Positions 1-45,495 of a DNA stretch of 45,495 nucleotides are shown in pieces. The DNA is taken from IMG/VR virus record IMGVR_UViG_3300033985_000217, positions 1 through 45,495 of that record. One strand, given 5' to 3'. Under the pieces are notes generated by a model. That model searched no databases. It saw nothing but the letters and a program-made list of their open reading frames with translations, and was not told the DNA's origin. Source of the stretch: a virus. Position numbers and translations under genes: made by a program. The stretch's first letter is position 1; each line of letters begins with the position of its first letter.

Positions 1-295
1 ATTCTCTATCTGCTATAAGCCCACACTGTATAAATTTTTCAACATCATAAGCTTTAGTAAGATGAATATTAGGTTTGTTCCAAGCATCAAAGTTTTTTGC
101 AATCCCTCTTGGATCAGCTTTACCCTCTTTTCCACCTGTCCTATCAAACATGAATGCAGGATAAGATAGTTCATTTAAAAATACGTCTGCTATCATGGCT
201 TTTTCCTCATCTGGACATATGGAAGCTTCTCCAAACACTATTATTTGCAGTATTTTACTTATTTCTTTGTAATCGTTTCTATCACTATCTGACAT
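1..295 (-). CDS. Possible cell-wall hydrolase (SleB/Hydrolase_2-like), N-terminal part
   Basis: The gene runs off the left edge, so only about 98 N-terminal residues are visible. The start is the ATG at 295-293, with GGAGGTT 7 bases upstream. The reading frame is open to the edge. Near residue 20 it reads VFGEASICPDEEKAMIADVF followed by LNEL. This resembles the GEA...A-V-LNR signature of SleB-type cell-wall hydrolases, with a later KNFDAWN that could match the family's F-x-x-W region. If correct, it would degrade peptidoglycan in lysis or DNA entry. It is transcribed away from the replication operon, from the shared gap at 296-407. The assignment rests on a short motif, and an unrelated protein is possible. 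Confidence 0.45.
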   Translation of the reverse strand, partial: MSDSDRNDYKEISKILQIIVFGEASICPDEEKAMIADVFLNELSYPAFMFDRTGGKEGKADPRGIAKNFDAWNKPNIHLTKAYDVEKFIQCGLIADRE

Positions 296-336
296 AATGT
301 TGTAACCTCCTAAGTATTATTATTTCTACTTTTCGC

Positions 337-365
337 TTGATTAAAAGCTAAAAATCTGATATAAT
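337..365 (+). promoter_or_regulatory. Promoter of the replication operon
   Basis: A -35 box TTGATT (337-342) is followed by a 17-base spacer and a perfect -10 box TATAAT (360-365), preceded by TGA, giving an extended -10 (TGATATAATTG). It lies about 40 bases upstream of the TTG start of the helicase gene, whose ribosome binding site is GGGGGAA at about 394-400. The form is that of a host housekeeping-sigma promoter, so early expression by host polymerase is likely. Confidence 0.75.
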
Positions 366-407
366 TGAAGCAATGAGAACTGGTGCTTCAAAAGGGGGAA
401 AACTCAA

Positions 408-1772
408 TTGCATTCCAACATTGAACAACAAATTTACTCAGATGAAGAACAATTGATCACAGTTATATTATACAACTTCAAGAAGAATATGCCAGTAGTA
501 GCTAACATCGTAACCCCAGATATGTTTTTGAACGAGAACTATAAACGTATCTATGAATCGCTTCTCCTCGAATTTACGAAAGATCCAGATATACCATTAA
601 AACAAGCCCTGAGTTATCACAATATCGGTATAGATTGGGACAAAATCACTAAGATAATAAACGAATTTTATTTCTCAATCAACAATGAAGAGGAAGAAGA
701 AATAAAACAAATAGCACTTAAAGTAGCTGACCATGCAAAAGCAAGAAAACTCGTAAAAATGGTTAATGATTCAGCTCAAGAATTATCTAAAGGTGCATTA
801 ATAGATACAGTTAAAGATCATGTAACTAAAATCTTTAACGAAATGAATAGAGAGATAAATCTTATTTCTCTCACTTCCCTCAACGAAAACTTATCGAAAT
901 TCCTTCAGGAATATGAATTCAAAGAAAAAATTATCAAAGAAGATCCAAATGCTTCCTTATTAGCTGGCGATTCTACAGGCTTCAAAATAATTGACCTGTG
1001 GACTTATGGGTTAAAAAAACAGGAACTTTGGATCATAGCAGGACGTCCTTCTATGGGAAAAACAGCACTTGGATTGAGAATAGCTTTTTTAGCTACGCAA
1101 AAATCACAGCAACCATGTTTATTTATATCTTTAGAAACATCTGATGTTAATTTAGCTAAAAGATTAGTAATTATGGAATCACAAATTTCAAATGCTAAAA
1201 TTTCCGAAGGCAATTTAACACCCGAGGAAAAAGAAAAGATGATACATTACATTACTTTGCTTGAAAATACTCCCCTGTATTTCTTAGATACAGGCTCAAT
1301 AACCCCCAACGTTATTCGAAACGTCATAATTCAATTCAACGAACGTCATAGTAAACCTATACGTTATGTGTTCATAGATTACCTTCAACTTCTCAAGTCA
1401 GATGATAGAATTAGAAACAGACAAGAAGAAGTCAGTTCAATATCACGAGAGTTAAAACTTATTGCTAAAGAGTTTAACTTAACAGTTGTGGCCTTATCTC
1501 AATTAAGTAGAGAAGTTGAAAAAAGGCCAGATAACAGACCTAAAATGTCGGATCTCAGAGAATCCGGAGCTATTGAACAAGACGCAGATATAATTTTGAT
1601 GTTGTACAGAGAAGAATATTATTTATCGAAAAAAGAACAAAGAGCAGAAAAACCACAAAGTTTAACCGAAATTATTCAAGTTAAATTCAAAGAAGGGGGT
1701 ACAGGAACCTATCATCTCGCATTTGAACCTGAATTTATGAGGTTCTCCCCATATGTAGATGATGAGGTTTAA
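408..1772 (+). CDS. dnaB: Replicative DNA helicase, DnaB family
   Basis: This 454-residue protein is a hexameric 5'-3' fork helicase of the RecA/DnaB class. The N-terminal half (1-150) is the poorly conserved DnaB N domain and linker. The C-terminal ATPase has Walker A AGRPSMGKTA (about 211-220), the H2 block FISLETSDVNLAKRL, Walker B VFIDYLQLL (321-329), SQLSREVEKRP, and the arginine-finger region DLRESGAIEQDADIILMLYR (382-401). The length is typical. The start is TTG at 408, set by GGGGGAA just upstream, with no better start nearby. It is the first gene of an operon that also holds a DnaC-type loader, so the phage probably assembles its own replisome. Confidence 0.95.
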   Translation: MHSNIEQQIYSDEEQLITVILYNFKKNMPVVANIVTPDMFLNENYKRIYESLLLEFTKDPDIPLKQALSYHNIGIDWDKITKIINEFYFSINNEEEEEIKQIALKVADHAKARKLVKMVNDSAQELSKGALIDTVKDHVTKIFNEMNREINLISLTSLNENLSKFLQEYEFKEKIIKEDPNASLLAGDSTGFKIIDLWTYGLKKQELWIIAGRPSMGKTALGLRIAFLATQKSQQPCLFISLETSDVNLAKRLVIMESQISNAKISEGNLTPEEKEKMIHYITLLENTPLYFLDTGSITPNVIRNVIIQFNERHSKPIRYVFIDYLQLLKSDDRIRNRQEEVSSISRELKLIAKEFNLTVVALSQLSREVEKRPDNRPKMSDLRESGAIEQDADIILMLYREEYYLSKKEQRAEKPQSLTEIIQVKFKEGGTGTYHLAFEPEFMRFSPYVDDEV

Positions 1773-1830
1773 CTTCCGAATTCCTTCCCCAAAAATTTGA
1801 TTTCCTAATTTCTAAAGAAAGGAGGAAAAG

Positions 1831-2742
1831 GTGCTTTTGTTTGAAATTATTCCGCACCTAATGTTTATGGTGGATAACAAGAATGAACGTATACCTTACA
1901 ATATAAGATGTCCAGCCGAATGGGAACAATTAAAAAGCCCTATGAAACGTCTTATTAAGCAGTTTGAAACCACAGAATATTTTACTGATGACCAATTTAA
2001 ATATATAAACAAAAGCATAGAATATTTAAAAACTAAACTTCAAGATCCATTAGATAACGAAGCTATTATTAATCTTCTAATACCTTCCCTAAAACAAAGT
2101 CAAAAAGAATATAGTAGTATTAAAGAACTTTGGACTAAAACAATTAAGTACCTTCTGGAAAAATTCCCCGATTCCCCTTATTATAAGCAACAAGTTATTT
2201 ACTCCATTTCAAGGCAGAATAATCAGAAAATAAAAAAGTTAAAAGAAGAAAAAGATATAAAAAGGGTTCCATATAAAAAGATTGTTGATTTATTTCAAAA
2301 AGTATTACCTAATTTCACCGTTGTTTTGACTAAAAAAGGTGAATTACCTTACAAAACTAAACAAAAAATCAAAATCACATGGCTGGAATATCAAAACTTT
2401 GATGATTGGAGTAAGGTTTTCGAAAAAGTCAAACAAAGTGAGTTTTTAACTAAAAAATGGAAACCTGATTTTGATTGGATAATAGAAATAAACAATTTCA
2501 GGAATATTTTAAATGGTAAATATGACAATATAACTAACGTTGAAAAAAGCAAATTGACAAATAGGTATCAAAAAATCAATTCACAAAATACTGTTTCTTT
2601 AAATATCCCTAATTATTTAAAAAAGTTCATAAGGGATAATACTTTGTATTTAAATGAACTTCGGAATTTTTCTAACGATGAAACTCTCATTAAACTAGCA
2701 GTGGAAAAAGCGAAGGAATATAATTTTAGTATTAAAGATTAA
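1831..2742 (+). CDS. Replisome organiser-like replication protein
   Basis: This 303-residue basic protein lies between the helicase and its loader. The GTG start at 1831 follows AAAGGAGGAAAAG. Residues about 155-235 hold the most telling segment: F-x-K-V near 158, then an F..VFEKVKQSEFLT stretch, WKPDFDWII, and a final N-x-L-N-G-K-Y-D-N. That pattern (an aromatic-rich 'FDWI...N..KILEGNYDN' block) recurs at the C-terminus of phage replication-initiation and replisome-organiser proteins of low-GC phages. I therefore infer origin binding or helicase recruitment. No winged-helix or primase motif is clear. The N-terminal 150 residues look helical and are unassigned. Confidence 0.55.
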   Translation: MLLFEIIPHLMFMVDNKNERIPYNIRCPAEWEQLKSPMKRLIKQFETTEYFTDDQFKYINKSIEYLKTKLQDPLDNEAIINLLIPSLKQSQKEYSSIKELWTKTIKYLLEKFPDSPYYKQQVIYSISRQNNQKIKKLKEEKDIKRVPYKKIVDLFQKVLPNFTVVLTKKGELPYKTKQKIKITWLEYQNFDDWSKVFEKVKQSEFLTKKWKPDFDWIIEINNFRNILNGKYDNITNVEKSKLTNRYQKINSQNTVSLNIPNYLKKFIRDNTLYLNELRNFSNDETLIKLAVEKAKEYNFSIKD

Positions 2743-2763
2743 TTTTTTGCGGGAGGGGAATTA

Positions 2764-3525
2764 ATGGATAGAACAACTTTAGAAAAAATTGTTGAAAGTA
2801 TAAAATCAAAACCTAATCTACGTTTATCAAATTATGAAGCCGCTATTGAACATATGAAACAAGAAAACTATTCATGTTTTGATACTTGTAATAAAATGTT
2901 TTTCCCAAAAGATGATATTCTTATTAAATGTCCTATAGCTACAAAAAGAGAAACAATTAGAAACAAAGAAGGGCATTTACCTTTAAGAACCAAAGAAATG
3001 TCTTTTGAAACATTTGATGTAAATAGAAATCCAGATGCCTTTTATCAATGTAAATTCTTTGTCGAAGATTATAAACAAAATCAAGATATTAATCTAATTT
3101 TATATGGTGATTTAGGTACTGGTAAGACACATTTAGCTATAAGTATTATGAAAGAGTTATTATATTTTTCAAATTTTGATAATATCGAATTTGAAGTTTT
3201 TACTAATTCGTATGAATTTCTGAAAGATACAGAAAGATTAGAAAGGTTAAAAAATTGTGATTTATTGATATTAGATGATTTGGGAGCATTCCCACTAAAT
3301 AACTGGGCTCTTGAAACCCTATACGATATAATTGATTGGAGATATAAAAATAAATTGAGCCATGTTATAACAACCAACATAGGTGTTGAAGCTGAGAGTT
3401 CTGAAGAATTTATAAATATATTCAGTAATCAATTAGACCCTAGAATTACCAGTAGATTATTGCATAACTCCAATATAGTCAAATTAGAAGGATTAGATTC
3501 TAGACTAATAGGAGCTGATGAGTAA
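2764..3525 (+). CDS. dnaC: DnaC/IstB-like AAA+ helicase loader
   Basis: This 253-residue protein opens the DnaB ring and places it on single-stranded DNA. Walker A is LYGDLGTGKTH (about 113-123). Walker B is LLILDDLGAF, followed by the sensor-1 segment VITTNIG. The C-terminal D-P-R-I-T-S-R-L is the conserved arginine-containing box of DnaC/DnaI/IstB ATPases. The N-terminal 100 residues contain several cysteines (CFDTC, IKC, FYQC), which could form a degenerate zinc site as in DnaI. The start ATG at 2764 follows GGGAGGGG. Its stop overlaps the next ATG (TAATG), implying translational coupling. Position beside dnaB supports the role. Confidence 0.9.
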   Translation: MDRTTLEKIVESIKSKPNLRLSNYEAAIEHMKQENYSCFDTCNKMFFPKDDILIKCPIATKRETIRNKEGHLPLRTKEMSFETFDVNRNPDAFYQCKFFVEDYKQNQDINLILYGDLGTGKTHLAISIMKELLYFSNFDNIEFEVFTNSYEFLKDTERLERLKNCDLLILDDLGAFPLNNWALETLYDIIDWRYKNKLSHVITTNIGVEAESSEEFINIFSNQLDPRITSRLLHNSNIVKLEGLDSRLIGADE

Positions 3526-4043
3526 TGTACTTTCTAAACACTTATCTTGAATATTTGCAAAGAGTATCACGCACCTATGTTTTCCCTGAGTACAAATTAG
3601 GAATTCATCGTGTTTTCTTTTTTGAAAATTTTTCTCAGTCTGAAAGAAAGATAATATTTATAACTCATACCTATCAAACATATGAAAGTTATTCATTATT
3701 AATACCGTTTGATTCATATGAAGAGTACAAAAAAATCATGTTCAATTTGAAAAAATTATTATCTCCTGCTACATACAAGTTTTTGCTATCAACATCACAA
3801 CTTTTTTTCAAAAACAACGACGCAGGATATAACCTGACTTTATTGATCGCTAATTTTGATTTTGTACCGGGATTATCTGTTTTTGATAGAAGTGCTATGC
3901 CCTTAAATACTTCGACTAAAGATATAGACGATTTAGTTTTCCTATTTAATAAGTTAAAGGGCAATTCCGAATATCAAATCAACAATTCTCAAAAAAAATC
4001 AAACAAAGAGGGGGGCTTAATATTCAGTTTGAAAGGGAACTAA
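3525..4043 (+). CDS. Hypothetical protein in the replication operon
   Basis: This is a 172-residue protein that I do not recognise. It starts at the ATG overlapping the loader's stop codon by one base, so it is probably translated by coupling with dnaC. It is rich in aromatic residues (YVFPEYKLGIHRVFFFENF near 18-36) with alternating hydrophobic segments suggesting a mixed alpha/beta fold. It ends in a polar K/N/S tail (residues about 145-165). No nucleotide-binding or metal motif is visible. Membership in a replication/recombination operon suggests a DNA-metabolism accessory role, such as a single-strand-binding or recombination mediator protein, but nothing in the sequence proves this. Confidence 0.6.
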   Translation: MYFLNTYLEYLQRVSRTYVFPEYKLGIHRVFFFENFSQSERKIIFITHTYQTYESYSLLIPFDSYEEYKKIMFNLKKLLSPATYKFLLSTSQLFFKNNDAGYNLTLLIANFDFVPGLSVFDRSAMPLNTSTKDIDDLVFLFNKLKGNSEYQINNSQKKSNKEGGLIFSLKGN

Positions 4044-4051
4044 TAATAGAG

Positions 4052-4447
4052 ATGGATAAAGTACCTGTTTCAGTCAACTCTGCTTATAAAAGAGCAAAAT
4101 TATCTTCAGGGAAACAAGGAATGTATATGACAAAAAATGCTAAAAAGTATAAGGAAGAGTTAGCATGGATGGCTAAAGAAGTAGTTAAAAATAACAAATG
4201 GAAACTATTTGATGAAGAGCGGTTTTTCTTCGTTGACCTTTATTATACATTCAAATCAAAACGATTTGTGGACCCAAACAACACCCATAAAATTACATTG
4301 GACGCATTAGAAGGAATAGTATTTGATAACGATAAGTGGGCTTTAACTCGTGATATGGGAGCTAAATTCGGTAAAAGAGAACATTTTACAATAGTTATAA
4401 GAATACCAGAAAATACTTATAAGGAGGTTATTGCCGATGTTTACTAA
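4052..4447 (+). CDS. rusA: RusA-family Holliday junction resolvase
   Basis: This 131-residue (from ATG) homodimeric endonuclease cuts four-way junctions during phage recombination and before packaging. Family features are the N-terminal VPVSVNSAYK, then VDPNNTHKITLDALEGIVFD and DNDKW. Acidic residues D74, D84, D92 and D94 match the spacing of the RusA catalytic acids. The ATG at 4052 has only a weak ribosome site and leaves out the first beta strand expected before the P-x-S-V-N motif. The frame is open upstream. An ATT at 4022, six bases after AGAGGGGGG (4007-4015), would add M-QFERELIIE and restore that strand. I keep the ATG as the conventional call, but think the protein probably begins at 4022. 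Confidence 0.85.
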   Translation: MDKVPVSVNSAYKRAKLSSGKQGMYMTKNAKKYKEELAWMAKEVVKNNKWKLFDEERFFFVDLYYTFKSKRFVDPNNTHKITLDALEGIVFDNDKWALTRDMGAKFGKREHFTIVIRIPENTYKEVIADVY

Positions 4448-4661
4448 GCTTGAATTATTGGAACTTGCTAAAGTGCTTGATGAGGAATATTTGAATAATA
4501 AGTTTCAAGAAAGAGAAAATGTTGGAAAGTTTTTTCATTCAAGAGAATTATTGGAAGAAATTGAGAAAGATATAGTTAAAGCACAGGAATTACATAAATT
4601 AATTGATGAATTAATAGAATATTTTGAAATAGAACCTTATATAGAGAAAAAAATCATATAA
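4437..4661 (+). CDS. Small acidic helical protein
   Basis: This is a 74-residue protein, the last gene of the replication operon. AAGGAGG at 4421-4427 lies nine bases before the ATG at 4437. A TTG at 4431 is in frame but only three bases from the site, so the ATG is preferred. The gene overlaps the 3' end of the resolvase gene by 11 bases. The sequence is almost wholly helical and charged (LLELAKVLDEEYLNNKF near the start, then repeated E/K/L runs), consistent with a small coiled-coil partner protein. No domain is recognised. Terminators follow within 40 bases. Confidence 0.6.
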   Translation: MFTKLELLELAKVLDEEYLNNKFQERENVGKFFHSRELLEEIEKDIVKAQELHKLIDELIEYFEIEPYIEKKII

Positions 4662-4696
4662 TTACCCGCCACGCTAACATACGAACCTCCTCCTAT

Positions 4697-4720
4697 CCCG
4701 CCTTCACGGGCGGGTTTTTT
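4697..4720 (+). terminator. Rho-independent terminator of the replication operon
   Basis: A six-base-pair GC stem, CCCGCC (4697-4702) with GGCGGG (4709-4714), has a TTCACG loop and is followed directly by six T (4715-4720). It stands 36 bases after the last rightward gene. Confidence 0.9.
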
Positions 4721-4722
4721 CC

Positions 4723-4760
4723 AAAAAAAAAACGGGAGATTATCTCTCCCCTTTTTTTTT
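4723..4760. terminator. Bidirectional terminator between convergent operons
   Basis: The stem is GGGAGA (4734-4739) with TCTCCC (4745-4750) and a five-base loop. It is flanked by ten A (4723-4732) on the left and nine T (4752-4760) on the right. Read leftward it ends the late operon just after the stop at 4759; read rightward it is a second stop for the replication operon. Confidence 0.85.
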
Positions 4761-4944
4761 ACATCTTAATTTCAAATCCAGCAAATATTTCTGCTTTTTT
4801 CTCTTCAAAAGGTTTTCTTACTCCACCACCAACACTTAAATTATCGTTCTTATCTAGCGGGACAAACAACCCAGCACCAATAGATTTGTTTGTCAATATT
4901 GCATCTGCATTTATCCTAAATCCACCTTCTTTGCCAGGGTCCAA
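4759..4944 (-). CDS. Small beta-rich protein downstream of the holin, start uncertain
   Basis: This is the last gene of the late block. From the TTG at 4944 it encodes 61 residues with beta-hairpin character (NADAILTNKSIGAGLFVPL, then NLSVGGGVRK and AEIFAGFEIKM), reminiscent of short outer-membrane or secreted beta proteins. No ribosome site precedes that TTG. The frame is open much further, to 5040, overlapping the holin gene, and the upstream codons (GGVEEGVSWTAYTLDPG) look coding. Translation could begin at an ATT at 5013, arise by a -1 shift from the holin frame, or use the TTG weakly. Its position suggests a lysis accessory role. I do not recognise the family. Confidence 0.45.
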   Translation of the reverse strand: MDPGKEGGFRINADAILTNKSIGAGLFVPLDKNDNLSVGGGVRKPFEEKKAEIFAGFEIKM

Positions 4945-4991
4945 GGTATACGCTGTCCAAGATACCCCTTCTTCTACCCCGCCTTTTGAAT

Positions 4992-5327
4992 CTAGGACTT
5001 TGGTTTGCCGAATTGTTTGTCCAGTATAAAAACCGCTGCTTCAATCGCCGCATTAAGTAATGTAGCATCAGTTTCTCCTACCGTTATTCCATGATTTTTT
5101 AAAATATCTGTCGCCATAGCCATCGCTTTTTCTTTCTTCTGCTCGCTTGTTAATTGTTCAGTTTCGCCTATTTGTTCTACCGCCAATACTACGTCTTGTG
5201 CTACTGTTTTTACAATATCTGATAAATCCATGAGCTTCTTTTTTTTGTCATTTGGAATCTTTGTACCAAGATATACTGCTGCTATTGCAATTAAAAATAC
5301 TACTATATACATCACTATCTCACCCAT
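4992..5327 (-). CDS. Holin, LL-H type
   Basis: This 111-residue protein should form the membrane lesion that times host lysis. It has one N-terminal transmembrane helix (MYIVVFLIAIAAVYLGTKI, about 6-24), a KKKK cytoplasmic anchor, then an amphipathic region with AVEQIGE, KKEKAMAMATDIL and TLLNAAIEAAVFIL. That layout (a single N-terminal TM helix, a 'VxAxEQxG' segment and a C-terminal 'IEAAV' helix) is that of the phage LL-H holin family. AGGAGGAA precedes the ATG. It sits at the promoter-distal end of the late operon, as lysis genes often do. No endolysin lies beside it in the window. Confidence 0.8.
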   Translation of the reverse strand: MGEIVMYIVVFLIAIAAVYLGTKIPNDKKKKLMDLSDIVKTVAQDVVLAVEQIGETEQLTSEQKKEKAMAMATDILKNHGITVGETDATLLNAAIEAAVFILDKQFGKPKS

Positions 5328-5330
5328 TTT

Positions 5331-5816
5331 TTATTCCTCCTCTTTCAGTAATTTTATTTTTTCAAACCTTGATTCTTCTTCAAAAAAATCTTTTTCTAAC
5401 ATCATTTCTTCTTCAGTTTCTTCTTTAATTTCTTCTTTAGATTCTTCAGATTCTTCTTCTTTAACTTCTTCTAACTCTGTTACTGGTTTTTCTTTTTTGG
5501 ATTCAGAATCTTTAGAATTTGTTTTCTCTTCAACTTTTTTCTCATAATATTCTAAAAATATTACTATTCCTACATTTGATGTGAATATTTTTTTATCTAT
5601 AATTATATATTTATCGCCATCATTACTATGATTCATGATATTTTCATATGTTTCTTTTTGTCTAGTATCAGAAATTATAAATTCATCACATTTGTAAATA
5701 TAATTAGAATAAAAATCATTTGTGATATCATCAAAATCATTTACTATCCGTGACATGGCAACTGCGGCTGGATCTTTTTCCATTTTAGACTGTTCCTTTT
5801 TTTTTACTGTATCCAT
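5331..5816 (-). CDS. Hypothetical protein with a Glu-rich tail
   Basis: This is a 161-residue protein. Residues 1-95 look globular (IVNDFDDITNDFYSNYIYKC, YIIIDKKIFTSNVGIVIFLE). From about residue 95 the chain is a low-complexity acidic segment (KEEESEESKEEIKEETEEE) ending in a charged helix. Such acidic tails occur in capsid-internal or scaffold-like phage proteins, but no family is recognised. It lies between portal and holin, with AAGGAGGAGT before its ATG and a 12-base gap from the portal gene. The strong site suggests substantial late expression. Confidence 0.6.
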   Translation of the reverse strand: MDTVKKKEQSKMEKDPAAVAMSRIVNDFDDITNDFYSNYIYKCDEFIISDTRQKETYENIMNHSNDGDKYIIIDKKIFTSNVGIVIFLEYYEKKVEEKTNSKDSESKKEKPVTELEEVKEEESEESKEEIKEETEEEMMLEKDFFEEESRFEKIKLLKEEE

Positions 5817-5828
5817 TTTTACTCCTCC

Positions 5829-7655
5829 TTACATTGGGCTTGCTTCAGTATTTGGTGGTTTTACTTCATTCATCTTTCTTCTGTTTACCTGTCCACTAGC
5901 ATTTGACTCCACCGATTGGTTCTCTGGTTCTTGTGGTGTCAAATTCAAAAGCTTAGATAAAATTGGATCTTTCAACAAGGTATTTTGAAGTACTAGGGCT
6001 GTATAATTGTTGGTAATTGATTTAAGCAAATCCTCTGGTATTTTATCAAATTGCCCTTTCATTATATAGTTTGCTATTTCATACAATTCAACGTCTTCTA
6101 CATTAGGTTTTTCTCCACCTTGTTGTATAATTTTCTGCATTTGTACTTCACCTATAACTTGACGTAATTGTTGATAATATTGTGTCTCTATTTGCAATTT
6201 AGCCTTTGCTTCAGCTTCTTTCACCAAGTTTTCAGTTTCATGATTATAATCAAATCCAAATTCGTTAAGTAGTGTATTGTCAGATATTTTTCCCATAGAA
6301 TTCATGTTCAATAACAAATCTTTTCTTATTGTATCGTCTGCCATCTTAAAATCTCTTAACTTGATTTTTATTTTTGGTAGATCTGTAAGTTTACTTATTT
6401 TTTCTGTCAAGAAATTAAAAATCTTATTCAAGCTTTCTCTATAATTTATAAAATGGTTTTCTAACATTCTCAAAGAAACACTACTTCCTGACCAAGATAA
6501 CCCTCCAAACATGAATTCTCTGGGTACACCTAATCCTGCTATAATTTCATTTATAACTGAATTAATCTCTTGAAACACCATCAATGCTTTCCCTTCCCCA
6601 CCTATTTTACCTTCTATTACTGGCATAGGAAAAGTTTGAATAGCATTAGGATTTTTATCCCATTGAGTAAGTGCTTGTTTCATTTGAGTTTTCCATTTTC
6701 CTAAATTTAACATTCCAGTGATTCCAGCAGGACCTTGCGTACCTATAACTACTTCTGTAGGAGGAGCTATATATCTTTTCATCATAATATGATCTTCCGC
6801 AATCGCAGTTTGAGCTCTTCTCAACATATTTAAATAAAATACTTGATTCAATATAGGTTGCATAGGAGGTAATCCCCACCCTGGATACTTTAAAGATACA
6901 CTAGGATATTTTGTATGTAATACATTTTTTGTTGTTAGTTTTAATTCACTGTAATTTTGAATAATAGCATCTAACATCCATTTAGGAGTATGTTTCAAAA
7001 AGTCTATTTCTCTTTTGATACTTTCTTTATCGCTCTTTTCTATTTTATAATAATATACTCTTTCGTCTGTAAAAGTGTTATATGCTATACGAATATTTAT
7101 TGGATTCCAAAAAATCATTTTAAATCCGCTTATATCCTTTATAGCTTGTTGATGTATCTCAGCCGGAACCTTTCTATTATATTTTTCTGATATTATCCAT
7201 AACTGTTGATCCCTTATTTCCCAGTTTGGAACTTCACGATTGTTCCCTTTTTGTTTAATGTATTTCAAATTCAATATATCATTGTTATCATCTTTATTCA
7301 AAAATATGTTTCTGAAAGGTGGTAAAATTGTAGTAAAAACATTCCCATATACATTATAATATAAACCATATTCTATTAGCTTTTCTTTGACACCCATTTC
7401 TTCAAATATTTCTTTATACTTCTCTTTTACCCTTTCATCTTTTGTTTCAAATTGTAATTCAGTGATTGGATATTCAGACATCTTGTATACTATAGCTGAT
7501 ATTATATGATTAGTCATATAATAATATTGCGACATCTTCAATAACTCAGAGATGTCGTCAGGTACGTAAAAATTTAAAGGATCAAATATTTTTCTATATC
7601 TGTCTCTTAAATAATTATAATTATAAGTTAATGGAATACTGTTGATTGCTGGCAT
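5829..7655 (-). CDS. Portal protein
   Basis: This 608-residue protein should form the dodecameric portal at the packaging vertex, where terminase docks and the tail attaches. The N-terminal half has the aromatic-rich portal-type wing and clip (YYYMTNHIISAIVYKMSEYP, GLYYNVYGNVFTTILPPF). The central helix region reads QTAIAEDHIMMKRYIAPP. The best marker is GLGVPREFMFGGLSWSGSSV (about 392-411), typical of myovirus and jumbo-phage portals, followed by LRMLENHF. The C-terminal 120 residues are a Q/E-rich helix (the barrel) and a polar tail. The ATG at 7655 follows AAAGGGG. Length is within the family range. Unusually, it lies far (about 16 kb) from the terminase. Confidence 0.9.
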   Translation of the reverse strand: MPAINSIPLTYNYNYLRDRYRKIFDPLNFYVPDDISELLKMSQYYYMTNHIISAIVYKMSEYPITELQFETKDERVKEKYKEIFEEMGVKEKLIEYGLYYNVYGNVFTTILPPFRNIFLNKDDNNDILNLKYIKQKGNNREVPNWEIRDQQLWIISEKYNRKVPAEIHQQAIKDISGFKMIFWNPINIRIAYNTFTDERVYYYKIEKSDKESIKREIDFLKHTPKWMLDAIIQNYSELKLTTKNVLHTKYPSVSLKYPGWGLPPMQPILNQVFYLNMLRRAQTAIAEDHIMMKRYIAPPTEVVIGTQGPAGITGMLNLGKWKTQMKQALTQWDKNPNAIQTFPMPVIEGKIGGEGKALMVFQEINSVINEIIAGLGVPREFMFGGLSWSGSSVSLRMLENHFINYRESLNKIFNFLTEKISKLTDLPKIKIKLRDFKMADDTIRKDLLLNMNSMGKISDNTLLNEFGFDYNHETENLVKEAEAKAKLQIETQYYQQLRQVIGEVQMQKIIQQGGEKPNVEDVELYEIANYIMKGQFDKIPEDLLKSITNNYTALVLQNTLLKDPILSKLLNLTPQEPENQSVESNASGQVNRRKMNEVKPPNTEASPM

Positions 7656-7668
7656 AAAAAACCCCTTT

Positions 7669-8313
7669 CTAGAGCCAAGTATCTTCTATAGAAAAATTAA
7701 TGAATTGTTCCAAAGCCTTATCCAGAATATATCTTTTCTTTAATTGTATTTCATCGAATTCTTCAAATCCGCCATTGTTCAATACTTCTACTATATCTTG
7801 TCTACCTTTGATTTTTTCATATAAATCATCAAGCCTTTTATTTACGTTTGGTATCTCTATTTCAAAATGTTTTAACAATGGATGAGAAGTAACCAGTCCA
7901 AATTGTTTAGTCCAAGTCTGCACAATATATTTTTTTACCTCTTCACTAAACTTTCCATCTGGTCTATGTTCTTTCAAAAGATGTAAAGTAATTATTAATT
8001 CAATATCTTCTATTGGTGATAAGATCCAAGCTTCACCAAGTCCATCTACTATAAAATTTGCTACATTATGAAAAACTTGCCATTGAGTAAATACTTGGTC
8101 TGAAGTCAATAGAGTCTTATATGCATTCAATTTATTTTTTAAACTTTCAGACATTCTAACTCCTAAATATTTAGCAATATAATATTCCAATGTCTCGACG
8201 GAATTATTTATAGTAATATCTATTCCTTTTGTCTTCAAAAATCTTTTCAAAACAGCAAAGATTTTCTCCAGATTTATAGAATTGGGCTCAGTAATCAATG
8301 ATAAATTTGACAT
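7669..8313 (-). CDS. Hypothetical late protein
   Basis: This 214-residue, mostly helical protein lies between the portal and the 358-residue protein encoded just upstream. It has no motif I recognise. It contains amphipathic helices (FAVLKRFLKTKGIDI, LITLHLLKEHRPDGKF) and a C-terminal YILDKALEQFINFS. It starts at the ATG at 8313 with GGAAG nine bases upstream, and the gap to the upstream gene is four bases, so the genes are probably co-translated. A role in head completion or the neck is plausible from position alone. Confidence 0.6.
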   Translation of the reverse strand: MSNLSLITEPNSINLEKIFAVLKRFLKTKGIDITINNSVETLEYYIAKYLGVRMSESLKNKLNAYKTLLTSDQVFTQWQVFHNVANFIVDGLGEAWILSPIEDIELIITLHLLKEHRPDGKFSEEVKKYIVQTWTKQFGLVTSHPLLKHFEIEIPNVNKRLDDLYEKIKGRQDIVEVLNNGGFEEFDEIQLKKRYILDKALEQFINFSIEDTWL

Positions 8314-8317
8314 TGAA

Positions 8318-9394
8318 TTAGACTTCCTTTATCTTATCTAAAATAAATTGTTGAATTTCGAATGGCAAATCAGGCCATACTATTTCTGGATTTTCTAACA
8401 AAGCTTCCACAGTATCTTTATCTAATATACCTTGTAATTCATTTGCAACAGAATATAATTCTGTCAATGTAGGCATTATTAATGCATCTTTTTCATATTG
8501 ATCCATCCAACTATTCATAACTTCTTCAGGAGTCCCAATAATTGGATAATACTTATCTAAAGACGCAAGTTTATCCAATTGTCTTAACCTTTCAGTAAAT
8601 TGTTGCGGTGTATAATAACTTGATATTTTATATAATTTTTTATATCCTTCTTTAATACTAGCTTCTTTTGTCATGTTAGCTCTTTTTTCTATAATTTCAT
8701 GTAAGTTTTCAGGATAATATTTTACTTCCGCATACTTTTTTAATGGATTATCGTCCGATATTTCTATATTGTATTGCTTAGCTTTCGTTATAATATTCTT
8801 TGCTAATTTTGACCTTTGATCAGCCGGCATATCTTGGTAAACTTTACCATACATTTTTATCGCAGCTCTAACATGATTTTCGTCGGGCATAGGGAATTTT
8901 CTTATCTTTTTCCCATCTTGATTAATAACCAATCCAAAAGCTGAATCCGGTAAAGATTCTCTTTCTTGATAACTCAGTTTTGATGCGGTTTTCTTCATTA
9001 AAAAATCTCTTTGTGCCGGTACTTGTTCTTCTGTAAAATAAATAACAGGATATTCTGGATTGTAATCTTTAGCCATGTTGGCATATTTTTGTATACTGTT
9101 AGATATAGATACCCCATATTTTTCTCCTGCATATGCTAGACGCTTAGCAACTTTATTTATGCAGGTAATAGGTAATTTTTCTGCAGTCTTTTTAAAATAT
9201 TCTAAAGAGACTTTTGTATTTTCCTCAGAATCTATTGGATATTTTGGATATGAATTAAATTTATTATCTTTAATGATAATAGCATGATTGAACGCAGAAG
9301 GTCGTGACATTGAAGCGTACTTTTTAAATTCTTCCCCAATTTTTTCAAAACCATCATCAAACTGATCGTACACTTCTCCAATTAAGGTAAACAT
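8318..9394 (-). CDS. Virion protein with two DUF6582-like repeats
   Basis: This is a 358-residue protein. Residues 151-212 begin SAFGLVINQDGKKIRKFPMP and continue with DENHVRAAIKMYGKV, a run of K-L-A-K and AKQYNI. This matches the 'SAF...KDG.R..PI.DE.HVRNAL' module (DUF6582) found in phage head proteins. Residues 33-98 are a diverged copy (SAFNHAIIIKD, YPIDSEENTKVSLEYF, AKRLAYAGEKYGV), so the domain is duplicated. The rest has K-x-A motifs at intervals (FKKYASM, FKKTAEK, MKKTASK, KKYAEV). It ends in a helical Asp/Glu-rich segment. A capsid-associated role is inferred; the function of the domain is unknown. Confidence 0.65.
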   Translation of the reverse strand: MFTLIGEVYDQFDDGFEKIGEEFKKYASMSRPSAFNHAIIIKDNKFNSYPKYPIDSEENTKVSLEYFKKTAEKLPITCINKVAKRLAYAGEKYGVSISNSIQKYANMAKDYNPEYPVIYFTEEQVPAQRDFLMKKTASKLSYQERESLPDSAFGLVINQDGKKIRKFPMPDENHVRAAIKMYGKVYQDMPADQRSKLAKNIITKAKQYNIEISDDNPLKKYAEVKYYPENLHEIIEKRANMTKEASIKEGYKKLYKISSYYTPQQFTERLRQLDKLASLDKYYPIIGTPEEVMNSWMDQYEKDALIMPTLTELYSVANELQGILDKDTVEALLENPEIVWPDLPFEIQQFILDKIKEV

Positions 9395-9399
9395 TTAAA

Positions 9400-10071
9400 T
9401 CACCTCGCAGCTTCTTCATCAAAAGTAACAGGTTCAATTCTTGAGAACACAAATTGCATGTTTTCTGCTATCATAACTGTATTAGCTGATACACTTAGAG
9501 AATAAGCGTTAAGTACACAATTTTTCAATTCAATTATTCTATCTGGATATTCTATAGAATTGTATCCACCTATATTTTCAGCACCAGTCGCAGTATCGCC
9601 ACTAATGTTCGTATCTAATGAAGTACCTTTTTTATACATCGCAATTAATAAAGATACTGGGTCTTCAAATATCTCGTGTAATATGCTAAATACAACTCTT
9701 CTTTTTTGTACAGGATAATTAAAATAGTAATCTTGATTGTCTTTTACAAAATTAAAATATTTTAATAAATTGCCTGTATTCACTAACAATTTAGATATAC
9801 CTAATGTACCATCTACACCGTTTTCAGCAAAATCTGATACATTAGAACCTAACTCAAAGAATCTTTGCATTTGTTTCGTTTGATTCATGGTTAAATTTTG
9901 GACTTTACCTATTGGTAAAAGATCGGTTGCATCACTAAAATTGTTAACTATCTTGAAAGCATTCAAATCCTGTTTAATTGGCAACATGAACAATATATGA
10001 TTACTTTTTACAAAGTCATTTGCAGTATACTGGTTATCGTTGACTAATTGAGTTTTTGGGTCCCAAGCCAT
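9400..10071 (-). CDS. Tail tube-like protein A
   Basis: This 223-residue protein lies downstream of the sheath gene and a second tube-like gene. Its core (residues about 50-130) has LLPIGKVQNLTMNQTKQMQR followed by FFELGSN and a G-T-L-G-I-S-K-L-L-V strand. The neighbouring 181-residue protein has the same order (MGLLQDITLQEYRMTQPIKE, IGSLVP, GSISLNKVLV). Both end in a 'L-x-V-S-A-x-x-x-V-I-E-x-x-x-F-x-F-(S/T)-x-I-E' strand. This shared tail-tube signature suggests a duplicated tube gene, one perhaps being the main tube and the other a terminator or initiator of the tube. The ATG at 10071 follows AAGGGGGG. Confidence 0.7.
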   Translation of the reverse strand: MAWDPKTQLVNDNQYTANDFVKSNHILFMLPIKQDLNAFKIVNNFSDATDLLPIGKVQNLTMNQTKQMQRFFELGSNVSDFAENGVDGTLGISKLLVNTGNLLKYFNFVKDNQDYYFNYPVQKRRVVFSILHEIFEDPVSLLIAMYKKGTSLDTNISGDTATGAENIGGYNSIEYPDRIIELKNCVLNAYSLSVSANTVMIAENMQFVFSRIEPVTFDEEAAR

Positions 10072-10086
10072 TCATTATTCCCCCCT

Positions 10087-10632
10087 TCAGGCTATATCTT
10101 CTATTTTTGTAAATAAAAAAGTAGCCGATTCTATTACAACTGGTTGTCCAGCAGATACATTGAGACTTTTATCCTGTATTTTCGCCTTTTCTATTCTTGA
10201 TTTACCTACTATTGAAGCACTGAATCCAGTTATATCGTTTAATAAATCTGCTTCTTTTGGATCAAAAGCAACGAGAATAAAGTTAGTAGTTTTTCCAAAA
10301 GTTTGTAAAAGATCCATCTCTAATTTAGATACGTCGTTATGTGTAGCAGCTATAATGCCTTCATTAAAAACGAGTACTTTATTTAGACTTATACTACCTT
10401 GAAAAGGACCTGGCAAATATATTGGTACCAAACTTCCAATTTCCTTTATAGGTTGCGTCATTCTATATTCTTGCAATGTAATATCTTGCAAAAGTCCCAT
10501 TGGTATATATTCAACAGAACCATTGATAACTGATTCTCTATACAATGCAAATCTATAAGAGGCTAATAATTCCGAATCATTAGTTGAAATCATCTTTTCA
10601 ACTTCTTGATCTAAATTCCATTCAGTTGCCAT
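10087..10632 (-). CDS. Tail tube-like protein B
   Basis: This is a 181-residue protein from the ATG at 10632, placed after AAGGGGGGAAAAC. A longer frame from 10668 is possible but has no ribosome site. It is homologous in pattern to the next gene downstream: an N-terminal helix, MGLLQDITLQEYRMTQPIKE, IGSLVPIYLPGPFQGSISLN, and a final strand FLFTKIEDI. It lies just after the sheath gene, separated by a hairpin at 10671-10686, as in most contractile tails where sheath and tube are adjacent. I infer the inner tube protein. The pair should stack as hexameric rings inside the sheath. Confidence 0.75.
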   Translation of the reverse strand: MATEWNLDQEVEKMISTNDSELLASYRFALYRESVINGSVEYIPMGLLQDITLQEYRMTQPIKEIGSLVPIYLPGPFQGSISLNKVLVFNEGIIAATHNDVSKLEMDLLQTFGKTTNFILVAFDPKEADLLNDITGFSASIVGKSRIEKAKIQDKSLNVSAGQPVVIESATFLFTKIEDIA

Positions 10633-10670
10633 ATTTTGTTTTCCCCCCTTATCAATAAAAATGGGCAAAA

Positions 10671-10686
10671 GGGGATATTAATCCCC
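10671..10686 (-). terminator. Attenuating hairpin between sheath and tube genes
   Basis: GGGGAT (10671-10676) pairs with ATCCCC (10681-10686) around an ATTA loop, seven bases after the sheath stop. Read leftward the hairpin is followed by TTTTGCCCATTTTT, an interrupted U tract, so partial termination or an mRNA-processing or stability role is more likely than a full stop. Read rightward it is followed by CGTTTTTT. Confidence 0.5.
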
Positions 10687-10692
10687 CGTTTT

Positions 10693-12687
10693 TTATCTGG
10701 TTCTAACTTTAAGAGTTATAATTCCACCTTTCATAGGTAATTCTGGGAAGTAATTAATTGTTAAATTAATATACTTTGGATTTTCCGGGTCTGCTCCATA
10801 TTCACTTACTGTAACATCGTTTCCTATTAACCCCATATTAGCATGTTCTTTCAACCTTGCATTCACTATATCAACTATCAACCTTATAGAACTCATTGTA
10901 AGTTGTTGCGTATTTTTAAGTTTGTTTTGTACTACATTGTTTATATCTTTAGCCGACCAATCAACAGAACTTACAACTGAATGTTCACTACCTTTAGAAT
11001 CCAACGTATCAGTAGTAACTTGATCGACTAATGTTGGAGCCCCTTCTACACCTTGCTCTAATACCATTAACCCTGCAGAAGAAAGAGTTTCTATTTGTAA
11101 TTCATTAAAATAAAGTCTATTATCTAATGGATAATAAATACCAATAATTTCAGGCAAAGATTGATACGTTAACTGATAATGAGGTGTAGATTCATTCATG
11201 TACTTTGTAGTTAACGCCATAACAGCACATGCACCATAAATCCCAGGAACTGGATAATTTATTCCTTTATAATTAACTTTCAAAACTGGGTTGAATATTA
11301 TATCTATTCTTTTTTCATTTATACTATCCATCTTTGATATAATATCTTCAACAATAGCTTGTTTATCGTTTAGAGCAAAGTTGGTCGACGCATCATTGAA
11401 CCCGTTGAAACCTAATGCAAATTTGACATAATCCAATTTGCTTTCTCTTTCTTTGATATAAGCATTTATTTGAGGAAGTATTGAAAATCCTGATAAAACA
11501 GTATATGCGTATACTCCTCGTTCTCCCATATAATTTAGTTTATCTTGTATATCAACCATATCGTTAAGGTCAAATATAGAATCAAAATCGTTAGAACTAG
11601 AAGTTGACGCTATAGCATAAACGCCTTGACCGGAACCAGAAATATGTAAATAACAACCGTACGCAATTGGATTCAATGGATGTATAACGCCAAATTTAGT
11701 TTCAATATCTCCTATATTTTGTATATATTGTAAAGAAGAATAAATTGGATTATCTATGTTATATTCAACAGTTAATGTTTTATCCGTCATGTCGTATGTT
11801 GGATTTATATAAATTAATCCTTTCATTGGATCTACCCAATATTCCGGGTCCACAAAACCTGAATCAGAAAAATCTCTATCTTGTAAAAAATCTGGATAAT
11901 AAACAAATTCTTCTTCCATTGGTGTTGCTGGCGTGGTTGAAGTATCCAACCAAGTTGCTTTTACTGTTAAATAAGATGTTGGATTGGTTTCAGAAAATTT
12001 TATAGGGTTGTCTCTCAACTCGAAAACAGTTTGATTTAAACTCATCGTTTGTGTAACCAAAGAGAAAGATTGTGAAGCACCTAAAGTTACTTTTTTCTGA
12101 GCCTTGTATTCTACAAGAATTGCAAAGCTTGAATTAGAATTACCTGTTCCATCTATTAGTATTGGTCTTGTTTCACCAGCCATGTTCACTGGAACTGGTG
12201 GTGTTCCTGCACCATCAACTAAAAATTTTGGAATAACTATTTTATCAGCTGTTATACCACTTGGCACTGTATTACCAAAATCATCCATCCATTCATTTTC
12301 TTTAACTACCTTAGTTATATCTACATAAGATACATCTATTTCAGGAACTTTCATAGGAGGAAATCCTCTGAAATATTCCCTTGAAAAATTTCTTATTCCT
12401 ATATCAAAAGATACCGACCCTGGAATGAGATATACTTTGACAGAATTTAAATCCACTACATCGTATAATTCGTTTCTTTTTGGATAGCTAACAATAAAAT
12501 TATCAACTTCTCCTGTCTTATACGTTATCCTTTGCCCCAATGAATCTACAACAAGGGCATCTTGTCCTTCTATTACAATGTTACTGGCACCAATTATTCC
12601 AGCTGGAAATCTTGGTATTTGTGTAGTTAATTGAGGTTCCAAAATATATTCTTGTTTGACTTTAAAGCCTGGTTTTCTGTATGCCAT
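10693..12687 (-). CDS. Contractile tail sheath protein
   Basis: This 664-residue protein forms the contractile outer tail. The C-terminal third is diagnostic: YPVPGIYGACAVMALTTKY, LYFNELQIETLSSAGLMVLE, VDQVTTDTL, then SSIRLIVDIVNARLKEHANM and a final beta strand (GGIITLKVRTR) typical of sheath domain IV. The middle holds FALGFNGFNDASTNFALNDK and other variable subdomains. I choose the ATG at 12687 (MAYRKPGFKV). A GTG at 12717 is in frame but abuts the ribosome site. The site AAGGAGGGG (12725-12717) is 29 bases away in sequence, but a seven-base-pair hairpin between them shortens the effective gap to about 12. Confidence 0.9.
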   Translation of the reverse strand: MAYRKPGFKVKQEYILEPQLTTQIPRFPAGIIGASNIVIEGQDALVVDSLGQRITYKTGEVDNFIVSYPKRNELYDVVDLNSVKVYLIPGSVSFDIGIRNFSREYFRGFPPMKVPEIDVSYVDITKVVKENEWMDDFGNTVPSGITADKIVIPKFLVDGAGTPPVPVNMAGETRPILIDGTGNSNSSFAILVEYKAQKKVTLGASQSFSLVTQTMSLNQTVFELRDNPIKFSETNPTSYLTVKATWLDTSTTPATPMEEEFVYYPDFLQDRDFSDSGFVDPEYWVDPMKGLIYINPTYDMTDKTLTVEYNIDNPIYSSLQYIQNIGDIETKFGVIHPLNPIAYGCYLHISGSGQGVYAIASTSSSNDFDSIFDLNDMVDIQDKLNYMGERGVYAYTVLSGFSILPQINAYIKERESKLDYVKFALGFNGFNDASTNFALNDKQAIVEDIISKMDSINEKRIDIIFNPVLKVNYKGINYPVPGIYGACAVMALTTKYMNESTPHYQLTYQSLPEIIGIYYPLDNRLYFNELQIETLSSAGLMVLEQGVEGAPTLVDQVTTDTLDSKGSEHSVVSSVDWSAKDINNVVQNKLKNTQQLTMSSIRLIVDIVNARLKEHANMGLIGNDVTVSEYGADPENPKYINLTINYFPELPMKGGIITLKVRTR

Positions 12688-12725
12688 TTTATTTACCGTT
12701 ATTTTATAACGGCTCACCCCTCCTT
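12687..12725 (-). promoter_or_regulatory. Hairpin-bridged ribosome binding site of the sheath gene
   Basis: Read on the mRNA strand: AAGGAGGGG (12725-12717), TGAG, a perfect seven-base-pair stem CCGTTAT/ATAACGG (12712-12706 and 12702-12696) with a three-base loop, TAAATAAA, then ATG (12687-12685). The stem accounts for the unusually long linear spacing. T4 genes 25 and 38 are known to use hairpins this way. Confidence 0.7.
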
Positions 12726-12746
12726 CTTAAACTTTTCTTTCATTTA

Positions 12747-12755
12747 ATTTTATCA
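12747..12755 (-). promoter_or_regulatory. Possible extended -10 promoter before the sheath gene
   Basis: Leftward, TGA-TAAAAT (12755-12747) matches an extended -10, in the 95-base gap before the sheath gene. No good -35 lies 17 bases upstream. It resembles the TGATATAATT boxes found at other module starts in this window. Confidence 0.35.
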
Positions 12756-12782
12756 TCTTTGATTTTGATACTTAGTAAAATA

Positions 12783-13352
12783 CTATTCCTCATCTACCAG
12801 ATTAGCAATTACTTTAACCTTTTCAAAAATACTTTCAACTAATTTGTAATCTATTTCATAATTAAATAGAACATCAGCTTGAACGGGAATATTGTATAAA
12901 ATTTTAGCATTATCCTGTATTATCATTGCAGACCCTATTCCTGCCGGTTCTACTTCATGAAAGAATCTTTCAAACGTATTTTTATACTTTTTGAGTTGCA
13001 TAAAATATTGTGTTGCTAATCTATATCCTTCAGTTTCATTTGGAGTTATAAAATTTATTATTACATTTGTAGATAATAAAAAAGTATGTAACCCTTTAGT
13101 ATATAAAGTTGAACCCGTTTCATTAGGAAAAAAATTAGTAGCATCACTAATTCCAGCAACATCAACTAAAACTATCAACCGTTTATTTCCTTTGTTATTG
13201 AATTCAACAGTATTGAATGCAAATCTCAAATCATAATCTTCTTCATCTAAACTCATCACTTCTTTTAAAAAATAATCTAAGTGATCGATGAAAACCGCTC
13301 CAATAATTTCATGAAAAGACCAGTTATATCCCTCTGCAGTCTCCGTATCCAT
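12783..13352 (-). CDS. Putative tail completion/terminator protein
   Basis: This 189-residue protein lies between the gp10-like neck protein and the sheath. The start at 13352 is well supported by AGGGGAGGC nine bases before the ATG, although this makes it overlap the preceding gene by 76 bases. The N-terminal half has FHEIIGAVFIDHLDYFLKEV and RLIVLVDVAGISDATNFF. The C-terminal half is beta-rich (SAMIIQDNAKILYNIPVQAD). No strong family match is seen. Position directly before the sheath is that of tail terminator or completion proteins in myoviruses, and I infer that role with low certainty. Confidence 0.55.
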   Translation of the reverse strand: MDTETAEGYNWSFHEIIGAVFIDHLDYFLKEVMSLDEEDYDLRFAFNTVEFNNKGNKRLIVLVDVAGISDATNFFPNETGSTLYTKGLHTFLLSTNVIINFITPNETEGYRLATQYFMQLKKYKNTFERFFHEVEPAGIGSAMIIQDNAKILYNIPVQADVLFNYEIDYKLVESIFEKVKVIANLVDEE

Positions 13353-13846
13353 GGTAATGCCTCCCCTAATGATTCTCTTGCTTCAGTTACTGCTTCTTCT
13401 ATGCTGTTAACAACGGTATTTCTTAAATAATATCTCGGAGCTATTCCTGGATTCCACCATCCACCTTGTTCAAGAGAACGTTCAGATACATATCTTATAA
13501 TAGTTGTCCCATCTTTCAATTTTATAGGTACTCGTTTGCCTCTTAAATATGTCATTTGTCGGGGACTTGTTCCTTGTTCTAAAAAGTTGAAGATTTTATT
13601 TGAAGAAATTATTCTAACACCACTAGCTTCTGGTGTTACTTTGATTCCTTCTACAAATCTTTTAACAGCTCTATTTGATAATCTCTCATCGTTAAGTAAA
13701 GTCAACTTTATATTTTGCCTTATAGCTCTAGCAATAGCACGTGTTGATAACTGATTGATATCAGCCCACGTCAAAAGGTACGTAAGTTCGTTCCCCCGCC
13801 GTACTGTATTTAGTGTGAAACGATAGGAATCTACGTAAAATATCAT
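13277..13846 (-). CDS. HK97 gp10-like neck/tail completion protein
   Basis: This is a 189-residue protein from the ATG at 13846, preceded by GGTGGAG. A TTG at 13870 in frame has no good site. A central FLEQGTSPRQMTYLRGKRVP (about 98-117) followed by I-K-L-K-D-G matches the 'F(V/L)E.GTSP...P..GK.L' signature of HK97 gp10-like and related head-tail joining proteins. Before it lies a long helix of the sort these proteins use to pack in a ring. It overlaps the upstream gene by 86 bases and the downstream gene by 76 bases, so three neck genes are tightly interlocked and probably translated in fixed ratio. Confidence 0.65.
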   Translation of the reverse strand: MIFYVDSYRFTLNTVRRGNELTYLLTWADINQLSTRAIARAIRQNIKLTLLNDERLSNRAVKRFVEGIKVTPEASGVRIISSNKIFNFLEQGTSPRQMTYLRGKRVPIKLKDGTTIIRYVSERSLEQGGWWNPGIAPRYYLRNTVVNSIEEAVTEARESLGEALPWIRRLQRDITGLFMKLLERFSSIT

Positions 13847-14579
13847 ATCTCTCCACCACTTCTCCAACAATTGATTGGTACAATATTCTATTCAAATTGG
13901 ATACAAATTTAGAACCAACTATTTTTACAACAAGATCTTGCGTATCAAAATATAAAAAATCACCTTCATAAGAAGGTATTTGTAAATCTGCTATAATAGA
14001 TATACTTTGACTCGATATGATGGGTTTTTGATTAGTTCGTCTATATGGATCCATAGTATATATCCCATAGAACTCAGTACCGGGAACGTATCCTCCTACT
14101 ATACCTGTACCAAAACATTTGGTACAGTTTGGATCACCAGCTTTTTTTAGTGTGGGATTATAACATTCACAGATTTCCCCACCTCTTTTGAGCTTAAAAA
14201 GATACCCATGTACCCCCCCGCCAAGCTTCATCTTGATATTCAATTCTTCTCTCATTTTTTCAACAACAGGGTCTTCTTTCCAACTTATATATATCGGGTC
14301 TGTTTTGTATTCTGTATTAGTTTTAGTATCTACTAATACAAGTTGATATCCTATATATCTATTAAATAAATGTGAATCCTCTTTATACAAAACATCTCGA
14401 TAAAATTCAACAAATTCAGGCAACTTTATTTTTTTTGTAATATTCTCAGGATTATCTAAAAATCGGTATAAGTACATATCCCATCTATTAACATCAAATA
14501 CATGGGCTTTGTTGAACTTCCATACTAACATGTAACCTAATGGGTCTACATATACTTGAAAATCATCTATATATTTCAC
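13761..14579 (-). CDS. Neck/virion protein with a CxC...CxxC zinc site
   Basis: This is a 272-residue protein. After an N-terminal beta-rich domain (YIDDFQVYVDPLGYMLVWKF) it has CECYNPTLKKAG then NCTKCFGTG (residues 137-158), a knuckle with cysteines at 137, 139, 152 and 155. This is followed by GIVGGYVPGTEF. The 'C..CFGTG..GGY' motif is characteristic of a virion protein family of myoviruses and jumbo phages near the neck and baseplate genes. The C-terminal part looks like a beta barrel. The GTG start at 14579 follows AAAGGGGC. Its exact place in the particle is unknown; head-tail connection is inferred from its neighbours. Confidence 0.6.
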   Translation of the reverse strand: MKYIDDFQVYVDPLGYMLVWKFNKAHVFDVNRWDMYLYRFLDNPENITKKIKLPEFVEFYRDVLYKEDSHLFNRYIGYQLVLVDTKTNTEYKTDPIYISWKEDPVVEKMREELNIKMKLGGGVHGYLFKLKRGGEICECYNPTLKKAGDPNCTKCFGTGIVGGYVPGTEFYGIYTMDPYRRTNQKPIISSQSISIIADLQIPSYEGDFLYFDTQDLVVKIVGSKFVSNLNRILYQSIVGEVVERYDILRRFLSFHTKYSTAGERTYVPFDVG

Positions 14580-14607
14580 AATGAAAAAAGCCCCTTTTTA
14601 TGAAACT

Positions 14608-15267
14608 TTAATATCCCCACCAATAGTCCCAATTTGTCAATGTTTCTGCTTCGTAAGAACCCCAAGCAGCATCCCAATTAGCTTGCCTTTTATATTCACC
14701 TAAATAGAATTGATATTTCGAATGAAACACATTGAACCATTTCTCAAAATATGGAGATTTATCCAAATCGATAGTTACTTCTCCGCCTTGCCATGGTACA
14801 TTGTTTCTACCCGCTACGTCGGATAATCTTCTGTATGCATGTGATAATGTGCCATAGATAATTATGGGGTCTATCTTACCGTATGCTTCTGGAATAGTTA
14901 GTTTTGCAGTTAATGGTGGAGTCATATTGAATTCTTGAAGTGTCAATTGAATTAATTCTATATATTGTCTATCACTGTAAAATGCTTTATTCATAAGTTT
15001 ATTTACTTCAGGGTAATCGCCAATCAACGCCCTTATTGAGGATATCCAACTTTTATATATATTTATAAGTGAATCGTTTACTAAACTTTTAAAAATAATT
15101 TGTAAATAATTTTTTTGGGGTGTACCATCTATTAATTTGGTTAAATTACTAAAATTAATTTCATTAACAAAAAAATTGGCATGTATTAGATTTTCAAAAG
15201 AAATACTTTTTGCCATGTATACTTCATTATTAACTTCTATTTCAAAACTATTAATAGTAATTGGCAT
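14608..15267 (-). CDS. Hypothetical structural protein
   Basis: This is a 219-residue protein of the neck region. It has an N-terminal beta strand pair (ITINSFEIEVNNEVYMAKSI), a helical middle, TLSHAYRRLSDVAGRNNVPW around 137-156, and a C-terminus very rich in tryptophan and tyrosine (WDAAWGSYEAETLTNWDYWW). The aromatic tail suggests a packing interface with another virion protein. AAGGAGA precedes the ATG at 15267 at good spacing. I recognise no family. Its place between small acidic head proteins and the zinc-knuckle protein suggests a head-completion role. Confidence 0.6.
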   Translation of the reverse strand: MPITINSFEIEVNNEVYMAKSISFENLIHANFFVNEINFSNLTKLIDGTPQKNYLQIIFKSLVNDSLINIYKSWISSIRALIGDYPEVNKLMNKAFYSDRQYIELIQLTLQEFNMTPPLTAKLTIPEAYGKIDPIIIYGTLSHAYRRLSDVAGRNNVPWQGGEVTIDLDKSPYFEKWFNVFHSKYQFYLGEYKRQANWDAAWGSYEAETLTNWDYWWGY

Positions 15268-15301
15268 AATTACGTCTCCTTATTGAGTTTACTAGGAGAT
15301 A

Positions 15302-15730
15302 CTATTTATCTTGAGTTTTACCAAAAAAAGCATCTAACTTTTCAATTATTTCTTTCTTAGTATCGCTTGAATTAATATCCACTCCATGTTTTTCAGCTAA
15401 TGCAACTAAATCTGCTTTAGTCATATTATCTGAATATTCAACCTGTTCAGATGGAGCTTTTTCTAAATTTTCTTCTCTTTCCTTTACCACTTCTGCTGGT
15501 TCCTCAATTGGTACAGGTGATTTTTCAGGAGCTACGACGTCCTTAACTTCTTTCACTTCTTGATATTTGATATATCCTAAATTTTGTAATACTCTTAAAT
15601 CATATAATGCTCTTTCTTCATTATCTTCTTCAACTACATAATCCACTTCTTTGCCAGCCGGAATAGCTTGAAATCTATACAATATTCTCACTGGAAATTT
15701 AGATACATTTTTTACTTTGAATGTTTTCAT
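15302..15730 (-). CDS. Small virion protein with C-terminal HeH/SAP-like domain
   Basis: This is a 142-residue protein. Residues 1-58 form a small beta/alpha domain ending ALYDLRVLQNLGYIKYQEV. A Pro/Glu/Val-rich linker (about 60-98) leads to a C-terminal helix-extended-helix (NMTKADLVALAEKHGVDINS, then KKEIIEKL, 102-136). This matches the HeH/SAP-type module that binds nucleic acid or packs on proteins. The N-terminal domain resembles that of the upstream gene (ELTKLGYLKPVSFEE), so the two are probably paralogues. The start at 15730 is separated from its ribosome site by a hairpin. Confidence 0.6.
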   Translation of the reverse strand: MKTFKVKNVSKFPVRILYRFQAIPAGKEVDYVVEEDNEERALYDLRVLQNLGYIKYQEVKEVKDVVAPEKSPVPIEEPAEVVKEREENLEKAPSEQVEYSDNMTKADLVALAEKHGVDINSSDTKKEIIEKLDAFFGKTQDK

Positions 15731-15772
15731 GTTATTTTGATGCCATAATTAAAATAGCATCATTCCCTCCTT
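15728..15772 (-). promoter_or_regulatory. Hairpin-bridged ribosome binding site
   Basis: Read on the mRNA strand: AAAGGAGGG (about 15772-15764), AAT, an eight-base-pair stem GATGCTAT/ATGGCATC (15761-15754 and 15746-15739, one U-G wobble) with a seven-base loop, AAAATAAC, then ATG (15730-15728). The linear gap exceeds 30 bases; without the stem it is about 11. Confidence 0.65.
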
Positions 15773-15784
15773 TCTTGTAATATG

Positions 15785-16135
15785 TTACATTCCACCTTTC
15801 AAAGCTTCTAATTTTTCTATAGTTATTTTTTTGTTATCGATTTTGGGATTACCCGTTTTTTTCAAACTTTCTATATATTTTAAATTTTCTTCCTTTTTGG
15901 CTTTTAAATACTCTTCACCCTTCTTATAAAATTCCTTAAATTCCTTTTCAAATTTTTCTTTTTCAGCTTCTTCAAAACTAACCGGTTTTAAATATCCTAA
16001 TTTTGTTAACTCTTCTAATTGTTCTAAAAGATCAGAATCAGCTGTTAACAAATCTACATGTATATTACTATCAGGTTCATACAATTTTTTACCCCAAATT
16101 CTCACATGACCATTCTGTGTTTTAAATTTCGCCAT
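15785..16135 (-). CDS. Small charged virion protein, paralogue of the next gene
   Basis: This is a 116-residue protein. Residues 1-55 share a pattern with the following gene: an FK(T/V) strand, VRI, a beta turn, an acidic helix and LGY(L/I)K. The rest is a long Lys/Glu helix (EKEKFEKEFKEFYKKGEEYL) and a short basic tail. It lacks the C-terminal HeH module of its neighbour. AAGGAGGT stands before the ATG at 16135. It lies directly after the capsid gene and the hairpin at 16175-16216, so a capsid-associated role such as a head-tail joining or vertex protein is possible. No family is recognised. Confidence 0.55.
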   Translation of the reverse strand: MAKFKTQNGHVRIWGKKLYEPDSNIHVDLLTADSDLLEQLEELTKLGYLKPVSFEEAEKEKFEKEFKEFYKKGEEYLKAKKEENLKYIESLKKTGNPKIDNKKITIEKLEALKGGM

Positions 16136-16174
16136 TTTTTCCAGTACCTCCTTAACTTTTTTTGAAAAATGAAA

Positions 16175-16216
16175 GGGGATAGCCCTTTTTGTTTTTTTAC
16201 AAATATTTCTATCCCC
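16175..16216 (-). terminator. Terminator/attenuator after the major capsid gene
   Basis: Leftward, GGGGATAG (16216-16209) pairs with CTATCCCC (16182-16175), eight base pairs. The loop holds a second stem, TTTGT/ACAAA. TTTCATTTTT follows. This is 18 bases after the capsid stop, and probably lets capsid mRNA exceed that of downstream genes. Confidence 0.6.
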
Positions 16217-16234
16217 CTATTACCCATCAAAAAA

Positions 16235-17185
16235 TTAATTTAATTCTAATTTTGCAACTGCTTTAGGATTGATTATGCTCATTCCAAGATTAGTCCATAC
16301 TTGGAAAGAAGCTATGTTCTTTTCTACTTCGTGCCAAAATACCAATTCTTCCTCAAGATAATACATCTTACCTAAATAATCCTCTCCAGCAAATCCAAAT
16401 ACTTCATTTGTCGCTACTACATCTTTCTTATTTGTGGTAACAAACGGTCTGTTCATCAAAGTGTTGTATTCATAACCTTTAACAAAAGTTTCTTTAAACA
16501 ATTCATCACCAAGTTCGGAAGCTGGTAAAGTTATTAAATCATTGTACAATTTAACTGGGAATAACATCATTTCAGTTTTCAAAGGTTTGTCAGCAGTATC
16601 TATAAAATTGATCATATCCATCACAGCTTTTTTGAATGAAAATCCAGTAGCAGCAAAAGTAGCTGTAGTTTGAAGCCCAGTTTTAGCAACAGCAGCTCTC
16701 ACCATATCTATAAATTTTTTCTCAATAGCCTTTTCAAAGTTATAAGTCAATCTACTTTTTATAACTTCTGTGAATGGATATTTATAAGTCCATAATTCTT
16801 CCTTTACAAATTCGATCTCAGGAGAAGTAATTTTGTAGAAATATACAGGTGCCTTATCACCTTGTACCCTTTGTGTTTCAGCTTCCGCTAGGAAATCACC
16901 AAATACTACTTCGGTAGATAACTCTGGTTCAATTTCAATATACAACATTAAACTTCTGCCAGCTGGATCTTGATCTAAATCTGCTGGTGAAATAGTTTTA
17001 GGTGTAATTATTTGAGGCAAAAACATTGCTTCTCTAACTTCCGTTTTTATTAAATCATCGATAGTTTTTCCAATTTCTTCAGATTCTGCTGTTTTATTAA
17101 ATAGAGCATCAGATATTAATTGATTAAATGCGTGAGCTCCCCCCACAGCTTTCAAAAGTTCCTCAACTTTCAAATTATTTTTCAT
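16235..17185 (-). CDS. Major capsid protein (HK97 fold)
   Basis: This is a 316-residue protein from the ATG at 17185, eight bases after GGGAGG. A GTG at 17194 is in frame but too close to that site. Context (protease upstream, decoration-like gene adjacent) and content identify it: an N-terminal helical arm (LLKAVGGAHAFNQLISDALF), then an E-loop-like beta region, the long spine helix (FEKAIEKKFIDMVRAAVAKT, about 150-169), the P-domain and A-domain strands, and a C-terminal TNLGMSIINPKAVAKLEL strand. NKTAES near residues 31-36 carries the K-x-A motif seen in other head proteins and could be the maturation cleavage site that frees the N-terminal arm. Confidence 0.85.
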   Translation of the reverse strand: MKNNLKVEELLKAVGGAHAFNQLISDALFNKTAESEEIGKTIDDLIKTEVREAMFLPQIITPKTISPADLDQDPAGRSLMLYIEIEPELSTEVVFGDFLAEAETQRVQGDKAPVYFYKITSPEIEFVKEELWTYKYPFTEVIKSRLTYNFEKAIEKKFIDMVRAAVAKTGLQTTATFAATGFSFKKAVMDMINFIDTADKPLKTEMMLFPVKLYNDLITLPASELGDELFKETFVKGYEYNTLMNRPFVTTNKKDVVATNEVFGFAGEDYLGKMYYLEEELVFWHEVEKNIASFQVWTNLGMSIINPKAVAKLELN

Positions 17186-17211
17186 GAAGTACACCTCCCA
17201 TTATTTTTTGA

Positions 17212-17709
17212 TTATAAAGTTTTGATTTTTAGTGCTATAACGCTTCCGCCCTCTTCAACAACATCTTCAACAAGGGCAATAGGTTTTACACTTGGATTTG
17301 GAGTTGCTGCTCCCTCATTAGGATCTTTGTTGGTTAATACAGTAGTATTGCCAACTTTCTTTGCATACAATGATTGTCCAGCAGCATATGCTACACCAGA
17401 ATTTTCAAAAAAATCAACTATAACTCTTGTTTGGCCAAAAAATGCTGTTAATCCATTAGATTCTAAAACATCGTTAGCTACACCTGACCCATATACTTGC
17501 ATATCCCTATTTATATCGGAAATAACCCAATAAACCACAGGATATCCATCGAATGGGATTTGCTTATATTCATCACCCAATATAGCTACAGGAGTACCAA
17601 TAGCGAACATTTCTCTTTTAACAGCTTCATCAGTTATAGCTGAATCCATTTGTTTTGTCAGTCTTTGAACATCTTTCAGACTGTGCAAAAGTTCAAATCT
17701 TCTTGCCAT
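17212..17709 (-). CDS. Putative capsid decoration/stabilisation protein
   Basis: This 165-residue protein is encoded 26 bases before the major capsid gene. The N-terminal 40 residues form a helix (LHSLKDVQRLTKQMDSAITD). The rest is beta-rich: FAIGTPVAILGDEYKQIPFD, ENSGVAYAAGQSLYAKKVGN, and a final strand GGSVIALKIKTL. The 'Y..GQ.L.........LTN..P...P.A.V' pattern resembles gpD-type head decoration proteins, which trimerise over capsid hexamers and resist internal pressure. AAGGTGAGGTG precedes the ATG at 17709. The assignment is an inference from position and beta pattern. Confidence 0.6.
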   Translation of the reverse strand: MARRFELLHSLKDVQRLTKQMDSAITDEAVKREMFAIGTPVAILGDEYKQIPFDGYPVVYWVISDINRDMQVYGSGVANDVLESNGLTAFFGQTRVIVDFFENSGVAYAAGQSLYAKKVGNTTVLTNKDPNEGAATPNPSVKPIALVEDVVEEGGSVIALKIKTL

Positions 17710-17735
17710 TAAATTTCACCTCACCTTATTTTCTA

Positions 17736-18533
17736 TTAATTTATTGTTCTATATTCCAATAATTTATTCACCAATTCCACATATATATCTTCGGAAGTTC
17801 TTTGCCCATTTTCAGAAGTAGCTACTTTTCTATACGGTTCCGCTACATTCAATTCTTCATTCAAAATTTTAGAATTCCAATACTCTGATTCTTTTTCCAA
17901 TTCTTCATCATTTTTTGCCTTCAAATCTTCTACTTCTTTGATAATATCTTTAACCTCATAACCTTCAAAATTCGCTTTTTTCTCTAAAATATCCGTTATT
18001 ATTCTTTCACGTTCTTCTTCTGAATACATAGCCTTCTTTTGGATATTTTTTTCTTGTTTCTTACTTGAAATTTCAGATTTATTACTATTGTCTTGCTTTA
18101 TGGATTCTACAGGTTGAGCAAAACTTTGTTCTATATCTCCAAGTAAAGATTGTAAATATGCATCAAATTCATCTACTGGTTGTGTAGTTGAAGCTGCAGC
18201 TACTTTAAATTCTCCTTGTGGCGCATAATTTTGATTTAACGGTACATTCTGTCCTGATAAAACAATATCTTGATAACGATTTTCTCTTGCTTGTTGATCC
18301 ATAAGTTCCAACTGCATCTTAGCTAATTCTTCTTGATTTTTTTGAAGTTCCTTTTGCCTCTTTAAATTGTTTAATGCCGTATATGCTAGTATTCCAGTAG
18401 AAACTGCTCCAGCTGCTCCTGAAGCTACCTGTGCAGCTCTAACTGCAGCATTTGTTACCTCTTTTACTTTAGTTTTTGCAGCTGTTTTTATTAAGTTATC
18501 TTTTATTAATATATATCCTACAGTCCCGTTCAT
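17736..18533 (-). CDS. Head-assembly protein with a short hydrophobic segment
   Basis: This is a 265-residue protein between the scaffold-like gene and the decoration gene. An Ala/Gly hydrophobic segment (AAQVASGAAGAVSTGILAYT, about 33-52) precedes a long Q/E coiled coil (KRQKELQKNQEELAKMQLEL). A Gln/Ser linker and an acidic helical C-terminus follow. K-x-A motifs occur throughout (LIKTAAK, FKVAAAS, QKKAMYS, EKKANFE, RKVATSE). It may be an internal core protein processed by the prohead protease. The ATG at 18533 is some 50 bases from its ribosome site GGAAAGGAGGG; an IS605-type hairpin and a 15-codon leader frame lie between them, so the N-terminus MNGTVGY is uncertain. Confidence 0.55.
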   Translation of the reverse strand: MNGTVGYILIKDNLIKTAAKTKVKEVTNAAVRAAQVASGAAGAVSTGILAYTALNNLKRQKELQKNQEELAKMQLELMDQQARENRYQDIVLSGQNVPLNQNYAPQGEFKVAAASTTQPVDEFDAYLQSLLGDIEQSFAQPVESIKQDNSNKSEISSKKQEKNIQKKAMYSEEERERIITDILEKKANFEGYEVKDIIKEVEDLKAKNDEELEKESEYWNSKILNEELNVAEPYRKVATSENGQRTSEDIYVELVNKLLEYRTIN

Positions 18534-18581
18534 TCATTCGGCGCAGGAAACCCCATCCTTTAAAGGGTGGAGAGGATGCAC
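18534..18581 (-). CDS. Possible 15-codon leader peptide
   Basis: A GTG at 18581-18579, four bases after AAAGGAGG, opens a frame encoding V-H-P-L-H-P-L-K-D-G-V-S-C-A-E. The frame ends at TGA (18536-18534), immediately followed by the ATG of the next gene (TGA-ATG). Translating this leader would melt the hairpin and deliver ribosomes to the start codon. It may equally be accidental sequence of the inserted hairpin. Confidence 0.3.
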   Translation of the reverse strand: MHPLHPLKDGVSCAE

Positions 18582-18597
18582 CTTCCCTCCTTTCCTG
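18541..18597 (+). mobile_element. IS605-type right-end hairpin remnant
   Basis: On the plus strand, GCGCAGGAAACCCC leads into the stem CCATCC/GGGTGG (18553-18558 and 18565-18570; U-G wobble in RNA) and ends GAGGATGCACC. This resembles right ends of IS200/IS605-family elements (GAAACCCC, hairpin, GAGGATGTCAC). As plus-strand RNA the stem is fully paired; as minus-strand RNA it has an A-C mismatch, which favours the plus orientation. An outer pair CAGGAAA (18544-18550) with TTTCCTG (18591-18597) encloses it. It lies between the ribosome site and start of a leftward gene. No tnpB sequence remains upstream. Confidence 0.5.
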
Positions 18598-18621
18598 TTA
18601 AAATTGCAAAAATGACGCAAA

Positions 18622-19185
18622 TTACATCCCAGGAGCTGATGGAACATCACTCATCATTCTAGCTGGAACACTAGCTTGTTCAATTGTAGGTGTTGCTGTA
18701 TTTGCATTCATTTGAGCACTGTTTAAAACAGCTTTACCTTCTTCAAATTTTGTTGCTAATTCTGGATCGTTTTGAACAATAGGTTCTAATCCATTTTGAA
18801 TAACGTATGCAGCAAATTCGCCGGGCAATAATTCATCTGATAATGTTTTTAATTCTTGGACTAGTTGAGCTCCTGTATCAATTTCTATTGTAGGCACTTG
18901 TGTAGGAGTTCCCGCATTAGGATCTACATTTTCTGTTGATATAGGTTGAGCATTGCTTGGCGTTGCTGATGGAATAGCCGCATCTGCTACTACTTGATCG
19001 GTTAATTCTTGAGCGGCCTTAACCATGCCTATTCTTTGCCCCATACCAAAAATTAAACCTTGTCTGAACATCTCTGCATCTTCAGCCGTTTTAACCAATC
19101 CGTTAGTTAATACTGAAGCTTCCTTAATAAACTCATTAGTCTCTGCTATTTTTTCAAGTTCTTCTACGTTCCATTTTCTTTCCAT
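18622..19185 (-). CDS. Putative scaffold/core protein
   Basis: This is a 187-residue protein directly after the prohead protease, with its ATG overlapping the protease stop (TAATG). The N-terminal 65 residues are helical with K-x-A motifs (LEKIAETNEFIKEASVLTNG, LVKTAEDAEMFRQ, MVKAAQEL). The middle is a low-complexity Pro/Thr/Ala/Asn region (PSATPSNAQPISTENVDPNA) and the C-terminal 60 residues are helical and Met/Ala-rich. This order (protease, coupled helical low-complexity protein, capsid) is typical of scaffolding or core proteins that are degraded after assembly. No sequence family is recognised. Confidence 0.6.
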   Translation of the reverse strand: MERKWNVEELEKIAETNEFIKEASVLTNGLVKTAEDAEMFRQGLIFGMGQRIGMVKAAQELTDQVVADAAIPSATPSNAQPISTENVDPNAGTPTQVPTIEIDTGAQLVQELKTLSDELLPGEFAAYVIQNGLEPIVQNDPELATKFEEGKAVLNSAQMNANTATPTIEQASVPARMMSDVPSAPGM

Positions 19186-20612
19186 TACATTTTGCCTCCT
19201 TTATTTTTTAAATATTTAACAACATAATCTCCATAAATATTAATATTTTGATCAGACGCTGCCTTGTATATCATTTTATAATGTTGCTCATTTGGTGCCG
19301 CCGCATAATACGGCTGATTTTCTACACTCGATAAAAATCTTTGTAATGCTTCTCTATTTGCTTGATCTGGTTCTTTGATTAAGTATCCAGCAAGCAACTG
19401 TTCCAAATCTTCTAAGTTTGTACTTCCTTGAACAAACATTTCTTGAAAAATTTCTCTTGTAACCTCACTTAACATATTTAATATTTGATCCGTATTTGTA
19501 TACACCATCTTTGCAGCTACTTTAAGATATCCTTGATATCCTGGATCATCAAAATCAAATTGATTTGGATTATAATAATTACCTTCTTTATGCATTGGTA
19601 TAAAAGGCGGGATAAAACTTCTCCTCTTAATCAATGATAACATACCGTCTACTACATCAGGGTTAAACTGTCCGTTATCAATAAAATATTCGTAAGCTTT
19701 AGGATTATCTGTTATCATATACATTCCAGGACCTAACAGCTGTCGTACTTCTATAGGTTTCAATGGAACTTTTAACATTATCAATGTTTTAATTACATCT
19801 TGAGCTGGATATTTTTCTAATATTTTATATTCTTCATCTCTTATTGGTTCATCTTCTAAAAATTTGATATCTAAAAGTTCTTGAATCTTTTCTTCAGGTA
19901 TTTCACCAATTGTTTTTCCTGGTATTTCTTTATCTATACTAGCTTGTTTCATATCAGAGGCAACCTTTGCAAAAACCTTAGCAGTCACATCGGCTCCTCG
20001 AGTTACCCAAGAGATATCAAAAAAATTGGGTTGTATATTTATTGCATATACCTTTCTACCGTCTGGTAAAATCTCGTTCATATGGTATTTTAAATGATTA
20101 CAATATTCACTTCTTTTTGTAGCCATATTGCCACAAATAGAACAGACATCAAAAGGTACAGTACAACCCATAGATACATCTATTGTATTTCCTTCCTCTA
20201 GAAGTTTCATCATTTCTTGCCCTCTGTCATTCATCTCCACAGCTACAATTAATTCTACTCTATCCATTTCTTCGTTCCAGAATGCTTTTTTAATCCTTCC
20301 AAAAGCATCTTTAGGGTCTTTATTTTTATGATGCTCAAAAAGATAACCATTCTCAAATGTTTGATAATGCTTTATCAATTCTTCCCTTGGAAAATAATCC
20401 CCGTTTTTATTCGCACCCCATGTTTCACCAGCAGAAACAGCAATTACAGCGATGTATCTATATTTATCGTCAAGTTGTATGGAATTTTTATACTCCAACA
20501 ATCTAGGCGTCAATATATTCAACGCTGCTTTCTTTTCCAAAGGTTTATCTTCTTCTAATATAAAAACATTATCATCCAAAGTGAATTGAAATCCTTCTAT
20601 TCTTTTATACAT
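19185..20612 (-). CDS. Prohead maturation protease
   Basis: This 475-residue serine protease of the phage prohead/herpes assemblin type should cleave scaffold and capsid precursors. The N-terminal 215 residues are the protease domain: NGDYFPREEL, FENGYLFEHHKNKDPKDAFG with candidate catalytic His (94 or 95), VELIVAVEMN, and DVSMGCTVPF with Ser147 as likely nucleophile. A metal-binding insert follows, CSICGNMATKRSEYCNH (C157, C160, C171, H173), then FDISWVTRGADVTAKVFAKV. The remaining 250 residues may be an attached core domain and include K-x-A motifs (LKVAAKM, IYKAASD). The family resemblance is to large-phage proteases. Confidence 0.85.
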   Translation of the reverse strand: MYKRIEGFQFTLDDNVFILEEDKPLEKKAALNILTPRLLEYKNSIQLDDKYRYIAVIAVSAGETWGANKNGDYFPREELIKHYQTFENGYLFEHHKNKDPKDAFGRIKKAFWNEEMDRVELIVAVEMNDRGQEMMKLLEEGNTIDVSMGCTVPFDVCSICGNMATKRSEYCNHLKYHMNEILPDGRKVYAINIQPNFFDISWVTRGADVTAKVFAKVASDMKQASIDKEIPGKTIGEIPEEKIQELLDIKFLEDEPIRDEEYKILEKYPAQDVIKTLIMLKVPLKPIEVRQLLGPGMYMITDNPKAYEYFIDNGQFNPDVVDGMLSLIKRRSFIPPFIPMHKEGNYYNPNQFDFDDPGYQGYLKVAAKMVYTNTDQILNMLSEVTREIFQEMFVQGSTNLEDLEQLLAGYLIKEPDQANREALQRFLSSVENQPYYAAAPNEQHYKMIYKAASDQNINIYGDYVVKYLKNKGGKM

Positions 20613-20616
20613 CTCG

Positions 20617-21012
20617 TCACAAACCTTTAGCCATTAAGTTAGAATACTGCATCAACATTAGCGGATCAATTCCACCATAATTAAATGCTTTTTTAATTAT
20701 CTCTTCTACCGCATATGGAGACATGTACAAATTTGGTACAAGTTGTGCAACTGTCAACAAATATTTTCTTAATTCTTTTTTATCCCATTGAGGATATTTT
20801 TGACTCAACAATCTCTCCATCTTTAATATATCGTCAGTTGTAACTTTGATTCTAGGAGAAGCTCGACCTTTAAGATTAAGTGTACCAGTTAATCCAGTTG
20901 CAAATCTATCGGCTCCTTCATATATTTGTTCTACAAAAGAAACATATGGGAACCCGCTAGAATCAACTTGCTCAGGAGGTGAAGGCGTATTTTGATTTGT
21001 ATTTTCAGGCAT
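20617..21012 (-). CDS. Hypothetical head-assembly protein
   Basis: This is a 131-residue protein immediately upstream of the protease gene (four-base gap). The first 20 residues are a polar Pro/Asn/Ser tail. The rest is helical: YVSFVEQIYEGADRFATGL, DDILKMERLLSQKYPQWDKK, and AVEEIIKKAFNYGG near the C-terminus. No catalytic motif is visible. Its ATG at 21012 is 43 bases from a strong ribosome site, with a nine-base-pair hairpin between. The tight junction with the protease suggests coordinated expression in capsid assembly. Confidence 0.6.
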   Translation of the reverse strand: MPENTNQNTPSPPEQVDSSGFPYVSFVEQIYEGADRFATGLTGTLNLKGRASPRIKVTTDDILKMERLLSQKYPQWDKKELRKYLLTVAQLVPNLYMSPYAVEEIIKKAFNYGGIDPLMLMQYSNLMAKGL

Positions 21013-21064
21013 TTTTTTTAATAGATCTCAAAGGATTCAAGACCTATTGTTCTACCCTCCTTAA
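21010..21064 (-). promoter_or_regulatory. Hairpin-bridged ribosome binding site
   Basis: Read on the mRNA strand: TAAGGAGGG (about 21063-21055), TAGAAC, a nine-base-pair stem AATAGGTCT/AGATCTATT (21048-21040 and 21028-21020, one G-U wobble) with an 11-base loop, seven A, then ATG (21012-21010). The linear gap is about 43 bases; without the stem it is about 13. Confidence 0.65.
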
Positions 21065-21069
21065 TTGTA

Positions 21070-21570
21070 CTAGTATTTTATGTTCTTTCCAACAACGAGC
21101 ATATCGTAGGCAGCTTCTTTAATTAACTCTTCTGGTGTTCCAAAAAGTTCAATATGAGCATGCAACCTACCTCTTTCACCTGTATATCCTTCTCTTTCCA
21201 TATGTTCAGCAGCTGTTTTCTCCATTATGTCTATTGCATTTGCTACTTCTTGTAATTCATAATCTTTCAAATTTTTTGCCAAATATTCAGCAACTTTAGT
21301 CAAATAACCAGTTTCCTCGTACATCTTTTTTGCATATTCAGCATCTTTTTCCATCATATCTTGTAAATCTTCTGTGGTGTTTCTATAAGTTTTCAACATA
21401 TCCAAAGCTGTTAAAACATTTACATATGCTATCTTGAGTAGATCTCTATCTGTGTATTTGTTCTTTTGTATCTCCTCATTTAAAGCTGCCGTCTTTTCTA
21501 AATGCTTATCCTCCACACCAAAATATCTTGGCATCTCTTCTGCTACCTTCAATAATCCATCTCTTACCAT
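21070..21570 (-). CDS. Helical head-associated protein rich in K-x-A motifs
   Basis: This is a 166-residue, almost wholly helical protein. K-x-A motifs recur about every 15-30 residues: LLKVAEEMP, LEKTAALNEE, LLKIAYVN, LTKVAEYLAK, MEKTAAEHM, LIKEAAYDM. Between them are acidic amphipathic helices. No enzyme motif is seen. AAGGAGG lies before the ATG at 21570, with a 15-base gap to the upstream gene. The regular motif spacing would fit an internal head protein cut into peptides by the prohead protease, or a repetitive packing motif; the sequence alone does not decide. Confidence 0.55.
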   Translation of the reverse strand: MVRDGLLKVAEEMPRYFGVEDKHLEKTAALNEEIQKNKYTDRDLLKIAYVNVLTALDMLKTYRNTTEDLQDMMEKDAEYAKKMYEETGYLTKVAEYLAKNLKDYELQEVANAIDIMEKTAAEHMEREGYTGERGRLHAHIELFGTPEELIKEAAYDMLVVGKNIKY

Positions 21571-21585
21571 TTTCTTATAACCTCC

Positions 21586-23256
21586 TTATAATTCTTCTTT
21601 TTCGTAATAGTCTGGAATAAATGTTTCCGTTGATGCTCCTAATATACCTCCGATGATACTTGAAGTCGTTTTACCTTTACCAACTTTTTTCTTAACATCT
21701 TGATAAATATCTTCTTCTGTTATTTTACCACTGTTTAATTTGTTTATAGTTCTATTACTTAACCCTGTAGTTCGTAACTCTTTTTGATATTTATTCAGTT
21801 TCGCTTGTGCCCCACCTGCAGCAATCAAGCCACCTCCTAACGCTCCTAAAGTTACATTCCTTGCTCTTGCACCTAGATACTGTTTTCTAACTTCTTTCAA
21901 TCGCTGTTCTTGTTGCTCTTTAGTTATTTTCCCTTCTTCGTACATCTCGTTTATATTTCTAACTCTGTCTTTGTATGCCCTGTTTTCTTTACCGCCAGTA
22001 ACAGCTGTCGAAGTCAAAGCACCAGCGGTTGCACCTTGTATTCCTACTTGCAACGGTATCTTCTTTGATTTAGCCATAAATTGATCTATAGAAAATTCTA
22101 CAATTTTTTCGCCTGCTGTTGCAGCTATCTTTTCAAAGTATTTTTCATCCATTAATCCTTTGTCAACTGCGGTTTTTAACAACAATAATTTATTTTTAAT
22201 TTCATCTGTAATAGATGCTACCTTCTCATAATTTTTCACAACACTATGTACATTATATAATATGTCTTTTTGATCTTCGGTTATACTTGGCGTCTCCAAC
22301 AACATCGCTATTTTTTCTTGTTGTTTTCTGACTTTTAATTTTAATTCTGCATTTCTTATATCATTTTCTAACTTATCAGCATAATAATTAACATTTGCTA
22401 TTTTAGTTAATGTTTCATATAAATTCTCTGACCCTATATTTTCTACTTCTTCTTCTAATGCTTTTTCATAAGCCAATTTTTTAAATCCTTCTGAAACGTT
22501 TATTCCTTCAATTATATATTTTAAATTTTCTTCGGATACTTCTTTTAAACTGGCCTCTTTTCTTATAAATGTTTTTTTAACTTTATCAATAAGTCTTCTA
22601 ACTAAACTCTTCGCTTTCTTTTTATCTTCATATTTAATATTTTCTTTTTCTATTTCATTCAATAAAATTTTTTCCAATTGTTCAGGAGGTATTTTCCCCA
22701 TTATTTTCTTCATATTATTTTCTATTTCCATCAGTTTCATTCTCTGTTGCATATTGGTTACCCTTATTTCGTCTTCAGCTATCTTTAAAAATTCTACAGC
22801 AGAATCTACAGACTTTTTAGAAATAGAATCATAAAAATAGTCTTTTGGTTCTTCTTTAGTAATATTCAAAGAAGCTAATTTTGTCTGTACGGGTTCTATC
22901 CATTCTTGGGATTTAGACCAATCTATATCATCCAACAACCAATCCTCTGGATGTATACTGTTAGAAGAAACTTCGCTTTTAACTTCCTCTATTTCTATAT
23001 TTTCTTGCATTTTTTTCAACCAATTTAATACATTTTCTAATCTTATTATTGGAAATTCAACCTTGTTTTGTTCAAACAATTTTAGTTGAATAAGTTGATT
23101 AGTTCTTTCTATCAAACGTTTAATTTCATTGTAATTCAAACCTCTTTCAATAGATATCTCAGCTACTATTAAATCCGGTGATTTGCTAGTATCAGCTAAA
23201 TATATTTTTGCAACATTTGTAGCCAAAATATCGTTACTCAACTTTGTCATATTCAA
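21586..23256 (-). CDS. Large helical virion protein with Gly-rich C-terminal segments
   Basis: This is a 556-residue protein. Residues 1-370 are helical and charged, with many K-x-A motifs (LKIAEDEI, IRKEASLKE, FKKLAYEKA, LTKIANVN, QEKIAMLLE, YEKVASITD, FEKIAATAG). From about 385 two Gly/Ala hydrophobic stretches (GIQGATAGALTSTAVTGG and LGALGGGLIAAGGAQAKL) flank a basic helix, resembling the membrane-active segments of internal or ejection proteins. A third (SIIGGILGAST) lies near the end. I infer an internal head protein or ejected pilot protein. The TTG at 23256 is preferred over an ATG two codons later because GAGGAGG is nine bases before it. Confidence 0.55.
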   Translation of the reverse strand: MNMTKLSNDILATNVAKIYLADTSKSPDLIVAEISIERGLNYNEIKRLIERTNQLIQLKLFEQNKVEFPIIRLENVLNWLKKMQENIEIEEVKSEVSSNSIHPEDWLLDDIDWSKSQEWIEPVQTKLASLNITKEEPKDYFYDSISKKSVDSAVEFLKIAEDEIRVTNMQQRMKLMEIENNMKKIMGKIPPEQLEKILLNEIEKENIKYEDKKKAKSLVRRLIDKVKKTFIRKEASLKEVSEENLKYIIEGINVSEGFKKLAYEKALEEEVENIGSENLYETLTKIANVNYYADKLENDIRNAELKLKVRKQQEKIAMLLETPSITEDQKDILYNVHSVVKNYEKVASITDEIKNKLLLLKTAVDKGLMDEKYFEKIAATAGEKIVEFSIDQFMAKSKKIPLQVGIQGATAGALTSTAVTGGKENRAYKDRVRNINEMYEEGKITKEQQEQRLKEVRKQYLGARARNVTLGALGGGLIAAGGAQAKLNKYQKELRTTGLSNRTINKLNSGKITEEDIYQDVKKKVGKGKTTSSIIGGILGASTETFIPDYYEKEEL

Positions 23257-23278
23257 TTTTCCCAGCCTCCTCTTTTCA

Positions 23279-23287
23279 ATTATATCA
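23279..23287 (-). promoter_or_regulatory. Extended -10 promoter for the head-assembly genes
   Basis: Leftward, TGA-TATAAT followed by TG (23287-23277) lies in the 78-base gap between terminase and the 556-residue gene. It matches the extended -10 at 357-365, 38086-38094 and 44177-44169. No -35 match stands at 17 bases. It would start a sub-transcript of head genes. Confidence 0.5.
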
Positions 23288-23334
23288 TTGTCAAAATTTT
23301 CATTGGTTCAATATGAATCCCACTAGTTAACTAT

Positions 23335-24960
23335 TTATTCCAACTCGGAATCATTCACAGGTTCTTGTGTTATTCTAGCGTCATATGGATTGATCCTTCC
23401 AGTGCCTAAAGAAGCTGCAAGATAGCAAAAATTTAAAGCATGAAATGCATCATCAGGTTTACCTTTTTCATGAGTAAAATATATTTGTCTAAGATTCTCG
23501 TTGTAATCTTGATATATATTCAAAAAATCATTTGCAAACTCTTTCCATACTTCGTATTTTGGAAATAATATTCTTCGCTCTTTTATACGCTGCATTGTAT
23601 TACTCATAGATTGTGTTCTACTTACTATATACTTGTAACCTTCCCTATCCCATTTGATCAATATTTTTAAATTTCCATTGAGGGAGAATTCCAACACAGG
23701 GTCCATATTTGATTGTTGTTTCAATAAATCTTTCCTCAACCTAGCATTTATTCCACCAGCACCTATACCCCAATCTACACCTATTAAACTTACTCTGAAC
23801 TTTTGAGCTAACTTCAATATATCCTCATGTACATAATTCATATCAGATTCCTTACCCTTGTACTTTTTCATATACACTACTCTAAATATCCCTTTTGGAT
23901 CATATCCCCCTATAACCAAAACAGTATAAGAATCCAATTGACTGTCTTTAGATGAATACGTTGCCCAATCTATACCCATGTACAAAGGTTTGCCATAAAA
24001 AATTTCTGAATTGTATCCAGTATCCATATCTCTATTTTCAGAAGCCAATCTTAACATCTCTTCGTTCATCGGCATGTTGGCATCTTCATACGGTAATCCC
24101 AACACTTCATTGTAAAACTTACCCTTTGGATAATTACGTCTTCTGTAATTAATATCATCCCAATCTACCGTCGGAGATAAAACCTGTGGTATTCTCATCC
24201 CAATAAAATACTTATCTGTTGGATCTGCCATATTAACCCATTCACCGTTTCTTGTATCAAGCTCTTTATTGCATGAAGGATTACTACATATCAATCCATT
24301 TGGGCCTAAATTATCCTCATCAATAATATTCCATTTTCCACAATGCGTACATTTGATTGCATATTCTGACATAGTACTTTCTTTCCATGTATCCTCAATA
24401 GGATTTTGAAATCTCTTTGGAGTTCCTGTATAAAAACGATATTTGTATTCTGAACCTGATAATGTTTCGGATATAACTGGAATAGTATCCGTTAATAAAT
24501 CTTGTATTTCATCTAATCCAATCATATCAGCAGCTATACCTCTTATATGGTCAGCAGTAAGGTAAGCACTTCTTAGTATTATCTGCGACCCTGTACTAAA
24601 ATCTTTTTGAAATACATTGTCAACTGAAAATTTTGGATTCATATAATATTTTTGTATATATGGTGAATACTGTATAAAATGCTTCAATTTTTGAGACGAG
24701 AAAACTTTAACTTGATTCATAGTAGGATTGACATGTAAAATTTTAAAAAACGGTTTGGTAGTAGCATCTACTACATATTTAGCCGCCAACGTTAAAGATT
24801 TTCCAACTTGCCTTCCACATTTTGCTAAAAATCTGGGATGTTCTAAATCAAAAAAAGGTCTAAAATAATCACGCCCTTCCAATGTAAAAGGTTTGTTGTT
24901 ATATTTCAAAATTGACTCGGCAAATTCCGACCTATACATTTCTAAAGTTTTTTTGGACAT
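23335..24960 (-). CDS. terL: Terminase large subunit
   Basis: This 541-residue protein is the ATP-driven packaging motor and DNA-cutting nuclease. The ATPase has Walker A CGRQVGKS (48-55) and Walker B MIGLDEIQD with the catalytic Glu (D150, E151), followed by the coupling motif YTGTP (177-181). A zinc ribbon (C204, C207, C225, C230) sits between the domains, as in some GpA-type terminases. The RNase H-like nuclease begins YMGIDWATYS (D331) and has GVDWGIGAGG as the second acidic motif. A third acid is likely in PDDAFHAL near 515. The ATG at 24960 follows AAAGGGG. The small gene encoded just before may be its small subunit. Confidence 0.92.
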   Translation of the reverse strand: MSKKTLEMYRSEFAESILKYNNKPFTLEGRDYFRPFFDLEHPRFLAKCGRQVGKSLTLAAKYVVDATTKPFFKILHVNPTMNQVKVFSSQKLKHFIQYSPYIQKYYMNPKFSVDNVFQKDFSTGSQIILRSAYLTADHIRGIAADMIGLDEIQDLLTDTIPVISETLSGSEYKYRFYTGTPKRFQNPIEDTWKESTMSEYAIKCTHCGKWNIIDEDNLGPNGLICSNPSCNKELDTRNGEWVNMADPTDKYFIGMRIPQVLSPTVDWDDINYRRRNYPKGKFYNEVLGLPYEDANMPMNEEMLRLASENRDMDTGYNSEIFYGKPLYMGIDWATYSSKDSQLDSYTVLVIGGYDPKGIFRVVYMKKYKGKESDMNYVHEDILKLAQKFRVSLIGVDWGIGAGGINARLRKDLLKQQSNMDPVLEFSLNGNLKILIKWDREGYKYIVSRTQSMSNTMQRIKERRILFPKYEVWKEFANDFLNIYQDYNENLRQIYFTHEKGKPDDAFHALNFCYLAASLGTGRINPYDARITQEPVNDSELE

Positions 24961-24961
24961 C

Positions 24962-25150
24962 TTATACCCCTTTTTCTATCGCTAATTTACCGTCATCAGT
25001 AATTTTGCCTTCAGATGTAATATATCCATATTCTAAAAGTCTATTCTTGTATTTAATATGTTCTGGTAACAACATGCCGTTATTCTTTTCAAAAGCTTCT
25101 TTTAAAACCTGTACATATTCTTGACCTATGTCCCCATGTTTTTCTAACAT
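24962..25150 (-). CDS. Small winged-helix-like protein, possible terminase small subunit
   Basis: This 62-residue protein starts at the ATG at 25150, eight bases after TAGGAGG, and ends one base before the terminase large-subunit start. The sequence is a helix pair then a short hairpin: LLPEHIKYKNRLLEYGYIT, SEGKITDDGKLAIEKG. That 'L...G.I...GKIT..GK.AI' ending is a winged-helix C-terminal pattern. A DNA-recognising small terminase is plausible from position, but it is shorter than most. A small regulator is the alternative. Confidence 0.5.
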   Translation of the reverse strand: MLEKHGDIGQEYVQVLKEAFEKNNGMLLPEHIKYKNRLLEYGYITSEGKITDDGKLAIEKGV

Positions 25151-25162
25151 AAAGAATGCCTC

Positions 25163-25543
25163 CTAGTAGACCCCTACCATTTTTCTTATACGTTTAACCA
25201 ATTCCTCATCTTTTTTGTTAATAAAATCTCCTTCTACAATGTCATATAATTCGTATTTTGACGAAAATAGATCAAAAAATCCTACTGTATACTCACTATC
25301 TTCTTCTTTTGAAAACAAATCTACTATATTCGTTCGCATTAATATAGGTATTAAATATCCTTCATCTACTTCTATTTCACTTTGTTGCTTTGGATTCAAT
25401 ATTTTAAAAGATTTTTGGGTTATTTTAAAAATTATGTTTTTATGTTCTCCTTTCAATTCATAACTATCCGGTATTGAACCTACAAAATACTTTATATAAT
25501 TACTGTTTGAGTTATTCTCTTCAACATTAATTGTGTATTTCAA
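25163..25543 (-). CDS. Hypothetical protein upstream of terminase
   Basis: This is a 126-residue protein. I place the start at the TTG at 25543, eight bases after GGGAGA; an ATG three codons upstream directly abuts the site. It is beta-rich in the first half (KYTINVEENN, NIIFKITQKSFKIL) with a helical C-terminus (DEELVKRIRKMVGVY). Acidic residues dominate the middle. No motif or family is recognised. It lies between tail and packaging genes in a run of closely spaced leftward genes. Confidence 0.55.
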   Translation of the reverse strand: MKYTINVEENNSNSNYIKYFVGSIPDSYELKGEHKNIIFKITQKSFKILNPKQQSEIEVDEGYLIPILMRTNIVDLFSKEEDSEYTVGFFDLFSSKYELYDIVEGDFINKKDEELVKRIRKMVGVY

Positions 25544-25563
25544 AGGTATCATCTCCCTAAAAA

Positions 25564-26445
25564 TTATTTTTTGCCTTTTAATTTATATAAAATTTTTATC
25601 AATGAATCATAATTTAAACTTTCAACACCTTGTTCTTTTGCTAACTTCTGAATTTCATCTATCAATTCTTTATCTTCACCCAACATCTTACCTAAATCAG
25701 GCACCTTTATATTGATATGTTGTAACAACTCATTACTATCTACATCCTTGTTTAATTGCCCTGCAACATTGAATATATTGTTTATAGAATTATCCGTACC
25801 AATACTAGTTAAACCTCCAAGTAAATTCTTTATCATACTTGCCGTTTGATCTATACTTTGTGGATTTTCTATTAACCTGCCTATTTCTTCTTGTAATTTA
25901 GTTAGTGTTTCATCACTTCGCCCTTTCATATAGGAATAATCAAATTCCTCCAAATGTCTTATCATAGCTTGTATAGTTGCTCTACCCCATTCATCGTTGT
26001 AAACTCTTATCTTAAAAAAATCTGGGCAATCTTTAAATTCGCTGTATTTAATAACATATTTCAATTCACCAGTTGCATCAGTTTTAGTTTCTAACTCTTT
26101 TGTTTTATTAATATTTATGGTTACCTTTGCTTCTTTCCTTTCAGGTGCCTTTAAATACAACTGTGTATCTTGATTTTCATATACAGTCAATCTAGTCGGA
26201 TACCTTTCCCAAGTTCTATAAAAAGCTCCATTTTTAAAAAATATATTATTTAATTGTGTTTCTATCTCTTTTTTAGGAGCATTAACAGCTACTACAACCG
26301 TAGCATCATCAGTTTCAGGAAAAGCGAGATTGTTAGAATTCCATACTGAATATGGTTTTCCAGAATCTTTATTGACTAACACTAAACTATATACAGTATC
26401 AGGTTTTAATTGATCAACAGGAACTACATCGTATACTTTTATCAC
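25564..26445 (-). CDS. Probable tail or baseplate protein with a beta-sandwich domain
   Basis: This is a 293-residue protein. Residues 1-90 are beta-rich (TVYSLVLVNKDSGKPYSVWN, TVVVAVNAPKKE). Residues about 95-155 look like an Ig- or carboxypeptidase-regulatory-type sandwich (LTVYENQDTQLYLKAP, KVTININKTKELETKTDATG). The C-terminal 120 residues are helical with an Asn/Gly/Ser middle. GTG start at 26445 follows GAGGAGG at nine bases. It is next to the first fibre gene, so a baseplate or fibre-attachment role is likely. I recognise no specific family. Confidence 0.55.
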   Translation of the reverse strand: MIKVYDVVPVDQLKPDTVYSLVLVNKDSGKPYSVWNSNNLAFPETDDATVVVAVNAPKKEIETQLNNIFFKNGAFYRTWERYPTRLTVYENQDTQLYLKAPERKEAKVTININKTKELETKTDATGELKYVIKYSEFKDCPDFFKIRVYNDEWGRATIQAMIRHLEEFDYSYMKGRSDETLTKLQEEIGRLIENPQSIDQTASMIKNLLGGLTSIGTDNSINNIFNVAGQLNKDVDSNELLQHINIKVPDLGKMLGEDKELIDEIQKLAKEQGVESLNYDSLIKILYKLKGKK

Positions 26446-26458
26446 AATTATTACCTCC

Positions 26459-27610
26459 TCAATTCACGGCTACAAATATCAACAAATCTACATCAACAGC
26501 TGAACTTTGTGGAAAATCATATGCATACATTTTTATATCGTATCCATTCCAAGCTACCATAACATAATTTGGAGGTGCATTTCTTTCAGTACCTACATTT
26601 ATACCTATTAATTTTTGTTGAACCAGTATGCCTAAAATATCACCAAAAGTTCTGTTGTTTTCTAACATAGAATTGTTTAAAGATAATGAAAATTGAACGT
26701 ATCTACCTCTGCTAACAGAAGCATTTATTTTTACTACTTTTGCTAATTGATTACTTCTTATCTTCTTAGTCGTTGCATTCATTGAAGAACCTGTTTTAAA
26801 TCCGTTTATGTTATGTGGATACTGTAAATTCAGATATGCTTCAGGTCTACCTACGTCTATCGTATTAGTCGCTTCTATATCGTAAACGTCTACATATATA
26901 TAATTGGATAATGGTATAGGTTCTTCAAAGGTTAAAAATTTTGATAAAGCTTCTTCTTTTGGATAATACAAATCATCATGGTTGTGTTCTTTTGGAGAAA
27001 AAGAACTCTGGGTATATATATTGCCATTAACATCTTTTAAAGCGGTTGTATCTTCTACAATGTCATTTTTTTTGTAATAATCAGAACCATGGTTATGTTG
27101 TTTAAAAGCTAGATCTTGTACCCTTACTCCATCAATCTCTACTGCATTAGGAACTATATCATCCTTTTTGTAATATTCAGGATGTTCATGTTCTTTTCTA
27201 GCAAAGGTAGAATAATCAACCCCTGATAGTTTTTCTGTAACAGTAATTACGTCATCTTGTTTAACATAATCATGTGTATGTTCTGCAGGTGCTAAATCAG
27301 TAGGTTTATAATTATTTACACCATCCGTTATTGTGTATGCTCCGTCTATTACTTCACCTTTTACAACATATTCTGAATGTATATGGTCTTTCATTGCAAA
27401 CTCTGATAATTCTTTATTCAATATTCTATATGTATAATTAGAATACGGCACCATATATTTAGATACCGCTGGTAATAACATTTCTGTCACTTTAAAAGAA
27501 TTTGCTACATTGATCACTTCCGACACATTCAATGCTGAATCCTTTGAAGCTTGAAGAATATAATTCAATATTTTAACTTTCTGTGCTTCCTCATTTATTA
27601 ATCTTTTCAT
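26459..27610 (-). CDS. Tail fibre/adhesin with five H-x-H repeats
   Basis: This is a 383-residue protein. A helical N-terminus (1-70) is followed by five H-x-H motifs at 76-78, 111-113, 141-143, 172-174 and 209-211 (KDHIHSEY, AEHTHDYV, KEHEHPEYY, KQHNHGSDYY, KEHNHDDLYY). Each is followed by Tyr-rich sequence and a turn. In T4 gp37 such motifs bind metal ions on the axis of a trimeric fibre; the same is inferred here. The C-terminal 150 residues are beta-rich and may form the receptor-binding or attachment domain. The ATG at 27610 is separated from AAGGAGG by a hairpin. Confidence 0.75.
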   Translation of the reverse strand: MKRLINEEAQKVKILNYILQASKDSALNVSEVINVANSFKVTEMLLPAVSKYMVPYSNYTYRILNKELSEFAMKDHIHSEYVVKGEVIDGAYTITDGVNNYKPTDLAPAEHTHDYVKQDDVITVTEKLSGVDYSTFARKEHEHPEYYKKDDIVPNAVEIDGVRVQDLAFKQHNHGSDYYKKNDIVEDTTALKDVNGNIYTQSSFSPKEHNHDDLYYPKEEALSKFLTFEEPIPLSNYIYVDVYDIEATNTIDVGRPEAYLNLQYPHNINGFKTGSSMNATTKKIRSNQLAKVVKINASVSRGRYVQFSLSLNNSMLENNRTFGDILGILVQQKLIGINVGTERNAPPNYVMVAWNGYDIKMYAYDFPQSSAVDVDLLIFVAVN

Positions 27611-27641
27611 AAAATTAAGTGCCTAAGCACTTTGCCTCCTT
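27608..27641 (-). promoter_or_regulatory. Hairpin-bridged ribosome binding site
   Basis: Read on the mRNA strand: AAGGAGG (27641-27635), CA, a perfect six-base-pair stem AAGTGC/GCACTT (27632-27627 and 27622-27617) with a TTAG loop, AATTTT, then ATG (27610-27608). The linear gap is 24 bases; without the stem it is eight, an ideal spacing. Confidence 0.7.
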
Positions 27642-27643
27642 CC

Positions 27644-29887
27644 TCAATCTATTTCTTCTATGGAAATTAATGTAAAAGGTATTCCATAATTATTGACTAC
27701 AAATTCTTGCCCTGAACTTTGTGCTGAAAATCCTATATATTTCCAATCAACTTTATTTTTAGCTGATATTATCTTATAAGAAGATTCACCATTCTTCAAT
27801 AGATGGGGACCAGTGTATTGCGGAACCCCAGTAGTAATTGTCCAAGAATTCAAAATTTGTACATAATCCTTATTTAAATTAAAATTTCCAGATGGTTGTA
27901 TAAAAACTACAGACGAATTAGGATTTTCTTTCATTATTTTTAAAGTATTAATCATTTGATATGGAGTCTTAATCACAGGTGTATGCCCTATAAGCCTTCT
28001 CCATTCTGTATTGAATTTAGTTGATACTTCTTTGGATAACAAAATAATATTTGTACCCATAGGATTAGTTGCTGCGAACTTTGCTATAGGTACTAAAGGC
28101 TTACGCATAACAAACTGTTTAAATAAACTTATTAAACTCCAAGCTGGCATCCAATCTATTTTAAATAATGCTAAATCTATGTATAGATGCAACAACATAA
28201 TAGGAGTTATCATACTGACTAACAAGTTATCAAATAAAGAAAATATATAATTGATCCCTAGACATAGAAAATAATCTATTGATAGCAAAAGTACCACGAA
28301 CAAATCAAAGATCTTTTTAAAATAATTTTCAACGGTTAAACTTATAGATTCAGTTATATATTCAAACACATTTTCGGTTTCACCTAAATCTGGCTGAGCT
28401 GGTACATCATAATACCAATAATATTCGTTTTTGTTCAATCCTCTTAAATATAGTATATCTGTGGCACTATACCAACTATATATCTCATCTCTTATCTTAG
28501 AAGCAGCATTACATCCTGATACTTTTTTCCCTGCAGTAGTTGTTTTGTTATATATCCAATTTTTAGTATTTTCTTTGTACTGTGTAGTTGACCATTCGGA
28601 TGTTTTGGATCTACTAGTTGCATTATATAAATATTGATTTGCTCCGGTTGTTTTTATACTTCCTTGTTTTTTACCAGATTCTGTAAAACTTTTATACATC
28701 GAAGTGTGAACGTCTACATCTACATATTGAGCATCTGGTGTATATTCAATTATAGGCTTAGGACCTATTTCATTAAGTTTCTTTTGAACAGCACTATTTG
28801 CAAATAATATTATAAACTGAGTAGACGCTGCATTACCATATAAATCGTCTAAATTTACTCCATCCAAACTACCTTCATTCATAATCATGTTGGCTAATAA
28901 ATAGGAAGTATTGTTATTTCCAGGAATAGATTTCATACCAAATAAATTCGTCAAGCTCATCCCCAAATTTTTATTCAAATCTCCGGGAAAATCAGCCCAA
29001 CCTTCAGGATTAACAATTTGATTTCTCCGCCAAGCAGAATGTAATTTGTCTTCTTCTATATAACCAAATATGCTACCTTTTTCTACTACCGCTATATTTT
29101 CCTCAAAATAATCTGTTGTTAAAATATTAGTATCAAATGTTTCTACTTGCTTATTCACAGTCGTATCCGCAGGAATATATCTATATATTTTTATTTTATT
29201 TTTGTTTTCGCCATCATGATATCCACTTGCATAATCTATTCTAAAATCTTTTGGCATAAATGTTCCGTCGGCTATTGATTTAGTTATATAAATGTCGTCA
29301 TGTTTGTGCCCTCTTCCTGATATTTTATCTGGCTTCAATATGTCAGTATACTGTATTATATTGTTTCCTTCTTTTTTATAACTGGTGGCATATAACCCTT
29401 CAGCTTGTTTGGCTTTAACTCCAAATTGTATTAAATTTGTATGTGTATGATCTTTATCAGAAAAATAAACTCTTGGTGCGATATAATTTCTACTGTTTTC
29501 ATCGTATAATTTGCTTGCAGTTGAAAAATTAGTCTTAGTTTTCAATATGTATTGATTATGCTTGTGTGAAACTAGAGATAAATCTTCTTTAGAAACTCCA
29601 TCAATATTTTCTTGATCTTTTTTTATATTTAAGGCTTCTTTTGTATATTGTTCATGCGTGTGGTCTTTAAGAGAAAACTGTTCAATTTCAGAACCACCAA
29701 GTTTTTCAGTAGATTCAGGTATTTGCTTTTTTTGCAAAAAGTTATGTGTGTGTGTTTTTGGAGAAAAACTCCCATCCTGATTTAAAATATTTTTTGTATT
29801 GTATGCAAATAACGTATTGAATTTTTTTAGTTTTGTTACTATCTTGATGGTTTGATTTATTAATTTTTTGACAATATTATTAATCAT
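27644..29887 (-). CDS. Fibre-type adhesin with five H-x-H motifs and hydrophobic segments
   Basis: This is a 747-residue protein from the ATG at 29887, seven bases after GAGGAG and overlapping the upstream stop. A helical N-terminus leads to five H-x-H motifs (KTHTHNF, KDHTHEQY, VSHKHNQY, KDHTHTNL, GHKHDDIYITK) within the first 210 residues. Then come FMPKDFRIDYASGY and IKIYRY. Around residues 520-610 lie hydrophobic, membrane-like stretches (FDLFVVLLLSIDYFLCLGIN, MITPIMLLHLYIDLALF), which are rare in fibres. The C-terminus WKYIGF...NYGIPFTLISIEE recurs in the two paralogues. It looks like a tandem duplicate of the next upstream gene without that gene's extra middle domain. Confidence 0.75.
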   Translation of the reverse strand: MINNIVKKLINQTIKIVTKLKKFNTLFAYNTKNILNQDGSFSPKTHTHNFLQKKQIPESTEKLGGSEIEQFSLKDHTHEQYTKEALNIKKDQENIDGVSKEDLSLVSHKHNQYILKTKTNFSTASKLYDENSRNYIAPRVYFSDKDHTHTNLIQFGVKAKQAEGLYATSYKKEGNNIIQYTDILKPDKISGRGHKHDDIYITKSIADGTFMPKDFRIDYASGYHDGENKNKIKIYRYIPADTTVNKQVETFDTNILTTDYFEENIAVVEKGSIFGYIEEDKLHSAWRRNQIVNPEGWADFPGDLNKNLGMSLTNLFGMKSIPGNNNTSYLLANMIMNEGSLDGVNLDDLYGNAASTQFIILFANSAVQKKLNEIGPKPIIEYTPDAQYVDVDVHTSMYKSFTESGKKQGSIKTTGANQYLYNATSRSKTSEWSTTQYKENTKNWIYNKTTTAGKKVSGCNAASKIRDEIYSWYSATDILYLRGLNKNEYYWYYDVPAQPDLGETENVFEYITESISLTVENYFKKIFDLFVVLLLSIDYFLCLGINYIFSLFDNLLVSMITPIMLLHLYIDLALFKIDWMPAWSLISLFKQFVMRKPLVPIAKFAATNPMGTNIILLSKEVSTKFNTEWRRLIGHTPVIKTPYQMINTLKIMKENPNSSVVFIQPSGNFNLNKDYVQILNSWTITTGVPQYTGPHLLKNGESSYKIISAKNKVDWKYIGFSAQSSGQEFVVNNYGIPFTLISIEEID

Positions 29888-32800
29888 TTTCCAGCTCCTC
29901 AAAGCTAATTATAGTGAATGGTTCCCCATAATTACCAATTGTTGTTTCTTGCCCTGATGTTACATTAAAGCCTAAATATTTATGATCTATAATTCTTTTG
30001 CCCTGTATAGTTCTAACTGAATTAGCAGGATTCGTAATCTTTGAAGATTTGTAAAACTGTGCAACTGGAATTTTGTAAACCCAATATTTATGTGCACTAG
30101 CTACTTTGTCTGATTCTGCAAACGAATAATTTGCTGCATTTGATATAAAATCTACTGCATCTTTCTTCTCAATTTTAACCTTGTTCAAAACTGTATACGG
30201 TGAATTGTATATTTTCTGTAAACCATAAATTCTTCTCCATTTATAATCAAATTTTGTAGTATATTCTTTAGAAAAAATTACTATATTATGCCCAATTGGA
30301 TTACTAGATATAAACCTCGCAATTGGTACAAACGGTTTCCTGTGTATAACACTTGCTATAACAGGACGTAATAATCCTATAAATGGATACCATTTCCAAT
30401 CTACTATTGTAATTGTCCACCATAATATAGGTACTTGTATCAAAATTCTAAAGACAAAAGTATAAAACGGCTTTAACGCATTTATTATAATATTATCAAC
30501 TGTTGAGGTTATCCAATTAAATGCCCAACACAAAAAATAATCTAAAAATAACAATGCCATAATCAATATATCACTTATTTTTTGTAGAAAATTATCCGCT
30601 AATGTAGCTACAGTTTGTGAAACCGCTTCTAACACGTTAGAAGTTTCTGTATATTCTGGTTCACTAGGAACAGAATAATACCAATAATATTGTTTTTTAT
30701 CCATAGCTTTAAAAGTAATATGGGGTATTTGAATTTTTGTTTTATAATATTCATATTCTTCGTCTATTTGTTTATTAGAAACAGCCTCACTACTTTCAAC
30801 ACCACTTACTACATAAAAATGTATATCTGACAATGGTTTAACTAATGCAATATTATGTCCTACTGTATTCTTGAAGCTTAATGGTAAAGTTACATAACTA
30901 CTTGACAAATGTTCAGCTTTCTTTTCTCCATCTATATAAAGATTATAATTAGATAAATCGCTTGGTACATTTCTTAATTTAAAAGCCGCATTCGAAGAAT
31001 TATTAAATATAGTATATTGTTTTACACTACCATTAAGTTTATACATATATAAGAAAACTCGTCCTTCTGGAAATCCTTCTTTATTCACACAAACACCTGC
31101 CATATTATTCCCATCTGAACATTCCTCTACAGTTGTTTCCCAATAGTACATTTTCTCAGGTGTTGGTACAAGAAAAACCAATGTATTGCCTATTGAAAAA
31201 TCAGTTGCTCCTACCAACCTTATTTGATTTCTCCCTACTTCTTCTAACCAAAAACCTCTTACTCCTACTGCAGATGTTTCGTTTAGATTAGTTATTTCAT
31301 ATTTACCATCTTCTACTTTATACGATTTTTCCCCTAATTCTACTTCTCCACTTGAATAAACAATATTCTTATAATATCCATCTGGTGCATTTGTATATAC
31401 ATATTCCAAACTCATCAAATCATGCCAATCCACATTTTGTCTATTCGTATATGCATATTGAAAATCATAAGAAGGGTAACTATCTCTATCAAATTCTATT
31501 TTTTGTAAATCATCCCTATAACCGAAAAGAAATTTTTCTCCGTCTCCTTTTTGCACAGCTAGGGTAGTTCCTGTTAATGTACTCATAAAATTAACATCTA
31601 AAACTTTAGCCCTTGGTGTTGCATCATCATCAATTGCTACTTTATTAGGTTGAGAATAAGAACCAAAAATAAAAATATTATCTTCTAAAGGCTCGTAAGT
31701 TTCTCCAGAACTTCCAGAAGATACATCCTGTACTGCTCCAGTAAATGTACAAAAACTATAAGGTCCACCTACATTTGAATATACTGGCAACCCACATAAC
31801 CAATCCCATATCTGTTGTTCTTTGTCGTATTCTACTTCAGAAAAATATCTATCAACCACATTGTTATTAGCAAAATCATATACATATTCATCCTTCGGAT
31901 TTATTTTGATTTCTCCCAAATCGGGATTTGTTTCAGTATCGTTCAACGCTAAATAAAAATTGTCATAAACAGGTACTTCCATATAAGAACCTTCTAAATC
32001 ATATTCCACTAATGTTTTAGGACCTTCTTCTGAAAGTTTTTTGAAAACTGCATTGTTAAAAAATCCGATTAAAAACTTTGTTGAAGGCGAAGAACCCATT
32101 ATATCATTATAAGAACTTCCTTCTACTTTTTTATCTGTATCCCACAGCATACTATTCATCATACCTGAAGTATTCTCATTTCCAGGAATAAAAGGTTTGT
32201 TATATAAATCCGTAATACTCAATTCTAACCCATCATTTAAATCACCATTAGAAGTTTTCATAAAATCTGTAATAGTATTTCTGTCATATCCGGCAGCAAA
32301 TTTATCAGCATCCATATATCTAAAAACACTACCTTCAGGTTGAACTAAATATTCTCGTTCAAATTGTTTTGTTGACATAAAATCTATTGGAAATGTATCT
32401 ACATTTTTCATGGTTTTTCTATTTAATGGCTTATATCTGTAAATTTTTACTCTGTACCGTTCAACATTCATATATCCACTAGCGGTATCTATATTAAATT
32501 CTTTAGGCATAAACACTTCATCGCATGTACTTTTAGTTATATATATGTCATCATGTTTATGAGTTCTATTTGAAATATCTTCAATGTTAAAATTTTTAGG
32601 ATTAGCTTCAACAACACCATTGTTATTTATATATTCAACATTATGTAATGCTTTAGCATATTTCACTTTTCGAGAATATTCAACAAATTCGCTATGAGTA
32701 TGCTCTCTTGGTGATATTATTTTACGTACCGAATAATAATCACCATTAAAAAGCTTACTGGATCTCGGAAAAATAGTTTTTGATTTAGATACGTATTGAT

Positions 32801-33149
32801 TGTGAATATGATCTTTTTTAGAAATTTGCTGAGCTGTCACCCTATTCATTTCATTTTCATTCGTTTTTCTATTGAGATTATCTTTTGTATATTCTTCGTG
32901 AGTATGTTCTTTTAAACTGAAATCTCCCAAATTTTTGCCACGTAAATTTTTGGTACTATTAGATGTTTCTCCCTTTTTCAAAAAATTATGAGAATGAACA
33001 TTAGAAGAAAAATTAGAAGAAGAAACATAACTCTCTTGTTTTTTAAGCCTATTAGTATTGAATGCTTTCAGAGAGCTGAATATATTAAGAGCTGTTTTTA
33101 TTGTTATTTTATAGATTTCTAGTAATTTTCTTTCTATTTTATCTAACAA
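29880..33149 (-). CDS. Large fibre-type adhesin, paralogue with an extra domain
   Basis: This is a 1089-residue protein, the longest in the window. TTG start at 33149 follows GGGGG. Five H-x-H motifs (NVHSHNF, KEHTHEEY, KDHIHNQY, REHTHSEF, RTHKHDDIYITK) lie in residues 50-215, followed by FMPKEFNIDTASGY. Compared with the downstream paralogue it has some 300 extra residues (about 450-800), rich in beta strands and aromatics, which may be a receptor-binding insert. Hydrophobic segments (ISDILIMALLFLDYFLCWAF, FVFRILIQVPILWWTITIV) sit at about 855-925. The C-terminus KYLGFN...NYGEPFTIISFEE is shared by the family. Confidence 0.75.
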   Translation of the reverse strand: MLDKIERKLLEIYKITIKTALNIFSSLKAFNTNRLKKQESYVSSSNFSSNVHSHNFLKKGETSNSTKNLRGKNLGDFSLKEHTHEEYTKDNLNRKTNENEMNRVTAQQISKKDHIHNQYVSKSKTIFPRSSKLFNGDYYSVRKIISPREHTHSEFVEYSRKVKYAKALHNVEYINNNGVVEANPKNFNIEDISNRTHKHDDIYITKSTCDEVFMPKEFNIDTASGYMNVERYRVKIYRYKPLNRKTMKNVDTFPIDFMSTKQFEREYLVQPEGSVFRYMDADKFAAGYDRNTITDFMKTSNGDLNDGLELSITDLYNKPFIPGNENTSGMMNSMLWDTDKKVEGSSYNDIMGSSPSTKFLIGFFNNAVFKKLSEEGPKTLVEYDLEGSYMEVPVYDNFYLALNDTETNPDLGEIKINPKDEYVYDFANNNVVDRYFSEVEYDKEQQIWDWLCGLPVYSNVGGPYSFCTFTGAVQDVSSGSSGETYEPLEDNIFIFGSYSQPNKVAIDDDATPRAKVLDVNFMSTLTGTTLAVQKGDGEKFLFGYRDDLQKIEFDRDSYPSYDFQYAYTNRQNVDWHDLMSLEYVYTNAPDGYYKNIVYSSGEVELGEKSYKVEDGKYEITNLNETSAVGVRGFWLEEVGRNQIRLVGATDFSIGNTLVFLVPTPEKMYYWETTVEECSDGNNMAGVCVNKEGFPEGRVFLYMYKLNGSVKQYTIFNNSSNAAFKLRNVPSDLSNYNLYIDGEKKAEHLSSSYVTLPLSFKNTVGHNIALVKPLSDIHFYVVSGVESSEAVSNKQIDEEYEYYKTKIQIPHITFKAMDKKQYYWYYSVPSEPEYTETSNVLEAVSQTVATLADNFLQKISDILIMALLFLDYFLCWAFNWITSTVDNIIINALKPFYTFVFRILIQVPILWWTITIVDWKWYPFIGLLRPVIASVIHRKPFVPIARFISSNPIGHNIVIFSKEYTTKFDYKWRRIYGLQKIYNSPYTVLNKVKIEKKDAVDFISNAANYSFAESDKVASAHKYWVYKIPVAQFYKSSKITNPANSVRTIQGKRIIDHKYLGFNVTSGQETTIGNYGEPFTIISFEELEND

Positions 33150-33165
33150 TAAGTATTATCCCCCA

Positions 33166-33405
33166 TTAAAAATTGAAATTTTGATATTGTGCTGATTGAC
33201 TATTGGTTGCGTTAGGTTCCACTGGAATCATCGGAACTTCATACAATTGAGTAGGCATTGGCATTTGTTGCTGTAATTTTTTCTTTTCTTGATTTTCCTT
33301 TATCTTATCGTATAACAATTTTCCAGTGAAAGCCCCACCAACTACGGCTACTGGAGCTACCCAGGAAGCTGTTTCACTTGTTTTTTCAAATTCTTTTTTA
33401 AGCAT
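33166..33405 (-). CDS. Small single-span membrane protein
   Basis: This is a 79-residue protein from the ATG at 33405, placed after AGAGGAGATAAG. A TTG 10 codons earlier is in frame but lacks a site. A short helix (KKEFEKTSE) precedes an Ala/Val/Gly hydrophobic span (SWVAPVAVVGGAFTGKLLYD, about 13-32), then a Lys/Glu/Gln helix and a Pro/Met/Asn/Gln-rich tail. It is the first gene of the leftward late block, just before the giant fibres. Function is unknown. Confidence 0.55.
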   Translation of the reverse strand: MLKKEFEKTSETASWVAPVAVVGGAFTGKLLYDKIKENQEKKKLQQQMPMPTQLYEVPMIPVEPNATNSQSAQYQNFNF

Positions 33406-33439
33406 TCTTATCTCCTCTTTATTTTTTGCTTTCAAATAT

Positions 33440-33448
33440 ATCTTATCA
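33440..33448 (-). promoter_or_regulatory. Possible promoter of the leftward late block
   Basis: Leftward, TGA-TAAGAT (33448-33440) is a candidate extended -10 before the first late gene. No recognisable -35 lies 17 bases upstream. Late genes may need a phage activator, which would explain the weak match. Confidence 0.3.
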
Positions 33449-33518
33449 TTTTAGGATTTGACGTTCGGTTCAGAAAACTATTGACGAAAAAACTTCCTGT
33501 TTTTCTCATATTTTTCAC

Positions 33519-33547
33519 TTGACTTTATTTTTTAAAAATGGTAAAAT
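33519..33547 (+). promoter_or_regulatory. Rightward promoter
   Basis: A -35 box TTGACT (33519-33524), 17-base spacer and -10 box TAAAAT (33542-33547) preceded by TGG. It is 33 bases before the TTG start of the membrane-protein gene and probably also serves the AAA+/VWA operon. Confidence 0.75.
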
Positions 33548-33580
33548 TGAGATAATCCAGAAAGAAAAGGGGTGTTTTGT

Positions 33581-33850
33581 TTGAAAAACTTTTTTCAAAA
33601 ATTAAGTGAAATAGCAAAAAAAGTTGGAAGATTTTTTAAGATACTAGGTATGTTATTAGGAGTATTATTGATTATTGGATATTTAACTGGTGCAGTTATT
33701 TACTTCATTTTCCCTTTATTTCATTTAGTTACCATTGAACCATTTTGGTTTATGATAATAGGTGTTATAGTGTTTGGATTTATCGTTAAAAGTCCTAAGA
33801 AAGGCAAATTTATCTCTTGGATTGTAAAAAAATTTCAACCAAAAAAATAA
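33581..33850 (+). CDS. Small two-span membrane protein
   Basis: This is an 89-residue protein. I choose the TTG at 33581, eight bases after AAAAGGGG; a GTG at 33572 overlaps that site. A basic amphipathic N-terminus (KNFFQKLSEIAKKVGRFFK) is followed by two hydrophobic spans (LGMLLGVLLIIGYLTGAVIY and FWFMIIGVIVFGFIV). A basic tail (KSPKKGKFISWIVKKFQPKK) should keep the C-terminus inside the cell. It could be an early membrane-acting protein (antiholin, superinfection exclusion or membrane remodelling). No family is recognised. Confidence 0.55.
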   Translation: MKNFFQKLSEIAKKVGRFFKILGMLLGVLLIIGYLTGAVIYFIFPLFHLVTIEPFWFMIIGVIVFGFIVKSPKKGKFISWIVKKFQPKK

Positions 33851-33884
33851 TCGTTTAACGCTCCTTTTACTAAAAAAAATCAAA

Positions 33885-33900
33885 ATTTTTTGGTATATAT
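33885..33900 (+). repeat. Shared 16-base upstream element, copy 1
   Basis: ATTTTTTGGTATATAT occurs here, about 60 bases before the AAA+ ATPase gene, and again at 44359-44374, about 57 bases before another rightward gene. Both are intergenic and in the same orientation. It may be a phage-specific promoter or operator. Confidence 0.5.
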
Positions 33901-33914
33901 TATGTAATTATACG

Positions 33915-33936
33915 AAGTGGGGATTATACCCCACTT
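33915..33936 (+). promoter_or_regulatory. Leader hairpin before the AAA+/VWA operon
   Basis: AAGTGGGG (33915-33922) pairs with CCCCACTT (33929-33936), a perfect eight-base-pair stem with an ATTATA loop, just before the ribosome site AAAAGGAGGAG. The following TTAAATTT is a poor U tract, so a protective leader stem or a weak attenuator is likely. Confidence 0.5.
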
Positions 33937-33960
33937 TTAAATTTAAAAGGAGGAGTTAAG

Positions 33961-35031
33961 ATGACTTTAAAAGAGAGTATTAAACTCATACTAAAAAGTG
34001 GCTATGCACCATTATTGGTTGGACCAGCAGGGGTAGGAAAAACTGAGTTAGTGAAAGAAATAGCAAAAGAAGAAGGAAGAGATTGCATCATATTGAATCT
34101 CAGTGTTATGGAGCCAGGTGATTTATTAGGATTACCAAGTGATACCAACAAAGAAAAAACTGTTTATTTAAAACCAGAGTGGTTCCCTGAAAAGGAACAT
34201 TCCATTGTATTCATAGATGAGATCAATAGAAGTAATCCATTGGTAAGAGCAGGCGTAATGCAATTGATTTTGGATAAAAGGATAATGAACAACATCTTAC
34301 CAGCTGATACTTGGATAATTTCTGCTATGAATCCAAATGAAGATGATCAAGGCGAATATGAAGTTGATGATTTTTCTGACCCAGCATTTCTTGATAGATT
34401 TGTACCGTTAAAATTTCAACCAACTCTCAGGGAATGGACAGATTGGACAAAAAAGAACGAAATAAAATATATTCCCGATTTTATGAACCAAGAGATAACT
34501 CTATGGGAAATGACACAAAGAAATTTTGAGATGCCTACAGTTCCCATTACTCCAAGAACACTTGAGAGGATGGATAAAATAACTCAAAAAGCATTCGTTG
34601 AATTTACAGATGTTGACCATGTTATAAAAGTTTTAGAGCCAATAACTATAAGCGTGTTTGGACCTAAAATTAGTCAAAAGTATTTGAATTATTTGAAAGA
34701 AAAACAGAAAGAAGTTATAACATTGGAAGATATATATTCCGGAAAGTTCAAAACTATGAACGTAGCCGTAGCAGATAACTTATTAGAACTTGTAACTTCT
34801 ATAACAACGACTTTCTTCAATGAAACCAAAGAATTTGTATATGACAAACTATCCAACGTAATAGATTTTTTGAAATTAGTTCCACCAGAAACCGCAGGAA
34901 TATTTTACAGAGTAATATATGAAAGATATGAAGAACTATCCAATAAATATCCACTCATGTTTGAAAATACGAAATTCTCTGTAGAAAGTTCCAGATTCTT
35001 GAGTGATACAAAAGAAACTCAAGAAAAATGA
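33961..35031 (+). CDS. MoxR-type AAA+ ATPase
   Basis: This is a 356-residue protein. Walker A is LLVGPAGVGKTELV (about 18-31), Walker B IVFIDEINRS (around 82-91), followed by the sensor region WIISAMNPNEDD and the arginine-finger segment PAFLDRFVPLKF. A helical lid follows (PITPRTLERMDKITQKAF). MoxR ATPases act as chaperones that remodel or metallate a VWA-domain partner. The next gene encodes such a partner, 13 bases downstream, so they almost surely work together. CobS-type cobalt-chelatase ATPases are related, and some cyanophages carry them; the sequence does not separate the two subfamilies. Confidence 0.85.
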   Translation: MTLKESIKLILKSGYAPLLVGPAGVGKTELVKEIAKEEGRDCIILNLSVMEPGDLLGLPSDTNKEKTVYLKPEWFPEKEHSIVFIDEINRSNPLVRAGVMQLILDKRIMNNILPADTWIISAMNPNEDDQGEYEVDDFSDPAFLDRFVPLKFQPTLREWTDWTKKNEIKYIPDFMNQEITLWEMTQRNFEMPTVPITPRTLERMDKITQKAFVEFTDVDHVIKVLEPITISVFGPKISQKYLNYLKEKQKEVITLEDIYSGKFKTMNVAVADNLLELVTSITTTFFNETKEFVYDKLSNVIDFLKLVPPETAGIFYRVIYERYEELSNKYPLMFENTKFSVESSRFLSDTKETQEK

Positions 35032-35044
35032 AAGGAGGTACATT

Positions 35045-36640
35045 ATGGATCCTATTCAAAAGCTAAATGAAGCTTTTATAAAAGATTATGGAATAGATGT
35101 AGTTGCAACTTTTGACAGAGCAAGAGAATCTTCTATGATAACTATTTTAGAAAGTTATGCTCTATCGCAATTCAATATAAGATTAGGATTTCTTGGTGAA
35201 CAAAATTATATAGATTTCAATACAAAAGAAATATGTATTGATGCTTTTTATTGGGCATTCTTGTTAGCTGCAACTAACGAATTAACTCAGGAAAATTTGA
35301 GAAAACAATTAATATTTGCAATCAAACATGAAATAAATCACTTTCTTTTAAGACATTGGATAAAAAAAGGGCATGCAGAACTTCTCAACATAGCTCAAGA
35401 CGCTGTAATGAACGATTTACCTAACCTTCAACAATTATGTCTAACCAAAGTACATCCCGTTGATCTTGCATTAACAGGAAAATTTCCTACAGTAGAAGTT
35501 TCACCTGATGTTTTTGAAAAACCAGAAACTGGAAGATTAGCTCAATTATTTTTTATACAAGGTTATCGTTATGGAGTAAAAGGTGCATCAGAACCTTTCA
35601 AAGCATATTATTTTAAAGATATACCTTTTACTTCTGATAATCTATATGACATCTTGGAAAAACTAGTGGATAAACAAAGTGGTTCAAATGGCAATGAAGA
35701 TAATAACTCTGATGCTAATGGAAATAATTCTAATCAACAAAATCCTAATAACAAATCAAATCAAAATTCTCCAGATAATCAAAACAATTCTTCAAATAAT
35801 AATAATTCTAATGGTACGACTAATCAAAACACTCCAGAAAATCAAGGTGAAAACTCTTCAAATAACAATGATGATCCTAAAAAGGATAATGAAGAAAATA
35901 AAAACAATCAAGGTAAGGATTCTAAGAACAGAAATAAGTCTAAGAATCCATTTTTAGAAAATTATCAACCAGACGTAAAAGGAGAAATTGACGAATATCA
36001 AAAAGAGTTTCTGGACGAATTATTAAAAGAAATTTTAGAAGATGCCAAGAAACTAGTTGGTTCTCTCCCAGGAGAATACGAAGGAGTCCTTGAATTAATC
36101 AAAAAGAAAAGACAGATCTCTTGGAGACAATTGCTCAGAACAGCTGCTATGGTTGGAACAAAAACAGAATTACATTATACAACCAAACGTCGTTCTAAAA
36201 GATTTCCAAATATGATCCCTGGACATGTAACAAAAAAGCGAGGTAACATGGATATTGGAATTGATACTTCACTTTCAATTTCCGATGAAGAACTTCAAAT
36301 GTTTTTGAATGAAGTTCAGTTTCTCGCTAAAAATATGGATATAACTATTTATCTGTTTGACACAGAAATTCAAGACGTTTTAAAATCCAAAGATTTGAAG
36401 AAAAAGAAGATAAATGTAAAAGGCAGAGGAGGAACTGACCCAAAAGATTTCTATTTAGAATTAGAAAGGAAAAAATCTAAATTATCAGTTATACTTACTG
36501 ATGGATATTATTCTGTTGATGATAATCTTATTCCAAAAAATCATTATATGATATTAACACCAGACTATGCTAAAGAAACTAGACACCAATATGAGAATAA
36601 ATTGGGCAAAAACCATGTAGCAATTCTAAAAAATATATAG
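35045..36640 (+). CDS. HEXXH metallopeptidase-like/VWA protein
   Basis: This is a 531-residue protein from the ATG at 35045, set by AAAGGAGGT. The N-terminal domain has the zinc motif KHEINHFLLRHW (H94, E95, H98) as in DUF2201-type putative metallopeptidases. Residues about 208-315 are a Asn/Gln/Asp/Ser-rich disordered linker. The C-terminal domain is VWA-like: MDIGIDTSLSIS (a D-x-S-x-S MIDAS), GRGGTDPKDF and VILTDGYY. This MoxR-plus-DUF2201/VWA pairing is common in bacteria, but its substrate is generally unknown. Here it may modify or inactivate a host complex. CobT-like chelatase is an alternative, but the HEXXH motif argues against it. Confidence 0.8.
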   Translation: MDPIQKLNEAFIKDYGIDVVATFDRARESSMITILESYALSQFNIRLGFLGEQNYIDFNTKEICIDAFYWAFLLAATNELTQENLRKQLIFAIKHEINHFLLRHWIKKGHAELLNIAQDAVMNDLPNLQQLCLTKVHPVDLALTGKFPTVEVSPDVFEKPETGRLAQLFFIQGYRYGVKGASEPFKAYYFKDIPFTSDNLYDILEKLVDKQSGSNGNEDNNSDANGNNSNQQNPNNKSNQNSPDNQNNSSNNNNSNGTTNQNTPENQGENSSNNNDDPKKDNEENKNNQGKDSKNRNKSKNPFLENYQPDVKGEIDEYQKEFLDELLKEILEDAKKLVGSLPGEYEGVLELIKKKRQISWRQLLRTAAMVGTKTELHYTTKRRSKRFPNMIPGHVTKKRGNMDIGIDTSLSISDEELQMFLNEVQFLAKNMDITIYLFDTEIQDVLKSKDLKKKKINVKGRGGTDPKDFYLELERKKSKLSVILTDGYYSVDDNLIPKNHYMILTPDYAKETRHQYENKLGKNHVAILKNI

Positions 36641-36651
36641 GAGGGAAAAAT

Positions 36652-37197
36652 ATGCAGATAGTATTTTTAAGCAATTTGAATTTTGATGAGACAATTACTT
36701 TTAGTGATCTATATTCAAAAATAGCTTTTATAGAGACTCAAAATGATGACATTGAATCTCCTGATGTACCAATTATAAGGACCAACGATTTCGCTTTATT
36801 TAAAATTTCAGATACCGATGTAACCGAAGGTGAGGTTATTTACAATCATACTTCTAAAAACTCTGATTTCTTCAGTGAAATGTGGAAGACTTTAATAACC
36901 AAGAAGAATATACCAGAATTTATGCGTGAAGTTATAAAGAATGTTATGGAGCATTATGACCCCAAAATTATCCCTGAAGAAATTATAATCAAAACTCAAA
37001 CTTTTCCCGCAAATTTTATGAAAGTAAAATTAAATATTCCAGAATCCTTATCATCGAATGATATACCCGCATTCTTCACAAGATATCTAGATAAAGATTA
37101 TAAATTTGCTGCAATTAATAATGTATTCCTACTAAATAATGCTTCTTTCGAACAACTAAAAATAGAAGATATTCCAGATTATATAAAGGAAGAATGA
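36652..37197 (+). CDS. Hypothetical protein of the AAA+/VWA operon
   Basis: This is a 181-residue protein, AGGAGGG seven bases before its ATG. It is mixed alpha/beta and acidic. Segments include ITFSDLYSKIAFIETQNDD, a helix WKTLITKKNIPEFMREVIKN, and a C-terminal YLDKDYKFAAINNVFLLN. No motif is recognised. It follows the VWA gene by 11 bases and its stop overlaps the next start (ATGA), so it is part of the same functional unit, perhaps an adaptor or substrate of the ATPase pair. Confidence 0.6.
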   Translation: MQIVFLSNLNFDETITFSDLYSKIAFIETQNDDIESPDVPIIRTNDFALFKISDTDVTEGEVIYNHTSKNSDFFSEMWKTLITKKNIPEFMREVIKNVMEHYDPKIIPEEIIIKTQTFPANFMKVKLNIPESLSSNDIPAFFTRYLDKDYKFAAINNVFLLNNASFEQLKIEDIPDYIKEE

Positions 37198-37964
37198 CTA
37201 TGCCTCAAGATACAATTAAAATCCCTAATAGGTTTATAAACGTTCGAGATGAAGTTCTCGAACGCTTTCCTTTTTTTATGAAGTTAATAAAAAAAACCAT
37301 TGAATCTAATAAAAATGTTTTCGATGATAAGAAATTAATATATCTTATATTGATGAACAATATTGTGTATAGAGGTCTTGATCCTAATACGTGTATAACT
37401 TTTCTATTTTCTAAAGATGAAACAACTAAAAAATTAAAGTATCAAACAAATGGACCTGAATATCATTTTTATCCATACTCTTATTTTTGGAAAGCTTCTA
37501 TTCCTTATTTAGTAGAGCAAGAAGATGAAGATGATGTTTATTATTTTTTTGAAAGACTTAATGAAAGAACTAAACATCTATACAACCCTTTAAACAAAAA
37601 AATAAGAACTATTTTTCTAAAATCCAGATTAGTGAAATTTATTGATGAATTGAGAGATATATATGGTAAAATAATTGAAGAAGAAATAATCGATCATTTG
37701 GATGATTTTATTCCCAAAATAGATTTTATAGATAGAAATACGTTTTACAATGTTCCTAGCTTTGGAGGTTTTAGTGTTGATTATTTTCTGCAAATAGAAA
37801 GAAAAATAAAAAATATCATTGAAAATACCCACATTTTCGACATTTCAAATAAAAACAAACTAATAGAAAAACTCATAAAGATTTCTGCTAATACTCAATC
37901 CAAAATTTCTGATTCTTTAGTCGATATTCCTGAAAAGTATATAATAGATCTAGCAAAACTTTGA
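37194..37964 (+). CDS. Hypothetical protein ending the AAA+/VWA operon
   Basis: This is a 256-residue helical, basic/aromatic protein. It begins at an ATG overlapping the previous stop by four bases; a second ATG two codons later is also possible. It contains LERFPFFMKLIKKTIESNKN, YHFYPYSYFWKASIPYLVEQ and a long C-terminal helix with NKLIEKLIKISANTQSKI. No domain is recognised. No terminator follows it directly; a stem-loop at 37992-38036 lies 27 bases downstream. Confidence 0.6.
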   Translation: MTMPQDTIKIPNRFINVRDEVLERFPFFMKLIKKTIESNKNVFDDKKLIYLILMNNIVYRGLDPNTCITFLFSKDETTKKLKYQTNGPEYHFYPYSYFWKASIPYLVEQEDEDDVYYFFERLNERTKHLYNPLNKKIRTIFLKSRLVKFIDELRDIYGKIIEEEIIDHLDDFIPKIDFIDRNTFYNVPSFGGFSVDYFLQIERKIKNIIENTHIFDISNKNKLIEKLIKISANTQSKISDSLVDIPEKYIIDLAKL

Positions 37965-37991
37965 TAAAACCCCCTGCTATTTTTATGAAAA

Positions 37992-38036
37992 TTCAGCGAG
38001 AACACTCTCCAATTTATTGGAGAGATGAAAGCTGAA
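37992..38036 (+). other. Nested stem-loop, possible left end of an IS605-type remnant
   Basis: A perfect eight-base-pair hairpin CTCTCCAA/TTGGAGAG (38005-38012 and 38017-38024, TTTA loop) is enclosed by TTCAGC (37992-37997) and GCTGAA (38031-38036). No U tract follows, so it is not an ordinary terminator. It lies 30 bases before the promoter of the adjacent RNA. Sub-terminal hairpins of this kind mark the ends of IS200/IS605 elements, so this may be the left end of a deleted element whose right end is at about 38239. Confidence 0.4.
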
Positions 38037-38065
38037 AATACAAGGCGAATTTAAGGCAAAAATCG

Positions 38066-38094
38066 TTGTTAATTACTTACGAATGTGATATAAT
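38066..38094 (+). promoter_or_regulatory. Promoter of the orphan structured RNA
   Basis: A -35 box TTGTTA (38066-38071), 17-base spacer and perfect -10 TATAAT (38089-38094) preceded by TGA (extended -10). No protein gene follows on this strand, so it must drive the RNA that ends at the terminator at 38248-38282. Confidence 0.8.
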
Positions 38095-38100
38095 TGTATT

Positions 38101-38282
38101 GCAGTTAGTTCCTACTTAAAAGAACTCTACCCCAGGAACTGGGGGATGTTAAGCCTTTGGAGACTGTGTAAGACGGGCATTCATTGTCGCAACGGTCGAT
38201 GAATTAGGAAGCTTACCTCTTTAGAGGTAAGTAGTTCACGTATTCTGGGGCAAAACGAGCTCATCGCTTTGCCCTTTTTTTT
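38101..38282 (+). ncRNA. Omega-RNA-like structured RNA without a tnpB gene
   Basis: An RNA of about 180 nt has its own promoter and terminator. Stems visible are CCCCAG/CTGGGG (GAA loop, 38130-38144), ATTCAT/ATGAAT around 38180-38210, and TTACCTC/GAGGTAA (38214-38230), followed by GTAGTTCAC (38231-38239). One frame (38109-38171) reads ...QELGDVKPLETV-stop, like a TnpB C-terminus. Together these match the tnpB 3' end plus omega-RNA scaffold of IS605-type elements. The nuclease gene itself is absent. In such RNAs the bases after the scaffold act as guide; here they would begin GTATTCTGGGGC and run into the terminator. I saw no matching target in the window. Confidence 0.6.
38248..38282 (+). terminator. 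Terminator of the orphan RNA
   Basis: GGGCAAA (38248-38254) pairs with TTTGCCC (38268-38274), with an inner CGA/TCG in the loop, followed by eight T (38275-38282). Leftward there is no U tract, so it serves only the rightward RNA. Its T tract overlaps the stop codon of the convergent fibre gene. Confidence 0.85.
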
Positions 38283-40386
38283 ACTCATTTTTTGGAATTA
38301 GAACAAATGCTGTAAAAGGTAACCCAAAGTTATAAACAGAAAATCCATTATTTTCAAATTGTCCAAAAGAATAACCTAAATGGTTCAATTGTTCTTGGTT
38401 ATATTCAAAAGAATATTTATATATTGCATCGCTAAATGATTTAGTTCTATAAGAACCAATAGCTTTAAAAATTTCATCTTCATTCATTGTACCTATTGTA
38501 AATGAAGGAGATATGTATCCTTTACCATCTATATTATAATCTGAATTGGATACATTTAATCTATTAACAACCATCTGCGATTTTATCGGTTCCATTAAAA
38601 ATTGTATGTACAAATCCTTTTGCCCTGTAACTTGTTGTATTTTCTGCAAAATAAACGACTCAGGTATTATATATATAGACACATTTAAAGCTGATTGTGC
38701 CATACACGCTTCTATTTGTTGTCTTAACGAAGCATTTATAGAAAATTTTAAAGGAACATTGTAATCGTATACTGTCGTATTGTAACCTACACCATTAACA
38801 GTAATATGTGATAAGTTAGGTAAATACATTTGCCCTTTAGTTTCTGATTTATATAAGTCTAAATTAAATACTGGGTTAACTACTTTATTGTATGCAGTTT
38901 TTATATTGTATCTGAAAATACCTAATTTATATTTTAAATCGTGGTCTTGAATACCTCTTGCACTATCAATGGAAAAATTTTTTGGCACGAAAATATCATT
39001 GGCTATAATTTTATTTATATATAAATTTTCATGCATATGATATCTTGGAGATATGTCTTTTGGTTCATATGTTTCATTATAAACGTCAGTTAATTTTGCC
39101 GAATATCTATGCTTCATACCCATTTGTGAATAATCTGGATGTTCATGAGTATACTCTGATATAACACTTGGTTGCATGGAACCTTCGAGATACGTTTTAG
39201 ATTTTTCAAAAACATTTTCCATTTCAAATAATGTTTCTATAGCGGTTACTGAATTTATTGTATCTTTCAATACAGGTAATACTGCTTTACCTTCTTTGAC
39301 ATCATAATATTCACTATTTACTACTATATAACCATTTACAAGATCTTTTATCTCATATTCACCTAATAAACTGCTTACATTACTTTGAACTATATAATAA
39401 ATTTCTTCATCAGAATTTATCCCTCTTACACAAATTCCTTCATCTACATATTCAAACTTTTCTCTATCACTAACCAATTCTAATGTCTTTTTCTGACCTC
39501 TATCATTGAATACTTCCATTATATTTTTTACAAAAGATTTTGGTAAATCTATCAACCAAATATCTCTACCTAAATATTCTTTTTGTATTTTAAAACCAAT
39601 AGAAGATCCAGGTAAAATATTTCCTATATCTTTAGTTAGCAATAGATTCCCATTGTCATAAGTTAAATCTATAATTTCAGCCATTAAATCAACATTGTTC
39701 AAATACAATCTATACAAAGCATAATCTCTTTCAACAAAATTACCTAATATTTTTTTTAATTTCATCACTTCAGCATATTTAGTACTGTACAAATAATTGT
39801 ATTTAACTTCTTGCACATGCAATGTCCTATAATAATTCCTATTAAAGAAAAATAAATTTTTATCAATAAATCCTGTGTACTCTTCCCCATTAACTTTTAA
39901 TACATATTTATTGTTTGGATAATCTTTTATATTATTTATAACTTTGTATCCAATTCCTTTGTTAGCTTCTAAATCTTCCTTTTCAAATAATATCTTTTGT
40001 TCTTTCAAGTAGTAATCATGTTTATGTTCCTTGCTTTCAGGAACAAACTCAACATAATTTGAATTTGTTAAATAATTCCTATCTACAACAGTTAAAACTT
40101 TTTGATTAATATATTTTGAATGATCATGTTTTACAGGAAGAAAATCAGTAGAAAAAAATTGTCTCCCAGATCTGTTAAGTAAACCTTTTGTAGTATAAGG
40201 AACTATATTTTTTGGCAAAAACATAGTATGTTTATGATCTTCTAGACTAAATTTTGTATTACCCATATTAACATTTGATGTTTTAGTAGTTTTTAAATTC
40301 TTATCCACTACAAGGGATATCAATTGCATTATAAGACTATGTGCTTTTTTTATTATCCATAAAAATCTTCCTACTATGGCGACCAC
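38281..40386 (-). CDS. Fourth fibre-type adhesin with five H-x-H motifs
   Basis: This is about 700 residues. Five H-x-H motifs (EDHKHTMF, VKHDHSKY, KEHKHDYY, THEHPDY, YHMHENLYINK) are more widely spaced than in the other fibres. It shares FVPKNFSIDSARG and the C-terminal NHLGYSF...YNFGLPFTAFVL with the two large late fibres, but lacks their hydrophobic segments. The frame is open to 40446, but that part lies inside the preceding terminator and upstream of a -10 box. GTG at 40386 overlaps the ribosome site GAGAAGGGG; an ATA at 40377 has ideal spacing and gives an N-terminus whose length matches the paralogues. It is placed apart from the other fibres, after the reductase. Confidence 0.7.
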   Translation of the reverse strand: MVAIVGRFLWIIKKAHSLIMQLISLVVDKNLKTTKTSNVNMGNTKFSLEDHKHTMFLPKNIVPYTTKGLLNRSGRQFFSTDFLPVKHDHSKYINQKVLTVVDRNYLTNSNYVEFVPESKEHKHDYYLKEQKILFEKEDLEANKGIGYKVINNIKDYPNNKYVLKVNGEEYTGFIDKNLFFFNRNYYRTLHVQEVKYNYLYSTKYAEVMKLKKILGNFVERDYALYRLYLNNVDLMAEIIDLTYDNGNLLLTKDIGNILPGSSIGFKIQKEYLGRDIWLIDLPKSFVKNIMEVFNDRGQKKTLELVSDREKFEYVDEGICVRGINSDEEIYYIVQSNVSSLLGEYEIKDLVNGYIVVNSEYYDVKEGKAVLPVLKDTINSVTAIETLFEMENVFEKSKTYLEGSMQPSVISEYTHEHPDYSQMGMKHRYSAKLTDVYNETYEPKDISPRYHMHENLYINKIIANDIFVPKNFSIDSARGIQDHDLKYKLGIFRYNIKTAYNKVVNPVFNLDLYKSETKGQMYLPNLSHITVNGVGYNTTVYDYNVPLKFSINASLRQQIEACMAQSALNVSIYIIPESFILQKIQQVTGQKDLYIQFLMEPIKSQMVVNRLNVSNSDYNIDGKGYISPSFTIGTMNEDEIFKAIGSYRTKSFSDAIYKYSFEYNQEQLNHLGYSFGQFENNGFSVYNFGLPFTAFVLIPKNE

Positions 40387-40401
40387 CCCTTCTCTAGCAA
40401 A

Positions 40402-40407
40402 ATTATA
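40402..40407 (-). promoter_or_regulatory. Leftward -10 box before the fourth fibre gene
   Basis: TATAAT (40407-40402) lies about 10 bases upstream of GAGAAGGGG. A -35 is not clear (T-rich). It stands after the reductase terminator, so the fibre has its own promoter. Transcription would start near 40395, which excludes the longer reading frame. Confidence 0.45.
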
Positions 40408-40417
40408 CCAAAGACAG

Positions 40418-40455
40418 AAAAAAAAAGAAGTGAAGAGCACTACCACTCTTCACTT
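40418..40455 (-). terminator. Terminator after the ribonucleotide reductase gene
   Basis: AAGTGAAGAG (40455-40446 on the transcript) pairs with CTCTTCACTT (40437-40428), ten base pairs with an eight-base loop, followed leftward by C and nine T (40426-40418). It lies 17 bases after the reductase stop. Confidence 0.9.
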
Positions 40456-40472
40456 TAAGAAGAAAAAAGAGA

Positions 40473-43400
40473 TCACAAACACTTAGAATTGCCACAACTC
40501 AAGCAGGTTACACACCCCTCCGCATATTGTAAACTGTTTATTGCCCCACACACAGGGCATACTGAATTTCCTTCCTCATCAATATAAACATGATTTTTAG
40601 AATCATATTTCATATCTTTCATTTCTTCTTTTGTATAATGTGTTTTCTTATTTACTTCTTTTTTGAAATATAATCTTGGTATATCTTTGATTATATTTTC
40701 CATTTCTTCTCCTATAGTTTTTGCATAAGTTCCTTTAGTCTTTTTTAGTTGTTTTATTATTTCGTCTGGGGACACACCAGCTCTTAAGGATATAGAAGCC
40801 AATCTACCAATGATCTCAGCAGTTTCATGACCATTGGATAAAAAAATTTCTGATGGTGAGAAATTTTCTGGGTCTATTGTAATATTCATGTATGTCGTAC
40901 CTTCTTGTGTTTTTACTTTTTTCGTTATACTTGGCATAGTTTCTAATCTTGGTTTTGGTACAATTTTCTGTTTTTGATCCAAAAAGAAAGTAAATCCATC
41001 TACAGTATGTTTAGATTTTTTTGGTTCTTTACTTTTAGTAGTCAAAACTTGTGTTTGCAAACTACCATCTCTATAAATAGTAATACCTTTGACAAAATGT
41101 TTCATAGCTTGCAAATATATATCTTTAATATCTTCTACTGTTGCTTCCTTTGGCATATTTATGGTTTTAGATACAGAAGCGTCTATATACTCTTGAAACG
41201 CTACTTGCATATATAAATGATCTATTGGTTTTATAGTTTGAGCAGTAACAAAAACCTTTTTCAGTTTTTCATCGATTTTATCTGAATACATAAGATTGTT
41301 CAAATCCATTATATCTTCTTCAAGTTTAGCTAGCTTAGGTACTTCTTTATAATTTTCAACTTTAGCAGCTTCACTTTGAAATTCTTCAACCTTATTCATT
41401 ATTTCATTGTAATACTCTATATCTGTTTCTTTTAAAAATGATTTTAATTCGTTGTTGATGTAAATTAGTGGTACTCTTTTGCCATCTTTATTAAGCATAA
41501 ATCTGGTATATACCAAAGCAAAATTTGGTTCTAATCCAGAAGAGACATCAGCTAAATTAGATATAGACCCTGTTGGAGCTATTGTATTCAATTGAACATT
41601 CCTTTTATATTTTTTACCATCTGTTGAAAAATGTTCTATTATTTTTTCGTTCAATCTTTTCAAATTATCAGTAAGGTCAGCTATCTCATCTGAATCTGTA
41701 TGTAAAGGAAATGGAATATGTCCTTGCGGATATTTAGACTTATCAAAATCAAGAAAATTACCTTTCTCTTTTGCTATTTCAGAACTTGCAACATGTGATA
41801 AATAAGATATAGCAGCTTGCATTTCCACCGCAATATTTCTAGCTTCTTTACTATCATATGGTATTCTTTTATTGTACAACATATCCGCAAATCCCATTAT
41901 ACCGAGTCCTAAAAATCTTTGTTCCCTAGCAGTTTTTTCTATTTCTTCTAAAGGATACACATTCATGGTAACAACGTCATCTAAAAACATAATGGTGTAT
42001 CCTACTATTTCTTTAAATTTTTCAAAATCTGGAGTACCTATTTTATAAAACTCTGGTAATTTCTCATTTATTATTTTCACATTCAAACTACCTAAATTAC
42101 AAGATCCATGATTTGGTAATGGTTCTTCACCACAGTTGTGACATACCAATCCATTGACTACACCTGCATGTGTTTTTTCCATAGAAAAGTCATACACAGG
42201 TTCAATATCGTTCTGTACAATTTCAACCACTTTTGGTGAATTTTCTCTTATTGATTCTTTCACAGAATCTCTGTACTCTATATCAAAATAAGATTTGTAT
42301 AAGATTTTTCTACCTAACATGTTACTAGCACTTTTCCAATTCAATGTCTCAGCATCATATACCTTATGGTCAGGAGTAACTCTTAATTCTTTGCCATTAC
42401 TGAGCTTTAATGTTATTGTGTTCTTAGTTCCTGTTTTAAATACTTTTGATTTTACAAACTCTTTATCAAAAGGTGACCATACCATCACCGTTTGCCCGTC
42501 TAGTTCACCTATACTTATTTCACCTTTATCTGTTAATAGTTTCTCATTATAAGCAAAACATGGATTTGTAGCAGTAACTGGAGTATTGTCTGAATTAGCA
42601 TAATATTTGTTATGTCTGCCTAAGAACAATAAACCAGGATCACCAGTACCCCAAGCATTTTTTGAAATAATATCCAAAAATTCTCTTGCTGATACTTCTT
42701 TGTATTTTTGTCCATTAAAAACTAAGCTGAATTTATCATCATGTTCATATTTATCTAAAAAGCTTTCTGGATCATCTATATTAACCGATATATTGAAATA
42801 CGATAGTACACTATTACCATCGTTATTCTTTTTAGAGTTAATAAAATCCATAATATCGGGATGGTCATATCTCATTACAGCCATCTGTGCTGCTCGCCTT
42901 TTACCACCCTGTTGTATAGTAGAAGCGGTTGCATTGTACACCTGCATAAAAGAAATAGGTCCTGAAGAATATCCAGAAGTACCATGTACTAATGCCCCTT
43001 TTGGTCTTAACACGCTGAAATCATACCCAACACCACCACCATATTTCAATATAAGAGCTGCTTTTTTTGCATAATCAAATATACCTTCCATTGAATCGTC
43101 TTCAGTATAACTGACAAAACATGCCGATAACATATCGTGTCTATTGCGAGATTCATATATGAGCTCGTAATCCTTTAAACTCATCTCTTTTATATCTTTT
43201 TGGAACCATTCAATCGGCATAGCTTCTCCAGCATTAAATAAAGTAGGAGAATTTGGAAGAAATATTCTTTTATTTATTAATTCATAATATATTTCTTCTT
43301 TTACCTTTATACGTTCCAAAAGTTCGTCATCTTCTAATTCACTATCTACACCTTCTGCCGCCGCTATATATCTAGCCACTCTTCTTGCAACATCGCTCCA

Positions 43401-43502
43401 TGTACTTTCAACATATTTGTCATTTCTCTTTGCAAAATATCTGTCTTTTAAAATCTCTTGTGCATTTTCCGATACTAAATAATCATCAAATATATTTAAC
43501 AT
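40473..43502 (-). CDS. nrdJ: Class II (B12-dependent) ribonucleotide reductase with intein
   Basis: This 1009-residue precursor would become about 867 residues after splicing. It makes deoxyribonucleotides using adenosylcobalamin. Motifs are LSACFVSYTEDDS, GGGVGYDFSVLRPKGALVHG, GGKRRAAQMAVMRYDHPDI, TNPC...GEEPLPNHGSCNLGS (active-site cysteine loop split by the intein), PTGSISNLADVSSGLEPNF, and a C-terminal zinc ribbon (CPVCGAI...CLSCGNSKC). The last 250 residues also hold GHETAEIIGRLASISLRAGV, typical of NrdJ. The ATG at 43502 is eight bases after AAGGAGG; a TTG just before is in frame. It follows thymidylate kinase by 33 bases, so they form a nucleotide operon. Confidence 0.93.
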   Translation of the reverse strand: MLNIFDDYLVSENAQEILKDRYFAKRNDKYVESTWSDVARRVARYIAAAEGVDSELEDDELLERIKVKEEIYYELINKRIFLPNSPTLFNAGEAMPIEWFQKDIKEMSLKDYELIYESRNRHDMLSACFVSYTEDDSMEGIFDYAKKAALILKYGGGVGYDFSVLRPKGALVHGTSGYSSGPISFMQVYNATASTIQQGGKRRAAQMAVMRYDHPDIMDFINSKKNNDGNSVLSYFNISVNIDDPESFLDKYEHDDKFSLVFNGQKYKEVSAREFLDIISKNAWGTGDPGLLFLGRHNKYYANSDNTPVTATNPCFAYNEKLLTDKGEISIGELDGQTVMVWSPFDKEFVKSKVFKTGTKNTITLKLSNGKELRVTPDHKVYDAETLNWKSASNMLGRKILYKSYFDIEYRDSVKESIRENSPKVVEIVQNDIEPVYDFSMEKTHAGVVNGLVCHNCGEEPLPNHGSCNLGSLNVKIINEKLPEFYKIGTPDFEKFKEIVGYTIMFLDDVVTMNVYPLEEIEKTAREQRFLGLGIMGFADMLYNKRIPYDSKEARNIAVEMQAAISYLSHVASSEIAKEKGNFLDFDKSKYPQGHIPFPLHTDSDEIADLTDNLKRLNEKIIEHFSTDGKKYKRNVQLNTIAPTGSISNLADVSSGLEPNFALVYTRFMLNKDGKRVPLIYINNELKSFLKETDIEYYNEIMNKVEEFQSEAAKVENYKEVPKLAKLEEDIMDLNNLMYSDKIDEKLKKVFVTAQTIKPIDHLYMQVAFQEYIDASVSKTINMPKEATVEDIKDIYLQAMKHFVKGITIYRDGSLQTQVLTTKSKEPKKSKHTVDGFTFFLDQKQKIVPKPRLETMPSITKKVKTQEGTTYMNITIDPENFSPSEIFLSNGHETAEIIGRLASISLRAGVSPDEIIKQLKKTKGTYAKTIGEEMENIIKDIPRLYFKKEVNKKTHYTKEEMKDMKYDSKNHVYIDEEGNSVCPVCGAINSLQYAEGCVTCLSCGNSKCL
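42135..42560 (-). mobile_element. Mini-intein inside nrdJ
   Basis: The insert covers residues about Cys315 to Asn456 (142 residues) and splits the conserved TNPCGEEPL active-site motif exactly at Asn-Pro/Cys. Block A begins CFAYNEKLLTDKGEISIGEL. Block B is NGKELRVTPDHKVY with the T-x-x-H pair. Block F/G is EPVYDFSMEKTHAGVVNGLV then CHN, with the +1 residue Cys457. All residues needed for splicing (C1, T-x-x-H, H-N, C+1) are present. There is no homing endonuclease domain. Precise excision restores the uninterrupted reductase. Confidence 0.92.
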
Positions 43503-43535
43503 CAACTATAGCCTCCTTGTTTTTAGATAAAAAAA

Positions 43536-44126
43536 TTAGAATCCTAATATTTCTCTTGCTTTAAAAATTAATTTTTCAATTGGTTCTTCACCATTAAGAA
43601 AGTAGAAAATGCGTGAAGGAAAGATTTTCGGAAGTTGCCTGTAGTATTTAAGTAATTCCGAAAGCTCTGCTTCTTTGAAGTCTTTTTCTATCATATCAAA
43701 TTCCTTTCTATGATTCATCCTAGATATAACTGTTTCTAAAGAAACATCAACAATAAAGGTTAATTGCGGAATTAAAAAAATATCTTCACCTAACATCATT
43801 ACTTTATCAACACCAAATTCATCCTTTAATCCTTGATATACCACAGTAGAATCTATATATCTATCCATAATAACTATTTTATCTTCTCTTTCTTGTTTTA
43901 GTATTTCACGTTTTAGAGATGCTTTTACAGCTAATATGGAATATAACCTTTCCTCTTTTGTGGTTTCATTTTCTTTCAAATATTTTCTGAGATATTCTCC
44001 TAATTTAGTAGTACCTGGATCTCTCAATACAACCGCATTGACACCTGAATTATTTAAAGAATCACACAACTTGTTCGATAACAAAGTTTTACCTGCAGCT
44101 TCGACTCCTTCTATGCTTATCAACAT
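43536..44126 (-). CDS. tmk: Thymidylate kinase
   Basis: This 196-residue protein phosphorylates dTMP to dTDP. P-loop ISIEGVEAAGKT (4-15), the RDPGTTKLGE segment corresponding to the REPGGT dTMP-binding loop, the DR-Y motif MDRYIDSTVVYQG, and a lid region with SRMNHRKEFD are all present. Length is normal (about 200). RDPGTT replaces the usual REPGGT. The ATG at 44126 follows AGGAGGAAC. It is first in the leftward nucleotide operon, feeding the same pathway as the reductase encoded next. Confidence 0.9.
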   Translation of the reverse strand: MLISIEGVEAAGKTLLSNKLCDSLNNSGVNAVVLRDPGTTKLGEYLRKYLKENETTKEERLYSILAVKASLKREILKQEREDKIVIMDRYIDSTVVYQGLKDEFGVDKVMMLGEDIFLIPQLTFIVDVSLETVISRMNHRKEFDMIEKDFKEAELSELLKYYRQLPKIFPSRIFYFLNGEEPIEKLIFKAREILGF

Positions 44127-44168
44127 TTTGTTCCTCCTACTTCAAATAAAAAATAAGTTAGCGTTTTA

Positions 44169-44177
44169 ATTATATCA
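44169..44177 (-). promoter_or_regulatory. Promoter of the nucleotide-metabolism operon
   Basis: Leftward extended -10 TGA-TATAAT (44177-44169), about 45 bases before the thymidylate kinase start. No clear -35. It matches the TGATATAATT form of other promoters in this window. Confidence 0.6.
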
Positions 44178-44229
44178 ATCCAGATTGTAATCTTTAGATT
44201 TTTAAGAATTTAAATTACCCTTTTAAAAA

Positions 44230-44258
44230 TTGACTTTTTTATGATATAATTATACTAT
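44230..44258 (+). promoter_or_regulatory. Rightward promoter upstream of the 287-residue gene
   Basis: TTGACT (44230-44235), 17-base spacer, TACTAT (44253-44258). An overlapping extended -10 TGATATAAT occurs at 44242-44250. It lies 170-200 bases before the gene, in the 304-base gap 44127-44430, which holds only promoters and repeats and no gene that I can see. Confidence 0.5.
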
Positions 44259-44305
44259 GTTTTTCTAAAAAAAGCAAGATTATTCTCTGTTAATGCATGA
44301 AATCT

Positions 44306-44347
44306 TCTTTAACTTTTTTTATCTTTTTGCTATTTGTCTTTAACTTT
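44306..44347 (+). repeat. Paired direct repeat TCTTTAACTTT
   Basis: TCTTTAACTTT occurs at 44306-44316 and 44337-44347. The offset is 31 bases, three turns of the helix, and the second copy overlaps the -35 box at 44346. Same-face spacing next to a promoter suggests a binding site for a dimeric regulator. Confidence 0.45.
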
Positions 44348-44373
44348 GAAATTTCATTATTTTTTGGTATATA
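44346..44373 (+). promoter_or_regulatory. Proximal promoter including the shared 16-base element
   Basis: TTGAAA (44346-44351), 16-base spacer, TATATA (44368-44373). The -10 lies within ATTTTTTGGTATATAT (44359-44374), the element also present at 33885-33900. It is about 58 bases before the start of the 287-residue gene. Confidence 0.45.
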
Positions 44374-44430
44374 TATTTTAATTTAGAAGGGGTTTATTAT
44401 TCAAAAACAAATATAAGGAGGTAAGCAAGT

Positions 44431-45294
44431 ATGATAATAAGATTATTTGATGGGAAAGCAAGAGTAGGAATTTCTGGTGAATATTTAGTATATCAATCCG
44501 ATTTTGCTGATCACATGGTAATTTCTGCAAAATATGGTAAGCCGAAAGGGTTGATGTGGGACCCAAACGATAAGGCATGGAAAATAGGTTTAGACAACAC
44601 AGTAGCTTTGATGGATTTCATCAATTGGCTAGAACAGAGTCAGCAAGACGCATTCGCTGTGCAAGAGTTGATAGAAAATGCACAGAATAAAAAGTTCAAT
44701 AGTAAAAAATCAAGCTTTTTAGATCTAATCTGGAGAAATCCAAAAGTGAAAGAGAGATTTAAACAGTTAAATTCGTTTGAATCTTTTATGAATTATATTG
44801 ATACAGCTTCCATAATAACAGGCGAATTCTTTGTGTTTTATGAAAATTATAAGACTTTCTTCGTTTTAGAAATAGTAGCAGAAGAAGGTAAAGTATTAAT
44901 TTTCAAGCATGAACTTATAGACAATGCTTCTGTAGTTCTATCTGTTTCTACACAAATATTACCTGTAAGTGGAAGTATAAATTTTGTAGCTTCTTATGTC
45001 TTGAAAAATTATTCCGACATCTATTTTGATACTAGCATAGTTGTTTATAGGTTCCCAAAACCCGAAGTAACAGATGCTATGGTGTTAGAAGACTTACAAT
45101 TGACTAACCAAGGAAAAACTGAACTGGCAACCACTGAAACAGAAAATGAAAATGAAAGTAAGGTAAGTAACTCTGAAGTAAGTAACTCTGAAGTAAGTAA
45201 AAATGAAAAAAATATAATAACTCAAAATGCACTTCAAGAAAAAACTAAATGGTATCAACCACAAGATGAGGAAATGAGAGTTGAATATGAGTGA
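44431..45294 (+). CDS. Hypothetical protein with a C-terminal micro-repeat
   Basis: This is a 287-residue protein; AAGGAGG precedes the ATG at good spacing. Residues 1-70 (RLFDGKARVGISGEYLVYQS, KGLMWDPNDKAWKIGLDN) have a 'W.P..KAW.I' pattern found in HARP-like DNA-binding modules of helicase-related proteins, but this is a weak resemblance. The middle is mixed alpha/beta. The tail is disordered and contains EVSNSEVSNSEVS, encoded by GTAAGTAACTCTGAA repeated twice exactly plus a partial third copy (45163-45200), which could vary in copy number. Two promoters and a repeat pair upstream suggest regulated early expression. Confidence 0.6.
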   Translation: MIIRLFDGKARVGISGEYLVYQSDFADHMVISAKYGKPKGLMWDPNDKAWKIGLDNTVALMDFINWLEQSQQDAFAVQELIENAQNKKFNSKKSSFLDLIWRNPKVKERFKQLNSFESFMNYIDTASIITGEFFVFYENYKTFFVLEIVAEEGKVLIFKHELIDNASVVLSVSTQILPVSGSINFVASYVLKNYSDIYFDTSIVVYRFPKPEVTDAMVLEDLQLTNQGKTELATTETENENESKVSNSEVSNSEVSKNEKNIITQNALQEKTKWYQPQDEEMRVEYE

Positions 45295-45297
45295 TTT

Positions 45298-45327
45298 TCT
45301 GCCCTTTTTGGGCAGATTCTCTTTTTT
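45298..45327 (+). terminator. Terminator of the 287-residue gene
   Basis: TCTGCCC (45298-45304) pairs with GGGCAGA (45310-45316) around five T, followed by TTCTCTTTTTT (45317-45327). It is four bases after the stop codon. Confidence 0.9.
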
Positions 45328-45342
45328 CAAACAAGGAGGTAA

Positions 45343-45495
45343 GTCAACTACCCCACCCTATAGAGGGTGGAGCTTGTGATTAACAAGCTCAGTTGATTAG
45401 CCTCAGCCAGGGGGTATTAACCCTATCGGGCTACGTTATATGGGAATATATAGTCACCATAGGATGCTCCACAAGTCCTATGCTCTGAGGGCAGT
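45343..45495 (-). ncRNA. Omega-RNA-like 3' end of an IS605-type element
   Basis: Read leftward, the region is densely structured: CATAGGA/TCCTATG (45458-45464 with 45476-45482), CTGAGG/CCTCAG (45485-45490 with 45401-45406), GAGCTTG/CAAGCTC (45370-45376 with 45384-45390) and CCACCC/GGGTGG (45353-45358 with 45365-45370). It ends TAGTTGAC at 45343. A long-range TCAACT/AGTTGA pair (45344-45349 with 45391-45396) closes the last two. The ending AAGCT-hairpin-GTAGTTGAC parallels the RNA at 38101-38282. The bases beyond, which would be the guide, read TTACCTCCTTG. Confidence 0.6.
45431..45495 (-). CDS. tnpB: C-terminal end of a TnpB-like protein
   Basis: The last 20 codons of a leftward gene continuing beyond the right edge read CPQSIGLVEHPMVTIYSHIT before TAG at 45433-45431. 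The P-x-S-x-x-(L/V)-V-E-H-P segment is a common ending of IS605 OrfB/TnpB proteins of low-GC bacteria. TnpB is an RNA-guided nuclease whose guide RNA overlaps the 3' end of its own gene, as the structure at 45343-45495 would. Whether the gene is intact cannot be seen. If it is, it could also serve the orphan RNA at 38101-38282, although the two scaffolds differ. Confidence 0.5.
   Translation of the reverse strand, partial: CPQSIGLVEHPMVTIYSHIT

Follow-up and report, generated by a model that had tools for sequence, protein, structure and literature searches.

Hairpins between Shine-Dalgarno sequence and start codon in a phage genome: putative split ribosome-binding sites, some resembling right ends of IscB/HEARO elements

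The phage genome G1, an IMG/VR phage record of 185,437 bases, contains a set of genes in which a strong AAGGAGG or AGGAGG lies far upstream of the start codon and a hairpin occupies the gap. Our analysis indicates that these leaders are probably split ribosome-binding sites, which at four places (18533 in the window, 10586 and 18855 in G1, and 67759 in the relative G2) would be right ends of IscB/HEARO elements. The hairpin between AAGGAGG and ATG would fold away most of an overlong gap, and a 30S subunit at AAGGAGG would thereby reach the ATG, by analogy with genes 25 and 38 of T4. On this analysis the device would be used in about 16 G1 genes, or some 8% of called genes. An IscB/HEARO element would sit right before an [A/G]TG start signal, separating the gene from its old Shine-Dalgarno sequence (SD), and its right end would contribute an AAGGAGG of its own, followed by hairpin and spacer. 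The window, that is the whole stretch of 45,495 nucleotides analysed, corresponds to positions 57664 to 103158 of G1 with one mismatch.

In five leaders on the minus strand of the window, a strong AAGGAGG stands 24 to 52 nt ahead of the ATG and a hairpin fills the space, as an earlier, sequence-only reading had described. Ahead of the gene for a 664-aa protein (10693-12687), the leader (12688-12725) consists of AAGGAGG at 12719-12725, a hairpin at 12695-12713 and a 7-nt spacer, the gap from AAGGAGG to ATG being 31 nt. The gap is 35 nt for gene 15302-15730, whose leader (15731-15772) has AAGGAGG at 15766-15772, a 9-bp hairpin at 15738-15762 and a 7-nt spacer, and 52 nt for gene 17736-18533 (leader 18534-18592), where AAGGAGG at 18586-18592 is followed by a two-helix hairpin (18540-18582), a 6-nt spacer and ATGA. 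Gene 20617-21012 (leader 21013-21062) has AAGGAGG at 21056-21062, a 13-bp wobble-containing hairpin at 21020-21048 and a 7-nt spacer in a 43-nt gap; gene 26459-27610 (leader 27611-27641) has AAGGAGG at 27635-27641, a 6-bp hairpin at 27617-27632 and a 6-nt spacer in a gap of 24 nt.

Removal of the main stem leaves about 12, 10, 9, 14 and 8 nt at 12687, 15730, 18533, 21012 and 27610, respectively; at 12687, RNAfold adds outer pairs and the remainder becomes 4 nt. In the same order, the gaps fold with z-scores of -3.3, -4.9, -2.3, -2.8 and -3.1 relative to shuffled sequence. When the SD is included in the fold, three leaders out of the five are unremarkable (18533, z -0.1; 21012, z -1.3; 27610, z -1.6), which we count against our explanation. 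No nearer start is usable at 15730, 18533, 21012 and 27610, since the reading frame is closed by a stop codon inside the gap (TAA 7 codons before the ATG at 15730, TGA 6 codons before it at 21012, TAG 5 codons before it at 27610). At 12687 the frame is open as far as a GTG 1 nt past AAGGAGG; the G2 protein begins at the same MAYR, which argues against that upstream start. A possible sixth site on the plus strand (1819-1866), before the ATG at 1867 and downstream of DnaB, has AAGGAGG at 1819-1825 and a GGTGC/GCACC hairpin at 1829-1859. Its gap has a z of -2.0, but of +0.5 when folded with the SD, and an in-frame GTG lies at 1831, 5 nt past AAGGAGG, so that we regard it as doubtful.

To survey whole genomes, we selected genes with no SD at 3 to 13 nt and an AGGAGG 14 to 90 nt upstream, using one home-made gene caller for every genome, whose choice of start affects the result. 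G1 has 16 such distant-only genes among 209 called and G2 has 2 among 209, versus 0/266 in T4, 1/196 in SPO1, 1/189 in A511, 0/229 in K, 1/170 in phiYS40, 1/222 in IMG/VR record G003 and 0/262 in the first 200 kb of phage G. A single hairpin domain bridges 15 of the 16 G1 gaps, where shuffled gaps predict 4.5, and both of the G2 gaps (1.0 expected); among the controls, only the SPO1 case (a 77-nt gap before a 44-aa ORF) passes the bridging rule. The recurrence proposed from the window thus held up at genome scale. The rule misses sites with a weaker SD, as T4's two known split sites escape it, and 18855, with a gap of 91 nt, falls outside the 16-gene count.

Further statistics were computed on 19 gaps: 17 from G1 (the 15 bridged ones, 18855 and the doubtful 59530, which is window 1867) and 2 from G2, excluding 51321, a doubtful candidate of 49 aa with z +0.38. 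The mean fold z is -3.4 (Fisher p 5e-20), and the hairpin ends 6 to 8 nt from the ATG in 13 of the 19, versus 15.5% in shuffles (p 3e-7). By RNAfold, the remainder is 8 to 15 nt in 16 gaps and 2, 4 and 5 nt in the remaining three, where outer pairs are added. The fold at 171828 is no better than in shuffles (z -0.45), and this too counts against our explanation. In-frame stops, together with the N-termini of orthologues, pin down the starts. Bridged initiation thus has good support from the geometry, the fixed start codons, the shuffles and the control genomes.

The only relative found, G2 (183,532 bases), is about 70% identical to G1 in nucleotides. No other close relative came out of viral_contigs when it was queried with the terminase, the capsid protein or the 664-aa protein, nor out of genome_contigs with the terminase; all 194 terminase matches in phage records were below 60% identity, and megablast of window positions 10000-30000 against phage records gave no match. 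Fifteen G1 genes could be paired start-to-start with G2, and by inspection the split layout is absent from all 15 orthologues, whose SDs are ordinary or weak and near the ATG; in G2 the genome-wide rule flags two other genes only (45655 and 67759). The orthologue of 12687 reads AGGAGG, 10 nt, ATG; those of 15730, 21012 and 27610 read AAAGGAGGAATTAGAAAATG, AAAGGAGGATACGTGCAATG and GAGGAGGAAATATAATG. At the orthologue of 18533 (GAAGGGAGGTGTGCTCCCATG) a 5-bp stem is possible, but the SD sits within it. In all 15 pairs G1 has the wider intergenic gap (54 nt vs -4 at 15730, 33 nt vs -1 at 27610), with an orthologous upstream gene in 12/15. Since these G2 orthologues lack the layout, the device appears, as judged from one relative, to be lineage-specific, and the expectation that the stems would be kept in relatives failed. 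Hairpin-bridged initiation of the T4 kind, as the sequence-only reading had it, thus stands on layout and statistics, but not on long-term conservation. Gain in G1 can be distinguished from loss in G2 only where iscB is present.

Four leaders (18533, 10586, 18855 and 67759) share the arrangement stem, UUCCUC, hairpin, UUCC, stem'. The one at 10586 lies directly behind an iscB gene encoding RRXRR and HNH domains, with a HEARO RNA upstream, and that at 18855 behind another iscB, also with a HEARO RNA; 67759 lies behind a HEARO RNA, its iscB having shrunk to what we read by eye as a short fusion of both ends. In the searched parts (G1 up to 180 kb, G2 up to 140 kb) there are six HEARO RNAs in G1 and one in G2. 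Behind a third iscB of G1 (103247) this hairpin is absent; an ordinary site, AAAAGGAGATGTTTTTATGAC, comes next. HEARO elements insert on the 5' side of ATGA or GTGA. Most right-end flanks agree with this target, with the exception of 10586 (ATGT). At the empty site for 18855 in G2, the same GTGA stands ahead of the ATG, and at 10586 an 88% match to a bacterial contig stops with the ATG of the phage gene.

At 18533 itself only a right end is present: iscB is not adjacent, and Rfam at its own cut-offs matches nothing in the window, HEARO RNA included, so that this is not a complete element. The hairpin nevertheless has the UUCCUC/UUCC internal loop, and directly outside the end stands an [A/G]TGA (hairpin followed by GAATGAATGA). 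Two models of such right ends were used. Model R1 comprises 15 right ends, phage sites included (alignment A4). Its three bacterial members were located solely by position behind iscB; its IMG/VR members are 8 of 11 stem-bearing matches from 38 stretches, chosen on AAAGGAGG, the letters of the loop and a stem at least 5 long, with L151 (G2's own copy) and L133 and L156 (chance-like) left out. Model R2 comprises 14 bacterial right ends only (alignment A5), chosen by iscB and then by R1 matches; the R1 score counts pairing, which makes A5 less biased rather than bias-free. R2 matches all four phage sites (33.3, 31.2, 27.1 and 25.3 bits), including 18533 with 27.1 bits at 18541-18581 (E 2.2e-5 in the 20 kb searched, 4e-4 over both phages). 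Three extra matches with E below 0.05 in G1 and G2 (L011:6913, 29.5 bits; L024:19628, 22.5 bits; L012:11631, 21.6 bits) lie at none of the split sites, and we take them to be ends of other IS605-like elements.

R1 found the same hairpin in 14 of the 19 bacterial iscB loci to which it was applied (three of these 14 belong to the model), and 680 kb of five control phages gave one match (E 0.69). In A5, pairs of the outer stem are changed on both sides at 5/5 positions, with a covariation of 0.66 vs 0.20 in shuffled alignments. An [A/G]TG follows within 11 nt of the hairpin in 13/14 bacterial, 8/8 IMG/VR and 4/4 G1/G2 cases; these are raw, uncontrolled counts, and the pattern that picked the IMG/VR right ends contained AAAGGAGG. 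Within +16, this codon opens a frame of at least 60 codons in 5/14, 7/8 and 3/4 cases, respectively; at 18855 an ATG at +19 opens a frame of 211 codons. Of 17 bacterial loci read by eye, nine have GGAGG 2 to 14 nt ahead of the stem, one (L112) has it farther away and seven lack it; as 8/17 thus have none near the stem, its role at bacterial right ends may be incidental.

The reading as right ends is therefore supported by iscB upstream of 10586 and 18855, by the HEARO RNAs, by the R2 matches, by the bacterial loci with their two-sided changes, and by the empty-site comparison for 10586 and 18855. The hairpin at 18533, which had been called IS605-type, the most informative clue of that first reading, appears to be an IscB/HEARO (IS605-like) right end, and the whole device there is apparently a leftover of the element. 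Right ends look like ribosome sites, and we infer that they act as such. Pairing of the UUCCUC internal loop with GGAGG would make a possible candidate for a riboswitch-like SD/anti-SD switch.

The remaining hairpins (12687, 15730, 21012, 27610, about nine more in G1, and 45655 in G2) are simple stems of 4 to 13 bp without right-end loops. None matches R1 or R2 up to E 10, including the four in the window when R2 was run with filters off on positions 10000-30000, and this lack of a model match is again counted against our explanation. The hairpin sequences had been noted as unrelated, and the loops are, but the stems are not wholly so: [AG][AG][CT]GC, a motif chosen post hoc, opens 7 of 15 simple stems, versus 0.8 to 1.6% of other G1 hairpins, and some right ends open with it too. 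When aligned to right ends, 182712 (z 4.2) and 59530 (z 3.4) scored best of 75 comparisons. The pattern AAAGGAGGNNNGGTGCN{4,34}GCACCN{6,9}ATG had one match in viral contigs, this phage itself. The post hoc motif and the two alignments only suggest that simple hairpins may descend from right ends; against descent speak the missing model match and the start codons, of which just 6/15 read ATGA (by eye). It is a tentative idea that IscB right ends are portable, outward-facing sites whose re-arming of a split start makes insertion tolerable, and that in this phage such ends outlasted their element and eroded into simple hairpins, a genome-wide class of initiation sites of transposon origin.

The originally proposed joint control of late genes was dropped, since members of the set occur across the genome on either strand and the simple stems share no loop. 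Restriction to late genes is doubtful, given the weaker example at 1867 beside DnaB, and the labels 'sheath' and 'fibre' found no family match. A different role, in which the hairpins chiefly serve mRNA stability or processing, or are bound by a repressor protein of the phage, and the SD comes to lie far from the ATG only incidentally, would suit stable stems close to the SD, and GGTGC, which recurs at the stem base, may serve for recognition. We find it improbable, however: the simple stems vary in length and loop, the intergenic gap at 27610 is 33 nt in total, which makes a 5' end there improbable, and the mostly 6- to 8-nt spacing from hairpin to ATG is unneeded for such roles. That the layout reflects chance palindromes or wrongly called start codons is very hard to believe; the gene caller is home-made, start choice matters and 51321 had to be removed, but shuffles, controls, in-frame stops and orthologue N-termini all speak against it.

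Another scenario is that AAGGAGG drives a mini-ORF from a GTG or ATG inside the hairpin, whose translation would open the stem and stop close to the main ATG, itself reached by coupling or re-initiation. An RTG lies 4 to 6 nt past AGGAGG in 10 of the 19 gaps (GTG in nine, ATG in one) versus 1.7 expected (p 1e-6), so mini-ORFs could be meant, and we count this against bridging. Out-of-frame mini-ORFs end within -12 to +6 of the ATG in 4/19 versus 0.8 expected (p 0.008), and 18533 has an in-frame one of 15 codons ending right before the ATG. However, 6 of the 10 use a spacing of 4, whereas among 118 strong canonical G1 genes none uses 4 and two use 5; 9 of the 10 are GTG, against 9 GTG starts among those 118. 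As spacing and codon are unlike those of the phage's genes, we read the GTG as part of the stem; the stem-opening letters [AG][AG][CT]GC themselves place a GTG 4 to 6 nt past AGGAGG in nine gaps. Moreover, nine gaps have no such RTG, and the T4 precedent is accounted for without a mini-ORF. We therefore consider this scenario unlikely, and prefer the split ribosome-binding site.

Split ribosome-binding sites are known singly in T4-like phages, whereas here about 8% of a single phage's called genes have the layout, so that reaching a start codon past a structure can be tested as a general rule. Should IscB right ends come as finished initiation sites, this would explain how elements landing on start signals can do no harm, and how a genome can acquire a new kind of leader at many places. 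Among the titles and abstract openings retrieved, none concerned an IscB right end as an outward ribosome-binding site or a phage with many split sites, and PMC9755519 mentions neither Shine-Dalgarno, ribosome binding nor right end.

In PMC3014915, a hairpin is described as cutting the SD-ATG spacing of T4 gene 38 from 22 to 5 nt and that of gene 25 from 27 to 11 nt, the latter hairpin being present only in close T-even relatives. The likeness to G1 lies in the overlong spacing and in a gap hairpin restoring a functional distance, and the G1 device, like that of T4 gene 25, appears lineage-specific. As in T4, a strong SD stands over 20 nt ahead of the start in the window leaders, with no nearer start, for 12687 by way of the orthologue N-terminus, and the predicted gap hairpin would leave a functional spacing. 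Unlike the two genes of T4, about 16 genes are concerned in G1, gaps reach 91 nt, and at least three G1 sites are apparent transposon ends. These share with IscB/HEARO elements (ISC, IS200/IS605-type) the HEARO RNA, the RRXRR-HNH protein, the right-end hairpin and insertion 5' of ATGA/GTGA, although 18533, unlike full elements, retains the right end alone. A transposon RNA hairpin bearing a Shine-Dalgarno sequence has a parallel in omega-RNA, whose terminal hairpin contains the SD of isrB according to PMC9581776; there the SD closely precedes the gene of the element itself, whereas the right-end SD of G1 faces outward.

The gene starting at window position 18533, which has an IscB/HEARO-type right end (terminal hairpin) as its probable split ribosome-binding site, has an orthologue in G2, a relative of the window's phage G1, with its ATG at G2 135419 on the minus strand. 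CTCCC lies directly 5' of this ATG and is able to pair with the SD, GGGAG; going by this predicted pairing, the stem before the ATG can be described as SD-hiding, not bridging.

Right-end-like hairpins are also present in a stretch (G1 106893-108760, G2 177821-179687) that is inverted between the two phages at 79% identity, and are matched by both right-end models, R1 (bacterial and phage) and R2 (bacterial only). At L013:11340-12883 in G1, HEARO RNA is followed by tnpB in place of iscB, apparently an IscB element into which a TnpB element was inserted.

Rfam tmRNA matches were found in G2 (L017:2205-2635, 112.8 bits) and in G1 (L011:17876-17948, 65.4 bits, covering only 73 bases), each near a tRNA gene, and a type II hammerhead ribozyme match in G2 (L016:4957-5023, 42.1 bits). 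The ribonucleotide reductase large chain (window 40473-43505) carries an intein-like insert, scoring 34.3 bits for Intein_splicing, slightly below the cut-off of 35.8.

A dispersed repeat occupies window 37983-38242, with a 99% copy at G1 116528-116787. A 142-nt part of it (G1 152863-153004) is found where a tnpB gene with OrfB_IS605 and Cas12f1-like domains ends, and the repeat looks like an ORF-less IS605/TnpB element.
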